From Chloranthus sessilifolius (taxonomy: Eukaryota > Streptophyta > Magnoliopsida > Chloranthales > Chloranthaceae), in assembly GCA_021018995.1 (NCBI GenBank), contig CM037587.1:90889251-90953250 (forward strand): a stretch of 64,000 nucleotides of DNA, in the 5' to 3' direction. The notes under the pieces were generated by a model. The model searched no databases and was not told where the DNA came from. It saw nothing but the letters and a program-made list of their open reading frames with translations. Position numbers and translations under genes: made by a program. Positions 1-64,000 of the stretch are shown here, in pieces (position 1 is the first letter of the stretch; each line of letters starts with the position of its first letter).

Positions 1-2823
1 TATCTCCTCCTCTCTTACCAATGAGCAAGAGAAAAAATTACTAACAGTCTTGAGGAAGCACAAAAAGGCTGGACCATTGCGGATCTAGGAGGGATAGATG
101 CATCAATTTGTATGCATAGGTTCCATTTAGAGGAGCGCTCAGTACCCTCCAGGGAAATGCAGAGGAAATTGAATCCTCACATGCAGGAAGTGGTCCTCAA
201 AGAGATCATTAAATTGCTAGATGCTGGGGTAATTTACCACATTTCTGATTCTGAATGGGTGGCACCTATCCAAGTGGTACCCAAGAAATCTAGCATAACA
301 GTTATTACAACTGAGTCTGGAGAGCTGAGACCAGCCAGGGAGACCACTGGCTGGAGGGTTTGCATAGATTATCGAAAGCTCAACTCTAAGACCAGAAAAG
401 ACGACTTCCCTCTCCCCTTCATAGATCAAATTCTGGATAAGTTGGCTGGAAAAGCTTTCTACTGCTTTCTTGATGGGTACTCAGGGTACAACCAGATCCC
501 TGTGCACCCGCATGACCAAGAGAAAACTACATTTAATTGCGCATTTGGCACCTTTGCTTACCGAAGGATGCCTTTTGGGCTATGGAATGCCCCAACCACC
601 TTTCAGAGGTGTATGTATGCCATATTCTTTGATATGATTGACAAGTTCTTGAAAATTTTTATGGATGATTTTTTTGTATATGGGGACAGTTTTGGCCAAT
701 GTTTGTAACACCTCTACCTGGTCTTGCAAAGATGTGAGGAGACCAATCTGGTCTTAAGTTGCGAAAAGAGCCACTTCATGGTAACACAAGGTATTCTGTT
801 AGGCCATGTAGTCTCTAGAGAAGGGATTGAGGTAGATAAGGCCAAAGTTGACGTCATTACAAATTTGCCCCCTCCAAGAATAGTCAAAAAAATCAGATCT
901 TTCCTTGGACATGCAGGATTCTACAGGAGATTCCTTAAAGATTTCAGCAAAATTGCTAAACCATTGTGCCACTTGCTCTGCCAGGATGTGCCCTTTGATT
1001 TTTCTACTGAATGTCTTAAGGCTTTTGAAACTTTGAAGATATGCCTCACCTCTGCTCCTATACTCCAAACACCTGACTATGCACTCCCCTTTGAGCTTAT
1101 GTGTGATGCATCCGACTTGGCAATAGGTGATGTTTTGGGCCAAAGGAAAGATAAGCTGCCAGTGGTCATTGCCTATCTCAGCAAATCACTTGCTGAAGCT
1201 CAGCTGAATTACACCACAACTGAGAAAGAGCTTCTGGCAGTGGTTTTTACTGTTGACAAATTTAGACCTTACCTACTTGGGTCTAAAACTATAATCTTCA
1301 CAGACCACTCAGCATTGAAGTACCTATTGTCCAAGAAAGATGCTAAGCCTAGGCTGATTAGATTGATACTCCTGTTGCAAGAGTTTGACATTGAAATCAA
1401 GGACAAAAAGGGTGTGAAAAATGTGGTGGCTGACCACTTGTTTAGAATTGTATTGGAAAATTATGTTGATGACCCTACAAATGATGTTTTCCTGGATGAG
1501 CAATTGCTTGCCATTCAATCCTTGGTTCCTTGGTATGCACACATTATAAATTATCAAGTTATAGGCAAGATTCATGCCCATTGGACCAAAATAGACAAAG
1601 ACCTATTTTTCTCATAGGTCAAATTCTTTTTCTGGGAGGAACCTTGCTTATACAAGTACTGTGCAGATCAAATCATCCGAAAATGTGTTCCAAAAAGTGA
1701 TGTCCCCAGTATTCTGGCCATATGCCATGAAAATGTCTGTGGGGGCCACTTTAGTGGAAGAAAAATAACTGACAAGATCTTGCAGTGTGAGTTCTATTGG
1801 CCTTCTTTATTCAGAGATGCCAATACACACTGCAGAACATGTGAGAGATGTCAGAAATTAAGAGGGTTGTCCAAAAGAAACTCAATGCCTTTGCAGCCCA
1901 TCCTTGTTGTGGAACTGTTTGATGTCTGGGGTATTGACTTTATGGGCCCCTTTCCTCCTTTAAATGGTTATCATTTCATCTTAGTGGCAGTGGATTATGT
2001 TTCAAAATGGGTAGAAGCTATTGCTACAAGAACCAATGATAATCAGGTTGTCCTCAAGTTTGTAAAGCAGAATATCTTCTCAAGATTTGGCACCCATAGA
2101 GCCATTATCAGTGATGGGGGTAGCCATTTCTACAACAGAAATTTCGAGAGCTTGCTCAAGAAATATTCTGTCACCCATAGGATTGCTACTCCCTACCACC
2201 CACAAACCAGTGGGCAAGTTGAAATTTCTAATAGGGAGATCAAGCACATCCTTGAGAAGAAAGTGAGGACTGACAGAAATGACTGGGCTGACAAGCAAAA
2301 TGATGCATTATGGGCTTATAGGACTGCCTATAAGACTCCCATTGGGATGTCCCCATTCAGACTGGTTTACGGCAAGGCTTACCATCTCCTAGTAGAGTTA
2401 GAACACGGAGCCTATTGGGCCATAAATAATTTAAATCTAGAACTAACTTCTGTTGGTCATCACAGGTTGTTGCAGCTGTTAAAACTGGAAGAGCTGAGAA
2501 TCGATGCATATGCCAATGCCCGAATCTACAAGGAAAGGTCTAAGGCTTTCTTTGACAAGGGTTTGTTAAGAAAGAGCTTCATGGCTGGTGATAAGGTTTG
2601 GCTGTTTAACTCCACACTTAAATTTTTTTCTGGCAAACTGAAATCCAGATGGGAAGATCCCTATATTGTCATGAATGTTTCCCCATCTGGTGCTGTGGAA
2701 ATCAAGGATCCCAAGTCTGGGAAAACCTTGAAGGTGAATTGTCAGCGGCTTAAGCCTTGTTTAGAAAAGCCTGCTGAACCTATGGACACCATTCACTTTC
2801 AAGGGGACCCTTCATTAAACTGA
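1..2823 (+). pseudogene. Athila-1 pol: reverse transcriptase, RNase H, integrase
   Basis: This is the C-terminal two thirds of a retrotransposon polyprotein, which copies element RNA and integrates the cDNA. The reverse transcriptase fingers and palm lie around 112-708 and hold the active-site motif FMDD near 658-669. RNase H follows to about 1450 (FTDHSALKYLLSKKDAKPR). Integrase has a zinc-binding H/C region (1740-1855), a core with D in WGIDFMG and D in ISDGGSHF, and a C-terminal domain to 2823. The reading frame is almost whole: a small deletion near position 80 shifts frame, and in-frame stops occur at 706-708 (TAA) and 1615-1617 (TAG). The catalytic motifs I could check are otherwise kept, so the copy is inactive but not old. 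Truncated by the window edge. Confidence 0.9.
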
Positions 2824-3771
2824 TCCACAGGTGTGTCAATATTGTATCATATGTACTTTAGTTTTGTTAGATTTGTATTGCTTTCTTTTGTTCAAATTTT
2901 AGAGGAAATTCTAGTGGCCTCACTTAAGTCTGAATCTGTCTGGTCTGGTTTCTCTTTATGCTTGGTTTGATGATTACTGCTCTTGAATTGATGGTTTTTG
3001 CTTGAATGCACGATGTTGGATAATGATTTTTGCTGTCTATGCTTGAATGTTTGATCTTAATGTGTCTGGGGGTACCCCTGGTGGTGAGTTATGCCTAGGA
3101 TCCAGCCATAGCACAAATGGAAATGGCAGAATGAAGAGTGCATGGTCTCTGTTTAATGATTTATTGTCACGGGGTCCAAAAAGAGGCTTGGGAGACTCTT
3201 GCGCAATCCAAATGGAGCCCTTCAATAGCTGTCGCAAGATTCAAAGTAAACCTGGGAACCTCTTGCGTGATCAAAATGGAGCATTTCACTAGCTGTTGCA
3301 AGATTCAAAAGGATGCCTGGGAGACTCTCGCGCAATTCAAATAGAATTCTTCACTAGCTGTCGCGCGATCCGAAGTGAACCCTAGGATCCTCTCGCGCAA
3401 TCCAAGTGGCGATTACACCGTCGCTAGGTTTCATTTCCCATCCCGCGACAAGATATGTTCCAAAGCGTGCCAAGCTTAGCGACAAGTATTTTAACCCCAC
3501 GCTTGTCTCCCTTTCCAGTACTCTCTTCCTTCTTCATCCAGCGAAACCCTAGCTTCCGGCGCTCTTCTACCTCTCTCCTCCAACGTCCATTCTACAACCC
3601 ATCATTCACACCAGCATCCTACAGATTTGTTCCTAACGTCATCCCCATCAGTTGCCCTCTGCTTAGAGATCTCGCAGTGCATTGTATATCAGATCGAACC
3701 AAACCCTATGATTTTAGGGTAAGCACTCAAATCTCAGTCCCCCATTTTCATCTTCAAAAGTAGAGTTTGTA
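2824..3771 (+). other. Untranslated spacer between pol and the extra ORF of Athila-1
   Basis: No protein is supported here. The second half (about 3455-3771) reads like a plant 5' leader: pyrimidine-rich, low in ATG, running straight into the ATG at 3772. This would fit a separate transcript for the extra ORF, but I see no strong TATA box. The motif cluster at 3186-3440 lies just upstream of this leader. Confidence 0.6.
3186..3440. repeat. CGCGCAAT motif cluster, internal copy (Athila-1)
   Basis: Eight degenerate sites read alternately CTC(T/C)(T)GCGCAATCC-like and TGTCGCAAGATTC-like, that is, the two orientations of one motif. They lie in a loosely repeated unit that also contains the phrases CTTCACTAGCTGT and CCTGGGA. 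The same motif is repeated in the U3 of the LTR of this element and in no other element of the window. Confidence 0.8.
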
Positions 3772-4182
3772 ATGGCCCCTAAGAGTGCACCAAAGAAAAG
3801 GGGCAAGGATAAGGCCCCTGTTGAGCCCGCTCCTAAGAAGGTCAAGACTTCAAAGGCAACAGAAAAAGGGAAGTCCCCTGTAGCCCCCACTGAGCAAGAT
3901 AAAGGAAAATCCCCTATGATCCCTCTTGAACCCAAAACCAGCAAAATGAGGGTGAGGGCACCAAAAGCTCCAACCATGAAGAAACCACCAGCCCAACCAA
4001 AGAAACCAAGGCAGCCAAAGAAAAAGAGTCCAGCTGAGAGCAAAGCAAAGAAGAAAAAAAGTCCAACTGAGAAACAAGCAAGGAAGAAAAAGGACAAAGC
4101 TGCACTTAGGAAACATGCACAAAAGATGGGCTGGGACTGGTTCACAGATTCATATTCAGATTCAGATTCCTCCTCCTCTTAA
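3772..4182 (+). CDS. Extra ORF of Athila-1: lysine/proline-rich basic protein, 136 aa
   Basis: The ATG at 3772 begins an open frame of 136 codons. The protein is very basic and of low complexity: repeats of the PKK, KKKSP and KPRQPKK type fill residues 1-115, then a WDWF patch and an acidic serine tail (SYSDSDSDSSSS-like). It has no signal peptide or membrane segment. It stands where many Athila elements carry an extra, formerly env-like, ORF. The lysine clusters resemble nuclear localisation signals or a histone H1-like tail, so nuclear DNA or RNA binding is conceivable. I recognise no domain. The product may be a truncated version of a longer ancestral protein. Position and composition are seen; function is unknown. 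Confidence 0.6.
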   Translation: MAPKSAPKKRGKDKAPVEPAPKKVKTSKATEKGKSPVAPTEQDKGKSPMIPLEPKTSKMRVRAPKAPTMKKPPAQPKKPRQPKKKSPAESKAKKKKSPTEKQARKKKDKAALRKHAQKMGWDWFTDSYSDSDSSSS

Positions 4183-6003
4183 AACCTAGATTGTAGATTA
4201 GGCTTTTCTTGCCTTTGCACTTCTTTTCTTGTTATTGTAATTACAATTGTACATGTTTTTCTAAGATAATAGATTATTTTGTTTGTATTGCTTTGTGTAT
4301 ATTGTCTGTGTGTGTTTACCTTTTTTTTTTTTTTTTTGTTCCTGACTATTACCCTGCACTTTCTGACCTTTGAACCAGTGAGGACACTACTCCTCATGGT
4401 TTGGGGGTGTGGCAGGGTAGGTCTGCCAATAGAATAGTTAACTTTAGTGCAGTAGTGGTGGTATAATTGGGATGAATAAAGTTGAATTTCACGTAACTTG
4501 CTGCAATGAGGAAATTTGTGAAACTATTAAAATATTTTTGTAGACATTTTGAAACTGAAAATTTTAAAATCTTAGCACCACCATGAAGCTAACATTAGAA
4601 AAAAATTTAGTTAGTACTTAGTGAACCTAAGAGGAGAGAAAAAGGTGAAAATATACCCCATGGGTTAATTTGAGGACCATACCTAGTGAGATTTGGGCCC
4701 ATCATTTTCTTTTGAAGAGTGTTTTTGGCATTATTTATGCTCAAAGGACTGATTGAGTCAAGACCTTTTCACTAGAAGTTAGGCACCTCCAAATCTAAAC
4801 TGATTGACAGCACTCATGACACTAAGGAAATGATCCAAGGCCTTCATTTGGACAGTTTGAGCCTGAAAATCCAACCTTTTAAAACCGCCCTTTCGCATAC
4901 ACTAGTTGAGCCTTAAAAATCCTACTTTTCTTTTACAAACACCAGAGTACTTGTACCTTAACCTCTTGACCTAATTCAACCTCACCCTCACTCTGAGAAT
5001 TCAGAAGGTAAAGGAGGAGTTAAAGATAGTGAGAGTGGTCCAACATTTGGGGGAAGGTGAAGAAAAGCAACTTATGAACAGCAGTGTATCAATGGTATTT
5101 GTGTGGCAATTCATCATAAAAATCATAAAAATATTGAATAAAAATAAAAAGATAAAAAGAAAGAGAAGTCTAGAGAAGAACATCATCTGAAAATTAAAAA
5201 GAAGATGAGAAGCTGGCCACTTTGATTCTGGAATATATCAAGTAAGATAAAGTTTTGCTGAAATGAAGGTTGTGAAGTCACGAATCACTCCTTACCTTGC
5301 TGATTTCTTAATTTTGATTCCCTTTTTACCCATTGATTCTCTATATCCCTCACCCATAAGTCACATTACAACCCATTCAAAAAGACCTTATAGATCCAAA
5401 GTGAAATGAGCTGTCATGTGGAGATGAGGAGTTGTCCAATCTATGGTGAACAGTCATGAGGATGTCAGAAATTAGAAGCTTTGCCTATGCTCATGCTTGC
5501 AGGCCCATTTGGGGTCTCAGAATCGCTTTTGAATGTGAACACCCTCAGATTATCAATGTTGAGAGATAGCCCTGGTGAGAATTGGGTCTGAATTTAAACC
5601 TCATTAGGGTTGCATCCAACCTAATTTTTGAATTTAAGGCAAGCTTGGAACTGATTTTTACACATTGAATTTCTAATGTAAAATGAATGGTGGTGATGCA
5701 AACACATGCTAATTTTGAGTTTTAAATGGCCTACATTACTGCTACAATTTCCTCTGAAATCCAAAGGAAAGTGGATTGATGCTTTATTCATTGAGATTTG
5801 TTTTTCCATTGACTGCACCACTGTTAACATTTTTCTTGAGAAGTTTGTGGGTAACTTCATTGAAAACCCTCAAGAGACTTCACTCCTCCACTAGGGATCA
5901 CCTAGGGGTTTAAAAGGCTTGGTACATATGCTAAATATACCCATGATCCCTATGAAAGTGGCATTTAATTAGTTAAAGCTTTGCTAAGGGACTAGCAAAT
6001 ATT
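4183..6003 (+). other. 3' untranslated region of Athila-1, no gene seen
   Basis: A 1.8 kb AT-rich stretch between the extra ORF and the polypurine tract, with a 17-base T run near 4321. Short open frames on both strands have no recognisable content. Confidence 0.7.
4398..4412 (+). promoter_or_regulatory. Internal polypurine-like tract of Athila-1
   Basis: GGTTTGGGGGTGTGG follows a GTGAGGACACTA stretch. It closely resembles the true polypurine tract at 6004-6016. A matching arrangement (ATGAGGACATTGTG, then GTTTGGAGGGGGGG) occurs in Athila-2 on the - strand at about 13801-13845, so it is conserved. It may act as a second plus-strand primer. Confidence 0.45.
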
Positions 6004-6016
6004 AGGCTTGGGGGTG
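6004..6016 (+). promoter_or_regulatory. Polypurine tract of Athila-1
   Basis: AGGCTTGGGGGTG lies directly before the LTR start TGTTAAG. It primes plus-strand DNA synthesis in the reverse transcription cycle. Confidence 0.8.
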
Positions 6017-6254
6017 TGTTAAGACCTGAAAAGTACCACTTTTCACCCCTTAACTTAATTTCTGTTAGACCCTTAGTCATTTAATAAATGTGTGTTAAGC
6101 CCATTTTGTAGGTAATAAGCAGCAGCTGCAGATAAGGCCCTAACCATGCCAAGAAGCTTACTTTTACCCCAGAAGTTTCTCAGGAGAAAGGAGGTTGGAC
6201 CCAGACAAAGAATTGGTTGTAGCATAGGCACAGCACAGCAGCAACAAGTCAAGA

Positions 6255-6800
6255 AGTGAGCTTCGCGCAGATGTCGCAGGGTTCAATTGAATTAGAAAGA
6301 ATGTTTTGCACAGTTATCGCGGGTTTCTGAAGGCAGCAAACCAACTGGTCACGCTGTTCTCGCACAGATTGATGACAGAAGGGAGTAAAAGGCATCCTTC
6401 ACGCAATTCTCGCGAGGCTTAGTCATAAGCTCTCCCGCAGTCTTGCGCAGCTCAAGAAAGGAGCCTTTAATCTTCACGTGATTCACTGTGGAGAGAGAGC
6501 TCCAGGCATTCCTGCGCGCAGCTATCGCGCAATGGCCGTGGGATACAGACCTTTAGGGAACTGCTCGCGCAATCCAGAGGCCTATTCACATTGCTTCTTT
6601 GCGAGGATCTCCACGAGATTCACCAAGGAATGAACCGCGCGCGCAATTCTCGCGCCACTCAAATGAAAAGAGCAATCCCGCGATGACCAAACCATCTATC
6701 CCGCGACTGCAAGAGCTTCAAGTCAATTTAATCCCACGACGCCAACTCTATCACGCGACAAGACCTAGAAATCTTTGCTACCTAGCGAGGCTCGGGATCT
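6255..6800. repeat. CGCGCAATT motif cluster in U3 of Athila-1
   Basis: About fifteen degenerate CpG-rich sites occur here, such as CGCGCAGATGTCGCAGG, ACGCAATTCTCGCGAGG and GCGCGCAATTCTCGCGCC. The best copies are imperfect palindromes around AATT. The cluster ends about 175 bp upstream of the TATA box. The same motif fills 3186-3440. Confidence 0.82.
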
Positions 6801-6974
6801 TAACTTCTCCCCACCTCTGTAGGGGTAATCTAGGAACTTCCAGCAACTAGGGCATGCACTCCAATCCTCCAATCTCCGTGCACAAGCCCGAGGCATCCAA
6901 GGAACAGAAATGAGTCATGATTCCATTGATAAAATTAGGGTTTTCCTAACCCTAATGCTCCCACAGCTAACTGC

Positions 6975-6982
6975 TATATAAG
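6975..6982 (+). promoter_or_regulatory. TATA box of Athila-1 LTR
   Basis: TATATAAG in the context CTGCTATATAAGCC is the best TATA match of the LTR and would start genomic RNA near 7005-7015. Confidence 0.65.
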
Positions 6983-7299
6983 CCTAAGCCTAGTTTAGGT
7001 TTAGGGGACTTCTGACTCTTTCTTGAATCAGCTGTAGAGTTCCAGTAGGCTAAGGTTAGGGTTTAGGTAGCTTCTTTTTCCCTTGTTCTTCTCTCCATAG
7101 TGCAACACTTGCTGGTTATGCCTTTGTATGTCTATTTGGAATAGTTTTAATGGAGTTTTATAATAGGATCTTATGCATGTATGGAATTGAAGTTTGAGGG
7201 TTACTCTGTACAAGGCTGCTACCTTGAGATCCTCCATTGCTAAGTTGTATTGTAAGCAATGGAGGATTGTTTTTAATGTTTTATTCAGATTCAAGTAAC

Positions 7300-7925
7300 T
7301 TGTGTGTCCAGGTTAGGCACATTGCAGGCCTATGCCCCACCACAGGATCCACTAAATTTGAATCTCCATGGGAGCTTGAGCTGGTAACCTTGTAAACATG
7401 GTGGTGGCAGTAATCTTCTTGTTCTGTCTCAAACCTCTGTGAGGAGGATAGCCTCTGTGGATAGTCTGTGACCATTTAAGTGGATAGGTTATAGCCCTAG
7501 GATGAGGCCAATCCATAGATCTAAGGCAGACTCTTCTTCTCTGTACTTGTGCTTGTAGCCCTGTGAGAGATTGTACAGAGATAGACTCCTCTGTATTTGT
7601 ATAGACCCACTATCAGATGGCAGATTTGATATGGCTATAGAGATTGTAGGCTTGTGACTAAATCACTACTGCCTCTCTAAAGCAGTGAATAGCTAGATCT
7701 AAAGCTAGTACTCAAACTCTTGCTGGTTCTGTGTGTCCAGGCTAGTGCACATTGCACGCCTAGCCCCACACACAGAACTTTAGAGGTTGAGGTTCCTATG
7801 GATTCTTGAGCTGGTAGCCTGGAAGAAGTAGTGCCTACAATGATAATCTTGTTTTGACCCATCTCTGGACTATGGTTCCCCTATTGGATAGTCTGTGACC
7901 ATTTAAGTAGACAGGTTATAGCCAT
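7300..7925 (+). repeat. Diverged internal duplication in the Athila-1 LTR
   Basis: 7300-7500 and 7725-7925 are related copies. Both contain TGTGTCCAGG, a CACATTGCA phrase, a CTTGAGCTGGTA phrase and GGATAGTCTGTGACCATTTAAG. Between the copies lies non-repeated sequence. Two tandem copies of the last phrase also occur in the solo LTR at 29860-29985. Confidence 0.75.
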
Positions 7926-8438
7926 AAGGGATTGGATCATGGCACAGGGATGAGTTGGATCCTTTCTCCTCTTTGGTAATAATGTAGCCATTGGACAGGA
8001 TTTCTATAGCAACAGATCTGAGTCTGAGTTATAAAACCCATCAGATTTGTACCTAATAGCTTACTTCTCACCCTTTTTATATTTATTTTCTCACACTCCA
8101 TCATTCTTCTCAACCATTTCTATAGTTCAGGCATTAGGTTACCTTAGGATGTAGACAATAGTGACCTTAAATCCCCTTCCATTTAGGATTGTCAGATCTG
8201 TTGTCAGATCTGGAGGGCCTACTAAAGATAGCTCCTTTGGAGTTTTAGATCATTTTTCCCTGTGGGACAAACTCTTACTTATTAAAACTTACTACAACGG
8301 GCCCTGTATCTTGTAGGTCTGTGTATTTTTAGACTTGCTGCTCTGTAGTTTTCAATCCAACTTTGATTTATTTTCACTAACACATTCTTATCACTATTTC
8401 CAATAAAGTTAGCAGCAAGCACTTAAAATACCTTAACA

Positions 8439-8905
8439 GTAGGGGTGGTTGATATATAAGGCTATACCTCCCGATGCCCATGCCTATTAGCCACATTCAG
8501 TCTAGCTAGACCCCACCTCCGTAATACAAATCATATCCGGCATCAACCCCCGCCAATTATATGATGCCCAATTTCGCCCCGCCTTCTGAGTCAGCTCCCG
8601 TCAACCACATTTGGCCCCATTTTGCCACACCATCATCAACCTATCCACCTTCACCTCCCGCACCAACCCAATACAACTGGCCTAGTACTGTCGCACTGCC
8701 ACCAGTATATTCACCTCCAATGCCAATCCAATATAGTTGGCCCATTTCTGCCACATCATCATTAGTTCAACCGCCTCCTATACTAGTCAATAAAATTTGT
8801 CCCAACATTGCCACACCAGCCCGCCAGTTTAATCATATCCGACCTCTCCATCCATCCCATTCCAAATCCCTGGACCATCATATGATCCCCATCAGGTCCC
8901 ACTGA
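8439..8905 (+). pseudogene. Tat-1 gag C-terminal region, proline-rich
   Basis: An open frame from 8561 to 8905 encodes a proline/tyrosine/tryptophan-rich repeat (copies of a PPxPTQYxWP-like phrase). Proline-rich linkers of this kind precede protease in Tat polyproteins. The stop at 8903 separates it from the protease frame beginning at 8917. Its upstream part is replaced by Athila-1. Confidence 0.6.
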
Positions 8906-8916
8906 ACTATAACCAA

Positions 8917-9678
8917 ATGGATGACAATGAAGGCGACAACAGAGAAGGGGCAGTTGAATTCATTACACAGTCGGGCAGGATCGCTAAGCAGCTTGATGTA
9001 CCGTTACCAGCACAGCCTGAAGAAAGAACGGAATCTACAGTCGTGCACCCTTTGGAAAAACTGAGTCGGGAATATGCATTGGAGACAGAGCTGAGAAGGA
9101 CTCCCTATCACATCACCATTTGGGACCTATTGATGACATCTTTGCCACAGCTCAAAGCACTAATGGTGGCCTTACAAGACACTCACGTTTCGAACAAAGT
9201 CTCCCCAGATGAAGTGGGTCAAATGATTGGGCAAGTGTTAGCCCCCAATGTCATCTCATTCTCTGGCGCCGATTTCCTAGAAGGAGGGAGCCATTCCAAA
9301 TCCCTCAATATTATAGTCAGAATCGAGGATTTGGTAATACCACTAATACTAATTGATAATGGCTCAGCATTGAATGTATGCCCGCTGAGAACCCCAACCA
9401 AGATTGGGGTCGATCCGTCTATGTTTCGACCAGCCAGAACAGGAGCCCTAGGGATCGATAATATGAGGAGAGAAGTGACAGGAGAAGTTGATCTTGAGCT
9501 CACCATTGGGCCAATGACCTTCTCAATCTTGTTCCAAGTCATGGGCATCAAACCTTCTTTCAATCGATTACTAGGGCACCTATGGTTGCATGAAATCGGG
9601 GTGGTGCCCTCCACCCTACACCAACAGCTCAAATTCATCTTAGAAGAGAGAGTTGTATCCATCATGGGAGAGGGCTGA
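8917..9678 (+). pseudogene. Tat-1 aspartic protease
   Basis: Residues 60-90 hold the WDLLMTS-type stretch that precedes protease in Tat elements. Residues 140-253 are the retropepsin-like domain with the active-site motif LIDNGSALNVCP (Asp147), the TGEVDLELTIGP strand and the flap-like LLGHLWLHEIG segment, where intact relatives read LLGRPW. It would cut the Gag-Pol polyprotein. The frame is open for 253 codons and then ends in TGA. Confidence 0.8.
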
Positions 9679-10206
9679 GAAGAAATAGAGAAAATGGCCG
9701 ACAACATCAAAAATCTCAAGATGCTAGATATACTACACACAGAGTTTCATAGTTTTCAATATGATGTGTCAGCAGCGGTGGCGCCAGAATCTCTTGGAAA
9801 GGTTATCAAAAAAACTGGAGGAGGAATGGATACAATAATAGCCAAGCTCTAGAAGTGGGGCTACCAAAAAGGAAAAGGGTAGGTCCTCGCCTGCAAGGCA
9901 GAAGAGGCCCGATCAGAGCCAAGGGTGAACAATGAGTCAAATTCGGCTTAGGCTACAAGCCTACCGAAGAAGAAGTCTAGGAAGTCAAGGAAAAGGCTCA
10001 AACAATTGCCATGGCCAAAACCAGGGGGATAAACCTAGAGGATGAACCCCGGTCATGGCTTCACATCCAAAGCACAGTCGTGAGCACAAGGGACATCAAA
10101 ATTGACTAAAATGGGGCAACATAGTTGGCCCCTAATTAAACCGGTGGCTATCCATACAACCAATCCCCAAATCATTCCCCCTGATATTGAAATAGACCTA
10201 GCCTTG
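9679..10206 (+). pseudogene. Tat-1 protease-RT linker, decayed
   Basis: Short frames match the linker of Tat-2 (63600-63935). GPRLQGRRG, FGLGYKPTEEE and RGINLEDE are readable, broken by stops and frame changes. The KGLG/GLGY wording resembles a degenerate G-patch. The stretch ends at the Athila-2 junction, and the matching text resumes at 21211. Confidence 0.65.
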
Positions 10207-10981
10207 TGATGAGCTCTTTATATTGTTCTAATTAAGTCTTAACCTATTGCAAGCACATAATGAAAATTGTAATGCTAGTATAGGGTCGTTCCCACGAGGA
10301 AGTGATTTATTTCATATTTCGCTTGTCTGAAAACTTATATTTATCTTGTCTGAAAACTTATATTTATCTTTAAGGTTTCAAACTACTTGAGAAATATGAA
10401 TGAAAGAATGATTTCTTAAACTAATTGCAGAAAAGAAATCTAAATCCTCCTCTTTCGAGACTATGGTCGTCAATCACAATCCTTCAAGTCTCTGATATTT
10501 ATAAAATTAAAATACCGTTACACCGTATTGCAGTCTTCTAGAATTTGGGCATCAATCAAATAACTAAAATCCTTCAATACAGATTTAATCTAATCAACAA
10601 TCTCCTAAAACTTGGGAGTCAATTAAAGATGAAAAAATAAAACCGTTACACTAATCTGCAAATCTCAACCTAAGTCGTCAATTCAAATCAAAACTTGGAG
10701 ATGTTTACAAAGCAGTAAATTGTAATAAAAGTAAATCTAAACTAGGAAGCAAAGTAAGAATATATCTTTCACCCCTCAGCTGCAGGCATCAATTGCTTCT
10801 GAGAAATTACGGATATCTACACTAATCTTCTAGCTCTCATTCCCAGTCATCAATTGTGATCGAGGAACCTTGGATATCTAAACTACTCTAAACTATTTTT
10901 TGATGAGAAGAAAACCCAACCTCACTTGTCAATTGATTATGAGAATTCCTTTGATGAAATTATTCCTATGTCGAGTCCTTT

Positions 10982-10990
10982 CATTTATAG
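10982..10990 (-). promoter_or_regulatory. TATA box, Athila-2 left LTR
   Basis: On the - strand this reads CTATAAATG. The equivalent site in the other LTR is at 20539-20546. Confidence 0.55.
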
Positions 10991-11259
10991 ATCATAAGGA
11001 CTCAATTTACAGTGTTGTAATCCTAATAAAGAAACTACTAAAAACAAAAGATTCCTAATTTTATCTTTCTTGCTTTCAGTGGTTGATGTGCCTCTGGACT
11101 TTCTCCTTAATTTTAGCAACCGAGATCTTTAGGAGTCGTTCTTCATCAATCTTCTCAGATCCGTGATTTGCCAAACTTCTAATTCAAGAGTTCTTCTATT
11201 TTGATGCATGGTGGTATAGGTCTTCACGTGATCAACAATAATGAGAAGCTTTTATTTGT

Positions 11260-11450
11260 GAAATCGTAAGTCACGATTTCTCTCCTCTGTTATAGCTTTC
11301 TCTCTGGACGATTCTATATTATGATCGATCGCTTTCTTTCTGTATCGGCTTTTGCTTTGAACGTCTTCTGAAGAATCATAAATTACGATTTCTTGCTTCT
11401 TTGGCTTCGTTCAATCGTAAAGTACGATTTTTGGCTTTCAGTAGGTGACG
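11260..11450. repeat. AATCGTAA/TTACGATT palindrome cluster, Athila-2 left LTR
   Basis: Three near-palindromes at 11260-11280, 11373-11391 and 11413-11430 (AATCGTAAGTCACGATTT and variants), plus a half-site near 11448. On the - strand they lie in U3, roughly 270 bp upstream of the TATA box. The right LTR keeps them at 20836-21006 with some decay of CG to CA. Confidence 0.82.
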
Positions 11451-11635
11451 AATCGTCTTTTACATTTAATTATTTTTCTGATTAATTTTTGAGTTCATTT
11501 TGACGAAAATTAGCACTTTGGTTCTTTTTTACTGATTTTACTTAATATCTGTACATCATTAGCTTGTTAGTAGCAAACTGAGGTCTAGCATCACAAAGTT
11601 AAGGGTGGTAAAATGGTATATTCTGTGACTGATCA

Positions 11636-11646
11636 CACCCCCAAAC
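11636..11646 (-). promoter_or_regulatory. Polypurine tract of Athila-2
   Basis: On the - strand GTTTGGGGGTG directly precedes the LTR end TGATCAGTC. It has the same make-up as the Athila-1 tract at 6004-6016. Confidence 0.8.
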
Positions 11647-13227
11647 TTACGTTTTACTAGCCTAGCAAATAAGGAAAAAAATACTAATTTAAATTTAAAT
11701 ATCACTTTCATAGGGAGCACGATTGCATTTAGTAGATGCAGCAAGCCTTTAAACCCCTAGATGATCCCTAGTGGAGGAGTTGTAGTCTCCTGAAGGTTTT
11801 CAGTGAAGTTACCTACAAGCTTTAAAATATTTTTGAGTTTTTCGCTTTTCAAAGCAAACTGAAAATTAAAACTCTGCACTATTTTTATACACTAGTTAAG
11901 TTAGTCATCATATGGTTATTATAATTTTCAAAAATTATAAATCTTTTATCCTTAACATTCCATTATAGCAGTTATCCTTGATCAGAACTCAGCAATTTCA
12001 ATCCAGTATAGCGTGGAGTGTGTGCGTACCAATGAAAAGTTTATTCATCATAAATTTTTCTAAATTGCAGATTTAGAAAACATTTTCATCCAAACTCTCA
12101 CTATTAGCATACTCTAAAAAGATGTCAAAATTTTTTGTTCTCACAATATGATATATATGATAAATTTGAAGGACTATTGACTAATAAATAAATCTCATGG
12201 AATGGATAATTAATTATGTTCTTATGATTTATTATTTATTCATAATATCCATTGCACATATCTCTACTAGACTCATGCTTTTGCAAATCATAAATCAAAA
12301 AGGTCTTTGCCCGGCTTGTAATGGGGCTATGGGTTAACAGGTTTCAAAGGAAGGTAGGTAGGATTCAAAAGTTTATGAGAATTTAGTTCTTCCTTCTCTA
12401 TCTTCTTATCTTTTTTTCTATTTCAGTAAGTATCCAAAAAGTTGAATGACTTCTGCCCATTTTTCTTTTTCTATAAATCCCATTTCTTCTTTTGATTATT
12501 TTCTTCAGCTATCCTTTTGATTTCCAGCTTTGGAAGCTCTTTGCTTCTCTTATCTTTTCTCTGAATCGTAATTACGATTTTTTACTCTTTCCCATATTTT
12601 CTTCTTTTTATTTCTCCTCAGTCATACCCTTATTTGGCGTATCCCTTATCTGTTTTCTTATACTCCTTTCACTCCCTCTTCTTCCCTTCTTTTGCATTCT
12701 AAACTCTCAGAAAGTGTAAGGGTCAAAGGTTGAAAGCTTTGGGTAGTACATATGGTTAAGGGCTTATAAAATTATGGTACAAAAAAATTCGATTTAGGCT
12801 TCTAATATGGGTTCAAAGGATAAATTCTTTCTAGGATTTTGGCTTTTTGGCTTTGACTAACAGAAGATGGGCTTTGATCATTTTCACGATTTACTAGTAT
12901 GGATGTCATATTGTTTTGATATATTTAATAGATATTTCTAAAGAAACAAATCATCATATTCACAAAATATTTGATTCAAAGTCAGCAATATGAGATTTCG
13001 TATAATGCAGTTAAGAAGTCTCTCTCTCAAAAAAAAATTATGGCTCAAAATCTCACTGATTTTATAATTTTGAAACTATAATCTAAATATTACAGTTCAG
13101 TTCAATTATATAGTTTCAAGCATTCAATTTATGCAGTGCTCAAAAGAAGCTAGACATGAATTGTAAATGCTCTATTATTTGATTGTTGAACTTCTGCTAC
13201 GATGGATCGTAAGTTTTCAGGATTCAT
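11647..13227 (-). other. Untranslated 3' region of Athila-2
   Basis: AT-rich, with no supported gene. It contains one perfect 16-base palindrome of the private Athila-2 motif, AATCGTAATTACGATT at 12564-12579. The open frame in the T-rich stretch at 12492-12719 has no recognisable content. Confidence 0.6.
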
Positions 13228-13785
13228 AATTCTATTTATCATGATTCACATATAATGGTTAACTGGGAAAATTTAAGTGCTAAAACAAAGAAAATTAAAA
13301 CTAAAAATAAACTAAGGTTGTAAGAACTAAACTAGACAGAGAAATAGAAGCTAAAATAGACAAGTTTATATTTCTGCAAAAAGAAAATTTAATTAGACTA
13401 ATATCTACAAGAAAATTCTATTTATCATGATTCACATATAATGGTTAACTGGGAAAATTTAAGTGCTAAAACAAAGAAAATTAAAACTAAAAATAAACTA
13501 AGGTTGTAAGAACTAAACTAGACAGAGAAATAGAAGCTAAAATAGACAAGTTTATATTTCTGCAAAAAGAAAATTTAATTAGACTAATATCTACAAGAAA
13601 ATTCTATTTATCATGATTCACATATAATGGTTAACTGGGAAAATTTAAGTGCTAAAACAAAGAAAATTAAAACTAAAAATAAACTAAGGTTGTAAGAACT
13701 AAACTAGACAGAGAAATAGAAGCTAAAATAGACAAGTTTATATTTCTGCAAAAAGAAAATTTAATTAGACTAATATCTACAAGAA
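13228..13785. repeat. Three tandem copies of a 186-bp unit
   Basis: The unit beginning ATTCTATTTATCATG recurs at 13228, 13414 and 13600 with a period of 186 bp. The copies look identical by eye. It is AT-rich, with no coding content, inside the 3' untranslated region of Athila-2. Confidence 0.92.
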
Positions 13786-13801
13786 TACAAAAGTTGCACT
13801 T

Positions 13802-13845
13802 CTCCCCCCCTCCAAACTTGAATAACACAATGTCCTCATTGTAAA
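13802..13845 (-). promoter_or_regulatory. Internal polypurine-like tract of Athila-2
   Basis: On the - strand ACAATGAGGACATTGTG is followed by GTTTGGAGGGGGGG. This is the counterpart of the Athila-1 tract at 4380-4412, at the same place downstream of the extra ORF. Confidence 0.45.
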
Positions 13846-14217
13846 AAAAATAGGGGGTACCAAAATATTACCAAGAATTACTGCTACTGTTGTCTGTACC
13901 GAGTAAAAAAATTCGTTGTGGGATTTATAATCTCCCCAAACTTGAGGACAACTAACTCAGATGCAATCACAGAAGGGTAGTAACAAAAATAGCAACATAA
14001 AAAAAATTAGAGACAAAAGTACTCAATAGAAAAAGTTCATATATTTACATGGACTAATTACAATGGAAACGAAACTAATTACAAGTATTACTGGAAAACA
14101 AAAACTATTTTCTAAAAGATGAAAATCTAGGAAGAATCTAGACACACACTAACTATAATACTAGCAACAACGTCCGAGAGAAGATGTCTTGGATAAAGAT
14201 CGATCCTTGGCTTCTAA

Positions 14218-14508
14218 CTAAAATTTGCCACCGCAAAAAGAATATTTCCCTTCTGGATGGATGCATCCAATAGAAGAGGAAAAAGAAAATGGCTCAAGAA
14301 GACGGAGGGGGTGATGATGGAGAAGATTTCTGACGTTTGGGGAAAGGAGGTGGTGTTTCGTCAACGGGTTCTGGTTTTGGGAGGGGGATATAAATTCATC
14401 AATCAACCATCTCCTCTCCTCCAGAAGTGCAGAGATTGCTTCGGCCTCCCATTGAAGGAGTCTCTCAAATGCATCAGAAATCTCGAACCAACTCGGTGGT
14501 TTAGCCAT
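14218..14508 (-). pseudogene. Extra ORF remnant of Athila-2, 96 codons
   Basis: This frame lies where Athila-1 has its extra ORF: downstream of pol and of a private-motif pair, upstream of the internal polypurine-like tract. The N-terminus MAKPPSWFEISDAFERLLQ and a following Glu/Leu-rich stretch could form a helix. After that the text becomes His/Leu-rich and loses any protein-like pattern. It shares no sequence with the Athila-1 ORF. No family recognised. A + strand frame covers the same bases, and I cannot exclude that neither is real. Confidence 0.3.
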
Positions 14509-14776
14509 GACAAGAGTGTTGGTGATAGCAAAGAGGAATGGGATGGCATGACTAGGGATTTGGATACGTTTTTATAATCAACCAGGAGAGGAATTTGCAA
14601 AGTCACCATAAATGTTTATTATGAGTAGGCGTTGAAGAGTGTGAACCATTTGGTGATGGTATTAAATCTTGGTAAGACATGGCCGCGAAGTGATGCGCAA
14701 AACGGCACCTCTATTATCGGAAATAAGGTTTTTTCGATTACAAAATATGCGGCTCTAGTAGCACATTCTCCCAAAA

Positions 14777-14842
14777 ATTGTAGTTACTACGATAGTTTGT
14801 GGGTGACTACACATGTATTAAAGAATCGTAATCGCTACGATT
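14777..14842. repeat. Athila-2 private motif, internal pair
   Basis: ATTGTAGTTACTACGAT (14777-14793) and AATCGTAATCGCTACGATT (14824-14842) are near-palindromes of the motif in the LTRs of this element. On the - strand they lie about 270-330 bp upstream of the extra ORF start. Confidence 0.7.
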
Positions 14843-14999
14843 GATTTGGTGTTGACTGGACAACTACTAAGACACACCTACGACTGTACAATTAAGAAAG
14901 AGAATGATTTACACAAAATTGCTACGGATGAGTCGGTAGCTCGACAATGCCCGTTAGCATATCAGTCATACTCCGGATCTTTTAGTGACATTATGGTTG

Positions 15000-16200
15000 T
15001 TGTCCCTTTGACTTCTAATGATACCATCTGTTTGAGTCTCTACCCATTAACCTTAAATGTACGATTGTCCTTGGGATCCTGAATAGTGATAGCCCCGTGA
15101 GGGAATGCTTCCACAATATTATAAGGCCCATCCCATCAACTTCGCAATTTTCCTGGGAATAGTTTTAACCTCGAATTATATAACCAAACTTGTTGTCCCG
15201 CTCAAAACTCTTTCTCAGAATGCATTTATCACGGAATGCCTTAGTTTTGGCCTTATAAATTTGAGCATTTTTATAGGCATCATTTCGAATTTCCTCTAGT
15301 TCATTGAGTTCAAGTTTTCATTGCTTGCCAGATGCAGTCAACTCAAAGTTGAGAGCTTTGATAGCCCATAGCGCTCTATGCTCTAATTCCACAGGTAAAT
15401 GGCAAGCCTTACCGTATGCCAGTTGGAAAGGAGACATGTCAATAGGTGTATTATAGGCAGTTCTATATGCCCACAGGGCATCATGTAATCTCAGGGACCA
15501 GTCTTTTCTATCTCGGTGAATAGTTCTTTCTAGTATTTTCTTTATTTCCCTGTTAGAGACCTCCACTTGTCCACTTGTTTGCGAGTGATAGGGGTTGCAA
15601 CTTTGTGAGTAGCAGAATATTTCTTGAGCAAGTTCTCGAAATATCTATTACAAAAGTGGCTACCCCATCACTTATAATGGCTCGTGGTATTCTGAATCGT
15701 GGGAATATATTTTCCCTGATAAAAGAGATTACCACCTTGTGATCATTTGTCCTTATAGCTACTACTGCGACCCATTTTGAAACATAGTCTACAGCTACAA
15801 GTATATAAATGAATCCAAAGGATGGTGGGAAGGGACCCATGAAATCTATGCCCCATACATCAAAAGGCTCTATGACCAAGATTGGTTGGAGGGGCATCAT
15901 GTTCCTTTGGGGCATGGCTTCTGCTTGTTGACAGCGGCCACAGGCCACACAAAAGTTATGGGCGCCTTTATATAATGATGACCAATAAAATCTTGATTAC
16001 AGTACTTTACAGTGATTTCTTTCCACCGAAATACCCTCACAAGCATAAGTATAACAAAATTATAGAATATTGTGGGTGTCACTATCAGGAACACATTTCC
16101 TAATTATTTGGTCAGGGCATATCTTAAGTAAGTCAAGATCCTCTCAAATATAATATTTGGCATTGGAAAAGAAAATATACCTATCCTTTTTGAACTAGGT
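15000..16200 (-). pseudogene. Athila-2 integrase
   Basis: Reading from 16200 leftward: a degenerate zinc-binding region, a core with [13 protein letters not shown] (first Asp) and IISDG (second Asp) at about 15700-15900, then a frameshift near 15600-15640, [10 protein letters not shown] with its Glu, [20 protein letters not shown], and a C-terminal domain readable to about 15000 (EIRNDAYKNAQIYK, IQDPKDNRTFKVNG). Integrase joins element DNA to the target. Frame changes and stops make it non-functional. Confidence 0.85.
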
Positions 16201-16229
16201 TGGAGGAATCTTACTTTTAGCCAAATAAT

Positions 16230-17916
16230 TCACGATGTTTGCATACCATGGCACTGTAGCTTGGATGGCAAAAGTTGTTCATCTGGAAAGGTATCATGCA
16301 GGGATTCTCTATTGATGGATTCTGGCAATTCTATTTTGGACAGATGATCAACTACCACATTTTCAACTCCCTTCTTATCCTTAATTTCAAAATTGAATTC
16401 CTGCAAAAGAAGGATCCACCTAATTAGTCTTGGCTTGGCATCCTTTTTAGACAGTAGGTATTTCAGTGCAGAGTGATCATAGAAGATGACGATCTTTGAT
16501 CCCAATAAGTATGGTCAGAATTTATCTAAAGATAAGACGACAGCAAGAAGCTCATTTTCAGTGGTTATATAGTTAACCTGAGCTTCAACCAAGGTACGGC
16601 TCGCATAATAAATTACGTGAGGGATCTTGCCTTTCCGCTGTCCTAAGACAGCACCTATTGCGTAATCAGAAGCATTACACATTACTTCAAAAGGCAAGGA
16701 GTAGTCAGGCGATTGAATGATTGGTGCAGATGAAAGAAGTGCCTTAAGCTTGTTAAATGCGTCAAGACAGGCATCATCAAAGTTAAAGGGTACATCGTTT
16801 GCTAATAGATGGCATAGAGGTCTTGAGATTTTAGAGAAATCTTTAATAAAGCGTCGATAGAAGCCATCATGACCCAGAAAGGATTGAATCTTCTGTACCA
16901 AACTTGGTGGTAGCAGGTTTGCTATTATATAAATTTTGGCCTTATCGACCTCTATTCCTCTTTTGGAGACAATATGCTCCAATACTATGCCTTCCTGAAC
17001 CATAAAATGGCTCTTCTCCCAACTTAGTATCAAGTTAGTCTCTTCACTTCTTTCTAAAATGAGGGCGAGGTGATCAAGACAGGAGTCAAAGGTTCGACCA
17101 AATATCAAAAAATCATCCATGAATACTTCTAGAAAACCTATCTATCATGTCAGAAAAGATGGCCATCATGCATCTTTGGAACGTTGCAGGTGCATTGCAT
17201 AACCCAAAGGGTATGCAACGGTATGTAAACGTTCCAAAGAGACAAGTAAAGGTAGTCTTTTCCTGATCTTTCAGGTATACCAAAACTTGATCGTACCCTG
17301 AATATCCGTCTAGAAAGCAAAAATACTCCTGACCCACAAGTTTCTTCAAAATTTGGTTAATAAATGGCAGTGGAAAATGATCCTTGCGAGTCATTAAGTT
17401 GAGTTTTCGGTAATCAATGCATACGCGCCACCCTGTGGTTTCACGTAATGGCACCAGCTCACCAGCTGAATTTTTTTATATTGTAATCCCATATTTCTTT
17501 GGGACTACCTGAATGGAGCTTACCCATTCACTATCAGAAATCAAATAAATAATGTCAACATCCAATAATTTCACGACTTCTTTCCATACAACTTCCCTCA
17601 TATTTGGATTCAATCGTCGTTGGCTTTCACGTGAACTCATAGCATTGTCCTCTATTTGATGCATACATATTGATGGATCAAACCCTTTAATGTCAGCGAC
17701 GGTCCACCCTAAAGCACGCTTGTATCTTATAAGTATAGCCAATAACTTACTCTCTTGGTCTGTATTAAGGGCAGAAGAAATAATCACTAGGAGAGTTTCA
17801 TTGGGTCCTAAAAATGCATACTTGAGGGTGTCAAGAAGTGGTTTTAACTCCATGGATGGTGCTTTTTCAATAGATGGTAGTAACGATTTGTTGGAATTGA
17901 TTGGTAGAGGCTCCAC
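16230..17916 (-). pseudogene. Athila-2 reverse transcriptase and RNase H
   Basis: The N-terminal RT part (17476-17916, ending before an in-frame TAA) reads GWTVADIKGFDPSICMH. The palm follows (17113-17454: GWRVCIDYRKLN, IPFGLCNAPATFQRCM), and a one-base insertion near 17136 precedes the FMDD active site at about 17115. RNase H continues through 16515 (TTENELLAVV) to 16230 (FYDHSALKYLLSKKDAKPR), with an in-frame TGA between. The catalytic Asp pair is kept, but the frame is not. Confidence 0.88.
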
Positions 17917-18189
17917 CCTAGGCCTCCAAGTTCTTAATTGGGCATCACTAGAGGAAGCATTCAGTAAATAAGTTATCTCCTAGAGTTATTGTTCAAGTTT
18001 CCTCAAATCCGTATACCATAATGTGGTTTCCAACTCATCCTTGGATGGAATTTTAGGCAGTGCTTCTCCTATTATTTCGTCAATTTCAACCACACAGAAG
18101 CACTCCTCATCGTCAATTGAAGCCATCTGGTTGGATGCTGAAAAGACATTTAACTGAATTCACATATCCCAAAAAGAAACTTCCATGAC

Positions 18190-18567
18190 TCAAGTTTTAC
18201 AGTTAATGCAAGCATTAGCTATGGCTAAGAAGGGCCTTCCCAGAATGACTGGAATTTGTGTTGGAGATCTCAAACTTTGTTCCATATCTAATACTAAGAA
18301 ATCAACGGGAAATACAAATTTGTCAACTCCAACCACAACGTCTTCAATGATTCCTACTAGCCTTCGTTCTGATTTACCGACTAACTGAAGAGTTACTGAT
18401 GTAGGCCTCAATTTTTCAAGTCCCAGTTTCTCATATATTGAATATGGCAGTAGATTCACACTAGATCCCAGATCCAGAAGTGCTTTGTTGATAGCATGAT
18501 CTCCTATGATACATGGAATTGTAGGCACCCCAGGATCCTTAAGCTTGGGCGGGGTACTAACCTGCAA
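18190..18567 (-). pseudogene. Athila-2 aspartic protease
   Basis: Open for 125 codons: TIPCIIGDHAINKALLDLG leads into the active site LLDLGSSVNLLPYS, followed by KSERRLVGIIEDVVV and PVILGRPFLAIANACI. This is the typical retropepsin of Athila elements. It sits between the gag tail and RT in the expected order. Confidence 0.85.
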
Positions 18568-18665
18568 GACTGAGCTTACTTGCTCTGTCAGGAAGACCTT
18601 CTGTGATAAATTGTTCTGCCACTTTCACTTCTACGTGCACATTTCCTTTAAGAATATTGAGTAAG

Positions 18666-19430
18666 CTAGAACTTTTTTGATTTTTTCCAAGAGGGGCAAA
18701 TTGATCTTACTTCTTTGAAGATTTCAGTAATTTCTTCTAATTTTTTTGGATTTTTATCAAAAGGAGATGGTGCACCAAAAGCATTTGGAAATGGTAACTT
18801 TGGTATATATGGTACTTCAGTTACAGATGTGGGTGCACTATCATTATTTTCTATTTTCTTTTGTTTTTCATTTTCTAATTTTTTTAGTTTTTCTTGTGGG
18901 AGTCTCTTATTTGGCTTCATTCTCCTTGTCTCTGGTCGGCATATCTACTCCATTGTCAATAATTTGGCCACTCCTTAAGGTTTGGACAGCTTGAACTATG
19001 AGAATTAGTGTTTGCGAGCTCGCTTGGTTACTCTCTTTTTCCTTCCACAGAGAGGCTCATTGCCCGATTTGAGTTTCTAGATTTGTAATGGACTGAGTAC
19101 AAGAGTGTAAGTTTTGAAAAATCTGAGACAACTGAGTTAATTCCCTAGAGTGATGGTGCACACGTTGTTGCAAGTCATGAAGGATTTGGATTATAGTAGC
19201 ACCATCATTTCTCTTCTAAGGGCATGGTTGTTGCACAAAAGATTGGTATGGGATATATGACTATTCGAAATTCAAAGAATATTGTGGGTATGTGTAAGAT
19301 AATTCTTGTTGAGTTACCCTTAGGAAGCCATAAGGGTTGTCCTACTAAGAATTATAAGAATTCACAATACTATCCACCTGAGAGGCAGAGGCCTGCTCTG
19401 TCTCCAACGTGGCTAGATACAAAGGTGTAG
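18666..19430 (-). pseudogene. Athila-2 gag remnant
   Basis: 18666-18920 encodes a Lys/Glu-rich linker ending with the PKLPFPNAFGAPS and LEEITEIFKEV wording typical of the Athila gag-protease boundary. Short broken pieces to about 19430 look like the C-terminal part of gag on the - strand. Most of gag is missing between here and the primer binding site. Confidence 0.6.
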
Positions 19431-19522
19431 TTGGGAATTCCATTGAGGAATAGGTCATATTAAGATTCGGCCAAAATATTTCATCACAGCCTTGCATCTT
19501 AGATATTTTATTACTAAAATTA

Positions 19523-19526
<4 letters not shown>

Positions 19527-19561
<35 letters not shown>

Positions 19562-19562
19562 T
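19527..19562. repeat. TTA trinucleotide microsatellite
   Basis: About twelve TTA units in the leader of Athila-2. Confidence 0.9.
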
Positions 19563-19751
19563 TGAAAGCAGAGAGAGAAACAAATCTGAGCCTCTAGCTT
19601 CAGTTGTCAGTAAAAGTTGAAACCTTGATTCGATGACTCCGAATAAGCCTGCAAAAGCTTAAGAAGTGATTAAGAAAAAAAGATATAAAGAAAAAATAAA
19701 AAGAGAAAAATAAATATTTGTTTCTAAAACTAATATAAAATAAAATCCGCC

Positions 19752-19769
19752 TCCCCGGCAACGACGCCG
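19752..19769 (-). promoter_or_regulatory. Primer binding site of Athila-2 (tRNA-Asp type)
   Basis: TCCCCGGCAACGACGCCG lies six bases inside the 5' LTR. It differs by one base from the 3' end of plant tRNA-Asp, the usual Athila primer. This fixes the element on the - strand. Confidence 0.8.
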
Positions 19770-19775
19770 AAATCT

Positions 19776-21210
19776 TGATGTGCTCTTTATGTTGTTCTAA
19801 TTAAGTCTTAACCTATTGCAAGCGCACAATGGAAATTGTAATGCTAGTATAGGATCGTTCCCATGAGGAAGTGATTTATTTCATATTTTTCTTTTCTGAA
19901 AACTTATATTTATCTTTAAGGTTCTAAACTACTTGAGAAATATGAATTAAAGAATGGTTTCTTAAACTAATTGCAGAAAAGAAATCTTAATCCTCCTCTT
20001 TCCAGACTATGGTCGTTAATCACAATCCTTCAAGTCTCAGATATTTACAAAATTAAAATACCGTTACACCGTATTGCAGTCTTCTAGAATTTCGGCATCA
20101 ATCAAATAACTAAAATCCAACATAGATTTAATCTAATCAACAATCTCCTAAAACATGGGCATCAATCAAATTCGAGAAAATTGAAGATGAAAAAGTAAAA
20201 CCGTTACACTAATCTGCAAATATCAACCTGAGTCATCAATTCAAATCAAAACTTGGAGATATTTACAAAGCAGTAAATTGTAATAAAAATAAATCTAAAC
20301 TAGAAAGCAAAGTAAAAATATATCTTTCACCCCTCAGTCGCAGGCGTCAATCTTTTGAGAAACTACGGATATCTACACTAATCTTCTAGCTCTCAATCCC
20401 AGTTATCAATTGTGATCAAGGAACCTTGGATATCTAAATTACTCTAAACTATTTTTTGATCGGAAGAAAATCCAACCTCAGTTGTCAATTGATTATGAGA
20501 ATTCCTTCGATGAAATTATTCCTATGCCGAGCCCTCTTATTTATAGATCATAAGGAGTCAGTTTATAGTATTCTAATCCTAATAAAGGAAAGTACTAAAA
20601 ACAAAAGATTTCTAATATAACTCTAATTCCTAATTTTATCTTCCTTGCTTTCAGTGGTTGATGCGCCTCTGGACTTTCTTCTTAATTTCAGCAACCAAGA
20701 TCTTTAGGAGTCTTTCTTCATCAATCTTCTCAGATCTGTGATTTACCAAACTTCTAATTCAAGAGTTCTTCTATTTTGGTGTATAGCGGTGTAGGTCTTC
20801 ACATGATCAGCAACAATGAGAAGCTTTTATTTGTGAAATCGTAAATCATGATTTCTCTCTTCTATTACAGCTTTCTCTCTGGACGATCCTATATTACAAT
20901 CGATCGCTTTCTTTTTATATTGCCTATTACTTTGAACATCTTCTAAAGAATCATAAATTACGATTTCTTGCTTCTTTGACTTCGTTCAATCATAAAGTAC
21001 GATTTCTGACTTTCAGTAGGCGATGAATCGTCTTTTATGTTCAATCACTTTTCTTATTGATTTTTGAGTTCATTTTGACAAAGATTAACACTTTGGTTCG
21101 CTTTTATTAATTTTTCTTAATATCTACACATCATTAGCCTGTTAGTAGCAAACTAGGGTCTAGCATCACTTAGTTAAGAGTGGTAAAATAGTATATTCTT
21201 TGACTGATCA
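19776..21210 (-). repeat. 5' LTR of Athila-2, 1435 bp
   Basis: Direct repeat of 10207-11635, from TGATGTGCTC to GACTGATCA on the + strand. Private-motif palindromes lie at 20836-20855, 20949-20966 and 20989-21006, and the TATA box (- strand) at 20539-20546. On the - strand the order is U3 with motif, TATA, R/U5, PBS. Confidence 0.92.
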
Positions 21211-23160
21211 CCTCGTTATCCCTCTTTGAGGAGGAGGTACCCCTGCCAATACAAACACTTGACATGCCCCCCCCAAGCCTGTGTTAAGGTTCGAGGACCA
21301 GGTCTCCAACAAGCCAATGGTAAATATGATGGAGGCTGAACCTCAAAAGTCATCTCAATCAACCTCCTCCACAAAATCAGGTAAAGGTGTGGCACCTTAG
21401 GTGAGGAATTGGGATTCAATGCCCCTAACTTTGGAAGTATCGAATGACTATAAATATGGCACCGGCTTCTCAAAAAAAAGCAACCTATAAAAAGTGGGAT
21501 TAGCTATTGGCAAACAACACCATCCATGTACAAAGACCCGCCTTGCCAAGGGCCAATCTCAGAAGAAAAGAAAAATCCTAAAAAAATAGAATATCTAAAA
21601 ATATTGCCTTTTAAAATGCTTGAAAAAAGTAAGAAAAATTATGCCTTAAATAAAGAACACACCAAACGTGAAATTGATCTCTTTCTTGTAGAAATACAAG
21701 GAGAGGTAGGAGTCACGGATCTAGATGGTAAAGACTTAATTGAGGAGCTTCCCAATGAACTCCTTGAACAATACGCCAATTTTGAGCATGACCCTACCCA
21801 AATCATTGAAGAGACTGAAGATGTAAATCTGGGTACCAAGGAGGTTCCTAAAATTACTAAGATCGGAACGTCGCTGTCTCCCGAGAAAAGAAAAGGCATG
21901 ATTGATTTCCTTCGGACATACTAAGACGTCTTCACATGGTCATATGAGAATATGCTTGGTTTGGACACCGATTTGGTCGAGCATGAGTTGCCGCTATATC
22001 TTGACGTAAAGCCTGTCAAATAAAAGTTGAGGCATCTCCGGCTAAAATGGATGTTAAATGTAAAAGATGAGGTCATCAAGTAGTACAACACTGACTTTCT
22101 CATGGTTTTTAAATACCCGTAGTGGTTAGGCAACATCGTGCTAGTACTAAAGAAAGATGGAAAGGTTCGCATGTGCATCGATTTTAGAAATCTCAACAAA
22201 GCAAGCCCAAAGAATGACTTCCCTTTGCCACACATCGATATCGTGGTCGATAACACTGCTACGCATACGATGCTCTCGTTCATGGATAGATTCTCCAGTT
22301 ATAATCAAATCAAAATGGCAGAGGCAGACCAAGCAAAGACAACATTCATCACTCCATGGGGAACTCAGAGGGCCATGATGCACTTTTCCACGAAATGATG
22401 CATCGGGAGATCGAGGTGTATGCCGACATCATGATCACCAAGTCACGGGAGAGAGGTAATCATCTGGTGAACCTCTAAAAGCTATTTGAAAGACTGAGAA
22501 AGTACAAGCTCCGTCTAAACCCTCATAAATGTGCATTCGACGTCATGTCAGGGAAGTTACTCGGCTTCATCATTAGCAGGAGAGGCATCGAGGTTGACCC
22601 AATAAAAGTAAAAGCCATCATAGAAATGCCTCCACCATCTATCGAGAAAGAAGTCAGAGGCTTCTTGGGCAAAATACAGTATATCAGTCGGTTCATTGCA
22701 CAACTCACTCCTATCTGCACACCAATTTTTAAGCTACTAAGGAAAGACTCGCTCGTTGAATGGAATGATGATTGCCAAGCCGCATTTGATAAAATCAAGA
22801 GTTATCTTCTCAACCCTCTCATTTTAGTACCACTAGTACCCGGGAGACCACTCTTAATGTACCTCTCCACGACGAAAGTTTCAATGGGATGTGTCTTAGG
22901 GCAACATGATAAAATAGGAAGAAAAGAACAAGTCATCTACTATCTAAACAAGAAGTTCACTGATTATGAGATGTGCTCTCATCTGGAGAAAGCATGCCTG
23001 GCTCTCGTATGGGCTACACAGAGGCTTCATCAATACTTGTTATCTCAGGCAGCTCTCCTCCTAGCTTGAATAGATCCCTTAAAGTACTTATTTGAAAAGC
23101 TGACTTTTACTAGGCAAATCGCATGCTGACACCGCTTCTATCAAAGTTTGACATCATGTA
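21211..23160 (+). pseudogene. Tat-1 linker, reverse transcriptase and RNase H
   Basis: The linker (21526-21924) reads VEIQGEVGVTDLD, EETEDVNLGTKEVP and KIGTSLSPEKRKGMIDFL. RT continues to about 22530 with MCIDFRNLNKASPKNDFPLP and a connection region. The catalytic YVDD reads Y-A-D-I at 22419-22430, so one essential Asp is gone. RNase H spans about 22545-23069 (KLLGFIISRRGIEVDP, KKFTDYEMCSHLEKACLALVWAT). Many stops are present. It matches Tat-2 (61611-63175) residue by residue over long stretches. Confidence 0.87.
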
Positions 23161-23900
23161 TGTCACATAGAAGTCAATCATGGGGTAAGAACTCGCCGAC
23201 CATCCTGTCGAGAGTCCCTTACCTGACTATGAGCCTCTAAGAACCGAGTTCCCTAATGAGGACATCTTAGTCATGATTGAGGATGATATGGAAGAGATGG
23301 AGGAGGCCTGGGTAATGCGCTTTGATGGGGCATCAAACGCTGAAGGTCAACGAGTTGGCGTTGTTCTAATCTCGCCAAAAGTGTCCCATATACCAGTCTC
23401 CATCAAGCTTAATTTTTCCTGCATCAATAACATGGCCAAATATGAAGCTTGTGTAGCTGGCTTACAGGTAGCTCTCTACCTAAACGTAACTCATCTGAGG
23501 GTATTTGGCGACTCATAGCTGATCATATGCCAAACCAACAGAGACTGGAAGATAAAAGATGAAAAACTAATCTCATACCATGAGGACCTTGAAGATCTAG
23601 CCACGTGCTTCGATAATGTCACCTTCTCCTATGTCTCGCGAGCAAGAAATCGCTTTGCCGATGCACTAGCAACATTGGCATCAATGGTGAAAATTTCATA
23701 TGGTATGGATTTGAAGCCTATCATGAATGAGCAAGGAAACGAGTCGGACTTTTACCTCCAGATCGAGGGATCCACCAATATAGATGATGAGCCTCCTTGG
23801 TTCTCAGATATCAAGAATTTTCTTGAAGTGTGAGCTTTCCTTGAAGGAACATCCAAGACGGACAGGCGGATCATCCATCGTTTAGCAGTAAATTACGTCA
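23161..23900 (+). pseudogene. Tat-1 second RNase H (aRNH)
   Basis: Tat elements carry a second, plant/archaeal-type RNase H behind the retroviral one. Here it reads MRFDGASNAEGQ, KYEACVAGLQVAL and RVFGDS, followed by an in-frame TAG at 23516 and then NRFADALATLASM, written RFADALATLASM in this copy. The four acidic positions seem kept, but the frame is broken. Confidence 0.75.
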
Positions 23901-24685
23901 TCTGTGGCGAGTGCCTCTACAAGCGGTCATATGAAAACATCCTGCTCCGGAGCTTAATTGAAAGCGAGGCAGCAAATATCGTGAAGGAGATACACGAAGG
24001 AGTATGTGGGGCTCATGTCAGTGGGCGCATGCTCGCTAAAAAGATCCTCCGACAAGGGTACTTCTGGGCCCCCATGGAAACTGACTATTGTAAGAACGTT
24101 CATAAATGCTACAAATGCCACGAACATTTCAGTCTGATACATGCTCCAGCCATATATCTACACAGCATGACCACTTCATGGCCATTCGCCACATGGGGCC
24201 TCAACGTCGTTAGAAAGGTCGATCCAAAAGCTTTAAATGAGCATCAGTTCATCCTTGTTGCTATAGAGTACTTCACCAAATGGGTAGAGGCAACATCTTA
24301 CGTGGGCATCAGAGGTAGTCATGTTGAGAAGTTTATCAAGAACAACATCGTTTGTCTATTCGGCGTGCCCAAGGATATCATCACGGATAACGACACCAAT
24401 TTTGTGAACAAGCGCATCAAAGCCTTATGGGAGCAGTACAAAATCAAACATCATCATTCGTCACCATATAGGCCGTAAACTAACAGAGCCGTAGAAGCTG
24501 CCAACATGAAAGTTGTCTGCATCCTTGAGAAGATGGTCGTCACTTACCGAGATTGGAGTGAAAAGTTATCATTTGCACTATGGGCCTACCGAACGTCAAT
24601 TCGTACCGCTACAAGGGAAATACCATTTTACCTTGTGTATGGAACTGAGGTCGTGCTACTAGTTGAAGTACCTAAACATTGCATC
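23901..24685 (+). pseudogene. Tat-1 integrase, N-terminal and core part
   Basis: The zinc-binding region (EIHEGVCGAHVSG, KCYKCHEHF) and core (23981-24718) are readable. The first catalytic Asp is replaced: the copy has TWGLNVV where Tat-2 has TWGLDIV. The second Asp (ITDNDTNF) and the Glu region (NRAVEAANM) remain after an in-frame TAA at 24476. The gene breaks at 24685 where the solo LTR enters and resumes at 32230. Confidence 0.85.
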
Positions 24686-24844
24686 TGTAACATCCCAAAA
24701 AAAAATTCGAAACCATAGGTCCTTATTAGGTGCGTGTCCATTGAGAAATGCATCACCGTTTTGGATTTTCCAAATAAAATCATCTTAGGTCCGTTTTAGC
24801 CTTGTGTAAGACTTTTGAACCAAAGCTTGTACACCACGGTGGTG

Positions 24845-25015
24845 TATTGGCTTAATGTTGTATCTCGTGTGACTAGTGGTTAGGGTGTCCGAGCTCCACA
24901 CCAAATCAAAGATCTTTTGGTGTAATAAGAAATACATCATTTAGGTGTATTAGTTCCACACCGGAACAAGTTAAATAGATAAGGTTTAACACCCAAAATG
25001 GGTGTATGTGTTTCA
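24845..25015. repeat. ACACC/GGTGT sites near the LTR start
   Basis: TACACCACGGTGGTGTA, an almost perfect palindrome near 24830-24850, is followed by scattered GGTGTA and ACACC words up to about 25010. A similar ACACCCATAACAGGTGTATGTG region lies near the start of the second Del/Tekay-like LTR at about 37785-37815. Confidence 0.45.
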
Positions 25016-25654
25016 TAGGGGAACTAACCCCCTTTAAATTATAGAAGGCAAAGTTTCCTTAGGAAGCTATTACCGTTTGCAATTTTAGGCTTTTCTTGGG
25101 TTTCTAGAAAAGAGAAAGAATGAAGAAGAAAGGCATCACCCCGTTCACCCTCAGAGATCCGATGCACCATGATCTCCCATGTGAAGTTCATCTTCTCCGA
25201 TCGTTAACCGCAAGAGAGTGCCGGTTTCGACACGGCTACGATCAAATAGTGTGAGAAAATCCTCTTTTGACCTCACAAACCCTCTTTTGTTCTTTGTTCT
25301 TAGTGATTAGAAACTCAAAACTTCGTGGATCTCACTCTAGGCCGCTCTATTTTGCTCGAGAGAGTCATTGAGTGATTGGATACATCAAGGAGGTTGAAGA
25401 GGTTTGATCTTCACCACTACGATCAAAAGGAATAAAAGGATTTCAAATAATCGAGCAATTTTGAAGCATGGAAATCGATTCTTAGATGCGATCGTCGTGA
25501 GTGTTGCATGCCTGATTGTAGGAGGTAAAATGCATAATTAATTCATGTGTTGAACTTGCATTAAGTAGGATAGATTGTATGCTAAAGATAGGGTTTTAAT
25601 TTTGAGAAAGATGAGTTTGGAAAGAAGAAGCCCGTGTTTCTGAGGATCTGTCAA

Positions 25655-26025
25655 AACCGATCGATCGAAATAAGTATCCGATCAATTAATTTTGACAGGA
25701 TAAAAATGTGAAGGTTTCTGGAGAAACCGATCGATCGAAATAAAATTCAATCGATCAATTTTCGAGTCAGATCGACCGATTTGTGCACTGATCGATCGGA
25801 TTGTAAAATAGAGAGCGTATTAGGAGTTCCTGGAAAAGCCGACGGATCGAAATGAAATTTGATCGATTGGTTTGGAAACCGATCAATCGATTTGGGAACC
25901 AATCAATCGGACTGTGACAAGAGAGATGTGTGGATTTTTTGGAGAAATCAACTGATCAAAATGGATTTCGATCGATCGGTTTTTAAAACCGATCGATCCA
26001 ATTGGGATTCGACCGATCGATTTGG
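25655..26025. repeat. CCGATCGATCGG palindrome cluster
   Basis: About thirteen copies or half-copies of a CCGATCGATCGG-type palindrome, often flanked by AAA or TTT (AAACCGATCGATCGAAAT), with variants such as CCGATCAATCGATT. It lies about 1 kb inside the solo LTR, at the place where the two homologous LTRs carry clusters of a different palindrome. Confidence 0.87.
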
Positions 26026-27116
26026 GCAGATTCTGAAATTTTTCTATTTTTAGTATGAGGACATGGGGGAGACCTTAGTACTTCCCATTTTTTGTCACAT
26101 TTAATATGTAGGATGAAATGTTGTTGTGTTTTAGGTTGTGAGCAAGGGAGCGTGATGGAAAGGTTGCCTTGAAAGAGGGAATCTTCGTTTTGGCTGTGAG
26201 GTTAAGGTGGGGAAAATTTCATACACAATTACATTTTTGATTTAATTTCATAAATGTTTGATATGATCGAATGAAATGTGATCAGTTTTGATTTGAAATG
26301 TTAATATTTGAACTCTTTACAATTGAAACTTTAGATCTTTGAAATTTAATATTTGATTAAATATTTTGAATGTTTGAAATACTCGAAAGCTTTGAATTAT
26401 CGAATCTTTGACATATTGGTTGTTTTAGAAATTTATTGAAATATTGAATCAAGTAATGATCTTTGTTTTGAACATTGTATTTAGCCTTCAAAAATCATGT
26501 AAGGAATTTCATTTTTGACAACGTATGTGAGTTTTTGCAAGTTTTGAATCTTGATTTGTATGGAAATCTTTCGAACGATAAATGAATAAAATTGAAACCA
26601 TTAATCTTTGAAATGTGAATTGAACCATAAGTTAAGAAAATTTTAAGTGGACCACTATAGGCTGATTATAAGTATACCATGGACCGCTATGTGTTAAGCA
26701 CTTATTTTTGCCACTTTCTACACCTTTAAACCTGGCTTTTGCTAGGACTTAGAGTATTTAATATTTGTTTTTGGTGGTGTTTTGCAGCAAGGAGATAATT
26801 TTATCCTTAGTGCAGTTTTCCAGTAAAAAAAGGTCATTTAGAGGGGTTTTTGAATCAAGCAATAGCTGGGAATGAGAGATGAATGGAAATGCTTCAATCC
26901 TAAGCACAAGTGGGGTGTTTTGAGGGTTGCTTTTAGTTGGGCAACAGTTTGGGTCAAGCACCATTAATGCAACAGCAGTAGATCTGCTCTAATCTGAGCC
27001 CCAAGCCTTGCGACCTCCAAGCTATGCACCTTGCACTCTTAGCCAATCTGTCAAGAAGTGCACACAGCTGAGCACACCTTGCTGCAGCCCTTCCATCAAT
27101 CCCATTAACCATTTGC

Positions 27117-27121
<5 letters not shown>

Positions 27122-27165
<44 letters not shown>
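27122..27165. repeat. TA microsatellite
   Basis: About 22 TA units in the Athila-type solo LTR. Open frames here that read Tyr-Ile repeats come from it. Confidence 0.95.
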
Positions 27166-27168
<3 letters not shown>

Positions 27169-27419
27169 CTGCTGCACCAGCCCCACACCTGTCGACTCCT
27201 TCGCAGCAGAACCTGTCGTCGGCAGTCTGCAGCACCTTCCAGCCATCCTCCCATTCAGCTAAGGCTCCAAACCTTTTGAAGTTTATTTGCTGCAGCCTAG
27301 CCAATCCAGTCGACCATTTGGAGAATTAAGTTACAGCAATGCAGCTGCAATCCTCTCAACCTCAGCTGCGTTTAATCCTCATTACAGCAACTGCAGCTGC
27401 AACAAATGTCTCCTTCAAC

Positions 27420-28410
27420 CTATCGAGTGGTATGCTGAGGAAATTAGCTGAACCTGTCAAGTGCTCAAAACACCAACCTGTCGAGCAGTACATTGCTGGA
27501 AAATAGACCTATCGAATGTTGCTGAAGCTGCGCACTCCCTCAGCACCAACCTATCGAGCAGGCCTTCAATCCTATCGAAAAACCCAGCCGCAGCTCCCAC
27601 CTTTTCATCCTATCGAATTGGTCAAAGTGCAGAAGCAAACCTGTCGAACAGCACACTTCAAGGACCCCTTGAACCTATCGAAAGCTTCAGCTCCTCAAAT
27701 TGCCTCTTCATCCTCTCGGCTGCACACAAGTTTCACCTGAAAAATAGGTCATAAAGCCTATTGACCGCTGAAATATTTCAATCCGTCGAGATGCCCAACC
27801 TGCAGCCCTTCTCTAACCTCTCGATGCATGTTCAAGATCCCATCCAACCATCCCGACCAGCAGAACTCCAAGCTGTAGATCATCTTCAATCTCAAGGCAT
27901 GCACCCTGCACCAACCAAACGATCAAGTCATTGCAGCTTAGAACTTGTCGACCAGATAGCAGCAGCCCCACCTTTGAATTCCAACGACTTGTAGATGAAC
28001 ACCCCAGCCAATTGCTCAAGCAGTACCAAACTCCAATGCCCATCCTCTCGACTGCATTCTTCACCAAAGCACCAACCATCGACTGGTTCAGCAAGCAACA
28101 GCAGCCCTCCATTTTTCTACCTTGCCGACCAGCAAACTCCCTCAGCTCAAACCAGCAACCTATCGAACTCTTCATGTGCTGGGTTTTAATCCTATCGAAA
28201 CACCAGCTGCAGCTCCCACCTATCCATCCTATCGAATTCTTCAAGTGCAACAAGCAACCTGTTGAACTCTTCATTGCAGCTGCCTTCAACCTATCGAAAT
28301 GCAGTGTGCACCTGTCGACCTATCGAAAAGCAAGTAGAAGCAGCCTTGCACCTATCGAAATATTCAGCTGCAGCTACACTTCAGCCAACCTATCGAAAGG
28401 TTGAAGCAAT
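27420..28410. repeat. CCTATCGAA motif cluster
   Basis: At least eighteen copies of CC(T)TATCGAA, with CCTGTCGAG and CCTCTCGA(C/T) variants, are spaced irregularly by roughly 20-60 bases and mixed with GCAGCTGCA words. The core TCGA is palindromic and holds one CpG. It occupies U3 upstream of TATA-like sequences, as the CGCGCAATT cluster does in Athila-1. No copy occurs in the other elements. Confidence 0.85.
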
Positions 28411-28479
28411 GGCTCCCTTAACCTCACGACAGCAAACCTGCATGCAAGTTTCAGCTGCAATCCAGCCCACAGCACCCGT

Positions 28480-28850
28480 TGACCACCTAGATATCTCAAT
28501 TCGTTGAGATTCCCAACCTCCGGATTTCTCCAATCGGCCGATGTGCAGTCAAGATCCTATCCAACGGTCGATTTCTCATAACGTCCCTCAAATCTGGCAT
28601 CTTATGTGCAGCTGCATATGCATTTATATATATAGACTTCTTGCTTCAGCTGAAAAATCAGACCATAACAGCATTTGACCTCTTAAATATCTCAACTTGT
28701 TGAGAAGCCCAGCCTTCAGCTTGTGTCAAATCTGTCAAGATGCAGTCAAGATCCTATCCAACCATTGACTCCTCAGAAAGCCCCTCAAATCTAGCGTCTT
28801 GAGTGCAGCTGCATGTACATCTATATATATATTTCTTGCTTCAGCCCCCC
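28480..28850 (+). repeat. Tandem duplication with TATA-like sequences
   Basis: 28486-28655 and 28670-28840 are diverged copies, each with ATCTCAA(T/C)T(C/T)GTTGAGA, TGCAGTCAAGATCCTATCC, AAGTGCAGCTGCATRT-like text and a TATATATATA box before TTCTTGCTTCAGC. A third partial copy lies at 27745-27860. The LTR may therefore have duplicated core promoters. Confidence 0.7.
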
Positions 28851-29859
28851 ATTGCAACCCATCGAAGGGTTCTTTGACTGTAAATTAAAACCCAACGAAT
28901 GGTTCATGTGGCTGCAGCTCCATCTATCGAAATACTTCAAGCCTATTCTTTCAAGCTGTAGCCATGAGATCTAACATCAGCAATTTAGTAAAACGGGGCC
29001 ACTCGGGGCTGTTTTGGTGACAAACAGCGGAGGTACATTGGGCTAGTTTTGAAAATAATTACAGCAGGGACACTTTGGGGTAGCAAAGAATAATTGGTGG
29101 GCAATCACTTGAGGTGTGCAACTCGAAAAAGGGGCAGCTTGGGTCTATTTTGCGGACAGCAAGTGTAAAGATAAGTAGCAGGCATTTTGTGGATTGACAA
29201 GGGCAGATTGGGAACTCCAATGCACAGAAAATGTTGCACATGGGTGTGAATAAATATTTGGCGGGAATGCAACTGAAGCACAACAGAAGGGGATCTATCT
29301 CTGCTCTCTGATTGGCTGAAGCCTAAGGCACAAGGATCAATGCATATGTATAAATATCCATTTATTTTGCTATTTTTCTTCAGCAAGGAAAGTAGGAACA
29401 AAGGAATAGCCCGAGTTCTCCTTAGCTCATTTAGGTTTAGTTTAGATTTTTATTTTCCTTTTTCTCTTCCCCCTTCTCTCTCTAATTCAGCCTGTTGGAT
29501 TAGATCTAGATAGCAGCTCAAATCTGGTTTGTAATTGTAATTTCGGCATGAAGAAATGAGGATCGATGCACAGACTACAGATCTGGGAACAAGATTATTG
29601 TAAGTTATTTTGTTTGAAGAAATAAATTATTAATTTTAAAAATTAGTTAAATCTAAAGATCTTGTGGTCCCATTAGATGCTCGATCAGATTTGTGTAGAG
29701 GAGTTTGTTAATTAGCTCACCCGCTTAACTGGTAGATCTCTTGATGACCATCTGATTTCCCTGGGTTTGACATGCCTGTGGGTGTCTGTACCTGTGGCCT
29801 TGCATCAACAACATTTGTAGTGATTATCTTGTTCTAATCAAAGCCATCGGAATGGAGGA

Positions 29860-29985
29860 AATCTGTTGGATGATTTGTGACCATTTAAGTGGACAGATCA
29901 TAGCCATAAGACCTATCCCAACCGGGGATGGAGAAAATCTATTGGATGGTCTGTGACCATTGAAGTGGACAGATCATAGCCATAA
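29860..29985 (+). repeat. 65-bp tandem pair in the solo LTR
   Basis: Two copies of a GGATG(A/G)T(T/C)TGTGACCAT stretch with AAGTGGACAGATCATAGCC. Related single copies occur at 7460-7500 and 7900-7925 in the Athila-1 LTR. Confidence 0.75.
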
Positions 29986-30894
29986 GATCAATCCAAACCA
30001 CCGGCCTAAATCAGATTCTTATACCTTGTATTTGTGCTTATACCCAAATGAAGGATGGCTGCATATCCTCAGATCTTGAACTGTTTTGCAATGGAAATCA
30101 GGCCCTACCTATCTATTTCCCATCATTTTATATTTTATTTTACCATCCATCTCCCTCCATCTTTTAGTTTAGTTTTATTTCAGTTTTGTAAACATCTCAA
30201 AGTTTTGACTTAAATTGACGACTCAGGATAGAATTTCCAAATTAGTGTAATGGTTTCTACTTGTCCATCTTCAGTTTGCTAGAGTTTGATTGACACCCAA
30301 ATTTTTAGTTGATTGTGGATTAGATTAAATCTGTATTGATGGGATCCTAGACTTGATTGACGACCAATGCTAGGAAACTTGATATATGGTGTAACGGTAC
30401 TATTTATTTTTATAAATATCTGATAGCTGAGGACTAAGATTGATAACCTTAATCTGAAGAAGGAGGATTAGGATTCATTTTTATGCACTTTAGTTTAAAT
30501 AACCATTCTTTTATTCATATTTCTCCAGTAGTTCTATAAAATAATTAGATCTAGTGACACAAAAAAACTCTCTTTCTTTTCTCTCTTTCTCATTAGAATT
30601 GCCAGATCTGTAGCCAGATCTGGATGTCTACTATACACCCTTTAGGTTTAGATCACTATGCCCTGTAGGACAAACTCTTATTAAAACTTGCTACAATGGA
30701 TCTTGTATCTTACAGGTCTAAGATATTTTTGTTGTGCTGAATCCACCCTATGTTTTACTTTATTTTTATTTTGCCTTTATCATTACACAATAATCAACAC
30801 ACTGAAAATCCCCAACACTATGGGCAGATTATAACTACACCATGGACTACTATGGAGGGATTATAAGTACACCGTGGGCCACTAGGGCGGAATC

Positions 30895-31690
30895 GAATCA
30901 GTACGACAGTTTATCCGTAATTTGAACCTTCTGAATTTAGAAATCTAAAATTTAAACATAAGAACTGTAATTTAACTGGTACGGCGGGTTATCCATAATT
31001 TGAATTGGTACTATGGGATATTCGTAATTTGAATCGGTACGACAGGATATCCGTAATTTAAACCAGTGCGGTGGGATATCTGTAATTTAAATTGGTACAA
31101 CAGTTTATTTGTAATTCGTTATTTGTATCATGCTTTGAAATTCGAACATTGAATCCGAAACTTTGAACTCACTATGTAATCTAAGTAAGAATGTGTAAGA
31201 CCGGCATGGTGGGCTATCCGTTAATCGAATAAGTAAGAAGTGTAAGTAAACTATGTAAGAATGTGTAAAACGTGTAAGTGAACCTATGTAAGAATGTGTA
31301 AGACATGTAAGTAAGCTATGTAAGAATGTATAAGACATGTAAGTGAAGCTACGTAAGAATGTGCAAGACTTGTAAGTGAAGCTATGTAAGAATGAGTAAG
31401 AAATGTAAGTAAATGTGAATTAAATCCAGTAAATTGTTTTCTGTTTTGATATGAAGATACCCTATTTTGATACTAAGTTTTCTTTGACAAGAAAAGGCAT
31501 TTGAAATCAGTTTAAGTTTTAATAAGAAAAGGCATTTGAAATCAGTTCAGTTTTAATAAGAAAAGACATTTGAAATCAGTTTAAGTTTTGATAAGAAAAA
31601 AAATTGAAATCAGTTTAAGTTTTGATAAGAAAAGGCATTTGAATCAATTTTGGTTTTGATAAGAAAAGGCACGTTGAATTCAGTCTCTAT
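30895..31690 (+). repeat. Three short tandem arrays in the Del/Tekay-like solo LTR
   Basis: First, about six units with GGTACGACGGGATATCCGTAA-like text (30895-31125). Second, about seven units with GTAAGAATGTGTAAGACATG (31190-31410). Third, about six units with GTTTTGATAAGAAAAGGCAT (31440-31690). All have periods of about 33-36 bp and are diverged. Confidence 0.8.
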
Positions 31691-32229
31691 TTTGAGCATG
31701 AAAATGTCATCAGTTTTAATATGAATATGTTTTGATCTTTGTCTTTGAATCTATGCATGACTGATGAGATGTATATTAATATCAGTTTTCTCCACTAAGC
31801 TTAGACTGTTAGCTCACCCGACTATACATCACAGGTATAACACATATAAGGACAGCAGACTTGAGGATTGAGGACTTGAGAGTTTGTAAGATTTTCAGGA
31901 TCGTAGGTTTAGTATGTTGTAGATTTTGGTAAGTTCAGACTTGATACATTCGTGCTATTATATATGTATGGTACACTACTGTTGGGTGATGGTTGGCCAT
32001 CATCGGTGGTTTATTTTAAATTACTGTTCATGTTGGATATTAGAACTGGAGATTTTAATTATGCCATATGTATTATCTGCTTTGATTTCTACATGTGTGT
32101 GAATGTACCAAGCATTCTGTATCAGATTGTGATCTACGATCTGGCAGTCCGAGTTTTCCCATTTGGTTTAAAGAAAAAAGAAATTATCTCAAAAAGTTAT
32201 ATTGGGAAAATTCGAGCTATCACAGCATC

Positions 32230-32574
32230 CTCATCGAATTCGATCTACCGGAAGCAGAAAGAGAGAGGTCCCGTTTCAAACAGTTGAATCTGATCGATGA
32301 GAAAAGGATCCTACCCTTGTGTCACACTCAGGACTATCAGAGGAGGATCGCACGTTCTTACAATAAGCGTGTTCGCGTTCGATATTTAAAGGCGGGTGAC
32401 ACAGTACTCAAGAAAATCCTCTCTTCTCTCCACGTTGATCCGAGAGGAAAATTCAAGCCCAATTTGGAAGGGCTCTACGTCATAAGAGAAGTACTCCCTG
32501 GGTATGCACTTCATCTCGCCACAATAGACGGAGATCACTGTCCTGAGCCAATAAACATTGGATACATGTACTGA
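32230..32574 (+). pseudogene. Tat-1 integrase C-terminus
   Basis: After the solo LTR the integrase resumes: DLPEAERERSRF, LNLIDEKRILPLCHTQ, RRIARSYNKRVRVRYLKAGD, HVDPRGKFKPNLEG and YVIREVLPGYALHLATIDGD. It matches 59775-60128 of Tat-2. The frame is open to the TGA at 32572-32574. Confidence 0.87.
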
Positions 32575-33214
32575 TTCTACTCCTAAGTATCCTATGGCAA
32601 GGTAAGTATTGATAAGATAGATACGTAACTGCTCCCCATAACAGAGGTCATCATTTCAAAGTCAAGTAGTCAAAAAGCATCAATGAATGCTTATACCCTT
32701 TGCTACACCCATTGATCCATTAGCCTTTCGTTCATAAACCCCTCCCCAAAAAAGGAAGAAAGAAAAAGTGTATATAAAAACCAACAAAAAAAGAGAAAAA
32801 GAGTTACCATCAAAACCCAAAAAAAATTATTATTAGAAAAGCAAAATCCCAAAAGAGGATGTCTGAAAAAATAAATAAATAAATAGAAAAAGATAGAAAA
32901 ATCATGGGGCATGTACAGTAAATATCTCCTAAAGAAGAATGGTATTATGGCAGCTGGAACCCAATTAATAAAAACCTTTAAACCTAAGAATACCTTCAAA
33001 ATTCCTAACCTATCCCTTCTAACCCATAGCCATGATACATCCTTGAAGAAAGCCCTCTTTAAGGTCTACGAGTAATATTAATATCTGTTGAGTCAACACG
33101 AGCCAAACTGAGAGACAACAAAAGAATTTCATCCAGTGGGCTATGACGAAATCAACGTCCATGTCTTGGCCTTCAAGAAAAAAAAAGAGAAAAAGAAAAT
33201 ATACAAGCTCAAAG

Positions 33215-33420
33215 CAAAAATGGACGTGATGAAAATCCGAAAGGGCGCTACAAGTAAAAACAACGAGCTTGTGCGGACCAGGTAAAACCTGAAAGGGCAC
33301 CTGGGGTAAAAATGCATACCCATGGACGTGGTGAAAACCTGAAATGGCGCTACGGGTAAAAAAGAGGGCGACAATGGGCATGGCAAAAATTCATCTTAGG
33401 CGTTGTGAGTAAAATGGTTG
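33215..33420 (-). repeat. 47-bp-type tandem repeat in Tat-1
   Basis: On the - strand, repeated GCGCC(C/A)TTTCAGGTTTTCACCACGTCC-like units. The same array is at 58930-59130 in Tat-2. By eye about four units. Confidence 0.75.
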
Positions 33421-34319
33421 AAAAAGAAAAGGAAAGAAAAAAATTAAGAGAAAAAAGATCGGTTACCCTCCGTTGGTTACATCTTCAAGCCATCTGGTCT
33501 TCAATTTTGGCCGCTCATGTTAATTCAAATTTGGTTATGATCAGGTAAATATTCATAATCACACCGTCAAACACATAACCTGAGGTAAGGATAAAAGGTT
33601 AAATCAGCCCAAAGGGATGGACGTTCTGACCTTGATAAAAATTCTGAACCTAAATCAGGTCCGACTACATGAATGGGTTCGGCTATGGTCAAAATGGGAC
33701 CTGTGACTTCGTCTCACTGTTAAGGCATAAAAATAAAAATAAAAAGAGAGAGAAAAAAATAATAAATAAAATTCTAAAAAAATACATACTCCTTTTTTAT
33801 GTCCATGTACATATTTACAACATCTTACTTTCATCCAAAAGAAAAAAAGAAAATTCAAAAGAAAAATCCAAAAAAATAAGTCTTGATTCTTCTGTTAATA
33901 TATATAGCTAAAAGTCGGCTTCTTCTGTTAATTAGGATGCACATCTATTATCTGTATAAACAAAAAAAAGGACTAACATTTTCTTAAGAATGTGCAGGAA
34001 CATCAAGTGGCATAAGGCCTCGAAGCAGGCGACCTCTCATCGATGGATGGATCAGATTAAGTATCTCGTCATAAGCATCCAGTCTATTCAGAAAAAAAAT
34101 AAAAAGAGAGGAAGAAAGAAAGAAAATCATTTTGAAAAAGAAAAAATAAAATCTGTGTTTTTATGGTACTTTTTGTTACGTACATGCGTGCTTCAATGAG
34201 GTAAAATGTCAATATTTTACCGGCAACGCAGCTGTACAAAATTAATGTCCTAAGTCTATAGTTTGCCTTGGGCCTTTGGGTCCTATTTTTAAGAGGAGCA
34301 ACAGTGTCATTCTCAGCCA

Positions 34320-34410
34320 AATGGTCAATGTTTCGATTAGGTCAAATGGTCAAATGCTCAATGTTTCGATCTCAGTCAAATGGTCAAATGGTCAATGTCG
34401 AACAACTATA
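34320..34410 (+). repeat. Short tandem TCAAATGGTCAATG repeat
   Basis: About six imperfect copies of CAAATGGTCAATGTTTCGA-like units next to the Tat-1 3' end. Confidence 0.7.
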
Positions 34411-34994
34411 TTCAAACATGGATGTAGAAGGGATCTTTTCCCTTGATTATTCTCAGGCATAGGCTTAAAACCTGCACGGTATCCTTGTAAAGTGTACGCC
34501 ATGCGTCTAAGTATCCGTTGGATGGTCGTTGTTCCTGTAAATGGTACCCAGACGGGATCTGGGTCGGGACTTCCATCGCCTTATTATCTATTGTCCCTAA
34601 TGGGTCCATATTTTTACATAGTTTGTTTGTTTGTAAGATCATAGCCAAAAAGTGGCACACACTCTCAAAATGTGTTGCGACATCAATATTCACTCCTCTC
34701 AGATAATTGTGCTAAATTATCTTCAGGATCGTTGTGTTCGCCCAAGAATCTCAAACCCTACCTCGCATAGGGGCACCCATGGCCGATCAAATGGCACAAT
34801 CAATGCCTCATGAGATTAGGCGCAACCGTTGGATCTTCGCGTCATTGCTTTATGCGAAGTTTGAAGTATGGGTCTATCACCTTCCCGCTCACAGGGCTGT
34901 TTTGTTCAAAATGAATCTTGAACTTCATGCATCATCAAACACACCATCACGGTTATTCCTAGTAGTGTCGCTAAGCGCTTGGGGGCCAATAATA

Positions 34995-35140
34995 TCGAGG
35001 AACTGGCATTTTCCCAACATATTGGGCTTCTGCTATTCTCTCTCGAGGAACGGACGTCTCCCAATACATTGGGCTTCCGCTACTCTCTCTCTGAATGGAC
35101 GTTTTTCCAACATATTGGGCTTCCGCTACTCTTCATATTT
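34995..35140 (+). repeat. 46-47 bp tandem repeat in Tat-1
   Basis: Three copies of a unit containing CAACATATTGGGCTTCCGCT. The ATTGGGC word starts at 35021, 35068 and 35114. Confidence 0.85.
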
Positions 35141-35256
35141 TTTTTTACCATTTGATGTTTGAGGTTCATTTTGAATAAGGTGGACCCGTTAATATTTGTC
35201 TTGGGCTTCTTCGAATGTCTCTTTATTTGGCATACGATCATTAGTGATCGGACACC

Positions 35257-35269
35257 AAAGAGGGGCATC
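35257..35269 (+). promoter_or_regulatory. Polypurine tract of Tat-1
   Basis: AAAGAGGGGCATC lies immediately before TGTAGACA, the LTR start. The same sequence occurs inverted at 50555-50567 for Tat-2. Confidence 0.85.
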
Positions 35270-35656
35270 TGTAGACATTCAAATTTGGCTCAAGGCTCGA
35301 TCGACACATACTTTGAGAAAGGCATACAACATACTCCCGAGCTTCCAAAAGCATTTTTTAAACCCTTAGGAATTATCTCAAAACCCTTAGGAATCATCCC
35401 AAAACCCTTAGAAATCAACCTAAACCCTTAAAACCCTTCCCGGACCCTCAGAAAGCCCAACCAAAATAACAGATAGAAAGAGGAGTGCTAAAATTTATAT
35501 AGACCTCTGCAGAAGATGGGGCATATACCATTGGAAATTAGAGGTTCCCAGCTTTCCAATAAACTAAGAATCGCCTCAATCCGAGTTATATATCAAAAGT
35601 TATGGCAATTTGAAAAACGTAGAAAAGTATAAGAAATTACACTTGCGTACATAATA
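35270..35656 (+). repeat. Tat-1 3' LTR, first 387 bp
   Basis: TGTAGACATTCAAATTTGGC matches the inverted LTR start of Tat-2 at 50554. The LTR is cut at 35656 inside GCGTACATAATA (35645-35656). This aligns with the first GCGTATGTAATACATACGC palindrome of Tat-2, so the insertion split the first motif copy of this LTR. Confidence 0.8.
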
Positions 35657-37972
35657 TGTGACAGCCCAATTTTGGTACCCCGAAACCCGTGCCATCGGCA
35701 TGACCGTCTGGGTCATGCCCCATAAGCCTGCACAAAACATTTAGTATAACCAAGCAATAGTAAAGCAATTTAGATTTACATAAGAACTAAGATTGAACTA
35801 AATCTCCAGTTCTACTATATAATCACTAAAAATAAGTAACCCAAACGATTGTTCTAATCCCATGCCTCTGCATGGGCAAAAGAACCAACCCGAACCATTA
35901 GTGCCGTAACTATAGTCATCCCAAATGGTTCGATAAAAGAATATCACATATTACATCATTCTTGCAAAGCAGGCTGGACATACCAAGCCGTACAATATTT
36001 TCTCAAAACTCAATCAAAGTATGCAGGGGTCCTCTAGAAGAAGTCCTCGGGAGGGGGCTCTAAATCCTCCCCATGCACGTAATCTAAATCCTCTAGATCT
36101 ACATCCCCCAAAATAGTAGCAGCAGCAAGCACCGGACCTGTGACGTATAGTCGAAAGGGTGAGCTACATTATAGCTCAATAGGGAAACAACTGAATGAAC
36201 ATATAAATTAATCTTTCTCACATATATTCCATGACATTTAGAAACATGATTTATCAATTGAATAGCTGAAAAACAATTTAAGTTATTGAAAACATGAACT
36301 GAATGCATCTGTTACTCTACATGTGTTTACTTGTTCTCAATTTGTTAACAAAAGACAAAGATCAGCCTCAAAAACTTAAAATAATAACTTAAATAATCCT
36401 CGATGCACTATAGCCTTGAACCCCGATAGAATACCCTCCATCGTCGTCTAATCAAACTATTTTTCATTCATTTTTCATTCTTGTAATTCTACCCAGATCC
36501 TTTCCTCATAGGCGACGGGGTACTAAGCTCACATACATCCTCGATGTAACATCGGATTGGTTGATTGGTCATTGTATCTGTGCCAATCATGCCGTGAACC
36601 TTAAATTAATGTACAAATATATATAGTTATTCACCGTATAATTGTACTAAATATAGTCATTTAGGCCTGATCAATTCTCATTTCATTAACTTCATAATTT
36701 TCCATACATCCCTCGGATGTAACCAGCTCAATGCATCACTCAGATGCCCTTATAACATTCACATCCCCTGGGGACGTCACATACTCATACCGTAAACTTA
36801 TTTCCTTACTTAGTGTTCACACACACACACACTTAAGTTTCACATGTTCAACGCATAACTATTCATTTTCATTTCACTAATGCATGCTCTTGCAATTGAA
36901 GTACATGTCCAAAGTGTTCCCTACCTCACATGTATAAATTCTCAAGCGTCAAGGTCCATAGTTGCTTCCCATGCTTGTACTCACATTTTCCAACCTAAAT
37001 TACATCATAACATATACAAGGCATCAAGAATGATGCATAAAAGAAGGTACAAGGCCCTTCCAGAACCCTAAAGTCCAAAACAAAACTTTCGCAGAAACTG
37101 TCAAAATCGATTAATAGATCCCAATATCGATTAATCGATTTCCCAAAATTGATTAATCGATCCCAAATCGATTAATCGAAAATCCAAAATCGATTGATCG
37201 ATTTACATATCGATCAATCGGTTTTCCCTGACTCCATATTTTCCAATCACTGGGAGTACCCAAACGATTAATCGATTAATCGAAATCATTTTCATCAATC
37301 GATTTCAGGCACTAGTGCCCAAATTTCTTTCAGCTCAAAATCGATTGATCAATTTTCAAAATCAATTAATCAATTTTGTCAGGAACTCACCCCTTTTCGA
37401 GCATTTCTTCCAGCTTTCTTCTCTTTTAATTCCCCTTTTTTTTCTATCTGTTTAATTTACCAAATTTAACAATACAACCACAACATTATACACATTGCAA
37501 TATAAAGAAATCTCACCTTAAATCAATCTCATGATTGATTGAATGGCTTGGGTCATTGGCTAGGGTTCTTAGCTCGATTCTATGAACTCATACACGCCGT
37601 CGCCGGAGTTAATGCTCAAGCACGCCTTCAATTGGAAATCCACACTAACTCCTTTAGCATTTACTCTTTCCTTCCCTCTAAACTCTCTCTCTCTCTTTTC
37701 ATAAATCCTCAACCACCAACATTAAAGAGAAATTACTTATCTTTAGCTATTTAGCTATTTAACTTATTCCATGTTTTTGATGCAAAACACATACACCCAT
37801 AACAGGTGTATGTGACCTTCACAATGAATCTAATCCCACACTCACAAGCACATTCACATCAAACTTAATTTGACCTAAGTCATCAAGTTGACTTCCACGT
37901 GGTCAAAATTATGACCAGTCGGACACGCATCCCGAGGACACTATTCAAAGCCCAAATTTCAGGGATGTTATA
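35657..37972 (-). repeat. 3' LTR of Del/Tekay-2, 2316 bp
   Basis: On the + strand it runs from TGTGACAGCCC to GGGATGTTATA. The right end should be TTACA, so one transition has changed the terminal CA. Shared with the other two LTRs of this family: ACCTGTGACGTATAGTC and GGTGAGCTACAT near 36135-36175. It also has a private palindrome cluster at 37080-37380. No coding content. Confidence 0.82.
37080..37380. repeat. ATCGATTAATCGAT palindrome cluster
   Basis: About ten copies of AAATCGATTAATCGATTT and variants (ATCGATTGATCGAT, ACGATTAATCGATTAATCG). On the - strand they lie about 600-890 bp inside the LTR, matching in place the clusters of the two homologous LTRs but not in sequence. Confidence 0.87.
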
Positions 37973-37988
37973 TTCTCCCCACCTTAGG
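37973..37988 (-). promoter_or_regulatory. Polypurine tract of Del/Tekay-2
   Basis: On the - strand CCTAAGGTGGGGAGAA precedes the LTR. Upstream of it TTCGAGGATGAAAA reads FEDEN, as at the pol 3' end of Del/Tekay chromoviruses. This suggests that the element derives from one of them. Confidence 0.75.
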
Positions 37989-38125
37989 AATTTTCATCCT
38001 CGAAAATGTACCCAAGGGCTTCCCCTCTTGGGAGACCCACACACACACATACACATGAAAATCCATACAACATCAATCACAGCACATCCTGCATGAAGAC
38101 CAACTAGATTTGCAAATATTTTGAG

Positions 38126-38300
38126 TAAATAATTACAACCCAAAAGTAATTAACCAAGATTGAAATTGGATTAACGTTCCATACATCGATTACACGAACC
38201 CAAAAATAATTACAACCCAAAATAAATGGCGTCCATGCCACATAGTTCAGGACATAAATAGTCAAATAGTTACAACCCAAAAAGTAATTACAGCTCAAAA
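38126..38300. repeat. AATTACAACCCAAAA short repeats
   Basis: Five copies of (A)GTTACAACCC/AATTACAACCCAAAA with flanking GTAATTA words, in the tail between the ORF and the polypurine tract of Del/Tekay-2. Confidence 0.75.
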
Positions 38301-38321
38301 AGAAACACCAAAAGCTAACAA

Positions 38322-39117
38322 TCACACAGTCCCGTCCCCGAGCTGATCCTCCTTGTCATGCTCGCGAGTCTCAGAACACGATGCATCAGGAGCCCATGCC
38401 CACGCCACCGCGATGCATTGATGATAGTCACTGGGATACATGAACTGCATGGTTTGATGGAGTAGGGCCTTATGAAAATTCAGCCGGTAGTCCATCCGAG
38501 TGTTGCTCTCCTCCATCCGTCTGTGGTGCTCCACCATCTGGCAATTGTTCTCCGCCATGAGGGCAAGAACATCATCAATGGTACTAGGTGTAGGGGCCTG
38601 AGATGCTCGTCTCTGGTGAGAATGCACATGAGCAATAGGAGTGGACTGTGTAGGAATTTAGTAGCGTCGAACCAACGGCCACGGTATGTCGTGTACAAGG
38701 CCTGTTGGACCAACTCTACCCGTTCGGTATCATGGGGCATGGGATAAAGGTTGCACTTGATTATCGAATCAAGCATCCACAAATGAGGGGGCAAGTCAAC
38801 CCTCCGTATGGACTTTCTGGATCCCTTGTTTCCCCTCATCATCTCGGTTCAAATTTCCTCAAAATTTATGGGTTGCGGGAAAGGAGGTAAAAGATTGGTC
38901 TCAGGTACATATGCTAGAAAATACTTTAAGGATTCATGGACGTGGCGTAGGGTAAAAAGGTAGGTACGACCATCGATCTCGGTCGTAACGGTGTCATCCA
39001 TTTGGCCCACTTTTAGGTTTTGGTAAAATAACCTAACGAGCCTAGGGTAGAGTTTATACGGGCGAGCATGGATCCTCTCGAACCCGTCGCGGCGATGCAC
39101 TCGCGATGGAATAAAAA
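38322..39117 (-). pseudogene. Plant-transposon-domain ORF (Transposase_32-like), truncated
   Basis: From 39117 leftward: RPYKLYPRLVRLFYQNL, a hydrophobic YLFTLRHVHESLKYFL segment, LPPHLWMLDSIIKCNLYP, ERVELVQQALYTTYRGRWFD, then after a frame change near 38640 a His/Glu/Met-rich helical tail (ENNCQMVEHHRRMEESN). The W..L..II..NL.P and GRWFD pattern resembles the putative plant transposon protein domain of many plant retroelement ORFs. An in-frame TGA at 38849-38851 fits a CGA to TGA transition. Tat-2 removes the N-terminus. The role of this family is not established. Confidence 0.6.
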
Positions 39118-39336
39118 TGTAGAGACGCCACCCGGAGCTTTTGGTGACACGGGAAACCTTTAAATCAATATTTTGAGCACCGAAGTGCTAAATATGACTC
39201 TGATTTATCGGTCTTTGCCAAAGGATCTAGGGTAGGGGCTTCGGTTATCGATCGGGAAGGGTTTAGGCACCCGATCAACCCGCATATAGCGGTCTCTATC
39301 TATGGCCAACAATAAAAATGAATGGGCGGAGTTTCC

Positions 39337-39640
39337 CACTACAAAAAAAAGGACTTTTGGAGACGATTATTAGAGATGGCTTTTCGAAGCCATCTCCAAT
39401 AACCATTTATTGCAGACAGCCTTTCAAAAGCCGTCTTGAATGCTTTTATTAGAGACGGCTAAAACCGTCTCCCTATATAAAATAACATAAAGAGACAATT
39501 ATCACCGTCTTCATAAGGTTCACTTCATAGATAGGGTAGTGGAAACTTTAGAGACTAGAAAAACTATCCCTAAAAGTCTCGTTAACACTAATAGAGACGA
39601 CTTCAAACCGTCTCGCTAATTATTTTAGCGTACAAGCCTT
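39337..39640. repeat. CACTA left subterminal repeats
   Basis: About nine GAGACGG/CCGTCT-type words, several paired as short palindromes such as GAGACGGCTAAAACCGTCTC. In En/Spm such subterminal words bind the element's own TNPA-type protein. Confidence 0.87.
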
Positions 39641-40942
39641 CCTAGTTCTATGTAGCACTTAATAAAAACTCATCGCCTATAAAATAACTCAAACCACGAC
39701 CATCATCAGCTATCGATTCCCTGGCATCCTTCGTGTTCCATTCCTCCTATCATCAGCTACATTTACGATTTGAGCTCCGATTTTAAAGACGAACCCTAAC
39801 AGGTAGGATTTGGGCTCCGATTTGAACTCCTCACTCCAGATTTGAGCTCCGATTTTGGTTCAGATTCGATCGAATCCGAGCTCCGATCTCCAGATCTTCT
39901 TCTTCTCCTTCTTCAAAGCTCTGCAAGGGGACTCCATGGAAACCCTAACTCGCTGGAAATCGAGGTTGCTCGATCTTCTTCTTCTCCCTCTTCAAATCTC
40001 TGCAAACGCACCATTCCACCCTTCCAAAACCATTTCCTTTCCCTATACATATAAATACACGCTTTATCTTCTTCTTCGTTTCATTTCATTTTTTTTATTC
40101 CAAGACCCTTTTTCTCTCTACTTCTCTCTCTTCTGAGCTCTATCGCATTCTCTAATGGCTGTCGTTCTTTGTGAACCCTACGTCTGAGAACCTCTCAAAA
40201 CTACTTTTCTTTGTCACGAACCTCAATCTGATTAGGTTCAATTTTTTAATTTTATTTTACATGGACCAAGTGGTTATCTGGAGGGTTTTTGGATTCTTTG
40301 GCGTTTTGAGTTATTAGATCTAAGATCTGAGCTTTATTTATTTGGTTTTATTTTGGATTTTTGTAGTGAACATGAGAAATCTGGATTCATAAATCTTGTT
40401 TCTCGGTTCCTCAGGTAGATCGATCGCAAAGGCTAATTCACTGTAAATGGTAAAAAATATATATTTTTTTAATAATAATTTGTGAATTAAATGTTGTTGA
40501 TGGCATTGAAGTACAATGAGTAAGATGAAGACTCATTGTAAGTCGTTGTTCCATCTGACGACTTAGCAGTTGGCTCTTACTCTAGATGGTAATTCTCTCG
40601 AGATCTGTTTTTCGGGATCCATTTTATTTTTTGTTAAATAAAAAATAACACTTTTTTCTAACTGGTTAAAACTATATTTAAAAAATGCAGATCTCTCTAA
40701 AACTCTGAAACTTTTGGATAAACTCATCTCCACAGCAAAATTCCAAAATTATATTCATTTGTCCATTTTTTAAACAGTATAAATCACAGTGGGGATCAGA
40801 TTTCAATTTTGCTTTAACAGTTATCTATACAATGTCCCCTTGGTCCACGTGGGAAAAAAACAGGGTTGTGGGTGCCACGTGGAACCATTTTTAGAGGTTT
40901 AGAGTACGGTCAAGTTAGTCCTTTGGCCTACAGAACCTTTTT

Positions 40943-40993
<51 letters not shown>

Positions 40994-42208
40994 CAACTTC
41001 TACGATCTGGGCATAGTAGCAGTTATACTCATAGATAGACAGAGATACAAGTGACACAGTGAACAATTCCAAATGCAATGTGGTCAAATTTGATAAACAT
41101 TATTAGGCAATATCATTGAAATTACACTATTACTCTATTTTTTTCTGGTGAAATGAACATTTTAGGGCATTTTCATGTCAAGTTCGACCTGTGCCCAAAG
41201 TATAAACCAATTCTGCCTAGATAAGTATCTTTTCCCCTGTTTTAGACCATACAAAGTGCATAAGCTAAGAACCCCAGCATTGCACGTTTCAATGTTCTAA
41301 ATATAATAACAAAATGGCAAATTGAACGTTTCAATGTTCTAAATATAATAACAAAATGGCAACCCTGCATACTTAATAAACTCAGATTTGACTCTGTTCA
41401 CACATGCTTCATGTTAGAAAATTTTAATCCCTAAGCTTGCAGCCTTTGGCTAATTGGCCTCAATTCATATTTGAACCAAAATGCTATATTCTTATTGAAT
41501 ACGGATCTCTATATCCATGAATTTCAAGCCCTTCACAAATGGTTTGATTGATGTGTTTTGATTTGTTGAAATCTGTACACCATAATATTCAAATGGCTTG
41601 ATTGGGATCCAGGACTCCTAATTTCTAGGCAAGTTTATGGAGTTTTAAATTCATATTCAATTTGCAAATCATTGGCCCTTAGTTGTGCCCATTCTACTGA
41701 TCTCCTATGACTTAATAGGTAACAAAATGAAGAGATTACATTTTGACTGCTTATTTAAATAATATTTCAGATCATGTGGAATCTTCTTGAATGAATAATG
41801 CTTAAAGCTAATTGTGCCATTGTACTTTTCTTCGGACTTTTACTTTGCTGATTCGCTTGTACAATCAAAGTTGACTTTCTTTTCTAGTCAAGTTTCATGT
41901 ATTTCTATAAGAATGGTACTTTCTTTGGTCCAAGCCCTTTTATTTAATTATTTATTGATTGGAAGGTGTGTTTGATTTATTATTTTTTCAATCTTGTTTT
42001 ATTAATTTTTACTCTTTGATTGATGTTGCTGCTAAGAGATGTCTCACATAAGTAGTTTATATTTCATATGTTGATGATTGCTGAATGTGGAAATTGATGC
42101 TTTAACATGAACTTTTCCTGGTGGATCACTTTATGTTCTGCCATAATATTCTTGAAGTCCACGATCACATCTTGAATCTACCCTTCAATTTTTTTGTTCT
42201 TCTTCTAG
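39641..42208 (+). other. CACTA interior, left part: no clear gene; TA microsatellite
   Basis: 39700-40200 looks like a captured promoter or 5' leader: repeated TTTGAGCTCCGATTT words, CT-rich text and an ATG at about 39935 starting METLTRWKSRLLDLL, which I cannot assign. 40946-40991 is a TA microsatellite. 41265-41365 holds a 47-bp direct duplication (CACGTTTCAATGTTCTAAATA). The rest is AT-rich, intron-like sequence. Confidence 0.55.
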
Positions 42209-42392
42209 ATTTCTGGATCACTTCTTGATGAGAACCAGGTGAGATGCATCATGGATGAGATAAAGCAGGTGATCACAGCTAGCTCAACAAGAAAGAGAGA
42301 AAGCAGAGAGGAACAAAGGAGAGGACTTTGATGCCGAGGAAGGGGAGTTACTTAAAGAAGAAATTGAGCAAGAAGAGGAAGTCTTTGATCAA
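42209..42392 (+). pseudogene. Captured importin-5 (karyopherin beta-3) exon
   Basis: Between an acceptor (TTCTTCTAG) and a donor (GATCAA/GTTTGT) the text reads SLLDENQVRCIMDEIKQVI and then, after a frame slip, FDAEEGELLKEEIEQEEEVFDQ in pieces. This is the conserved acidic segment of plant importin-5, a nuclear import receptor, where the usual text is very close to EDFDAEEGELLKEE. Frame slips near 42300 and the lack of the other exons show that it is a fragment carried by the CACTA. Confidence 0.85.
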
Positions 42393-42958
42393 GTTTGTCT
42401 TCAAAACTTTCAATTAGTTATTATGTTTTATTTTTTATAATTTTATTTAATGAAATATCACAGCTGCCATATTTGCAATGCTGCCTTCCTGGCCTTCAAC
42501 CTTTCTCCCTGTCCCTCTCTTGGGTTGACTAGAGAGGAGCAGTTGTCACCCTACATGGCTTTTGGAAAGTTTAATATTTCTTCCTAGAAATAGCTAGTCT
42601 TCTGCTGAAATATGTAGCCTTTTAAAGAAAATCAGGGATATAAGTTGGGATGCTGGGTTCAGTGGCAGTCAAAGTTGAACAGTTAGTGCTTGTGCTTTTA
42701 CGATGATTATTGTAAAGCCAAGTGGCTTTTGCAAAGATTAAATGAAAGGTAATTCTTCTTAGAAATTGCTAGCCTTCTGCTGAAATATGTAGGGAAGAAT
42801 CAAGTTTCTGAGTCAGGACAATGGGTTCGGTGGTGGTCAAACAGTTAGTGCTTGTGCATTTACAGTTTTTATTGTAACACTGCATGTTTGTTTTCATCAG
42901 CTTTGTTTTTAATCAGATGGATTTGGTGAAACTTAACATGTATCTCATATCTTAAAAG

Positions 42959-43207
42959 ATAGTTGCTAGCCGTGAAAGTAGCAGCAATTCGACATCGTTA
43001 ACCCCTAGTAAAGATTTATTCAATGATTCTCGGGATGCGCTTTTTCATGCTAGAACACTATCAGACTATGATGGCATGAGAATCTCACCTAAGAAAGAAA
43101 CATGGAGAACGTGGAGCTTTCGTAGTGCTGGGTTTCTGGAAGCTGAATTTGTAGGTAGCTTACTTCTCTGCGCTTTGAATGAAAAGGAGAAACCATCTTT
43201 TATCAAG
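42959..43207 (+). pseudogene. Captured exon of an unidentified host gene
   Basis: A fully open 83-codon exon between AAAAG and AAG/GTGGGTAAG. It encodes SRESSSNSTSLTPSKDLFN, SDYDGMRISPKKETWRTW, FRSAGFLEAEFVGSLLLC and a Lys-rich end. Codon use and splice sites look like a real plant exon. I do not recognise the family. It may belong to a gene other than importin-5. Confidence 0.6.
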
Positions 43208-43344
43208 GTGGGTAAGATTTGTCACTTTTTAAGCCATGAGCCACATTTTTTACCGGTGTAAATCATCCAAGTGGCAGAACATCATGTAACCTGATGTTAG
43301 CCCACAAAAATGCCAATAAGAGCATATTCACTAAATTCTCCAAA

Positions 43345-43470
43345 TTTTTTAATAATTCATGAATAATTCGCGAATTTAAAGTTCTATGAATTAATCACGA
43401 ATTATTCGTGAATGTTTGAAATTTTCATGTGTTTTCTAAAAATTCACGAATAATTGGTGATTTTTTAATA
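43345..43470. repeat. ATTCACGAAT/ATTCGTGAAT palindromes in the CACTA
   Basis: Six words of the AATTCACGAATAATTCGTGAA type lie in both orientations within 125 bp, just before the solo LTR. Confidence 0.7.
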
Positions 43471-43492
43471 AATCATGATTTTAGTATCTTTT

Positions 43493-45625
43493 TGTGACAG
43501 CCCGAATTTCAGCATCCCGAAATTCGCGCCATCTGCACGACCTTCAAGGCCGTGCCTTAAATTCATATCGTGACTCTTCGATATATATATACAGCCAAAC
43601 TGTAATTGAAGCACCTGCGAATACTCTAACTAAACATAAGAATTTATAAGTAGTCGATCCTACTAGGCTGTCCTTGTTCCATGCCAATTCATGGACATAA
43701 GGACATACCCAAATCTTCAATAACAATTATTCCTCCTAAATGGTTTACCAAAAGACAGTATTTAAAACCTTCAAATTAAAGAGGCTCGATATACCAAGCC
43801 ATACATAGTACTCTCTCCACTCACTCACAGAGTATGCAGCGGGTTTCCTAGAAGAATTCCTCAGGAGGAGGTTCTGACTCTTCAGTGGGTACGGACGCCG
43901 ATGCCCTTGGATTAACTTCACCCGAAGTCCCTGCCGTCGTTAGTTCTTGACCTGCGACGTATAGTCTAAGGGGTGAGCTACATCCTAGCTCCGTAGGGAA
44001 AACAAAAGAACATATAGATCATCCTTCACACATATGTCAGTAACTTAACAAAACATAAATTCTCAAGGAAACATTTATGTACAACAATTTGAATAACATG
44101 AATAACTCAATGGTTCCAATCTCTACTTAGCATAGCTTTGTTTAATCTCTTTATGAGTTTGTTTGTGAACTTGGCCTAATCACTTAAATCTTAACTTAAG
44201 TAATCCTCGAGCAATATAGCATCGAGCCCCGATGGAATACCCGCCATCGTCGTCTAACTAGACAGTTGTTATGTGTATTCCCTGGGAATACTGCCCGAGC
44301 CCCTTTCTCATAGGCAGCGGGGTCATTTCTCAATCTACATCCCTGGGATGTTATAATTTTACGGATTGGCCGCCGTACCGGTCACGGATATCCTGCCGAG
44401 TCAGTCGTGGGTATCCCGCCACGTCGGTGGGGTATTCTAATCAACCTTAAATAACAAAAGTATCAATGTGCTTTACATATAGTTATTCACCGTGATTGTG
44501 CTAAATATATTACATTAGGCCTTATCACGTTATCTTTGTTTCTCTGTTTGTTTTCTTACGCATCCCTGGGATGCCCCATGCTTCTATTTCACCTTTCTTT
44601 GATTTAACCACATTATCTTTCGTCCCCTGGGGACCTCAGGATTTTCCACATTGGAACACACACACACACCCTTATCATGAGGATTTATGAAATATACACT
44701 ATTTAAATGGACTATACTACACATATGAGTTCACAGAATAATGCACATGTTTCGAGAATATTCCCTACCTCGACGAATCTCAAAGCACGCTTGTCCTTAG
44801 AGGGTTATAATGCATCAACCTACATTTAAAAAGAATTTTACTTTAGAACGATCTAAGGTCTTTGGGGTGTAAGACACCCAAGTTTCTTATATTAGAAAAC
44901 CAATATCTGAATGGTCACCAGACCTCGCTCGCGCGGTCAGTTATCCTCGCTCGCGCGGTCACTTGACCTCGCTCGAGCGGTCTCTTGACCTCGCTCGAGC
45001 GGTCTCTTGACCTCGCTCGAGCGGTTAAATCGAGGTCGCTCGAGCGGTTTAATCGAGCTTTCGCAATATGACCGTGGACCCTCGCTCGAGCGAGCACCCC
45101 TTTAGTTTCAGGGACCTCTCGAGGGAGCCCAGAGTCATGTTTATAACTGTTTATCCTTCTTTAAACCTTAATCTTACACAAGTAGCATTTAGCCAACATC
45201 CTTCCTACTATTCAAAACATTCCTATGCATCTATCGTGTTTTTAACGTACCTCTGACGATGAATCACGCACATGTCCGATTTAAGATTTGAATATCTACT
45301 AGGCTATCCGGCCTCCCTGGTTCGTCCTCCCGTCATTACTTCTGATCTCCCTTGCCGACCTAAGTCTCAGCGAACCCTAGTTCTCTACCAGGCTCCTTTC
45401 TTCTTTCTCTCTATATTCTCTTTTTCTCTATTTAGGTTAGAATAGATTTACGTAAGGGCTCCTCTCTCTCTTCTTCACTTTTATATCTATAATCATTGGG
45501 ATACACTAGTGTGTTTCCCACGTACACACTTAAGGTATTTGGGTGTTTTGGGTCTCCTTGTGAAACACATATACCTATGTGCAAATACGTGCCGTGCACA
45601 GATCTCAAAAATCTGGGTTGTGACA
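43493..45625 (-). mobile_element. Solo LTR, Del/Tekay-like, 2133 bp, in the CACTA
   Basis: On the + strand it runs from TGTGACAGCCCG to GGTTGTGACA, with the duplication CTTTT at 43488-43492 and 45626-45630. The unoccupied sequence TTTAGTATCTTTTTAAATCTG survives in the next tandem copy at about 45820, which proves the exact junction. It shares CCTGCGACGTATAGTCTAAG and GGTGAGCTACAT with the LTR at 35657. No internal region. Confidence 0.92.
44917..45096. repeat. CGCTCGAGCG palindrome cluster
   Basis: Seven copies of CCTCGCTCGAGCGGTC or a close variant (two with CGCTCGCGCGG), spaced about 22-25 bp with CTTGA linkers. On the - strand they lie about 530-710 bp inside the LTR. The Arg-rich open frame here is a by-product. 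Confidence 0.9.
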
Positions 45626-46200
45626 CTTTTTAAATCTGTTTATGCTTTTAAATTTTATTTTTTATTTTCTTCTCCAAATTTTCCCCTGAACATGATGAAT
45701 TCTGCCGGATTTCTTCGAATTTTAACCTTGTCGAATTATTATCGAACCCCAACTTGGTGACTACGAATCAGAGGATGGATTTGAACCATTCGATCTCGAT
45801 TTTTTAATAAATCATGATTTTAGTATCTTTTTAAATCTGTTTATGCTTTTAAATTTTATTTTTTATTTTCTTCTCCAAATTTTCCCCTGAACATGATGAA
45901 TTCTGCCGGATTTCTTCGAATTTTAACCTTGTCGAATTATTATCGAACCCCAACTTGGTGACTACGAATCAGAGGATGGATTTGAACCATTCGATCTCGA
46001 TTTTTAATAAATCATGATTTTAGTATCTTTTAAATCTGTTTATGCTTTTAAATTTTATTTTTTATTTTCTTCTCCAAATTTTCCCCTGAACATGATGAAT
46101 TCTGCCGGATTTCTTCGAATTTTAACCTTGTCGAATTATTATCGAACCCCAACTTGGTGACTACGAATCAGAGGATGGATTTGAACCATTCGATCTCGGA
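45626..46200 (+). repeat. Three tandem copies of a 200-bp unit
   Basis: The unit from TTAATAAATCATGATTTTAG to GAACCATTCGATCTCG occurs three times with periods of 201 and 199 bp, nearly identical. The first copy is split by the solo LTR: its first bases are at 43464-43492. Confidence 0.93.
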
Positions 46201-46396
46201 ACTTTAATATGGACCGATGTTCATATCTAACATAGGGTCCATATTGAAGTACTTAGATTGGATGTTTCAAGCCCTCTACTTGGCATAGTTTTATGAGCTA
46301 AGTGATGTTCATCTGTTCCGCCACTTGGATGAATCAGATTTGTCAAAAGTGTGGCGCCTAAGTAGCCAAAATTTTGCGATGTGAAGGGTATGGTGT

Positions 46397-46671
46397 AAGT
46401 GACTGACATTATTTTAGTAAATGTTTTAGTCATGAAACCTTGGTCGAACTTGTAATTCTTACTTCCCTTCAAAAAAATAATTTAGTTTCATTGATTAAAA
46501 AAAAAATTGATTTAACTTTCCATCAAGCTCATAATCTCTCATTGCCTTGCAAACAAAGTTCCTTTATTGTTGACATGATCTGGTCATTTTTACATGAAAG
46601 CGAAATGAGAATGCTCTTTTTGGAGTAGTTTCTGTCACAGTCCATATTCACTAAAATAATGTCAGTCACTT
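46397..46671. repeat. 26-bp inverted repeat, 220 bp apart
   Basis: AAGTGACTGACATTATTTTA at 46397 and its reverse complement ending at 46671 match over 26 bases with one mismatch. No clear target duplication is seen. Confidence 0.75.
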
Positions 46672-47159
46672 TTGCCACCTCTTTATACACATGCCAAATA
46701 ATCAAGGCCATCCATTCTGTTGGCTGCTTCTTGTATGAATCATGGTTCAAAACACCAATCGGATGTTATTAACCATTTGATCAATGCTCTGTTTGAGCAG
46801 CAATTGATAATTCACTGACCATTCAAATGTTGGCAATTGTTCCAATTGTTAGGGCTCAAAATTTTGAATTTTGGGCTGTGGCTTCTCCTAGAGTTTACAT
46901 TAATGCCTGGATTTCTAGATTGATTGGCATTTGTGCCAGAAGGTGGGAGAAAGAGTGTGAGATTATATATAAGTGATGTAAGCCTGTGTCTAGACTCGAG
47001 AGTCTCTAGATTTTATCCTAACTTCTAAGTTGTATCATGTTTATGGAACTTTCTGCCTAGGCTATATATGTGTACTTGATACTTTCTCCCCATTTCTCAT
47101 GTATGCTTCTTTGGTCTCATTATACCGTTTAAAATATTAATCAATTTCCTGTGGTGCAG

Positions 47160-47245
47160 TCTAATGGCTGTGAGCTCCACTTTTCCATGGTCGATGGAGA
47201 TTTTAAGAAGTTTGAAGGAAAATGGTCCTTAAAAGTTGGTGTAAG
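47160..47245 (+). pseudogene. Captured START-like (polyketide cyclase/lipid transport) exon
   Basis: Between GTGCAG and AAG/GTAGGA the exon reads ELHFSMVDGDFKKFEGKWSL. This is a hallmark stretch of the plant START-like, COQ10-type protein family represented by Arabidopsis At5g08720, predicted to be organellar. Only one exon is present. Confidence 0.75.
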
Positions 47246-47372
47246 GTAGGACTATAAGAAACGATTTTGTCATGTGAAAGTTGCCATTATTCCTTTTTCC
47301 CCATTTTTTTATGTTTATTTTTTTTTGGTTTGGGAAGCAACTTTTGTTTGTTAAAATTATTTCTACAATTAG

Positions 47373-47911
<539 letters not shown>

Positions 47912-48260
47912 GTATTCAATGATATTACTAGTTGAAACTGATGGTTCCTTCAAATTATTTGCTGCGGACACTTCAATAAATTCCAACAAGCATTTATTTG
48001 CACAGAGAACTCTCTCATACCTCATTGGTCATGTTGAGGTAAATGCATGAAATCGTCACTACTCATTAGTTTTTCCTTGCAATATATATTCATGAAGTGT
48101 TTTTTGTGGTTATTAGTAAATTTAGAAAGGTGTTTTCAAATCTATCTATCATCCTCTTTTATTTTCAATGGTCCCTACCGTGCAGGAAATAACTTGTTCT
48201 GAAGAAACTAGCAGTTGCAGGAGAAACAGGAAAGCTCTAGAGATATAAAATGAGTAATCA
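47912..48260 (+). pseudogene. Further captured exon-like sequence, unidentified
   Basis: A second protein-like text, ETDGSFKLFAADTSINSNK and TLSYLIGHVE, lies at about 47932-48041 before GTAAATG and does not continue the tRNA synthetase. At 48186-48250 another possible exon end follows TGCAG. No family recognised. Confidence 0.35.
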
Positions 48261-48924
48261 TCAGTGCCTGCTATAGTTCAAGTGGAAGTGGAAACAGTGG
48301 AGGCTTTTGGAGTGGATTAGACACCTTGATGAAACTATTATGAGGTCAACGCCGAGGCTGCACCTTCTTGCATACATGATGTGATTCACCAGCTTGCCAT
48401 TGTCACATATTCAACTTTTTATATCCAAAATGAGTTTTTATTTCTTTGACCACGCTTGCAAGTGAATAATATCGGTCCCTTACTTGTATATAAATAATTT
48501 GGCGGAATGAATGATTTTACGTAATTTAAAATAAAATGGTTCCAATCAATTAAAGGAGTTCAATCCGAGAAGGATCTCTCAATTGTGCATTCTTTCGCTT
48601 TAGTAGTCGAGGTATCATTATATGTCTACATCATCATCTTGTTCTCAATAAAAAATTGCCTTAAAAAAGTAATTAAAAACGATTAAAAAAATTGCTTTAA
48701 AGCAATTGCATTAAAAATAAGCATTAAAAGATAATAGTATTTTAAAAAAAAATTTGCATAAAAATTGTCGACGTAAATTTTTATTTTTATTTTTATTTTT
48801 AAATATATATATATTTTTTTAATTTCATTAAAAAATCACTGCCAAAAATTTTTCATAAAAAAATCACTGCCAAATATATATATATTTTAAAATATATTTA
48901 AAGAAAAAAAAATGTTGGAGAGCT

Positions 48925-49217
48925 TTAGTCTCTCTAATATGAGGTCACTTATTGGAGACGGCTTAAAGCCGTCTCCAATAAGTATTGAAAATGGCTAGAT
49001 GACTTATTAGAGACGTCTCTAATATATCTTTGGAGACGGTCATATGCCGTCTCCAATAACCTTGACTATTAGGGACGGCTTCCATTTGGTCTCCAAAGAC
49101 AATGGAGACGGGACTATTTGAGACTACATGGAAGCCGTCTCCAATACTATTGGAGACGACTTAGACACCTTTGGAGACGGCCAAAAGCCGTCTCCAATAA
49201 ACACATTTTTTGTAGTG
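48925..49217. repeat. CACTA right subterminal repeats
   Basis: About twelve GAGACGG/CCGTCTCC words, many paired as GAGACGGCTTAAAGCCGTC-type palindromes, next to the right end. They mirror those at 39337-39640. Confidence 0.92.
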
Positions 49218-49664
49218 TCCCCTTGCCCGAAGACAAGCTTTGAGCCAAATTGAAATTTCGGCGGCGTAACCTCTTGAATCCTTGGACGAAGGGAACACCA
49301 CGAAGGTAGAGGAAGAGAGGGGTGAGCCGGAGCTCACGGGCCCTTGTTGCACAGTAGAAGACCTTCGCTTCGGCGTGCTTCCGATGGCTTTGAATGACTT
49401 AAACGGTAGAAGAATGGGTTTCTAATGCTAGGATTCAGTAGATAGGAAGTGTAGGATGAAGCTAGGAACTAAGCTTTAACTAAAAGGGGGTGATCTAATG
49501 GTGGAAAAGGGTTGAAAAGGATGATTTATGCATGCTAGAATTCTAGTTGAGGAGATAAAAAAAACTTTCTCTCACTAGGTCTCTCTCTCTCCAAACTCAA
49601 GCTTTCACTCTAATCTTCTCAACCTTGATTTTTTCAACCCTTTTGGGAAGAGGGGGGCCTCTCT

Positions 49665-49672
49665 GTTTATAG
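49665..49672 (-). promoter_or_regulatory. TATA box of Tat-2 LTR
   Basis: CTATAAAC on the - strand, about 280 bp downstream of the palindrome cluster. Confidence 0.5.
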
Positions 49673-49948
49673 AGAAGAGGTGGGTTAGAGGGTTACTTAA
49701 GAGCTAATTGGTTTAGCAATTAGGTAATCCTCTATCTAAGGTTTTCTAGGTTTTTAGGGTCCTAGAGGTTTGGGAAATTAGTATCAATGGCGGATGATGG
49801 GGTGAGACCATGGGTGACTTAAGGGTTGCCAATAAGCTCAAAGGGGGTGCAACCAACCTCAAGACACCCACCTTAACCAAGGGGATGGTCAAAGGGTCAA
49901 ACCAGATGGAGGAAATTCAAGCATTTAATGAAAAATACTGTAGCTAAG

Positions 49949-50172
49949 CTGGGCGTATATATTACATACACCCAGCTTATGCATAATAAAAATCAAGAAA
50001 ACTAGGAGGAAACTGAGAAGATGGGTGCCCGCGCTGTTGGCCATCTATGCTGGGCGTATATATTATATACGCCCGACCAAATTTAGCCCAAAAATGTCAG
50101 GCGTATATAATATATACACCTGACCATTCTAGGGCCAAATTGGTTGGGCGTATGTAATACATACGCCTGAGC
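49949..50172. repeat. GCGTATATAATATATACGC palindromes, LTR cluster (Tat-2)
   Basis: Four palindromes at 49949-49976, 50050-50078, 50098-50125 and 50144-50172, each with GGGCG(TA)n...CGCC arms. Right arms vary (CACCC, CGCCC, CACCT, CGCCT), but pairing is mostly kept. Confidence 0.9.
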
Positions 50173-50554
50173 AAAAGTTGTCATTTTATATGAAACTTCA
50201 AACAGTCATAACTTTTGAACCACAACTCCAAATTGGGCGATCTTTGGCTCGTTGGAAAGCTAGAGAAGTTATCTTTCCAATGGTATATGGCTCATCCTCA
50301 GAAGTGGTCAGTATAAAAATTTGTAGCTCTCCTCCCATCAAATGCTCAGAAGGGTTTAAATTGAGTTTGGGAAGAGATCCTAGGGTTTATAGGTGATCTC
50401 TAAGGGTTGCGGGAATGGTTCTAATGGGTTTTTAGGTGATTCCTAAAGGTCTAGATAGGTTCCTAAGGGTTCAAGGGTGCCATCGGAAGCACAGGGGTAC
50501 ATCTCTCCCGAAGTACAGATTGATCGGGCCTTGGGCCGAATTTGGATGTCTACA

Positions 50555-50567
50555 GATGCCCCTCTTT
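50555..50567 (-). promoter_or_regulatory. Polypurine tract of Tat-2
   Basis: AAAGAGGGGCATC on the - strand, directly before TGTAGACA. Identical to the Tat-1 tract. Confidence 0.87.
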
Positions 50568-52520
50568 GGTATTCGATCACTAATGATCGGATGCCAAAGA
50601 CAAGAGACATCCGAGGAGGTCCAAGGCATGTTTGATGGGTCCGCTTGGTTCAACTCAATTCTCAAACATTCATGGTGATGGTGAGTGTACGTAAGCCCTC
50701 TCATTTCGGGATATCGTCCGTTCCTCAAAGCTAACAGTCCCCAAGCGCATTGCGACATTACTGGGCATAACTGTGATGATCACAAAAAGTGTAAGCCCGC
50801 TAGCCGGGATATCGTCCACTTCCTGAGGGAAATTATAGATTGGTGATGTTGAGTATTAATCTGAACCAGACAGCTCCATGAAATGGGATGATCGATCTAT
50901 GCCTCAAAGTCGATGCGAAGCACGCAAAGCGAAGGCCTAAACAATGTGTCCAATCCTATGGGGTATTGACAACTCCATTGGATTCGCCACGGGTGCCCTT
51001 ACCTAGGTAAGACTCAAAGTTTCTGGGCGAACCCATCAACCTCGAGGTTGCTTTAGCATGATTTACCCAAGTTAAGCGAATATTGATGTCGCAACACTTC
51101 TTGGGAATGCATGCCCATTTTCAGAGTAATTTTTTGTATTTTTTTTTTAATTTTCTTTTGTTTCGAGGCCTCTAAGCGAAGTTCAAGGACCTCTGGCAAT
51201 TTTATTCTTGCACAACCTTTTAAGCGGATCAAATGTCAGTTGATACACTTTAAGAATGGGTGTGCTCTGCTGGGGATGGGTGAACCTTGGGGATGTGCTC
51301 GTTCTAGTGACGAGGTGCTCCCGATTCACATGAACCGGAGTGCCTTAACTCGAGACAAAGCTAAAAAGGATTGGGCTAGAACCAAACATCCATCAAAAGA
51401 GATGGCCAATTCTAGCCTCCGTCCCTAATAAAATCACATCTTACTAACTATGCACAGACAGACACCCATCAGGGGCGATAAGCAGTAAATATGCGCAAAC
51501 GGAAGCCTGGACCCTAAGGTACAATTTACGAGGACAAATGACCATCCTGCGGATACCCAGACGCAAGTGTGTACATTCAACAGGGACACTGTGCCTATAT
51601 AGGTTTTAAGCCTGTGTAAAAGGAAATAAAAGGGAATGAGCCCTTCGGTCTGTATGTTTGCACATAGTTTGGTTGGTTGTAATTTTATTTTTGACGGGTC
51701 AGTTTCAACTGACAATAGACTTTTCGAATGGTATGAAGTTGGGGGCACTCTTGGTCAACATAGATCAGAGGGGGGATGGTCAGAGCCAAAGCTTGGAAGG
51801 TGGGGTCAACCTACTCAAGATTTTTACTTCATAATAAAAGGTGGTCATTCCGAACCTTCTCCTTCTTTTTTCTTTTTCTTTTGCATATGTCAGTTCAAGA
51901 CTTTGAGCATGCTCAAAATGTTTTTATTTTCGCATGTATCCTTAGGCAGATCAACTTGCCATGTTGATATACCTTAAGGATGTGTGCACTCCGGTGATAG
52001 GTCCTTGGTTTGCTTGCCGGATCAGGTCTCGACTTCTGCTGGGGAAGTCTTGGGCTAGGTGTATGTTCCTAGGAGTGATCGGTGATGGATGAAGTTCATT
52101 TGCCTGCCGGATCAGGTATTGGGTGTCCCTGTATAAAACGAGGTTCGAGAACTTTCGGGTGAACCCGATCATTCTGAATTGATTTAACACAGTTCTCGGA
52201 GTGGCACAAATGGCCATTGCGACGCTCTTTTGAGAACTAGTGTCATTTCTCAGGCTTTTTCCTTTTTCTCTTTTTTCTTGGATCTTATGATTTTATGGAG
52301 CACTCATCGGGTGCTTATAGATCTAGATCCGCTTATTGTGGCATGGCTCCTTTAGGCCAATCGAAGAGAGCTCGAAGGGTTGTTTGGGGATGGGTGCACC
52401 ATCACTTGATGGTATGCGGGCTTCTAAGGGAGACCGGGCCATGGCCCATAGCATGCAAGGGGGGGTCGTCGGGCCTCAAAGTAGAAAAATGGCCGGGCAA
52501 TTTTAAAAACTGCCGTTTCT
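50568..52520. other. Tat-2 region between polypurine tract and antisense genes
   Basis: No supported gene. The left part matches 34280-35256 of Tat-1 in inverted orientation. Short frames on both strands show no domain. Confidence 0.6.
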
Positions 52521-52599
52521 GGTCGGGCGTATATAATATATACGCCTGACCAAAATGCAACGAAAAATGGTCGGGCGTATATATTATATACGCCTGACC
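52521..52599. repeat. GCGTATATAATATATACGC palindromes upstream of the PMD gene
   Basis: Two copies (52521-52551, 52569-52599) in which the palindrome extends to GGTC...GACC, about 31 bp each, 0.94 kb before the gene start. Confidence 0.92.
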
Positions 52600-52839
52600 A
52601 AAAATGGCAGTTTTTAAAACTGTCCGAGCCCGAGCACAAAAGGGGTCCCCTCTTTCAAACTTCATCTTCCTCCCTCCTTTCTCATGTCCGGGACAGCCCC
52701 CTTAGGTTTTGGCATTTGATTTTTCTTGAGTTCTATTACCGGAGGTTGCGGGTGCGGATCAAAATACGTATATCCTTTGCCGATTTTGGACCTATTTCCT
52801 CTCCCGTTGAAGGTACTCGATCCTATGAATTTTTTTATG

Positions 52840-53480
52840 TTGTGTTGTTATTATTTTATTTTTTTATATTATATATATATATATTTTTTTTTATTTTTTT
52901 TAATTTTTTTTTGGAGGTTCCTTCTTCCTTTTTGTTGTTTGCTGTTGTTGTTTTGTTTTTTTTTTTTTGGTATATATGCTTTCCCCTTTTTTGTTGCTCT
53001 TTTTTTTTTCTTTTTTCTTTTTTTTTTTTTTTTTTGTATATGTTTGTTTTTTTTTTTTATATGTGATGCCCCTCTCCTTTTTTCGTTTATGTGATGCCCT
53101 CTTTTTTTTCTTTTGTTTTTTTTTGTTGTTTTTTTTTTTGTATATGTGATGCCCTCTTTTTTTTTTTGCCTTCTTTTTTCGTACATGTGATGCTCTTTCC
53201 TCTTCTTTTTTGATTGTATATTTTTGTATATGTGATGCCCCCTTTTTGGTTTTGTTGTTTGTTTTTTTTTTTTATGGATCAGTGCATATGTGTTATTGTT
53301 TTTTTTTTTTGCATTTCTCTCTTTTTTTATTTTTGTTATTACTGTATATTTTTTTTTTGGGATACTTGATGTTCTTTCTTTTTTTTGTAGTGCATTTTTC
53401 TCCTATTCATTTTTTCCATTCCTCTTTTTCTCTTCTTTTTTTTTATGACGAATTAGTGCATTTTTTTTGTTATTCCCCTC
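52840..53480 (+). repeat. T-rich tract with GTATATGTGATGCCC repeats
   Basis: A pyrimidine-rich stretch with runs of 8-20 T, in which TATATGTGATGCCC or a close variant recurs at about 53060, 53088, 53141, 53180 and 53226. It lies between the palindromes and the ATG of the PMD gene and may be leader or promoter. Phe-rich frames here are not genes. Confidence 0.75.
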
Positions 53481-53540
53481 CCCCTTTTTCTTCTTGTTTT
53501 TAGCAGCCTTTTCTTATACTGATGCGTTTCTCATTTCCAG

Positions 53541-55939
53541 ATGTCTAACCATGAAGAGCAGGATCCCCAGGGGGGGCCAGAGATGGCCTATGGTCCTCAT
53601 GGGGAACAGTTCATCGTTTCACAGCGCTCTTCCCAACCTTGGTACCAAATGCAAGGAGAAGCTGCCTGCACCGGCCTCCTTCATTGTCAGCATACTAACA
53701 TGTCCAACTTTGGGATCGTTGGTCGGGTAAACAGACAAGCCCCTTTTTTCTTTTGTTTTCCTTTGATGCCTTCGATATACCACTTTGCCCTTATTTGACT
53801 GATGCCTTTTGTTTGCAGCCCCTACCACACATTATGTTTCGGGGTGGTTGGTTTGACCTTCAACGCCTCGTACTTTATCTCCCCCAGGTGGTGAAGGACC
53901 TGCTCGCCCAAGCTGGTTTGGGGACTTCATTTCGTGCCCCGCTGTGAGGGCTGACACGGCCTATCTGAAGGCCCTGATAGAGCGCTTCCGCCCCGAGACC
54001 ATGACATTTCACATGGCTATGGCCGAGATGACCCTCACACCCGCCGACTAGTCCATGATCACTGGGGTTCGTGTTGGAGGGGTGCCAGTGATACCTGCCC
54101 GTACGCCTGATAGGGAGGAGGTGATTCGGCTGATAGGGGCTTACCCGTCCTCTGGGAACGTTCGTGGTTCTGAGGTTAAGCTATCCTGGTTGGTGGGTTT
54201 GTTCGAGCCTCACGAGTTAGTGGACCTGGGCCAGCCTGATGCGGCCATTTACCTCGAGCCCGAGCGTGCACTGATGCTGGCTCGCATTTCTCTGTTGTTC
54301 CTCTTGGGCAAGACTCTCCTCTCAAACACTAGCGGAGGGCGGGTCTCGTTGTCCTTACTCAGCCTTATGGTGAACTGGGACACCGTGCATCGGTTCAATT
54401 GGGGAGGTGCTGGCTACACGGTGCTCATGTCTAGCTTGGTGCGAACCGTTCTTAGGGATTCCAGTTCCGTTGTGGGCTTCTGGCCCGCTCTTGAGGTAAT
54501 TTATCCTTTGGTCCCAGTTCATTCCCCCTTCTTTTTTACATATTTGTTTTATCTGCTTACTCTCTCAGGTATGGGAGTATCTGCATTTTCAACCTGGTCA
54601 CCCTCTGCTTCTCTCGAAAGTTCCCACGTTTCCCCTCATGAGCAATTGGCATGCGAACCGCCGCCGAGACGTAGGTATGAAGCACTTGGAGTTAGGGTTG
54701 CGCTCTCAATTCGATCTGCTGATCCCAAAGCAGGTATAACACTTTCTCTCTTTGCAAATTTGATGGCTCTTTTATGCTTGCAGGTTCTGACTGAATGTAT
54801 AAATTTTTCCTCCTTTTTTGTCGAGCAGGTCATACTTGATCCCTATGTCGGATCCCCCTTTTGGAACCTGGCTGCAATGGGCCCCTCTCGCCTCTTGTTG
54901 GATCGGCGCATTGTTTTCTTCTATGGGTCCTGGGCTAGGGCCTATTACCTAGGAGAGAGGGTGGTTCATCAGTATCGACCACTTTTTGTCGTGCCTCAGG
55001 CTCCTCCAGATGATGTACTAGCTCCCGAGGGTTCTATTGAGATTCTCACTGCTCGCTTTCTCCACCATGGGGTCCCCATTGATGATCTTCTCTTTCTTAG
55101 GGAATATCAGATGTGGTATGAGTCTCTGCCTTATCGTTCCTTGCTGCCCCGATTCGTGCCTGGTGCCAACTTTTTGGCTTTTGGTGGTCCGCGATCCCAG
55201 GTAATGCTCTTTCCTCCTTCTATTAGCAGCCTTCCATATGGTTGCCTCAATTGCCTTGCTTTTGAACAAAGACCATTTCTCTCTATAGTTTGGACAGGAT
55301 GATGATTCAGATGAGGGGGCTGAGGCAGCTGTTCCTGGTGAGGCTACTGGTGCGGGACCTTCCGACCCTTCGGTGTTTGTGCTTCCGGCAGCTCACCAAC
55401 TGAGGTCCAGGGGACCTTTAGGCGCTTGGACGATGCCTTTCTGTCGCGTATGTGTGCCGATGTGGCTGAGAAGGCACGCATTTCTGCTGACGCTATCCGG
55501 ATTCCACCTCCTGAGCTGATCCCTGGGGTAATCCTTCCCTTGTTACCTTGCTCTTCTATTTTCTGGGATCATACTGACGGCCTGTGTAACTGACACCTCT
55601 CTCTTCATCTTTTTGCTGCAGGATTCTGAGTCGGCCGTAAACTAAGCCGAATATTACCGTAACATTCCCGGTCTTAGGGAGGTTGAGGTGGTGAGTGAAT
55701 GTTGATCGTATCTGGTCATCCTCATATTTACCTTTTGCTTGTTTCCCTAACTCATATTTACTTTCTGCTTGTTTCCCTAACAGATGGCCCTTCGTGTGCT
55801 TACGCAGCGTGCTCGTGAAAAGGAGTCGCGCTCTCTACTTGGCTGCATCTCTCAGGCGTTGACTCGGGTGGGGGAGACTCGTACCTTTCAAAGTGCGACC
55901 CGGCGCCGAAAGAAATCAAAGGGGGCTACCCAGGACTAG
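53541..55939 (+). pseudogene. Plant mobile domain (PMD) gene, antisense gene of Tat-2
   Basis: Inferred exons: 53541-53726, 53819-54495, 54569-54733, 54829-55200, 55289-55527, 55622-55690, 55784-55939, all with GT-AG borders. The protein has the PMD signature: RGGWFDLQRLVLYLPQV, ERFRPETMTFHMAMAEMTLT, ITGVRVGGVPV, LLGKTLLSNT, HRFNWGGAGYTVLMSSL, GFWPALEVWEYLHF and WYESLPYRSLLPRF, then a basic C-terminus (RRRKKSKG). PMD proteins include MAIN/MAIL1, nuclear factors of transposon silencing and gene expression in Arabidopsis. A frameshift near 53920 and a TAG in TPAD*SMITG (54049-54051) break this copy. It runs opposite to pol, as antisense extra ORFs in other Tat elements do. Confidence 0.83.
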
Positions 55940-56327
55940 CTCATTTTCTGAAAATTTGAAACAATGAAACAATTTAGACTTGGCTTTATAGGGGGATATG
56001 TAATAATTTTTAAACAACAATTTTTTTGGATGGTTTATAATTTTTATGGTTTTTATGAATGTTTCATTTGGTTATCCCTTTGCTTTGATGGTTTCCTTTT
56101 TTGGGCCTCAAACGGGCCGGCACCCCTCCAATGATGGGGTTGATCTTACAGGTGGTTCTCCGTATATAACCTACGGACGGTGTGTCATCCGAAGGTTCCC
56201 CATGGGTGCGCGAGCATGCCCGCCTGTGGGCTGCCCCGAGATGAAAAAGTGGGCTAAGCAAAAATGTTCCTCCTTGGGGAACAAAAATGGATCAAAGCGA
56301 GGGAAGCCTTAACTTCCTTGCTTTTAA

Positions 56328-56448
56328 CTGGGCGTATATATTACATACGCCAGGCAAACATAACTGCCACATTACCCTGGCGTATATAATATACACGCTT
56401 GGCTAAAAATTTGAATTTTTGGCTGGACGTATATATTATATACGCCTC
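56328..56448. repeat. GCGTATATAATATATACGC palindromes upstream of the second gene
   Basis: Three copies at 56328-56354, 56376-56402 and 56421-56448, ending about 180 bp before the ATG at 56630 and about 390 bp after the stop of the PMD gene. Confidence 0.9.
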
Positions 56449-56629
56449 CTATGACTGATGCCTGACGGGTTCCCTATAACCCGCGCCCAGCCCTCTTTGC
56501 TTCGTTGTTCACTCGGGCTTTGCCTTTTTTGCTCCTCTTTTTCCTTCTCTTTTTTTCCTTTCTTTCTCTCTGATAAGCGGGTCCATCGCCCTACATTGAC
56601 TGAGCTTTATAGGACATCTTTGTACGTCT

Positions 56630-58133
56630 ATGGACCCGCTTCCCGGCCCAAATTCTCATACGGGGGATGGGGTTAGTGTACTTCCCTGTTTGGACTTGGG
56701 GCCCAGTTTTTTGCAAAAGTGGTGTGCTAACTTGGCTGAGGGCGAGCTCGCTACTCTGGATCGCCTCGGGTTAACCCGCCTTTCCTCTCTCCTGGCTGTT
56801 CCTTTGTTGCCCGACCTCCTGAAGGCGGCTTTAGCGTCGTGGGACCATAGGGCTCATGTTTTCAGATTCGGGTCCAGGGACCTCACCCCAACCTTGGAGG
56901 AGCTAGCCTCTATCACCGGCTTGAGGATGCACTGGGGGCTCGCCAAAGTGGTGCCTAAACCAGGATATGCAAAGGCGGTCTACGCGGTTCTTGGTTTGAA
57001 AAAGGGTGGGTATGAGAAGGGCTTCGCCGGCGGGCCCACTAGGTGCTCGGTGAAATTCCTGAGAGAACTTTTTGGCAACTCGAGTCTCTGGCAGTTGCCT
57101 ATCCGAGATCCTTTCAATGTGAAGGCCTTTGCCCTTTATTTGCTATCGAAAGTTCTCTTCTTTACTGGGGGTGAGACCTTTTCTCTCGGGCTATGCGACG
57201 TTTTAACCGAATTAGAGGGAGGCCGCTCATTGGTGCACCTAGTCTTGGCTGAGATGTGTCGGGGCCTGGATGCCTTGGCCTCGGGCCGGGTTGAGTTTCT
57301 TCGCGGGAGTTCACTCCTCATTCAGATTTGGCTAGGAGAGCATTTGGCTATCATGGGGCCTGTACCGAGGTTTTGCTTGGTGAGAGGGGATGTGGCCCGG
57401 GGTTTTCTAACACGCTACTCGAGGCTGCCCATGGGAGCATCGAAGAACTGAGCCTATGGCTATCTGATGTGGAACTGATCTCACAGCTTCCTTGGTTGGA
57501 CGACACCTTTTCACTTGTCCGCTCTCGAGATTGTGAGGGTATCACACTTTTGGGGTTGACTGGTAGCACATATTATTTCCCATCTCGGGTGCTTCTTCAA
57601 TTCGGATATACTCAACATGTGCCATGCTCTGTGAGGCCACCTTTATGCTCTCTGATATTCTCTCGGGGTTCTCTCAGTGACCTAGATTGTATAGCTGTCC
57701 TCTGGGAGACTCGTCAACCGGCGCACATGTGTAGCTTAGCTCAGGGGGGCGAAGTCTCTTCTGGGTTTGGCTGGCATCTGAGGGATTACCTGCCCTTGGC
57801 CCGGTTTTGGCAAATGTGATAGAGACGGGGCCTTGGCCATGTAAGGAAATGATTCTCTGGACTAGGATTGAGTCTCTTTCTGTAGAGAGGCTGGCTTTGA
57901 CTGAGGCTTTGGAGAAGGAGAGGGCCAGAGCCGAGATGGCAGAGGTAAGAGCTATTGCGGCCGAGAGTGAGGTTCTTCGGTTGACTGGACTTTTGACTGA
58001 GTCTCGCAATGCAGCTGACGCTTCGTGGAGGCGGCAGAAGAGTCTTCATGGTAGGTGGATGTCTGATCGAAATGCTCGTGAGGACTCTCTTCTTGCAGAG
58101 ATCAGTGCTTTGAAGCGTGGTCCCTACTCTTGA
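56630..58133 (+). pseudogene. DUF7745-like PMD-related gene, second antisense gene of Tat-2
   Basis: The first frame (56630-57451) reads WDHRAHVFRFGSRDLTPTLE, ELASITGLRMHWGLA, FNVKAFALYLLSKVLFF and LVLAEMCRGLDAL. After a frameshift near 57440 it continues (to 57819) with SIEELSLWLSDVELISQLPW and LGLTGSTYYFPSRVLLQFGY. A third frame (57807-58133) ends in an alanine/glutamate-rich coiled coil (ALEKERARAEMAEVRAIAAE). This layout, a mobile-domain-like body plus coiled coil, matches the plant DUF7745 family found near retrotransposons. Function is unknown. I judge the breaks to be mutations; an unrecognised intron is possible. Confidence 0.72.
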
Positions 58134-59774
58134 CCTGTTCCTGCACATATCATAGATCATACACACAGAGGGGGGCTGATGCCCCATAATAGAGATCTCT
58201 TTTTGGGTTATTTTATTTTTTTTGTTTGTGGTTTTATACTTATACAGAAGGCAGAAAGTAGAAAGTGTGTCATGTTGTCATCCTTTTGGGATGTGACACT
58301 TCATACGTGATGCTTGTAAGAAAAGAAATAAAATTTGCTATATATACATATATACATTTTTTTTTGGTATTCGAATTTTCTTCCATACGTCTCACAACGT
58401 AAGGTTTTTCCTAGGGAAAAGGAAAATTTATTATCTTCTTTTTTTTGGTTTTTTTTTTTTTTTTTTTTTCCACACAGGGTGAGGCTTTTTATGGGAGAGG
58501 AAAATCCATTATCTTTTTTTGTTTTGAAATTTTCTCCCTCAAGTGTGAGGCTTTTTATGGGAAAGGAAAATCTATTTTCTTTTTTGAAATTCATTATCTG
58601 TTTTTTGAAAATTTTCTCCTTTTTGAGATGTCGGCATTTTCAAGACCGATCGGCGGGTCCCTTTTCTGAGCATGGTCGAATCCTGTTCAGGAGTTTACAG
58701 TGCCTCTTTTTAAACCTGGATAAGTCAGCTTCCCCGAGATTGATTGGTCTTCTGGCCTTACCTTGGTCATGTGTCAGACGACGCGATAGGGGCAACATAC
58801 TTGATTAGGATCCGATCTAATTTTTAACATGAGTGGCCCGATCAAAAGAAGGGGGAAGGGGCTCAAGGAGTCCAAACTAAAAAAGGTGAGCCATAACAGA
58901 TCTTCTCCTAATCTCTCTTTTTGACATTTTTTGCTCACAGCGCCCAAGACGGATTTTCACCATGCCTGTCATCCCTATTTTTATCCGTAGCGCCCTTTCA
59001 GGTTTTCACTACGTCCATGGGTTCGCTTTCTTACCCCAAGTGCCTTTTCAGGTTTTCACCTGGTCCGCGTGAGTTCGCTGCTTTTATCCGCGGTGCCCTT
59101 GCAGGTTTTCACCACGTCCATCTTCCTTTGAACTCAAATTAATTTTCTTTTTTTTTTTTTTTTTTTTTTTTTAGAACCAAAAAGCCACGACATGGACAAA
59201 GATTCCGTCATAACCGGCTGGATGGGGTTCTGGTGTCGTCTTACGACTCGGCTCATGTTGACTTAACAGATATTATGACTGCTTGCGAACCTACAAAGAG
59301 GGCTTCTTTCGGGGTGTAGCTTGGCCATGGGTTAGGTTTGGATTTAAAGGTATGCTGGGCTTAAAAAGTGTTTCCTTGATACCGCTTAGGTTTTCTCAAC
59401 ATACTTTCTTCCTTGGGGGTTTTGATATACATGCCTCATGATTCTTCTCTTTTTTTTCTTTTTTCTTGCTTCATTTCAGGCAATCTCTTTTTGAAGTTTT
59501 ACCCTTTTTTTGTTTTGATTTTTTTAGGATTTTGATAGTAACTCTACTTCATCTTTTCTTTCCTCTTTTTTTTTTTTTGGTATATGTACACATATTTTTT
59601 TTTTTGGGGGAACGGGTTTATTGAAAGAAAGGTTCAGGCTCAAATGGGGTAGCAAAGGATATCATCATTTTTGGGGATGCTTTCTGGTTACTGTGCTTGG
59701 AATGATGGCCTCTTTTGGGTGGTTCTTAAGCACTCACATATCTGTTTCGTCAATACTTACCTTATCGCGATAGA
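58134..59774. other. Tat-2 spacer between second antisense gene and integrase end
   Basis: The two genes point towards each other here, and no gene is supported. It holds a poly-T run at about 58441-58470, two GAGGCTTTTTATGGGA repeats (58480-58570) and T runs near 59144-59172 and 59565-59600. Confidence 0.65.
58930..59130 (+). repeat. 47-bp-type tandem repeat in Tat-2
   Basis: About four units of GCGCCCTTTCAGGTTTTCAC followed by a (C/T)ACGTCCAT-like phrase. The same array is inverted at 33215-33420 in Tat-1, so it predates both copies. Confidence 0.8.
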
Positions 59775-60140
59775 CTAAGAGTAGAACCGTCGGACGTATA
59801 CGGCGTTGATGGGCTCAGGAAGATGATCTCCGTCCATGGTGGCGAGGGGGATGGCGTATCCCGGCAGCACTTCTCGAATGACGTATGGTCCTTCCCAGTT
59901 CAGCTTAAACTTTCCTCTCTGATCGGCATGGAGGGATGGGAAGATCCTCTTCGGCACAGTGTCTCCCACCTTTAGGTCTCGATTGCGAACACGTTTATTG
60001 TAAGCGCGTGCAATCCTCCCCTGGTAAACTTGAGTGTGGCACAAGGCTAGGAATCTTTTTTCATCCAATAAGTTCAGCTGATCAAAGCGCGATCTCTCTT
60101 TCTTTGCTTCGGGTAATCCTGATTCCATGAGGATTCGGAG
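59775..60140 (-). pseudogene. Tat-2 integrase C-terminus
   Basis: It reads LRILMESGLPEAKKERSRF, LNLLDEKRFLALCHTQVYQ, YNKRVRNRDLKVGD, RGKFKLNWEGPYVIREVLPG and AVYVRRFYS, then stops. It is in the same frame as the core, separated only by a TAA at 60141-60143. Confidence 0.87.
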
Positions 60141-60719
60141 TTAGGGTACCTCAACCTCCACTGGGAGGACAGCCTCGGTTCCATACACAAGGGAGAATGG
60201 TGTTGCCCCTGTAGCGGTACGGATCGACGTTCTATAGGCCCAAAGTGCGAAGGGTAACTGCTCACTCCAATCTCTATAAGTGACTACCATCTTCTCAAGA
60301 ATGCGGATCAGAGTTTTGTTGGTCGCCTCTACGGCTCCATTCGTCTGAGGCCTATACGGGGATGATCGATGATGCTTGATCTTGTGTTGCTCGCAGAAGT
60401 CTCGGATGTGCTTATTTGCAAAGTTCGTGCCATTGTCTATTATGATATCTTTGGGTACTCGGAATCGGCACATAATATTGTTCTTGAGAAACTTCTCAAC
60501 GTGAATGGCCGTGATGTTGGCATATGACGCCGCTTCTACCCACTTGGTGAAGTACTCAATGGCGATGAGGATGAACCGATGTCCATTCGATGCTTTCAGA
60601 TTAATCATTCCGACAATGTCAAGACCCCAGGTAGCAAATGGCCAAGGAGTGGTCATGCAGTGAAGATCAATGGCAGGAGCGTGTATCAGACTAGAGTGTT
60701 CCTGACACTTGTAGCATTT
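60141..60719 (-). pseudogene. Tat-2 integrase catalytic core
   Basis: All three catalytic positions are kept: Asp in TWGLDIVG, Asp in IIIDNGTNFA and Glu in TNGAVEATNK. They are followed by ALWAYRTSIRTATGATPFSL. An in-frame TAA at 60720-60722 splits it from the zinc-binding part. Confidence 0.88.
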
Positions 60720-61560
60720 TTAAACATGTTTGCAACAATCTGATTCCAAGGTGGTCCAAAAGTATCCCTGCCGTAGGATTTTCTTAGCGAGCATGTGACC
60801 GTTGACGTGGGCTCCGCATACTCCCTCATGGATTTCCTTCATAATATTGACCGCTTCACTTTCAGTAAGGCACCTGAGTAAGATGTTATTGTATGATCGC
60901 TTGTAGAGGCATTCCTCGCAAATGACGTAACCTGCTGCTAAACGTTGAATGGTTCGTCGATTTGTCTTGGACGTACCCTCCGGGAAAGGTAGGGTCTCGA
61001 GGAAATTCTTGATGTCTGAGAAGCAAGGTGGCTCATCATCAGGCTTTGTAGGTTCCTCAATCTGGAGGCAAAAGGCTGGCTCATTCCTCTGCTCGATCAT
61101 GATCGGCTTCATCTCAACACCATAGGGGATTTCGATCATTGAGGCCAAAGTTGCTAATGCATCGGCAAAGCGATTCCTTATTCGGGGGACGTATGAGAAC
61201 GTCACATCTTGGAAGCAAGATATCAGATCCTCGAGGTGTTCCTGATAGGGGATCAGTTTCTCGTCTTTCGTCTTCCAGTCACCATTCGTCTGGCATATAA
61301 TTAGCTGTGAATCGCCAAAAACTTGAAGGTGAGTTACATTCAGATCGAGAGCTACCTGTAGACCGGCGGCACAAGCTTCATACTCAGCCATATTTTTAGT
61401 GCAGGGGAAGTTGAGCTTGATAGAGATCGGTACATGGGATCCTCTTGGTGAAATCAGGATGGGGCCAACTCCTTGGCCTTCGACATGCGATGCCTCGTCA
61501 AAGTGCATTACCCATGGTTCCTCCGCCTCTTCTGTATCGTCGAGCGCCTACCCCTTGATC
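60720..61560 (-). pseudogene. Tat-2 aRNH and integrase zinc-binding region
   Basis: The second RNase H reads VMHFDEASHVEGQG, MAEYEACAAGLQVALDL, LQVFGDSQLIICQ and NRFADALATLASM; the four acidic residues are present. The integrase N-terminus follows (EIHEGVCGAHVNGHMLA, ILRQGYFW). A TAG at about 61549, where relatives have the Gln of KGQALAD, fits a CAG to TAG transition. Confidence 0.83.
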
Positions 61561-61610
61561 GATTTCTGAGTAGCATACATGATGTCGAATTCGGATAATA
61601 AACGATGCCA

Positions 61611-62113
61611 TCATGCAGTTCGGCCAGTGAGAGCAGGTTTCTCAAATAGGTACTTCAAGGGATCCATCCGCTCTAGAAGTAGGAGGGCTTGGGATAACAG
61701 GTACTGTCGAAGTTTTTGAGTAGCCCACACGAGTGCTAGGCATGCTTTCTCTAGATGAGAGTAGCGCGTCTTGTAATCAGTGAACTTCTTGCTCAGGTAG
61801 TAAATGGCTTGCTCTCTTCTTCCTGTCTCATCGTGGTGTCCTAACACACAGCCCATGAAAAACTCCGTCGTGGATAGGTACATTATCAGGGGTCTACCAG
61901 GAAGAGGTGGTACCAAAACTGGAGGATATAGGAGATAACCCTTGATCTTGTCAAATGCAGCTTGGCAATATCATTCCACTCAATCGAGAATCCTTTTAGT
62001 AGTTTGAAGATTGGTGCATATCGAAAGTTAATCAGTGCGATGAACCGATCGATGTAATCGATTCTCGCCTAAAAGCCTTTTAACCTCTTTCTCTCAGAGA
62101 GTGGTGGCATATT
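61611..62113 (-). pseudogene. Tat-2 RNase H (retroviral type)
   Basis: The clear part is 61611-61916: GRPLIMYLSTTEFFMGCVLG, QAIYYLSKKFTDYKTRYSHL and EKACLALVWATQKLRQY. Between 61917 and 62113 the text is out of frame but still readable in pieces. Confidence 0.83.
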
Positions 62114-63175
62114 TCATGATGGCTTGATCTTGGTCGGATCGACTTCGATGCCTCTTCTACTGACGATAAAACCTAATAGCTTTCCTGATATAGTGCCGAA
62201 TGCGCACTTCTGGGGATTCAATCGCAACCTGTACTTTCTCAACCTTTCGAAGAACTTCTGAAGGTTTACCAAGTGGTCGTCCCTTTCTGGCGATTTGGCG
62301 ATCATATCATCGACATACACTTCGATCTCTCGGTGCATCATGTCGTAGAATAGGGCCGTCATTGCTCTCTGGTAGGTTGCCCTAGCGTTCTTGAGCCCAA
62401 ATGGCATCACCTTATAGCAAAAGGTTCCCTAGGGAGTGATGAATGCAGTCTTCTCTCAGTCAGCCTCTGCCATCTTAATCTGATTGTAGCCCGAGAACCC
62501 GTCCATGAACGAGAGCATCCCGTGCTTAGCAGTGTTATCGACCAAGATATCGATGTGGGGTAATGGAAAGTCATCCTTAGGGCTTGCCTTATTGAGATTC
62601 CAGAAATCAATGCACGTTCGAACCTTTCCATCTTTCTTGGGTACGGGGACGATATTAGCCAGCCCCTGCGGGTACTTGGATACCATGAGAAAACTCACGT
62701 CATACTGCTTAATGACCTCGTCCTTGACTTTCAACATCCATTCAGGTCGGAGACATCTCAGCTTCTGCTTAACCGGCTTGCAATCAGGGTAGAATGGCAA
62801 CTCATGCTCAACCAAATCGGTATCCAGACCAGGCATGTCTTCATACGACCATGCGAAGACGTCTTGGTATGACCGGAGGAAGTCTATCATACGTTTTCTC
62901 TCTACAGGGGATAGCGATGTTCCAATTTTGGTGATTCTAGGGACCTCTTCGGTGCCCAAATTGACATCCTCTGTCTCTTCGACGATTGGGGTAGGGCCAT
63001 GCTCAAAATCGGCAAATTGTGTGAGGAGCTCATTGGGGAGCTCATCGACTTGACCTTCCTCGTCCAGACTCGTGATTCCTACCTCTTCTTGTATTTCTAC
63101 AGGGAAGGGGTCGGCTTCACGTGGGACGGGTATCACGGCATCATTTTTAATTTTATTAGGAATTTTAAAGGACAA
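62114..63175 (-). pseudogene. Tat-2 reverse transcriptase
   Basis: One frame with two in-frame stops (TGA at 62456-62458 and a TAG shortly after). It reads EETEDVNLGTEEVPRITK, FAWSYEDMPGLD, IVPVPKKDGKVRTCIDFWNL, FMDGFSGYNQIKM, MPFGLKNARATYQRAM and the intact active site YVDDMIAKS. Tat-1 has lost the second Asp of that site. Confidence 0.88.
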
Positions 63176-63290
63176 TATTTTTGGAATTGGTATTTTTTCT
63201 AGTTTTATGGTTTTTCACAATTTTTCGGAGGTTAGCCCCTGGCGAGGTGGATCTCTATATATACAGGGCAGAGTGTCCCAGAGGCTAACC

Positions 63291-64000
63291 TCACTTTTTA
63301 CAGGTTGTTTTTTTTGGAGAGCCGGCACCATATTCAAGGCATTGGGCGGCTCCCAAGAGTTGGGGCAAAGATGCCCAGTTACTTACCTGCGAGGCTTGGC
63401 CTTTACCCTTTCTATTGGAAATGGCATCAGTAGGCTCTTGCAGTTCCCCCCTCAGCATATTTATGGAGGGATCCTCTGGGATCCTGTCTTTGAAGGTTAG
63501 GGTGGGCCCAAAGTGGCTGATGCTAGAGTGGTGGGCAGGCCCGGGGGTTTCTTCCTCAAATAAGGAGAGGGCAGCCAAGTCTACCTCGAGGTCTGGGGGG
63601 ATGATGTAAGGGTTGGTGGGGTGGATGGAGACAAGTTTGTGTGGGGTTATCCTCGTCTCCCCATTCAGATCAATCTTTACCACCCCGGCACTTACGAAGG
63701 TTTGGCGGATGTGGGGCCGGGCGGGAGTTTCTTCTTCCAGGTTGATTCCTCTGGCCCTAGCGGCTGCGGCGGCTCTCATCTTTTCTTTGGCCTCTCTCAC
63801 TTCTTCTTCATCGGGCTTGTAGCCTAGGCCAAATCTGGTTTGCTGCCCCTTGGCCCTGACGAGGTCTCTTCTTCTTTGAAGGCGCGGGCCCAACCCTTTC
63901 CCTTTCTGATGGCCCCATATGTGGAGCATAAACACTGCTGCCTCTGTCCCTCCTCTAATTTTGGTAGGGGTTTTCTCTGGCGACTCAAGGGTAACGGGTG
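63291..64000 (-). pseudogene. Tat-2 protease end and protease-RT linker
   Basis: 214 open codons from 63935: GHQKGKGLGPRLQRRRDLVR, FGLGYKPDEEEVREAKEK, RGINLEEE and LEVDLAALSLFEEETPGPA. GKGLG and GLGY resemble G-patch wording. The VDLA-LFEEE segment gives the text that is split by Athila-2 in Tat-1 (10206/21211). The sequence runs off the window. Confidence 0.72.

What the first reader, a model, noticed from the sequence alone, without database searches (positions are those of the whole stretch)
3186..56448. Each element carries its own CpG palindrome cluster: a private-motif system across unrelated transposons
Eight elements of at least four families show clusters of a short motif, different in each: CGCGCAATT, AATCGTAATTACGATT, TATCGAA, CCGATCGATCGG, ATCGATTAATCGAT, CGCTCGAGCG, GCGTATATAATATATACGC, and GAGACGG/CCGTCTC. 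Common rules are seen. The core is mostly palindromic and contains CpG. Clusters lie in U3 or subterminal DNA. Where an extra gene exists, a second cluster precedes it. CpG normally decays fast in methylated transposons, so its retention suggests selection or demethylation. Known precedents are the VANC proteins of Arabidopsis VANDAL elements, which bind element-specific repeated motifs and remove methylation, and TNPA binding in En/Spm. An analogous recognition system in LTR elements is inference.
Basis: partly seen in the sequence, partly recalled or inferred. Interest (0 to 1): 0.93.

Follow-up and report, generated by a model that had tools for sequence, protein, structure and literature searches.

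The report
Private CpG switch-motifs in plant retrotransposons
Several different jumping genes packed into one stretch of plant DNA each carry their own short, often mirror-symmetric, CpG-bearing sequence repeated near their ends, and in at least two of them the same private sequence also sits in front of an extra gene, which looks like a control switch known so far from another retrotransposon group.

Summary
Eight plant elements (three Athila-type, three LTRs probably of one lineage, one CACTA, one Tat-type with antisense PMD-like genes) each have a private motif cluster, richer in CpG than the rest of the element in 8 of 8. In element A the contrast is extreme: CpG o/e 1.03 in two clusters against 0.12 elsewhere, although its pol is nearly open and has shifted arginine to AGR codons. 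Eleven of the 12 strongest non-simple palindromes lie in clusters of C, E, F and H; shuffles give 0-2. Words taken from the LTR alone find a second cluster before the extra gene in A and before both PMD-like genes in H. Spacing is regular (mostly 19-24 bp in C/E/G, 47-48 bp in H), in H even where spacers look randomised. The closest precedent is not VANC but the Sirevirus RM boxes (PMC2829016). Best reading: family-specific cis-regulatory arrays for dimeric DNA-binding proteins; whether the factor is self-encoded is open.

The parts
3177..3480 (+). Element A (Athila-type, + strand): second motif cluster (TCTCGCGCAATCC / GTCGCAAGATTC words), upstream of the extra ORF
   Evidence: CpG o/e 0.95 against 0.15-0.16 in the flanks; found by 7-mers taken from A's U3 alone, 8 hits/300 bp against a maximum of 4 in 40 resampled sequences
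3772..4182 (+). Element A extra ORF, 136 aa, Lys-rich, ends GWDWFTDSYSDSDSSSS
   Evidence: translation; no Pfam family above cut-off; no relative at E<=0.001
6017..8438 (+). Element A 3' LTR (TGTTAAGACC...CCTTAACA)
   Evidence: sequence; TATA at offset 959, downstream of the cluster
6250..6800 (+). Element A U3 motif cluster
   Evidence: CpG o/e 1.06 against 0.06 in the rest of the LTR
10207..11635 (-). Element B 3' LTR
   Evidence: 87.6% to 19776-21211; ends read
11250..11475 (-). Element B U3 cluster, consensus AAATCGTAATTTACGATTT
   Evidence: gaps of 38-39 bp in 3 of 6 over both LTRs
19776..21210 (-). Element B 5' LTR; cluster 20830-21040 matches the 3' LTR cluster, with CpG decay
14680..14860 (-). 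Element B weak second cluster upstream of the small extra ORF
   Evidence: 3 seven-mer hits at 14824-14836; CpG o/e 1.52
14218..14508 (-). Element B small extra ORF (96-codon open frame, possibly frameshifted)
   Evidence: no detectable similarity to A's extra protein
24686..32224 (+). Element C solo LTR (TGTAACATCCC...GCTATCACA), TSD GCATC, interrupted by D
   Evidence: sequence and TSD
25650..26025 (+). Element C cluster, 13 sites near CCGATCGATCGG, 8 of 12 gaps 19-23 bp
26692..30817 (+). Element D solo LTR (TGTTAAGCAC...CCCCAACA), TSD CTATG, nested in C
   Evidence: part after the TATA similar to the A and B LTRs
27400..28430 (+). Element D cluster ACCTATCGAA (not palindromic, irregular spacing)
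   Evidence: 11 of 11 CCTATCGAA in this LTR; gaps 8-205 bp
35657..37973 (-). Element E 3' LTR
   Evidence: sequence; 67-82% to the G LTR in parts
37100..37380 (-). Element E cluster ATCGATTAATCGAT, 6 of 9 gaps 19-23 bp
39338..49217 (.). Element F: CACTA transposon, TSD TCC; subterminal TTGGAGACGGC arrays at 39360-39620 and 48950-49200
   Evidence: CACTACAAAAA...TTTTTGTAGTG ends; repeats
43493..45625 (-). Element G solo LTR, TSD CTTTT, nested in F
44913..45092 (-). Element G cluster CGCTCGAGCG, 22-23 bp spacing in 5 of 6 gaps
49950..50180 (-). Element H (Tat-type, - strand) LTR cluster of the GGCGTATATAATATATACGCC palindrome, 4 copies
52520..52610 (+). Element H cluster upstream of the first PMD-like gene, 2 copies, 48 bp apart
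   Evidence: 18 of 48 held-out 7-mer hits
53541..55950 (+). PMD-like gene 1 (approximate limits, intron-like breaks), antisense to pol
   Evidence: PF10536 E 1e-6, below gathering score
56150..56450 (+). Element H cluster upstream of the second PMD-like gene, 3 copies, 47-48 bp apart
   Evidence: 20 seven-mer hits/300 bp against null max 5; spacers no more alike than shuffles
56630..58133 (+). PMD-like gene 2 (approximate limits), antisense to pol
   Evidence: PF10536 E 9.6e-8 and 1.9e-5 in two frames, below gathering score

Best explanation
The clusters are family-specific cis-regulatory arrays. Each lineage keeps its own short CpG-bearing, mostly dyad-symmetric site, repeated (in C, E, G and H at a set pitch) in its LTR or subterminal DNA, as the landing platform of a DNA-binding protein that binds as a dimer and probably cooperatively. 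In A and H (weakly in B) the same module stands in front of the accessory genes, so that the LTR promoter and the accessory-gene promoter answer to the same factor. The site is swapped for a new word over evolution while the LTR backbone, and in E/G nearly the same pitch, persist. Shown here: private motifs, CpG kept in the lineage (A), the module at accessory genes (A, H), turnover between sister LTRs (E, G), and regular pitch. Inferred: that a protein binds, that binding is sensitive to CpG methylation (so the array works as an epigenetic on/off switch), and what the factor is.
For: Private cores. CpG enrichment in 8 of 8 elements. In A, CpG o/e 1.03 against 0.12, while its pol has 2 internal stops in 933 codons and arginine as 42 AGR: 6 CGN; so CpG was lost while the lineage still worked and was kept at the clusters. 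48 of 55 cluster CpGs in A lie in GCG/CGC words against 15 of 37 elsewhere in A (p 3e-6). In D, 24 of 32 motif CpGs are kept while the rest of the cluster has o/e 0.20. Palindrome excess 12 against 0-2. Held-out second clusters: A and H, where 38 of 48 hits fall in the two groups before the PMD-like genes. H: palindromes before PMD2 average 19.1 of 21 identical to the other H copies (18 comparisons), gaps are 47-48 bp in 5 of 6, yet pre-PMD2 spacers are no more similar than shuffles (0.48-0.63 against means of 0.56-0.59). C and E pitch p 0.0001 and 0.0045. TATA follows the cluster in A, B and D. Same layout described in Sireviruses.
Against: One window and one copy per family (B has two LTRs); no other genomic copies could be fetched. 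Motif CpGs decay in B's LTR pair at about the general rate, and over all copies 31 of 172 consensus CpGs read TG/CA. With motif copies masked, clusters of B and G (o/e 1.40, 1.39) and in part A and C (0.79, 0.73) are still CpG-rich, so regional composition or hypomethylation may contribute. Motif copies were picked by mismatch limits, which favours intact CpG. G's cluster lies after a TATA. D's spacing is irregular and 3 of 6 B gaps are off-pitch. A non-CpG repeat is denser than the CpG word in D. The regular pitch in E and G may partly be plain tandem duplication.
Confidence: 0.7

Rival explanations
1. VANC-like self-encoded anti-silencing: the accessory protein of each element (PMD-like proteins in H, the Lys-rich 136-aa protein in A) binds its own motif, removes or blocks silencing, and co-evolves with it. 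This is a sub-case of the best explanation with the factor named.
For: Same motif in the LTR and before the accessory genes; motif replaced between sister LTRs E and G; A and B extra proteins without detectable similarity, as their motifs differ; PMD-A clades are gypsy-borne and PMD proteins MAIL1/MAIN act in silencing (PMC5418596 passages); TnpA and VANC precedents.
Against: A shared promoter motif shows co-regulation, not self-binding. VANC words lack CpG and symmetry. No DNA binding by the PMD-like or A proteins is shown. C, D and G are solo LTRs with no accessory gene to see.
Confidence: 0.2
2. Enhancer arrays for different host transcription factors, each family having recruited another one; CpG is incidental. 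Also a sub-case of the best explanation.
For: Arrays before TATA (A, B, D) and dyad symmetry in several; the Sirevirus authors compared their RMs with host TF sites.
Against: Does not by itself explain why the words of all 8 elements carry CpG in CpG-poor DNA, nor the reuse at antisense accessory genes, although it is compatible with both.
Confidence: 0.4
3. RNA hairpin sites: palindromes fold in transcripts and feed small-RNA production or another RNA step.
For: 7 of the 8 lowest-energy separated 110-nt windows lie in the H, G and F clusters, down to -71.3 kcal/mol; maize Sirevirus palindromes attract small RNAs (Bousios 2016, as cited in PMC10760457 passages).
Against: B clusters are ordinary (-22.8 to -29.5), and A, C, D and E lie at -38.6 to -41.1, about as low as 2-3% of all windows. 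Does not explain fixed pitch or CpG.
Confidence: 0.1
4. Neutral tandem duplication: slippage makes short arrays, and the reader picked those with CpG.
For: E and G are TRF arrays of about 22 bp; 7 of 15 unbiased clusters have no CpG; B motif CpGs decay.
Against: A's CpG contrast (p 6e-28), second clusters before genes, H pitch with randomised spacers, 8 of 15 clusters with CpG words against 15.5% expected.
Confidence: 0.1

Closest known systems
Sirevirus repeated motif (RM) boxes, Ty1/copia (Bousios et al. 2010, PMC2829016; abstract and passages seen)
   Same: Family-specific palindromic CpG-bearing words in many copies in the LTR upstream of TATA, forming CpG islands, with additional copies upstream of the extra (ENV) gene in elements that have one (77 of 79 linker copies there). 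One listed word, ACAATCGATTGT (Tnd-1), is close in type to C and E here.
   Different: Here the elements are Ty3/gypsy of probably three lineages plus a CACTA; words lack the CGG-CCG signature; accessory genes are antisense PMD-like genes or a small sense ORF; spacing is regular in several; G's cluster lies downstream of a TATA. That paper compared Ty1/copia (Pseudoviridae) elements.
VANDAL/VANC anti-silencing (PMC5735166 passages; PMC10398659 abstract and passages)
   Same: Private short motifs, clustered in non-coding DNA, fast turnover between related elements, accessory gene.
   Different: DNA transposons; words without CpG or symmetry; binding by the element's protein is shown there, not here.
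CACTA subterminal repeats and TNPA-like binding (PMC4219821 passages)
   Same: Element F: CACTA ends, 3-bp TSD, inverted subterminal repeats.
   Different: No transposase-length open frame seen in F.
Tat/Retand elements with antisense accessory genes (PMC11963269 and PMC7264820 passages)
   Same: Antisense genes between pol and the 3' LTR; an own promoter is reported for Grande gene23.
   Different: No palindrome shared by LTR and accessory gene in the passages seen.

Membership tests
Sirevirus RM architecture (as a layout) | Private dyad-symmetric CpG word in many LTR copies | tested here: met
   C, E, G, H and B; A partly, D not symmetric
Sirevirus RM architecture (as a layout) | Cluster upstream of TATA | tested here: inconclusive
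   A, B and D yes, G no, C, E and H unresolved
Sirevirus RM architecture (as a layout) | Further copies 5' of the extra gene | tested here: met
   A and H yes, B weak
Sirevirus (taxon) | Ty1/copia pol and CGG-CCG core | tested here: not met
   integrase follows RT/RNase H; words lack CGG...CCG (C has CCG...CGG, the reverse order)
VANDAL/VANC | Element protein binds its own motif and removes methylation | not testable with these tools
   needs binding and methylation data
VANDAL/VANC | MULE-type DNA transposon with VANC gene | tested here: not met
   retrotransposon pol and LTRs for A, B, H; LTRs for C, D, E, G; CACTA ends for F
CACTA (element F) | CACTA ends, 3-bp TSD, subterminal repeats | tested here: met
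   CACTACAAAAA/TTTTTGTAGTG, TSD TCC, repeats
CACTA (element F) | Own intact transposase | tested here: not met
   longest stop-to-stop frame is 104 aa and overlaps nested G; a decayed transposase was not searched for
Tat lineage (element H) | Second RNase H (RVT_3) and antisense accessory gene | tested here: met
   PF13456 E 7.8e-20; PMD-like frames on the opposite strand. That this RNase H marks Tat is recalled
PMD family (H genes) | PF10536 above gathering score | tested here: not met
   28.6, 32.0 and 24.5 bits against 34.9 in three separate frames of genes with intron-like breaks; E 1e-6, 9.6e-8 and 1.9e-5
Athila lineage (A, B) | RT phylogeny | not tested
   assigned from recalled RT, PBS and layout features

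The most novel reading that the evidence does not exclude
Plant Ty3/gypsy lineages run private operator/regulator circuits: an element-borne accessory protein (in H a PMD-like protein) recognises its own CpG palindrome at fixed pitch in the LTR and at its own promoter, switching both on when unmethylated, and word and protein co-evolve so that neighbouring elements do not cross-talk. Sirevirus RM boxes, these gypsy arrays and VANDAL arrays would then be parallel cases of one strategy.
Probability: 0.17. Interest if true: 0.88.

Novelty: new variant of a known kind. Interest (0 to 1): 0.62.

Why it matters
It extends a layout described as Sirevirus-specific (within Ty1/copia) to Ty3/gypsy elements and to antisense PMD-like genes. 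It also names exact DNA words to test as baits for the undefined function of retrotransposon PMD proteins. Element A gives a clean natural case in which CpG has been stripped from a retrotransposon lineage that still worked, except at its motif arrays, so the questions of how such elements escape silencing, and whether the switch is self-made, become directly testable.

Tried and rejected
Tried without yield: relatives of A's integrase in viral contigs (12 pattern matches, none confirmed); protein relatives of A's extra protein (60 candidates, none at E<=0.001) and of a PMD2 frame (6649 candidates, none), so that collection seems poor in plant proteins (my inference); the H palindrome in viral contigs and genome contigs (0 and 0). 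De novo EM motif search recovered the claimed word in C, E, G and F and in part in A, but not in B (A/T-rich word), D (GCTGCAGC instead) or H (other word).

Considered and rejected: a pure chance artefact; copy-level protection of motif CpGs (no evidence in B); one common motif for all elements; VANC membership; hairpins as the general cause. A binomial test used 14 merged clusters; a recount gives 15, and the test was rerun. One search printed only 40 of H's 48 hit positions; one search printed all 48.

Not done: structure prediction, methylation, small RNAs, copies from the host genome, a pol tree for lineage names.
Full report
What is there. The window is a nest of plant transposons. A (Ty3 pol 25-2823, extra ORF 3772-4182, 3' LTR 6017-8438) and B (10207-21210, minus strand; LTR pair 87.6% identical) look Athila-type; D (26692-30817, TSD CTATG) is a solo LTR whose part after the TATA matches stretches of A and B. 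C (24686-32224, TSD GCATC), E (3' LTR 35657-37973) and G (43493-45625, TSD CTTTT) have similar LTR ends by eye; E and G align in the LTR body, C and E in one 105-bp stretch outside the clusters, C and G not at all. F is a CACTA element (39338-49217, TSD TCC). H (minus strand, pol 60141-63388) is Tat-type, with two PMD-like genes on the opposite strand. X (plus strand, pol from 21454) is a relative of H whose 3' LTR is cut by E inside a sequence resembling H's palindrome. Boundaries are read. Lineage names rest partly on recalled features.

Private motifs. Specific cores lie wholly in their own element for A, D, E, F, G and H, and less strictly for B and C. An exact 8-mer scan without prior words found 15 clusters, 8 of them with CpG words against a background of 15.5%. 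It missed A, B and C, and 7 clusters are CpG-free. Of 12 strong non-simple palindromes in 64 kb, 11 lie in the clusters of C, E, F and H; eight shuffles gave 0-2. A, B, D and G add none at that score.

CpG. Cluster against rest o/e: A 1.03/0.12, B 1.69/0.46, C 2.08/0.76, D 0.58/0.30, E 2.20/0.62, F 1.00/0.54, G 1.59/0.80, H 1.02/0.67 (Fisher p 6e-28 to 0.02; borders chosen after the fact). A is the strongest case: its pol keeps 5.1% arginine, now 42 AGR to 6 CGN, with 2 internal stops in 933 codons. CpG was therefore lost while the lineage still worked, and the two arrays kept it. In A the retained CpGs sit in GCG/CGC words (48 of 55 against 15 of 37). In D the motif keeps 24 of 32 CpGs while the rest of the cluster is at o/e 0.20. 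With motif copies masked the remainder is at 0.23 in E, 0.54 in H, 0.73 in C, 0.79 in A, 1.40 in B and 1.39 in G, so in B and G CpG richness is not confined to the motif as I defined it. After insertion motif CpGs decay: B's LTR pair shows 8 kept and 6 decayed in the cluster against 7 and 13 outside (p 0.30), and over all copies CpG transitions exceed other C/G transitions about twofold (31 of 165 against 25 of 262). Selection or protection thus shows in the replicating lineage, not in dead copies.

Same word before extra genes. Seven-mers enriched in A's U3, applied to the rest of A, peak at 3143-3442, just before the extra ORF (8 of 12 hits; null max 4 in 40 resampled sequences). H's LTR words give 48 hits in the rest of H, 18 just before PMD1 and 20 just before PMD2, 10 scattered (null max 5 per 300 bp). 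B's words peak at 12275-12574 (6, null max 5), with only 3 hits before its extra ORF.

Grammar. Centre-to-centre gaps are 20-24 bp for 9 of 12 in C, 19-22 for 6 of 9 in E, 22-23 for 5 of 6 in G, 38-39 for 3 of 6 in B, and 47-48 for 5 of 6 in H, the sixth being 101. F's are mostly 13-23, D's are irregular (8-205), and A was not measured. In H the copies before PMD2 average 19.1 of 21 identical to other H copies, while their 26-27 bp spacers resemble the other spacers no more than shuffles do; the U3 and pre-PMD1 spacers do resemble one another (0.67-0.81). In C and E the pitch beats random placement (p 0.0001 and 0.0045). E and G, sister LTRs, have different words but nearly the same pitch; tandem duplication may contribute there.

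Turnover. E and G align over 569 bp at 67% and in two shorter pieces at 76-82%, but not at the clusters. A/D and B/D align only after the TATA, A and B not at all. C and E share related ATCGAT words, so not every family pair has an unrelated word.

Mechanism. I read these as binding arrays for dimeric proteins, reused at accessory promoters. Binding, methylation sensitivity and the factor's identity are inferred. Predicted RNA hairpins are strong in H, G and F (-50 to -71 kcal/mol) and weaker in the rest (-22.8 to -41.1).

Known kinds. The Sirevirus paper (PMC2829016, abstract and passages) describes the same layout in Ty1/copia: private palindromes with CpG in LTRs upstream of TATA, and further copies before ENV. 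In the ten library searches made, of which only the top rows were listed, I saw no title or abstract start that describes it for Ty3/gypsy or for PMD genes; subscription papers are largely absent there. PMC5418596 passages say PMD-A clades are encoded by gypsy elements. VANC words have neither CpG nor symmetry.

Noticed in passing
43340-43470: A small further cluster of ATTCGTGAAT/ATTCACGAAT words with palindrome TCACGAATTATTCGTGA in F, just left of the G insertion (250-bp window 43351-43600 has CpG o/e 2.01).
   Followed up: no
30901-31150 (C) and about 44371-44430 (G): By eye, CpG-rich GGATATCC-type repeats appear in both C and G LTRs, a word shared between families rather than private.
   Followed up: no
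35643-35660: E is inserted in X's U3 within GCGTACATAATA..., half of a palindrome like H's but with a changed arm.
   Followed up: partly
50563-50600 and 35226-35321: A 38-bp imperfect palindrome beside the LTR start of H, in a stretch shared with X; the only one of the 12 strong palindromes outside the clusters.
   Followed up: no
27096-28850 (D): GCAGCTGC/GCTGCAGC words without CpG are the top EM motif of D's U3, ahead of the CpG motif.
   Followed up: partly
38325-39187 (minus): Frames upstream of E's 3' LTR with a very weak Transposase_32-like match (E 0.038, far below cut-off), possibly an accessory ORF of E.
   Followed up: partly
13228-13785; 45609-46228: Three exact 186-bp tandem copies in B; three copies of a 201-bp repeat beside G, two of whose junctions show G's empty target site.
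   Followed up: no
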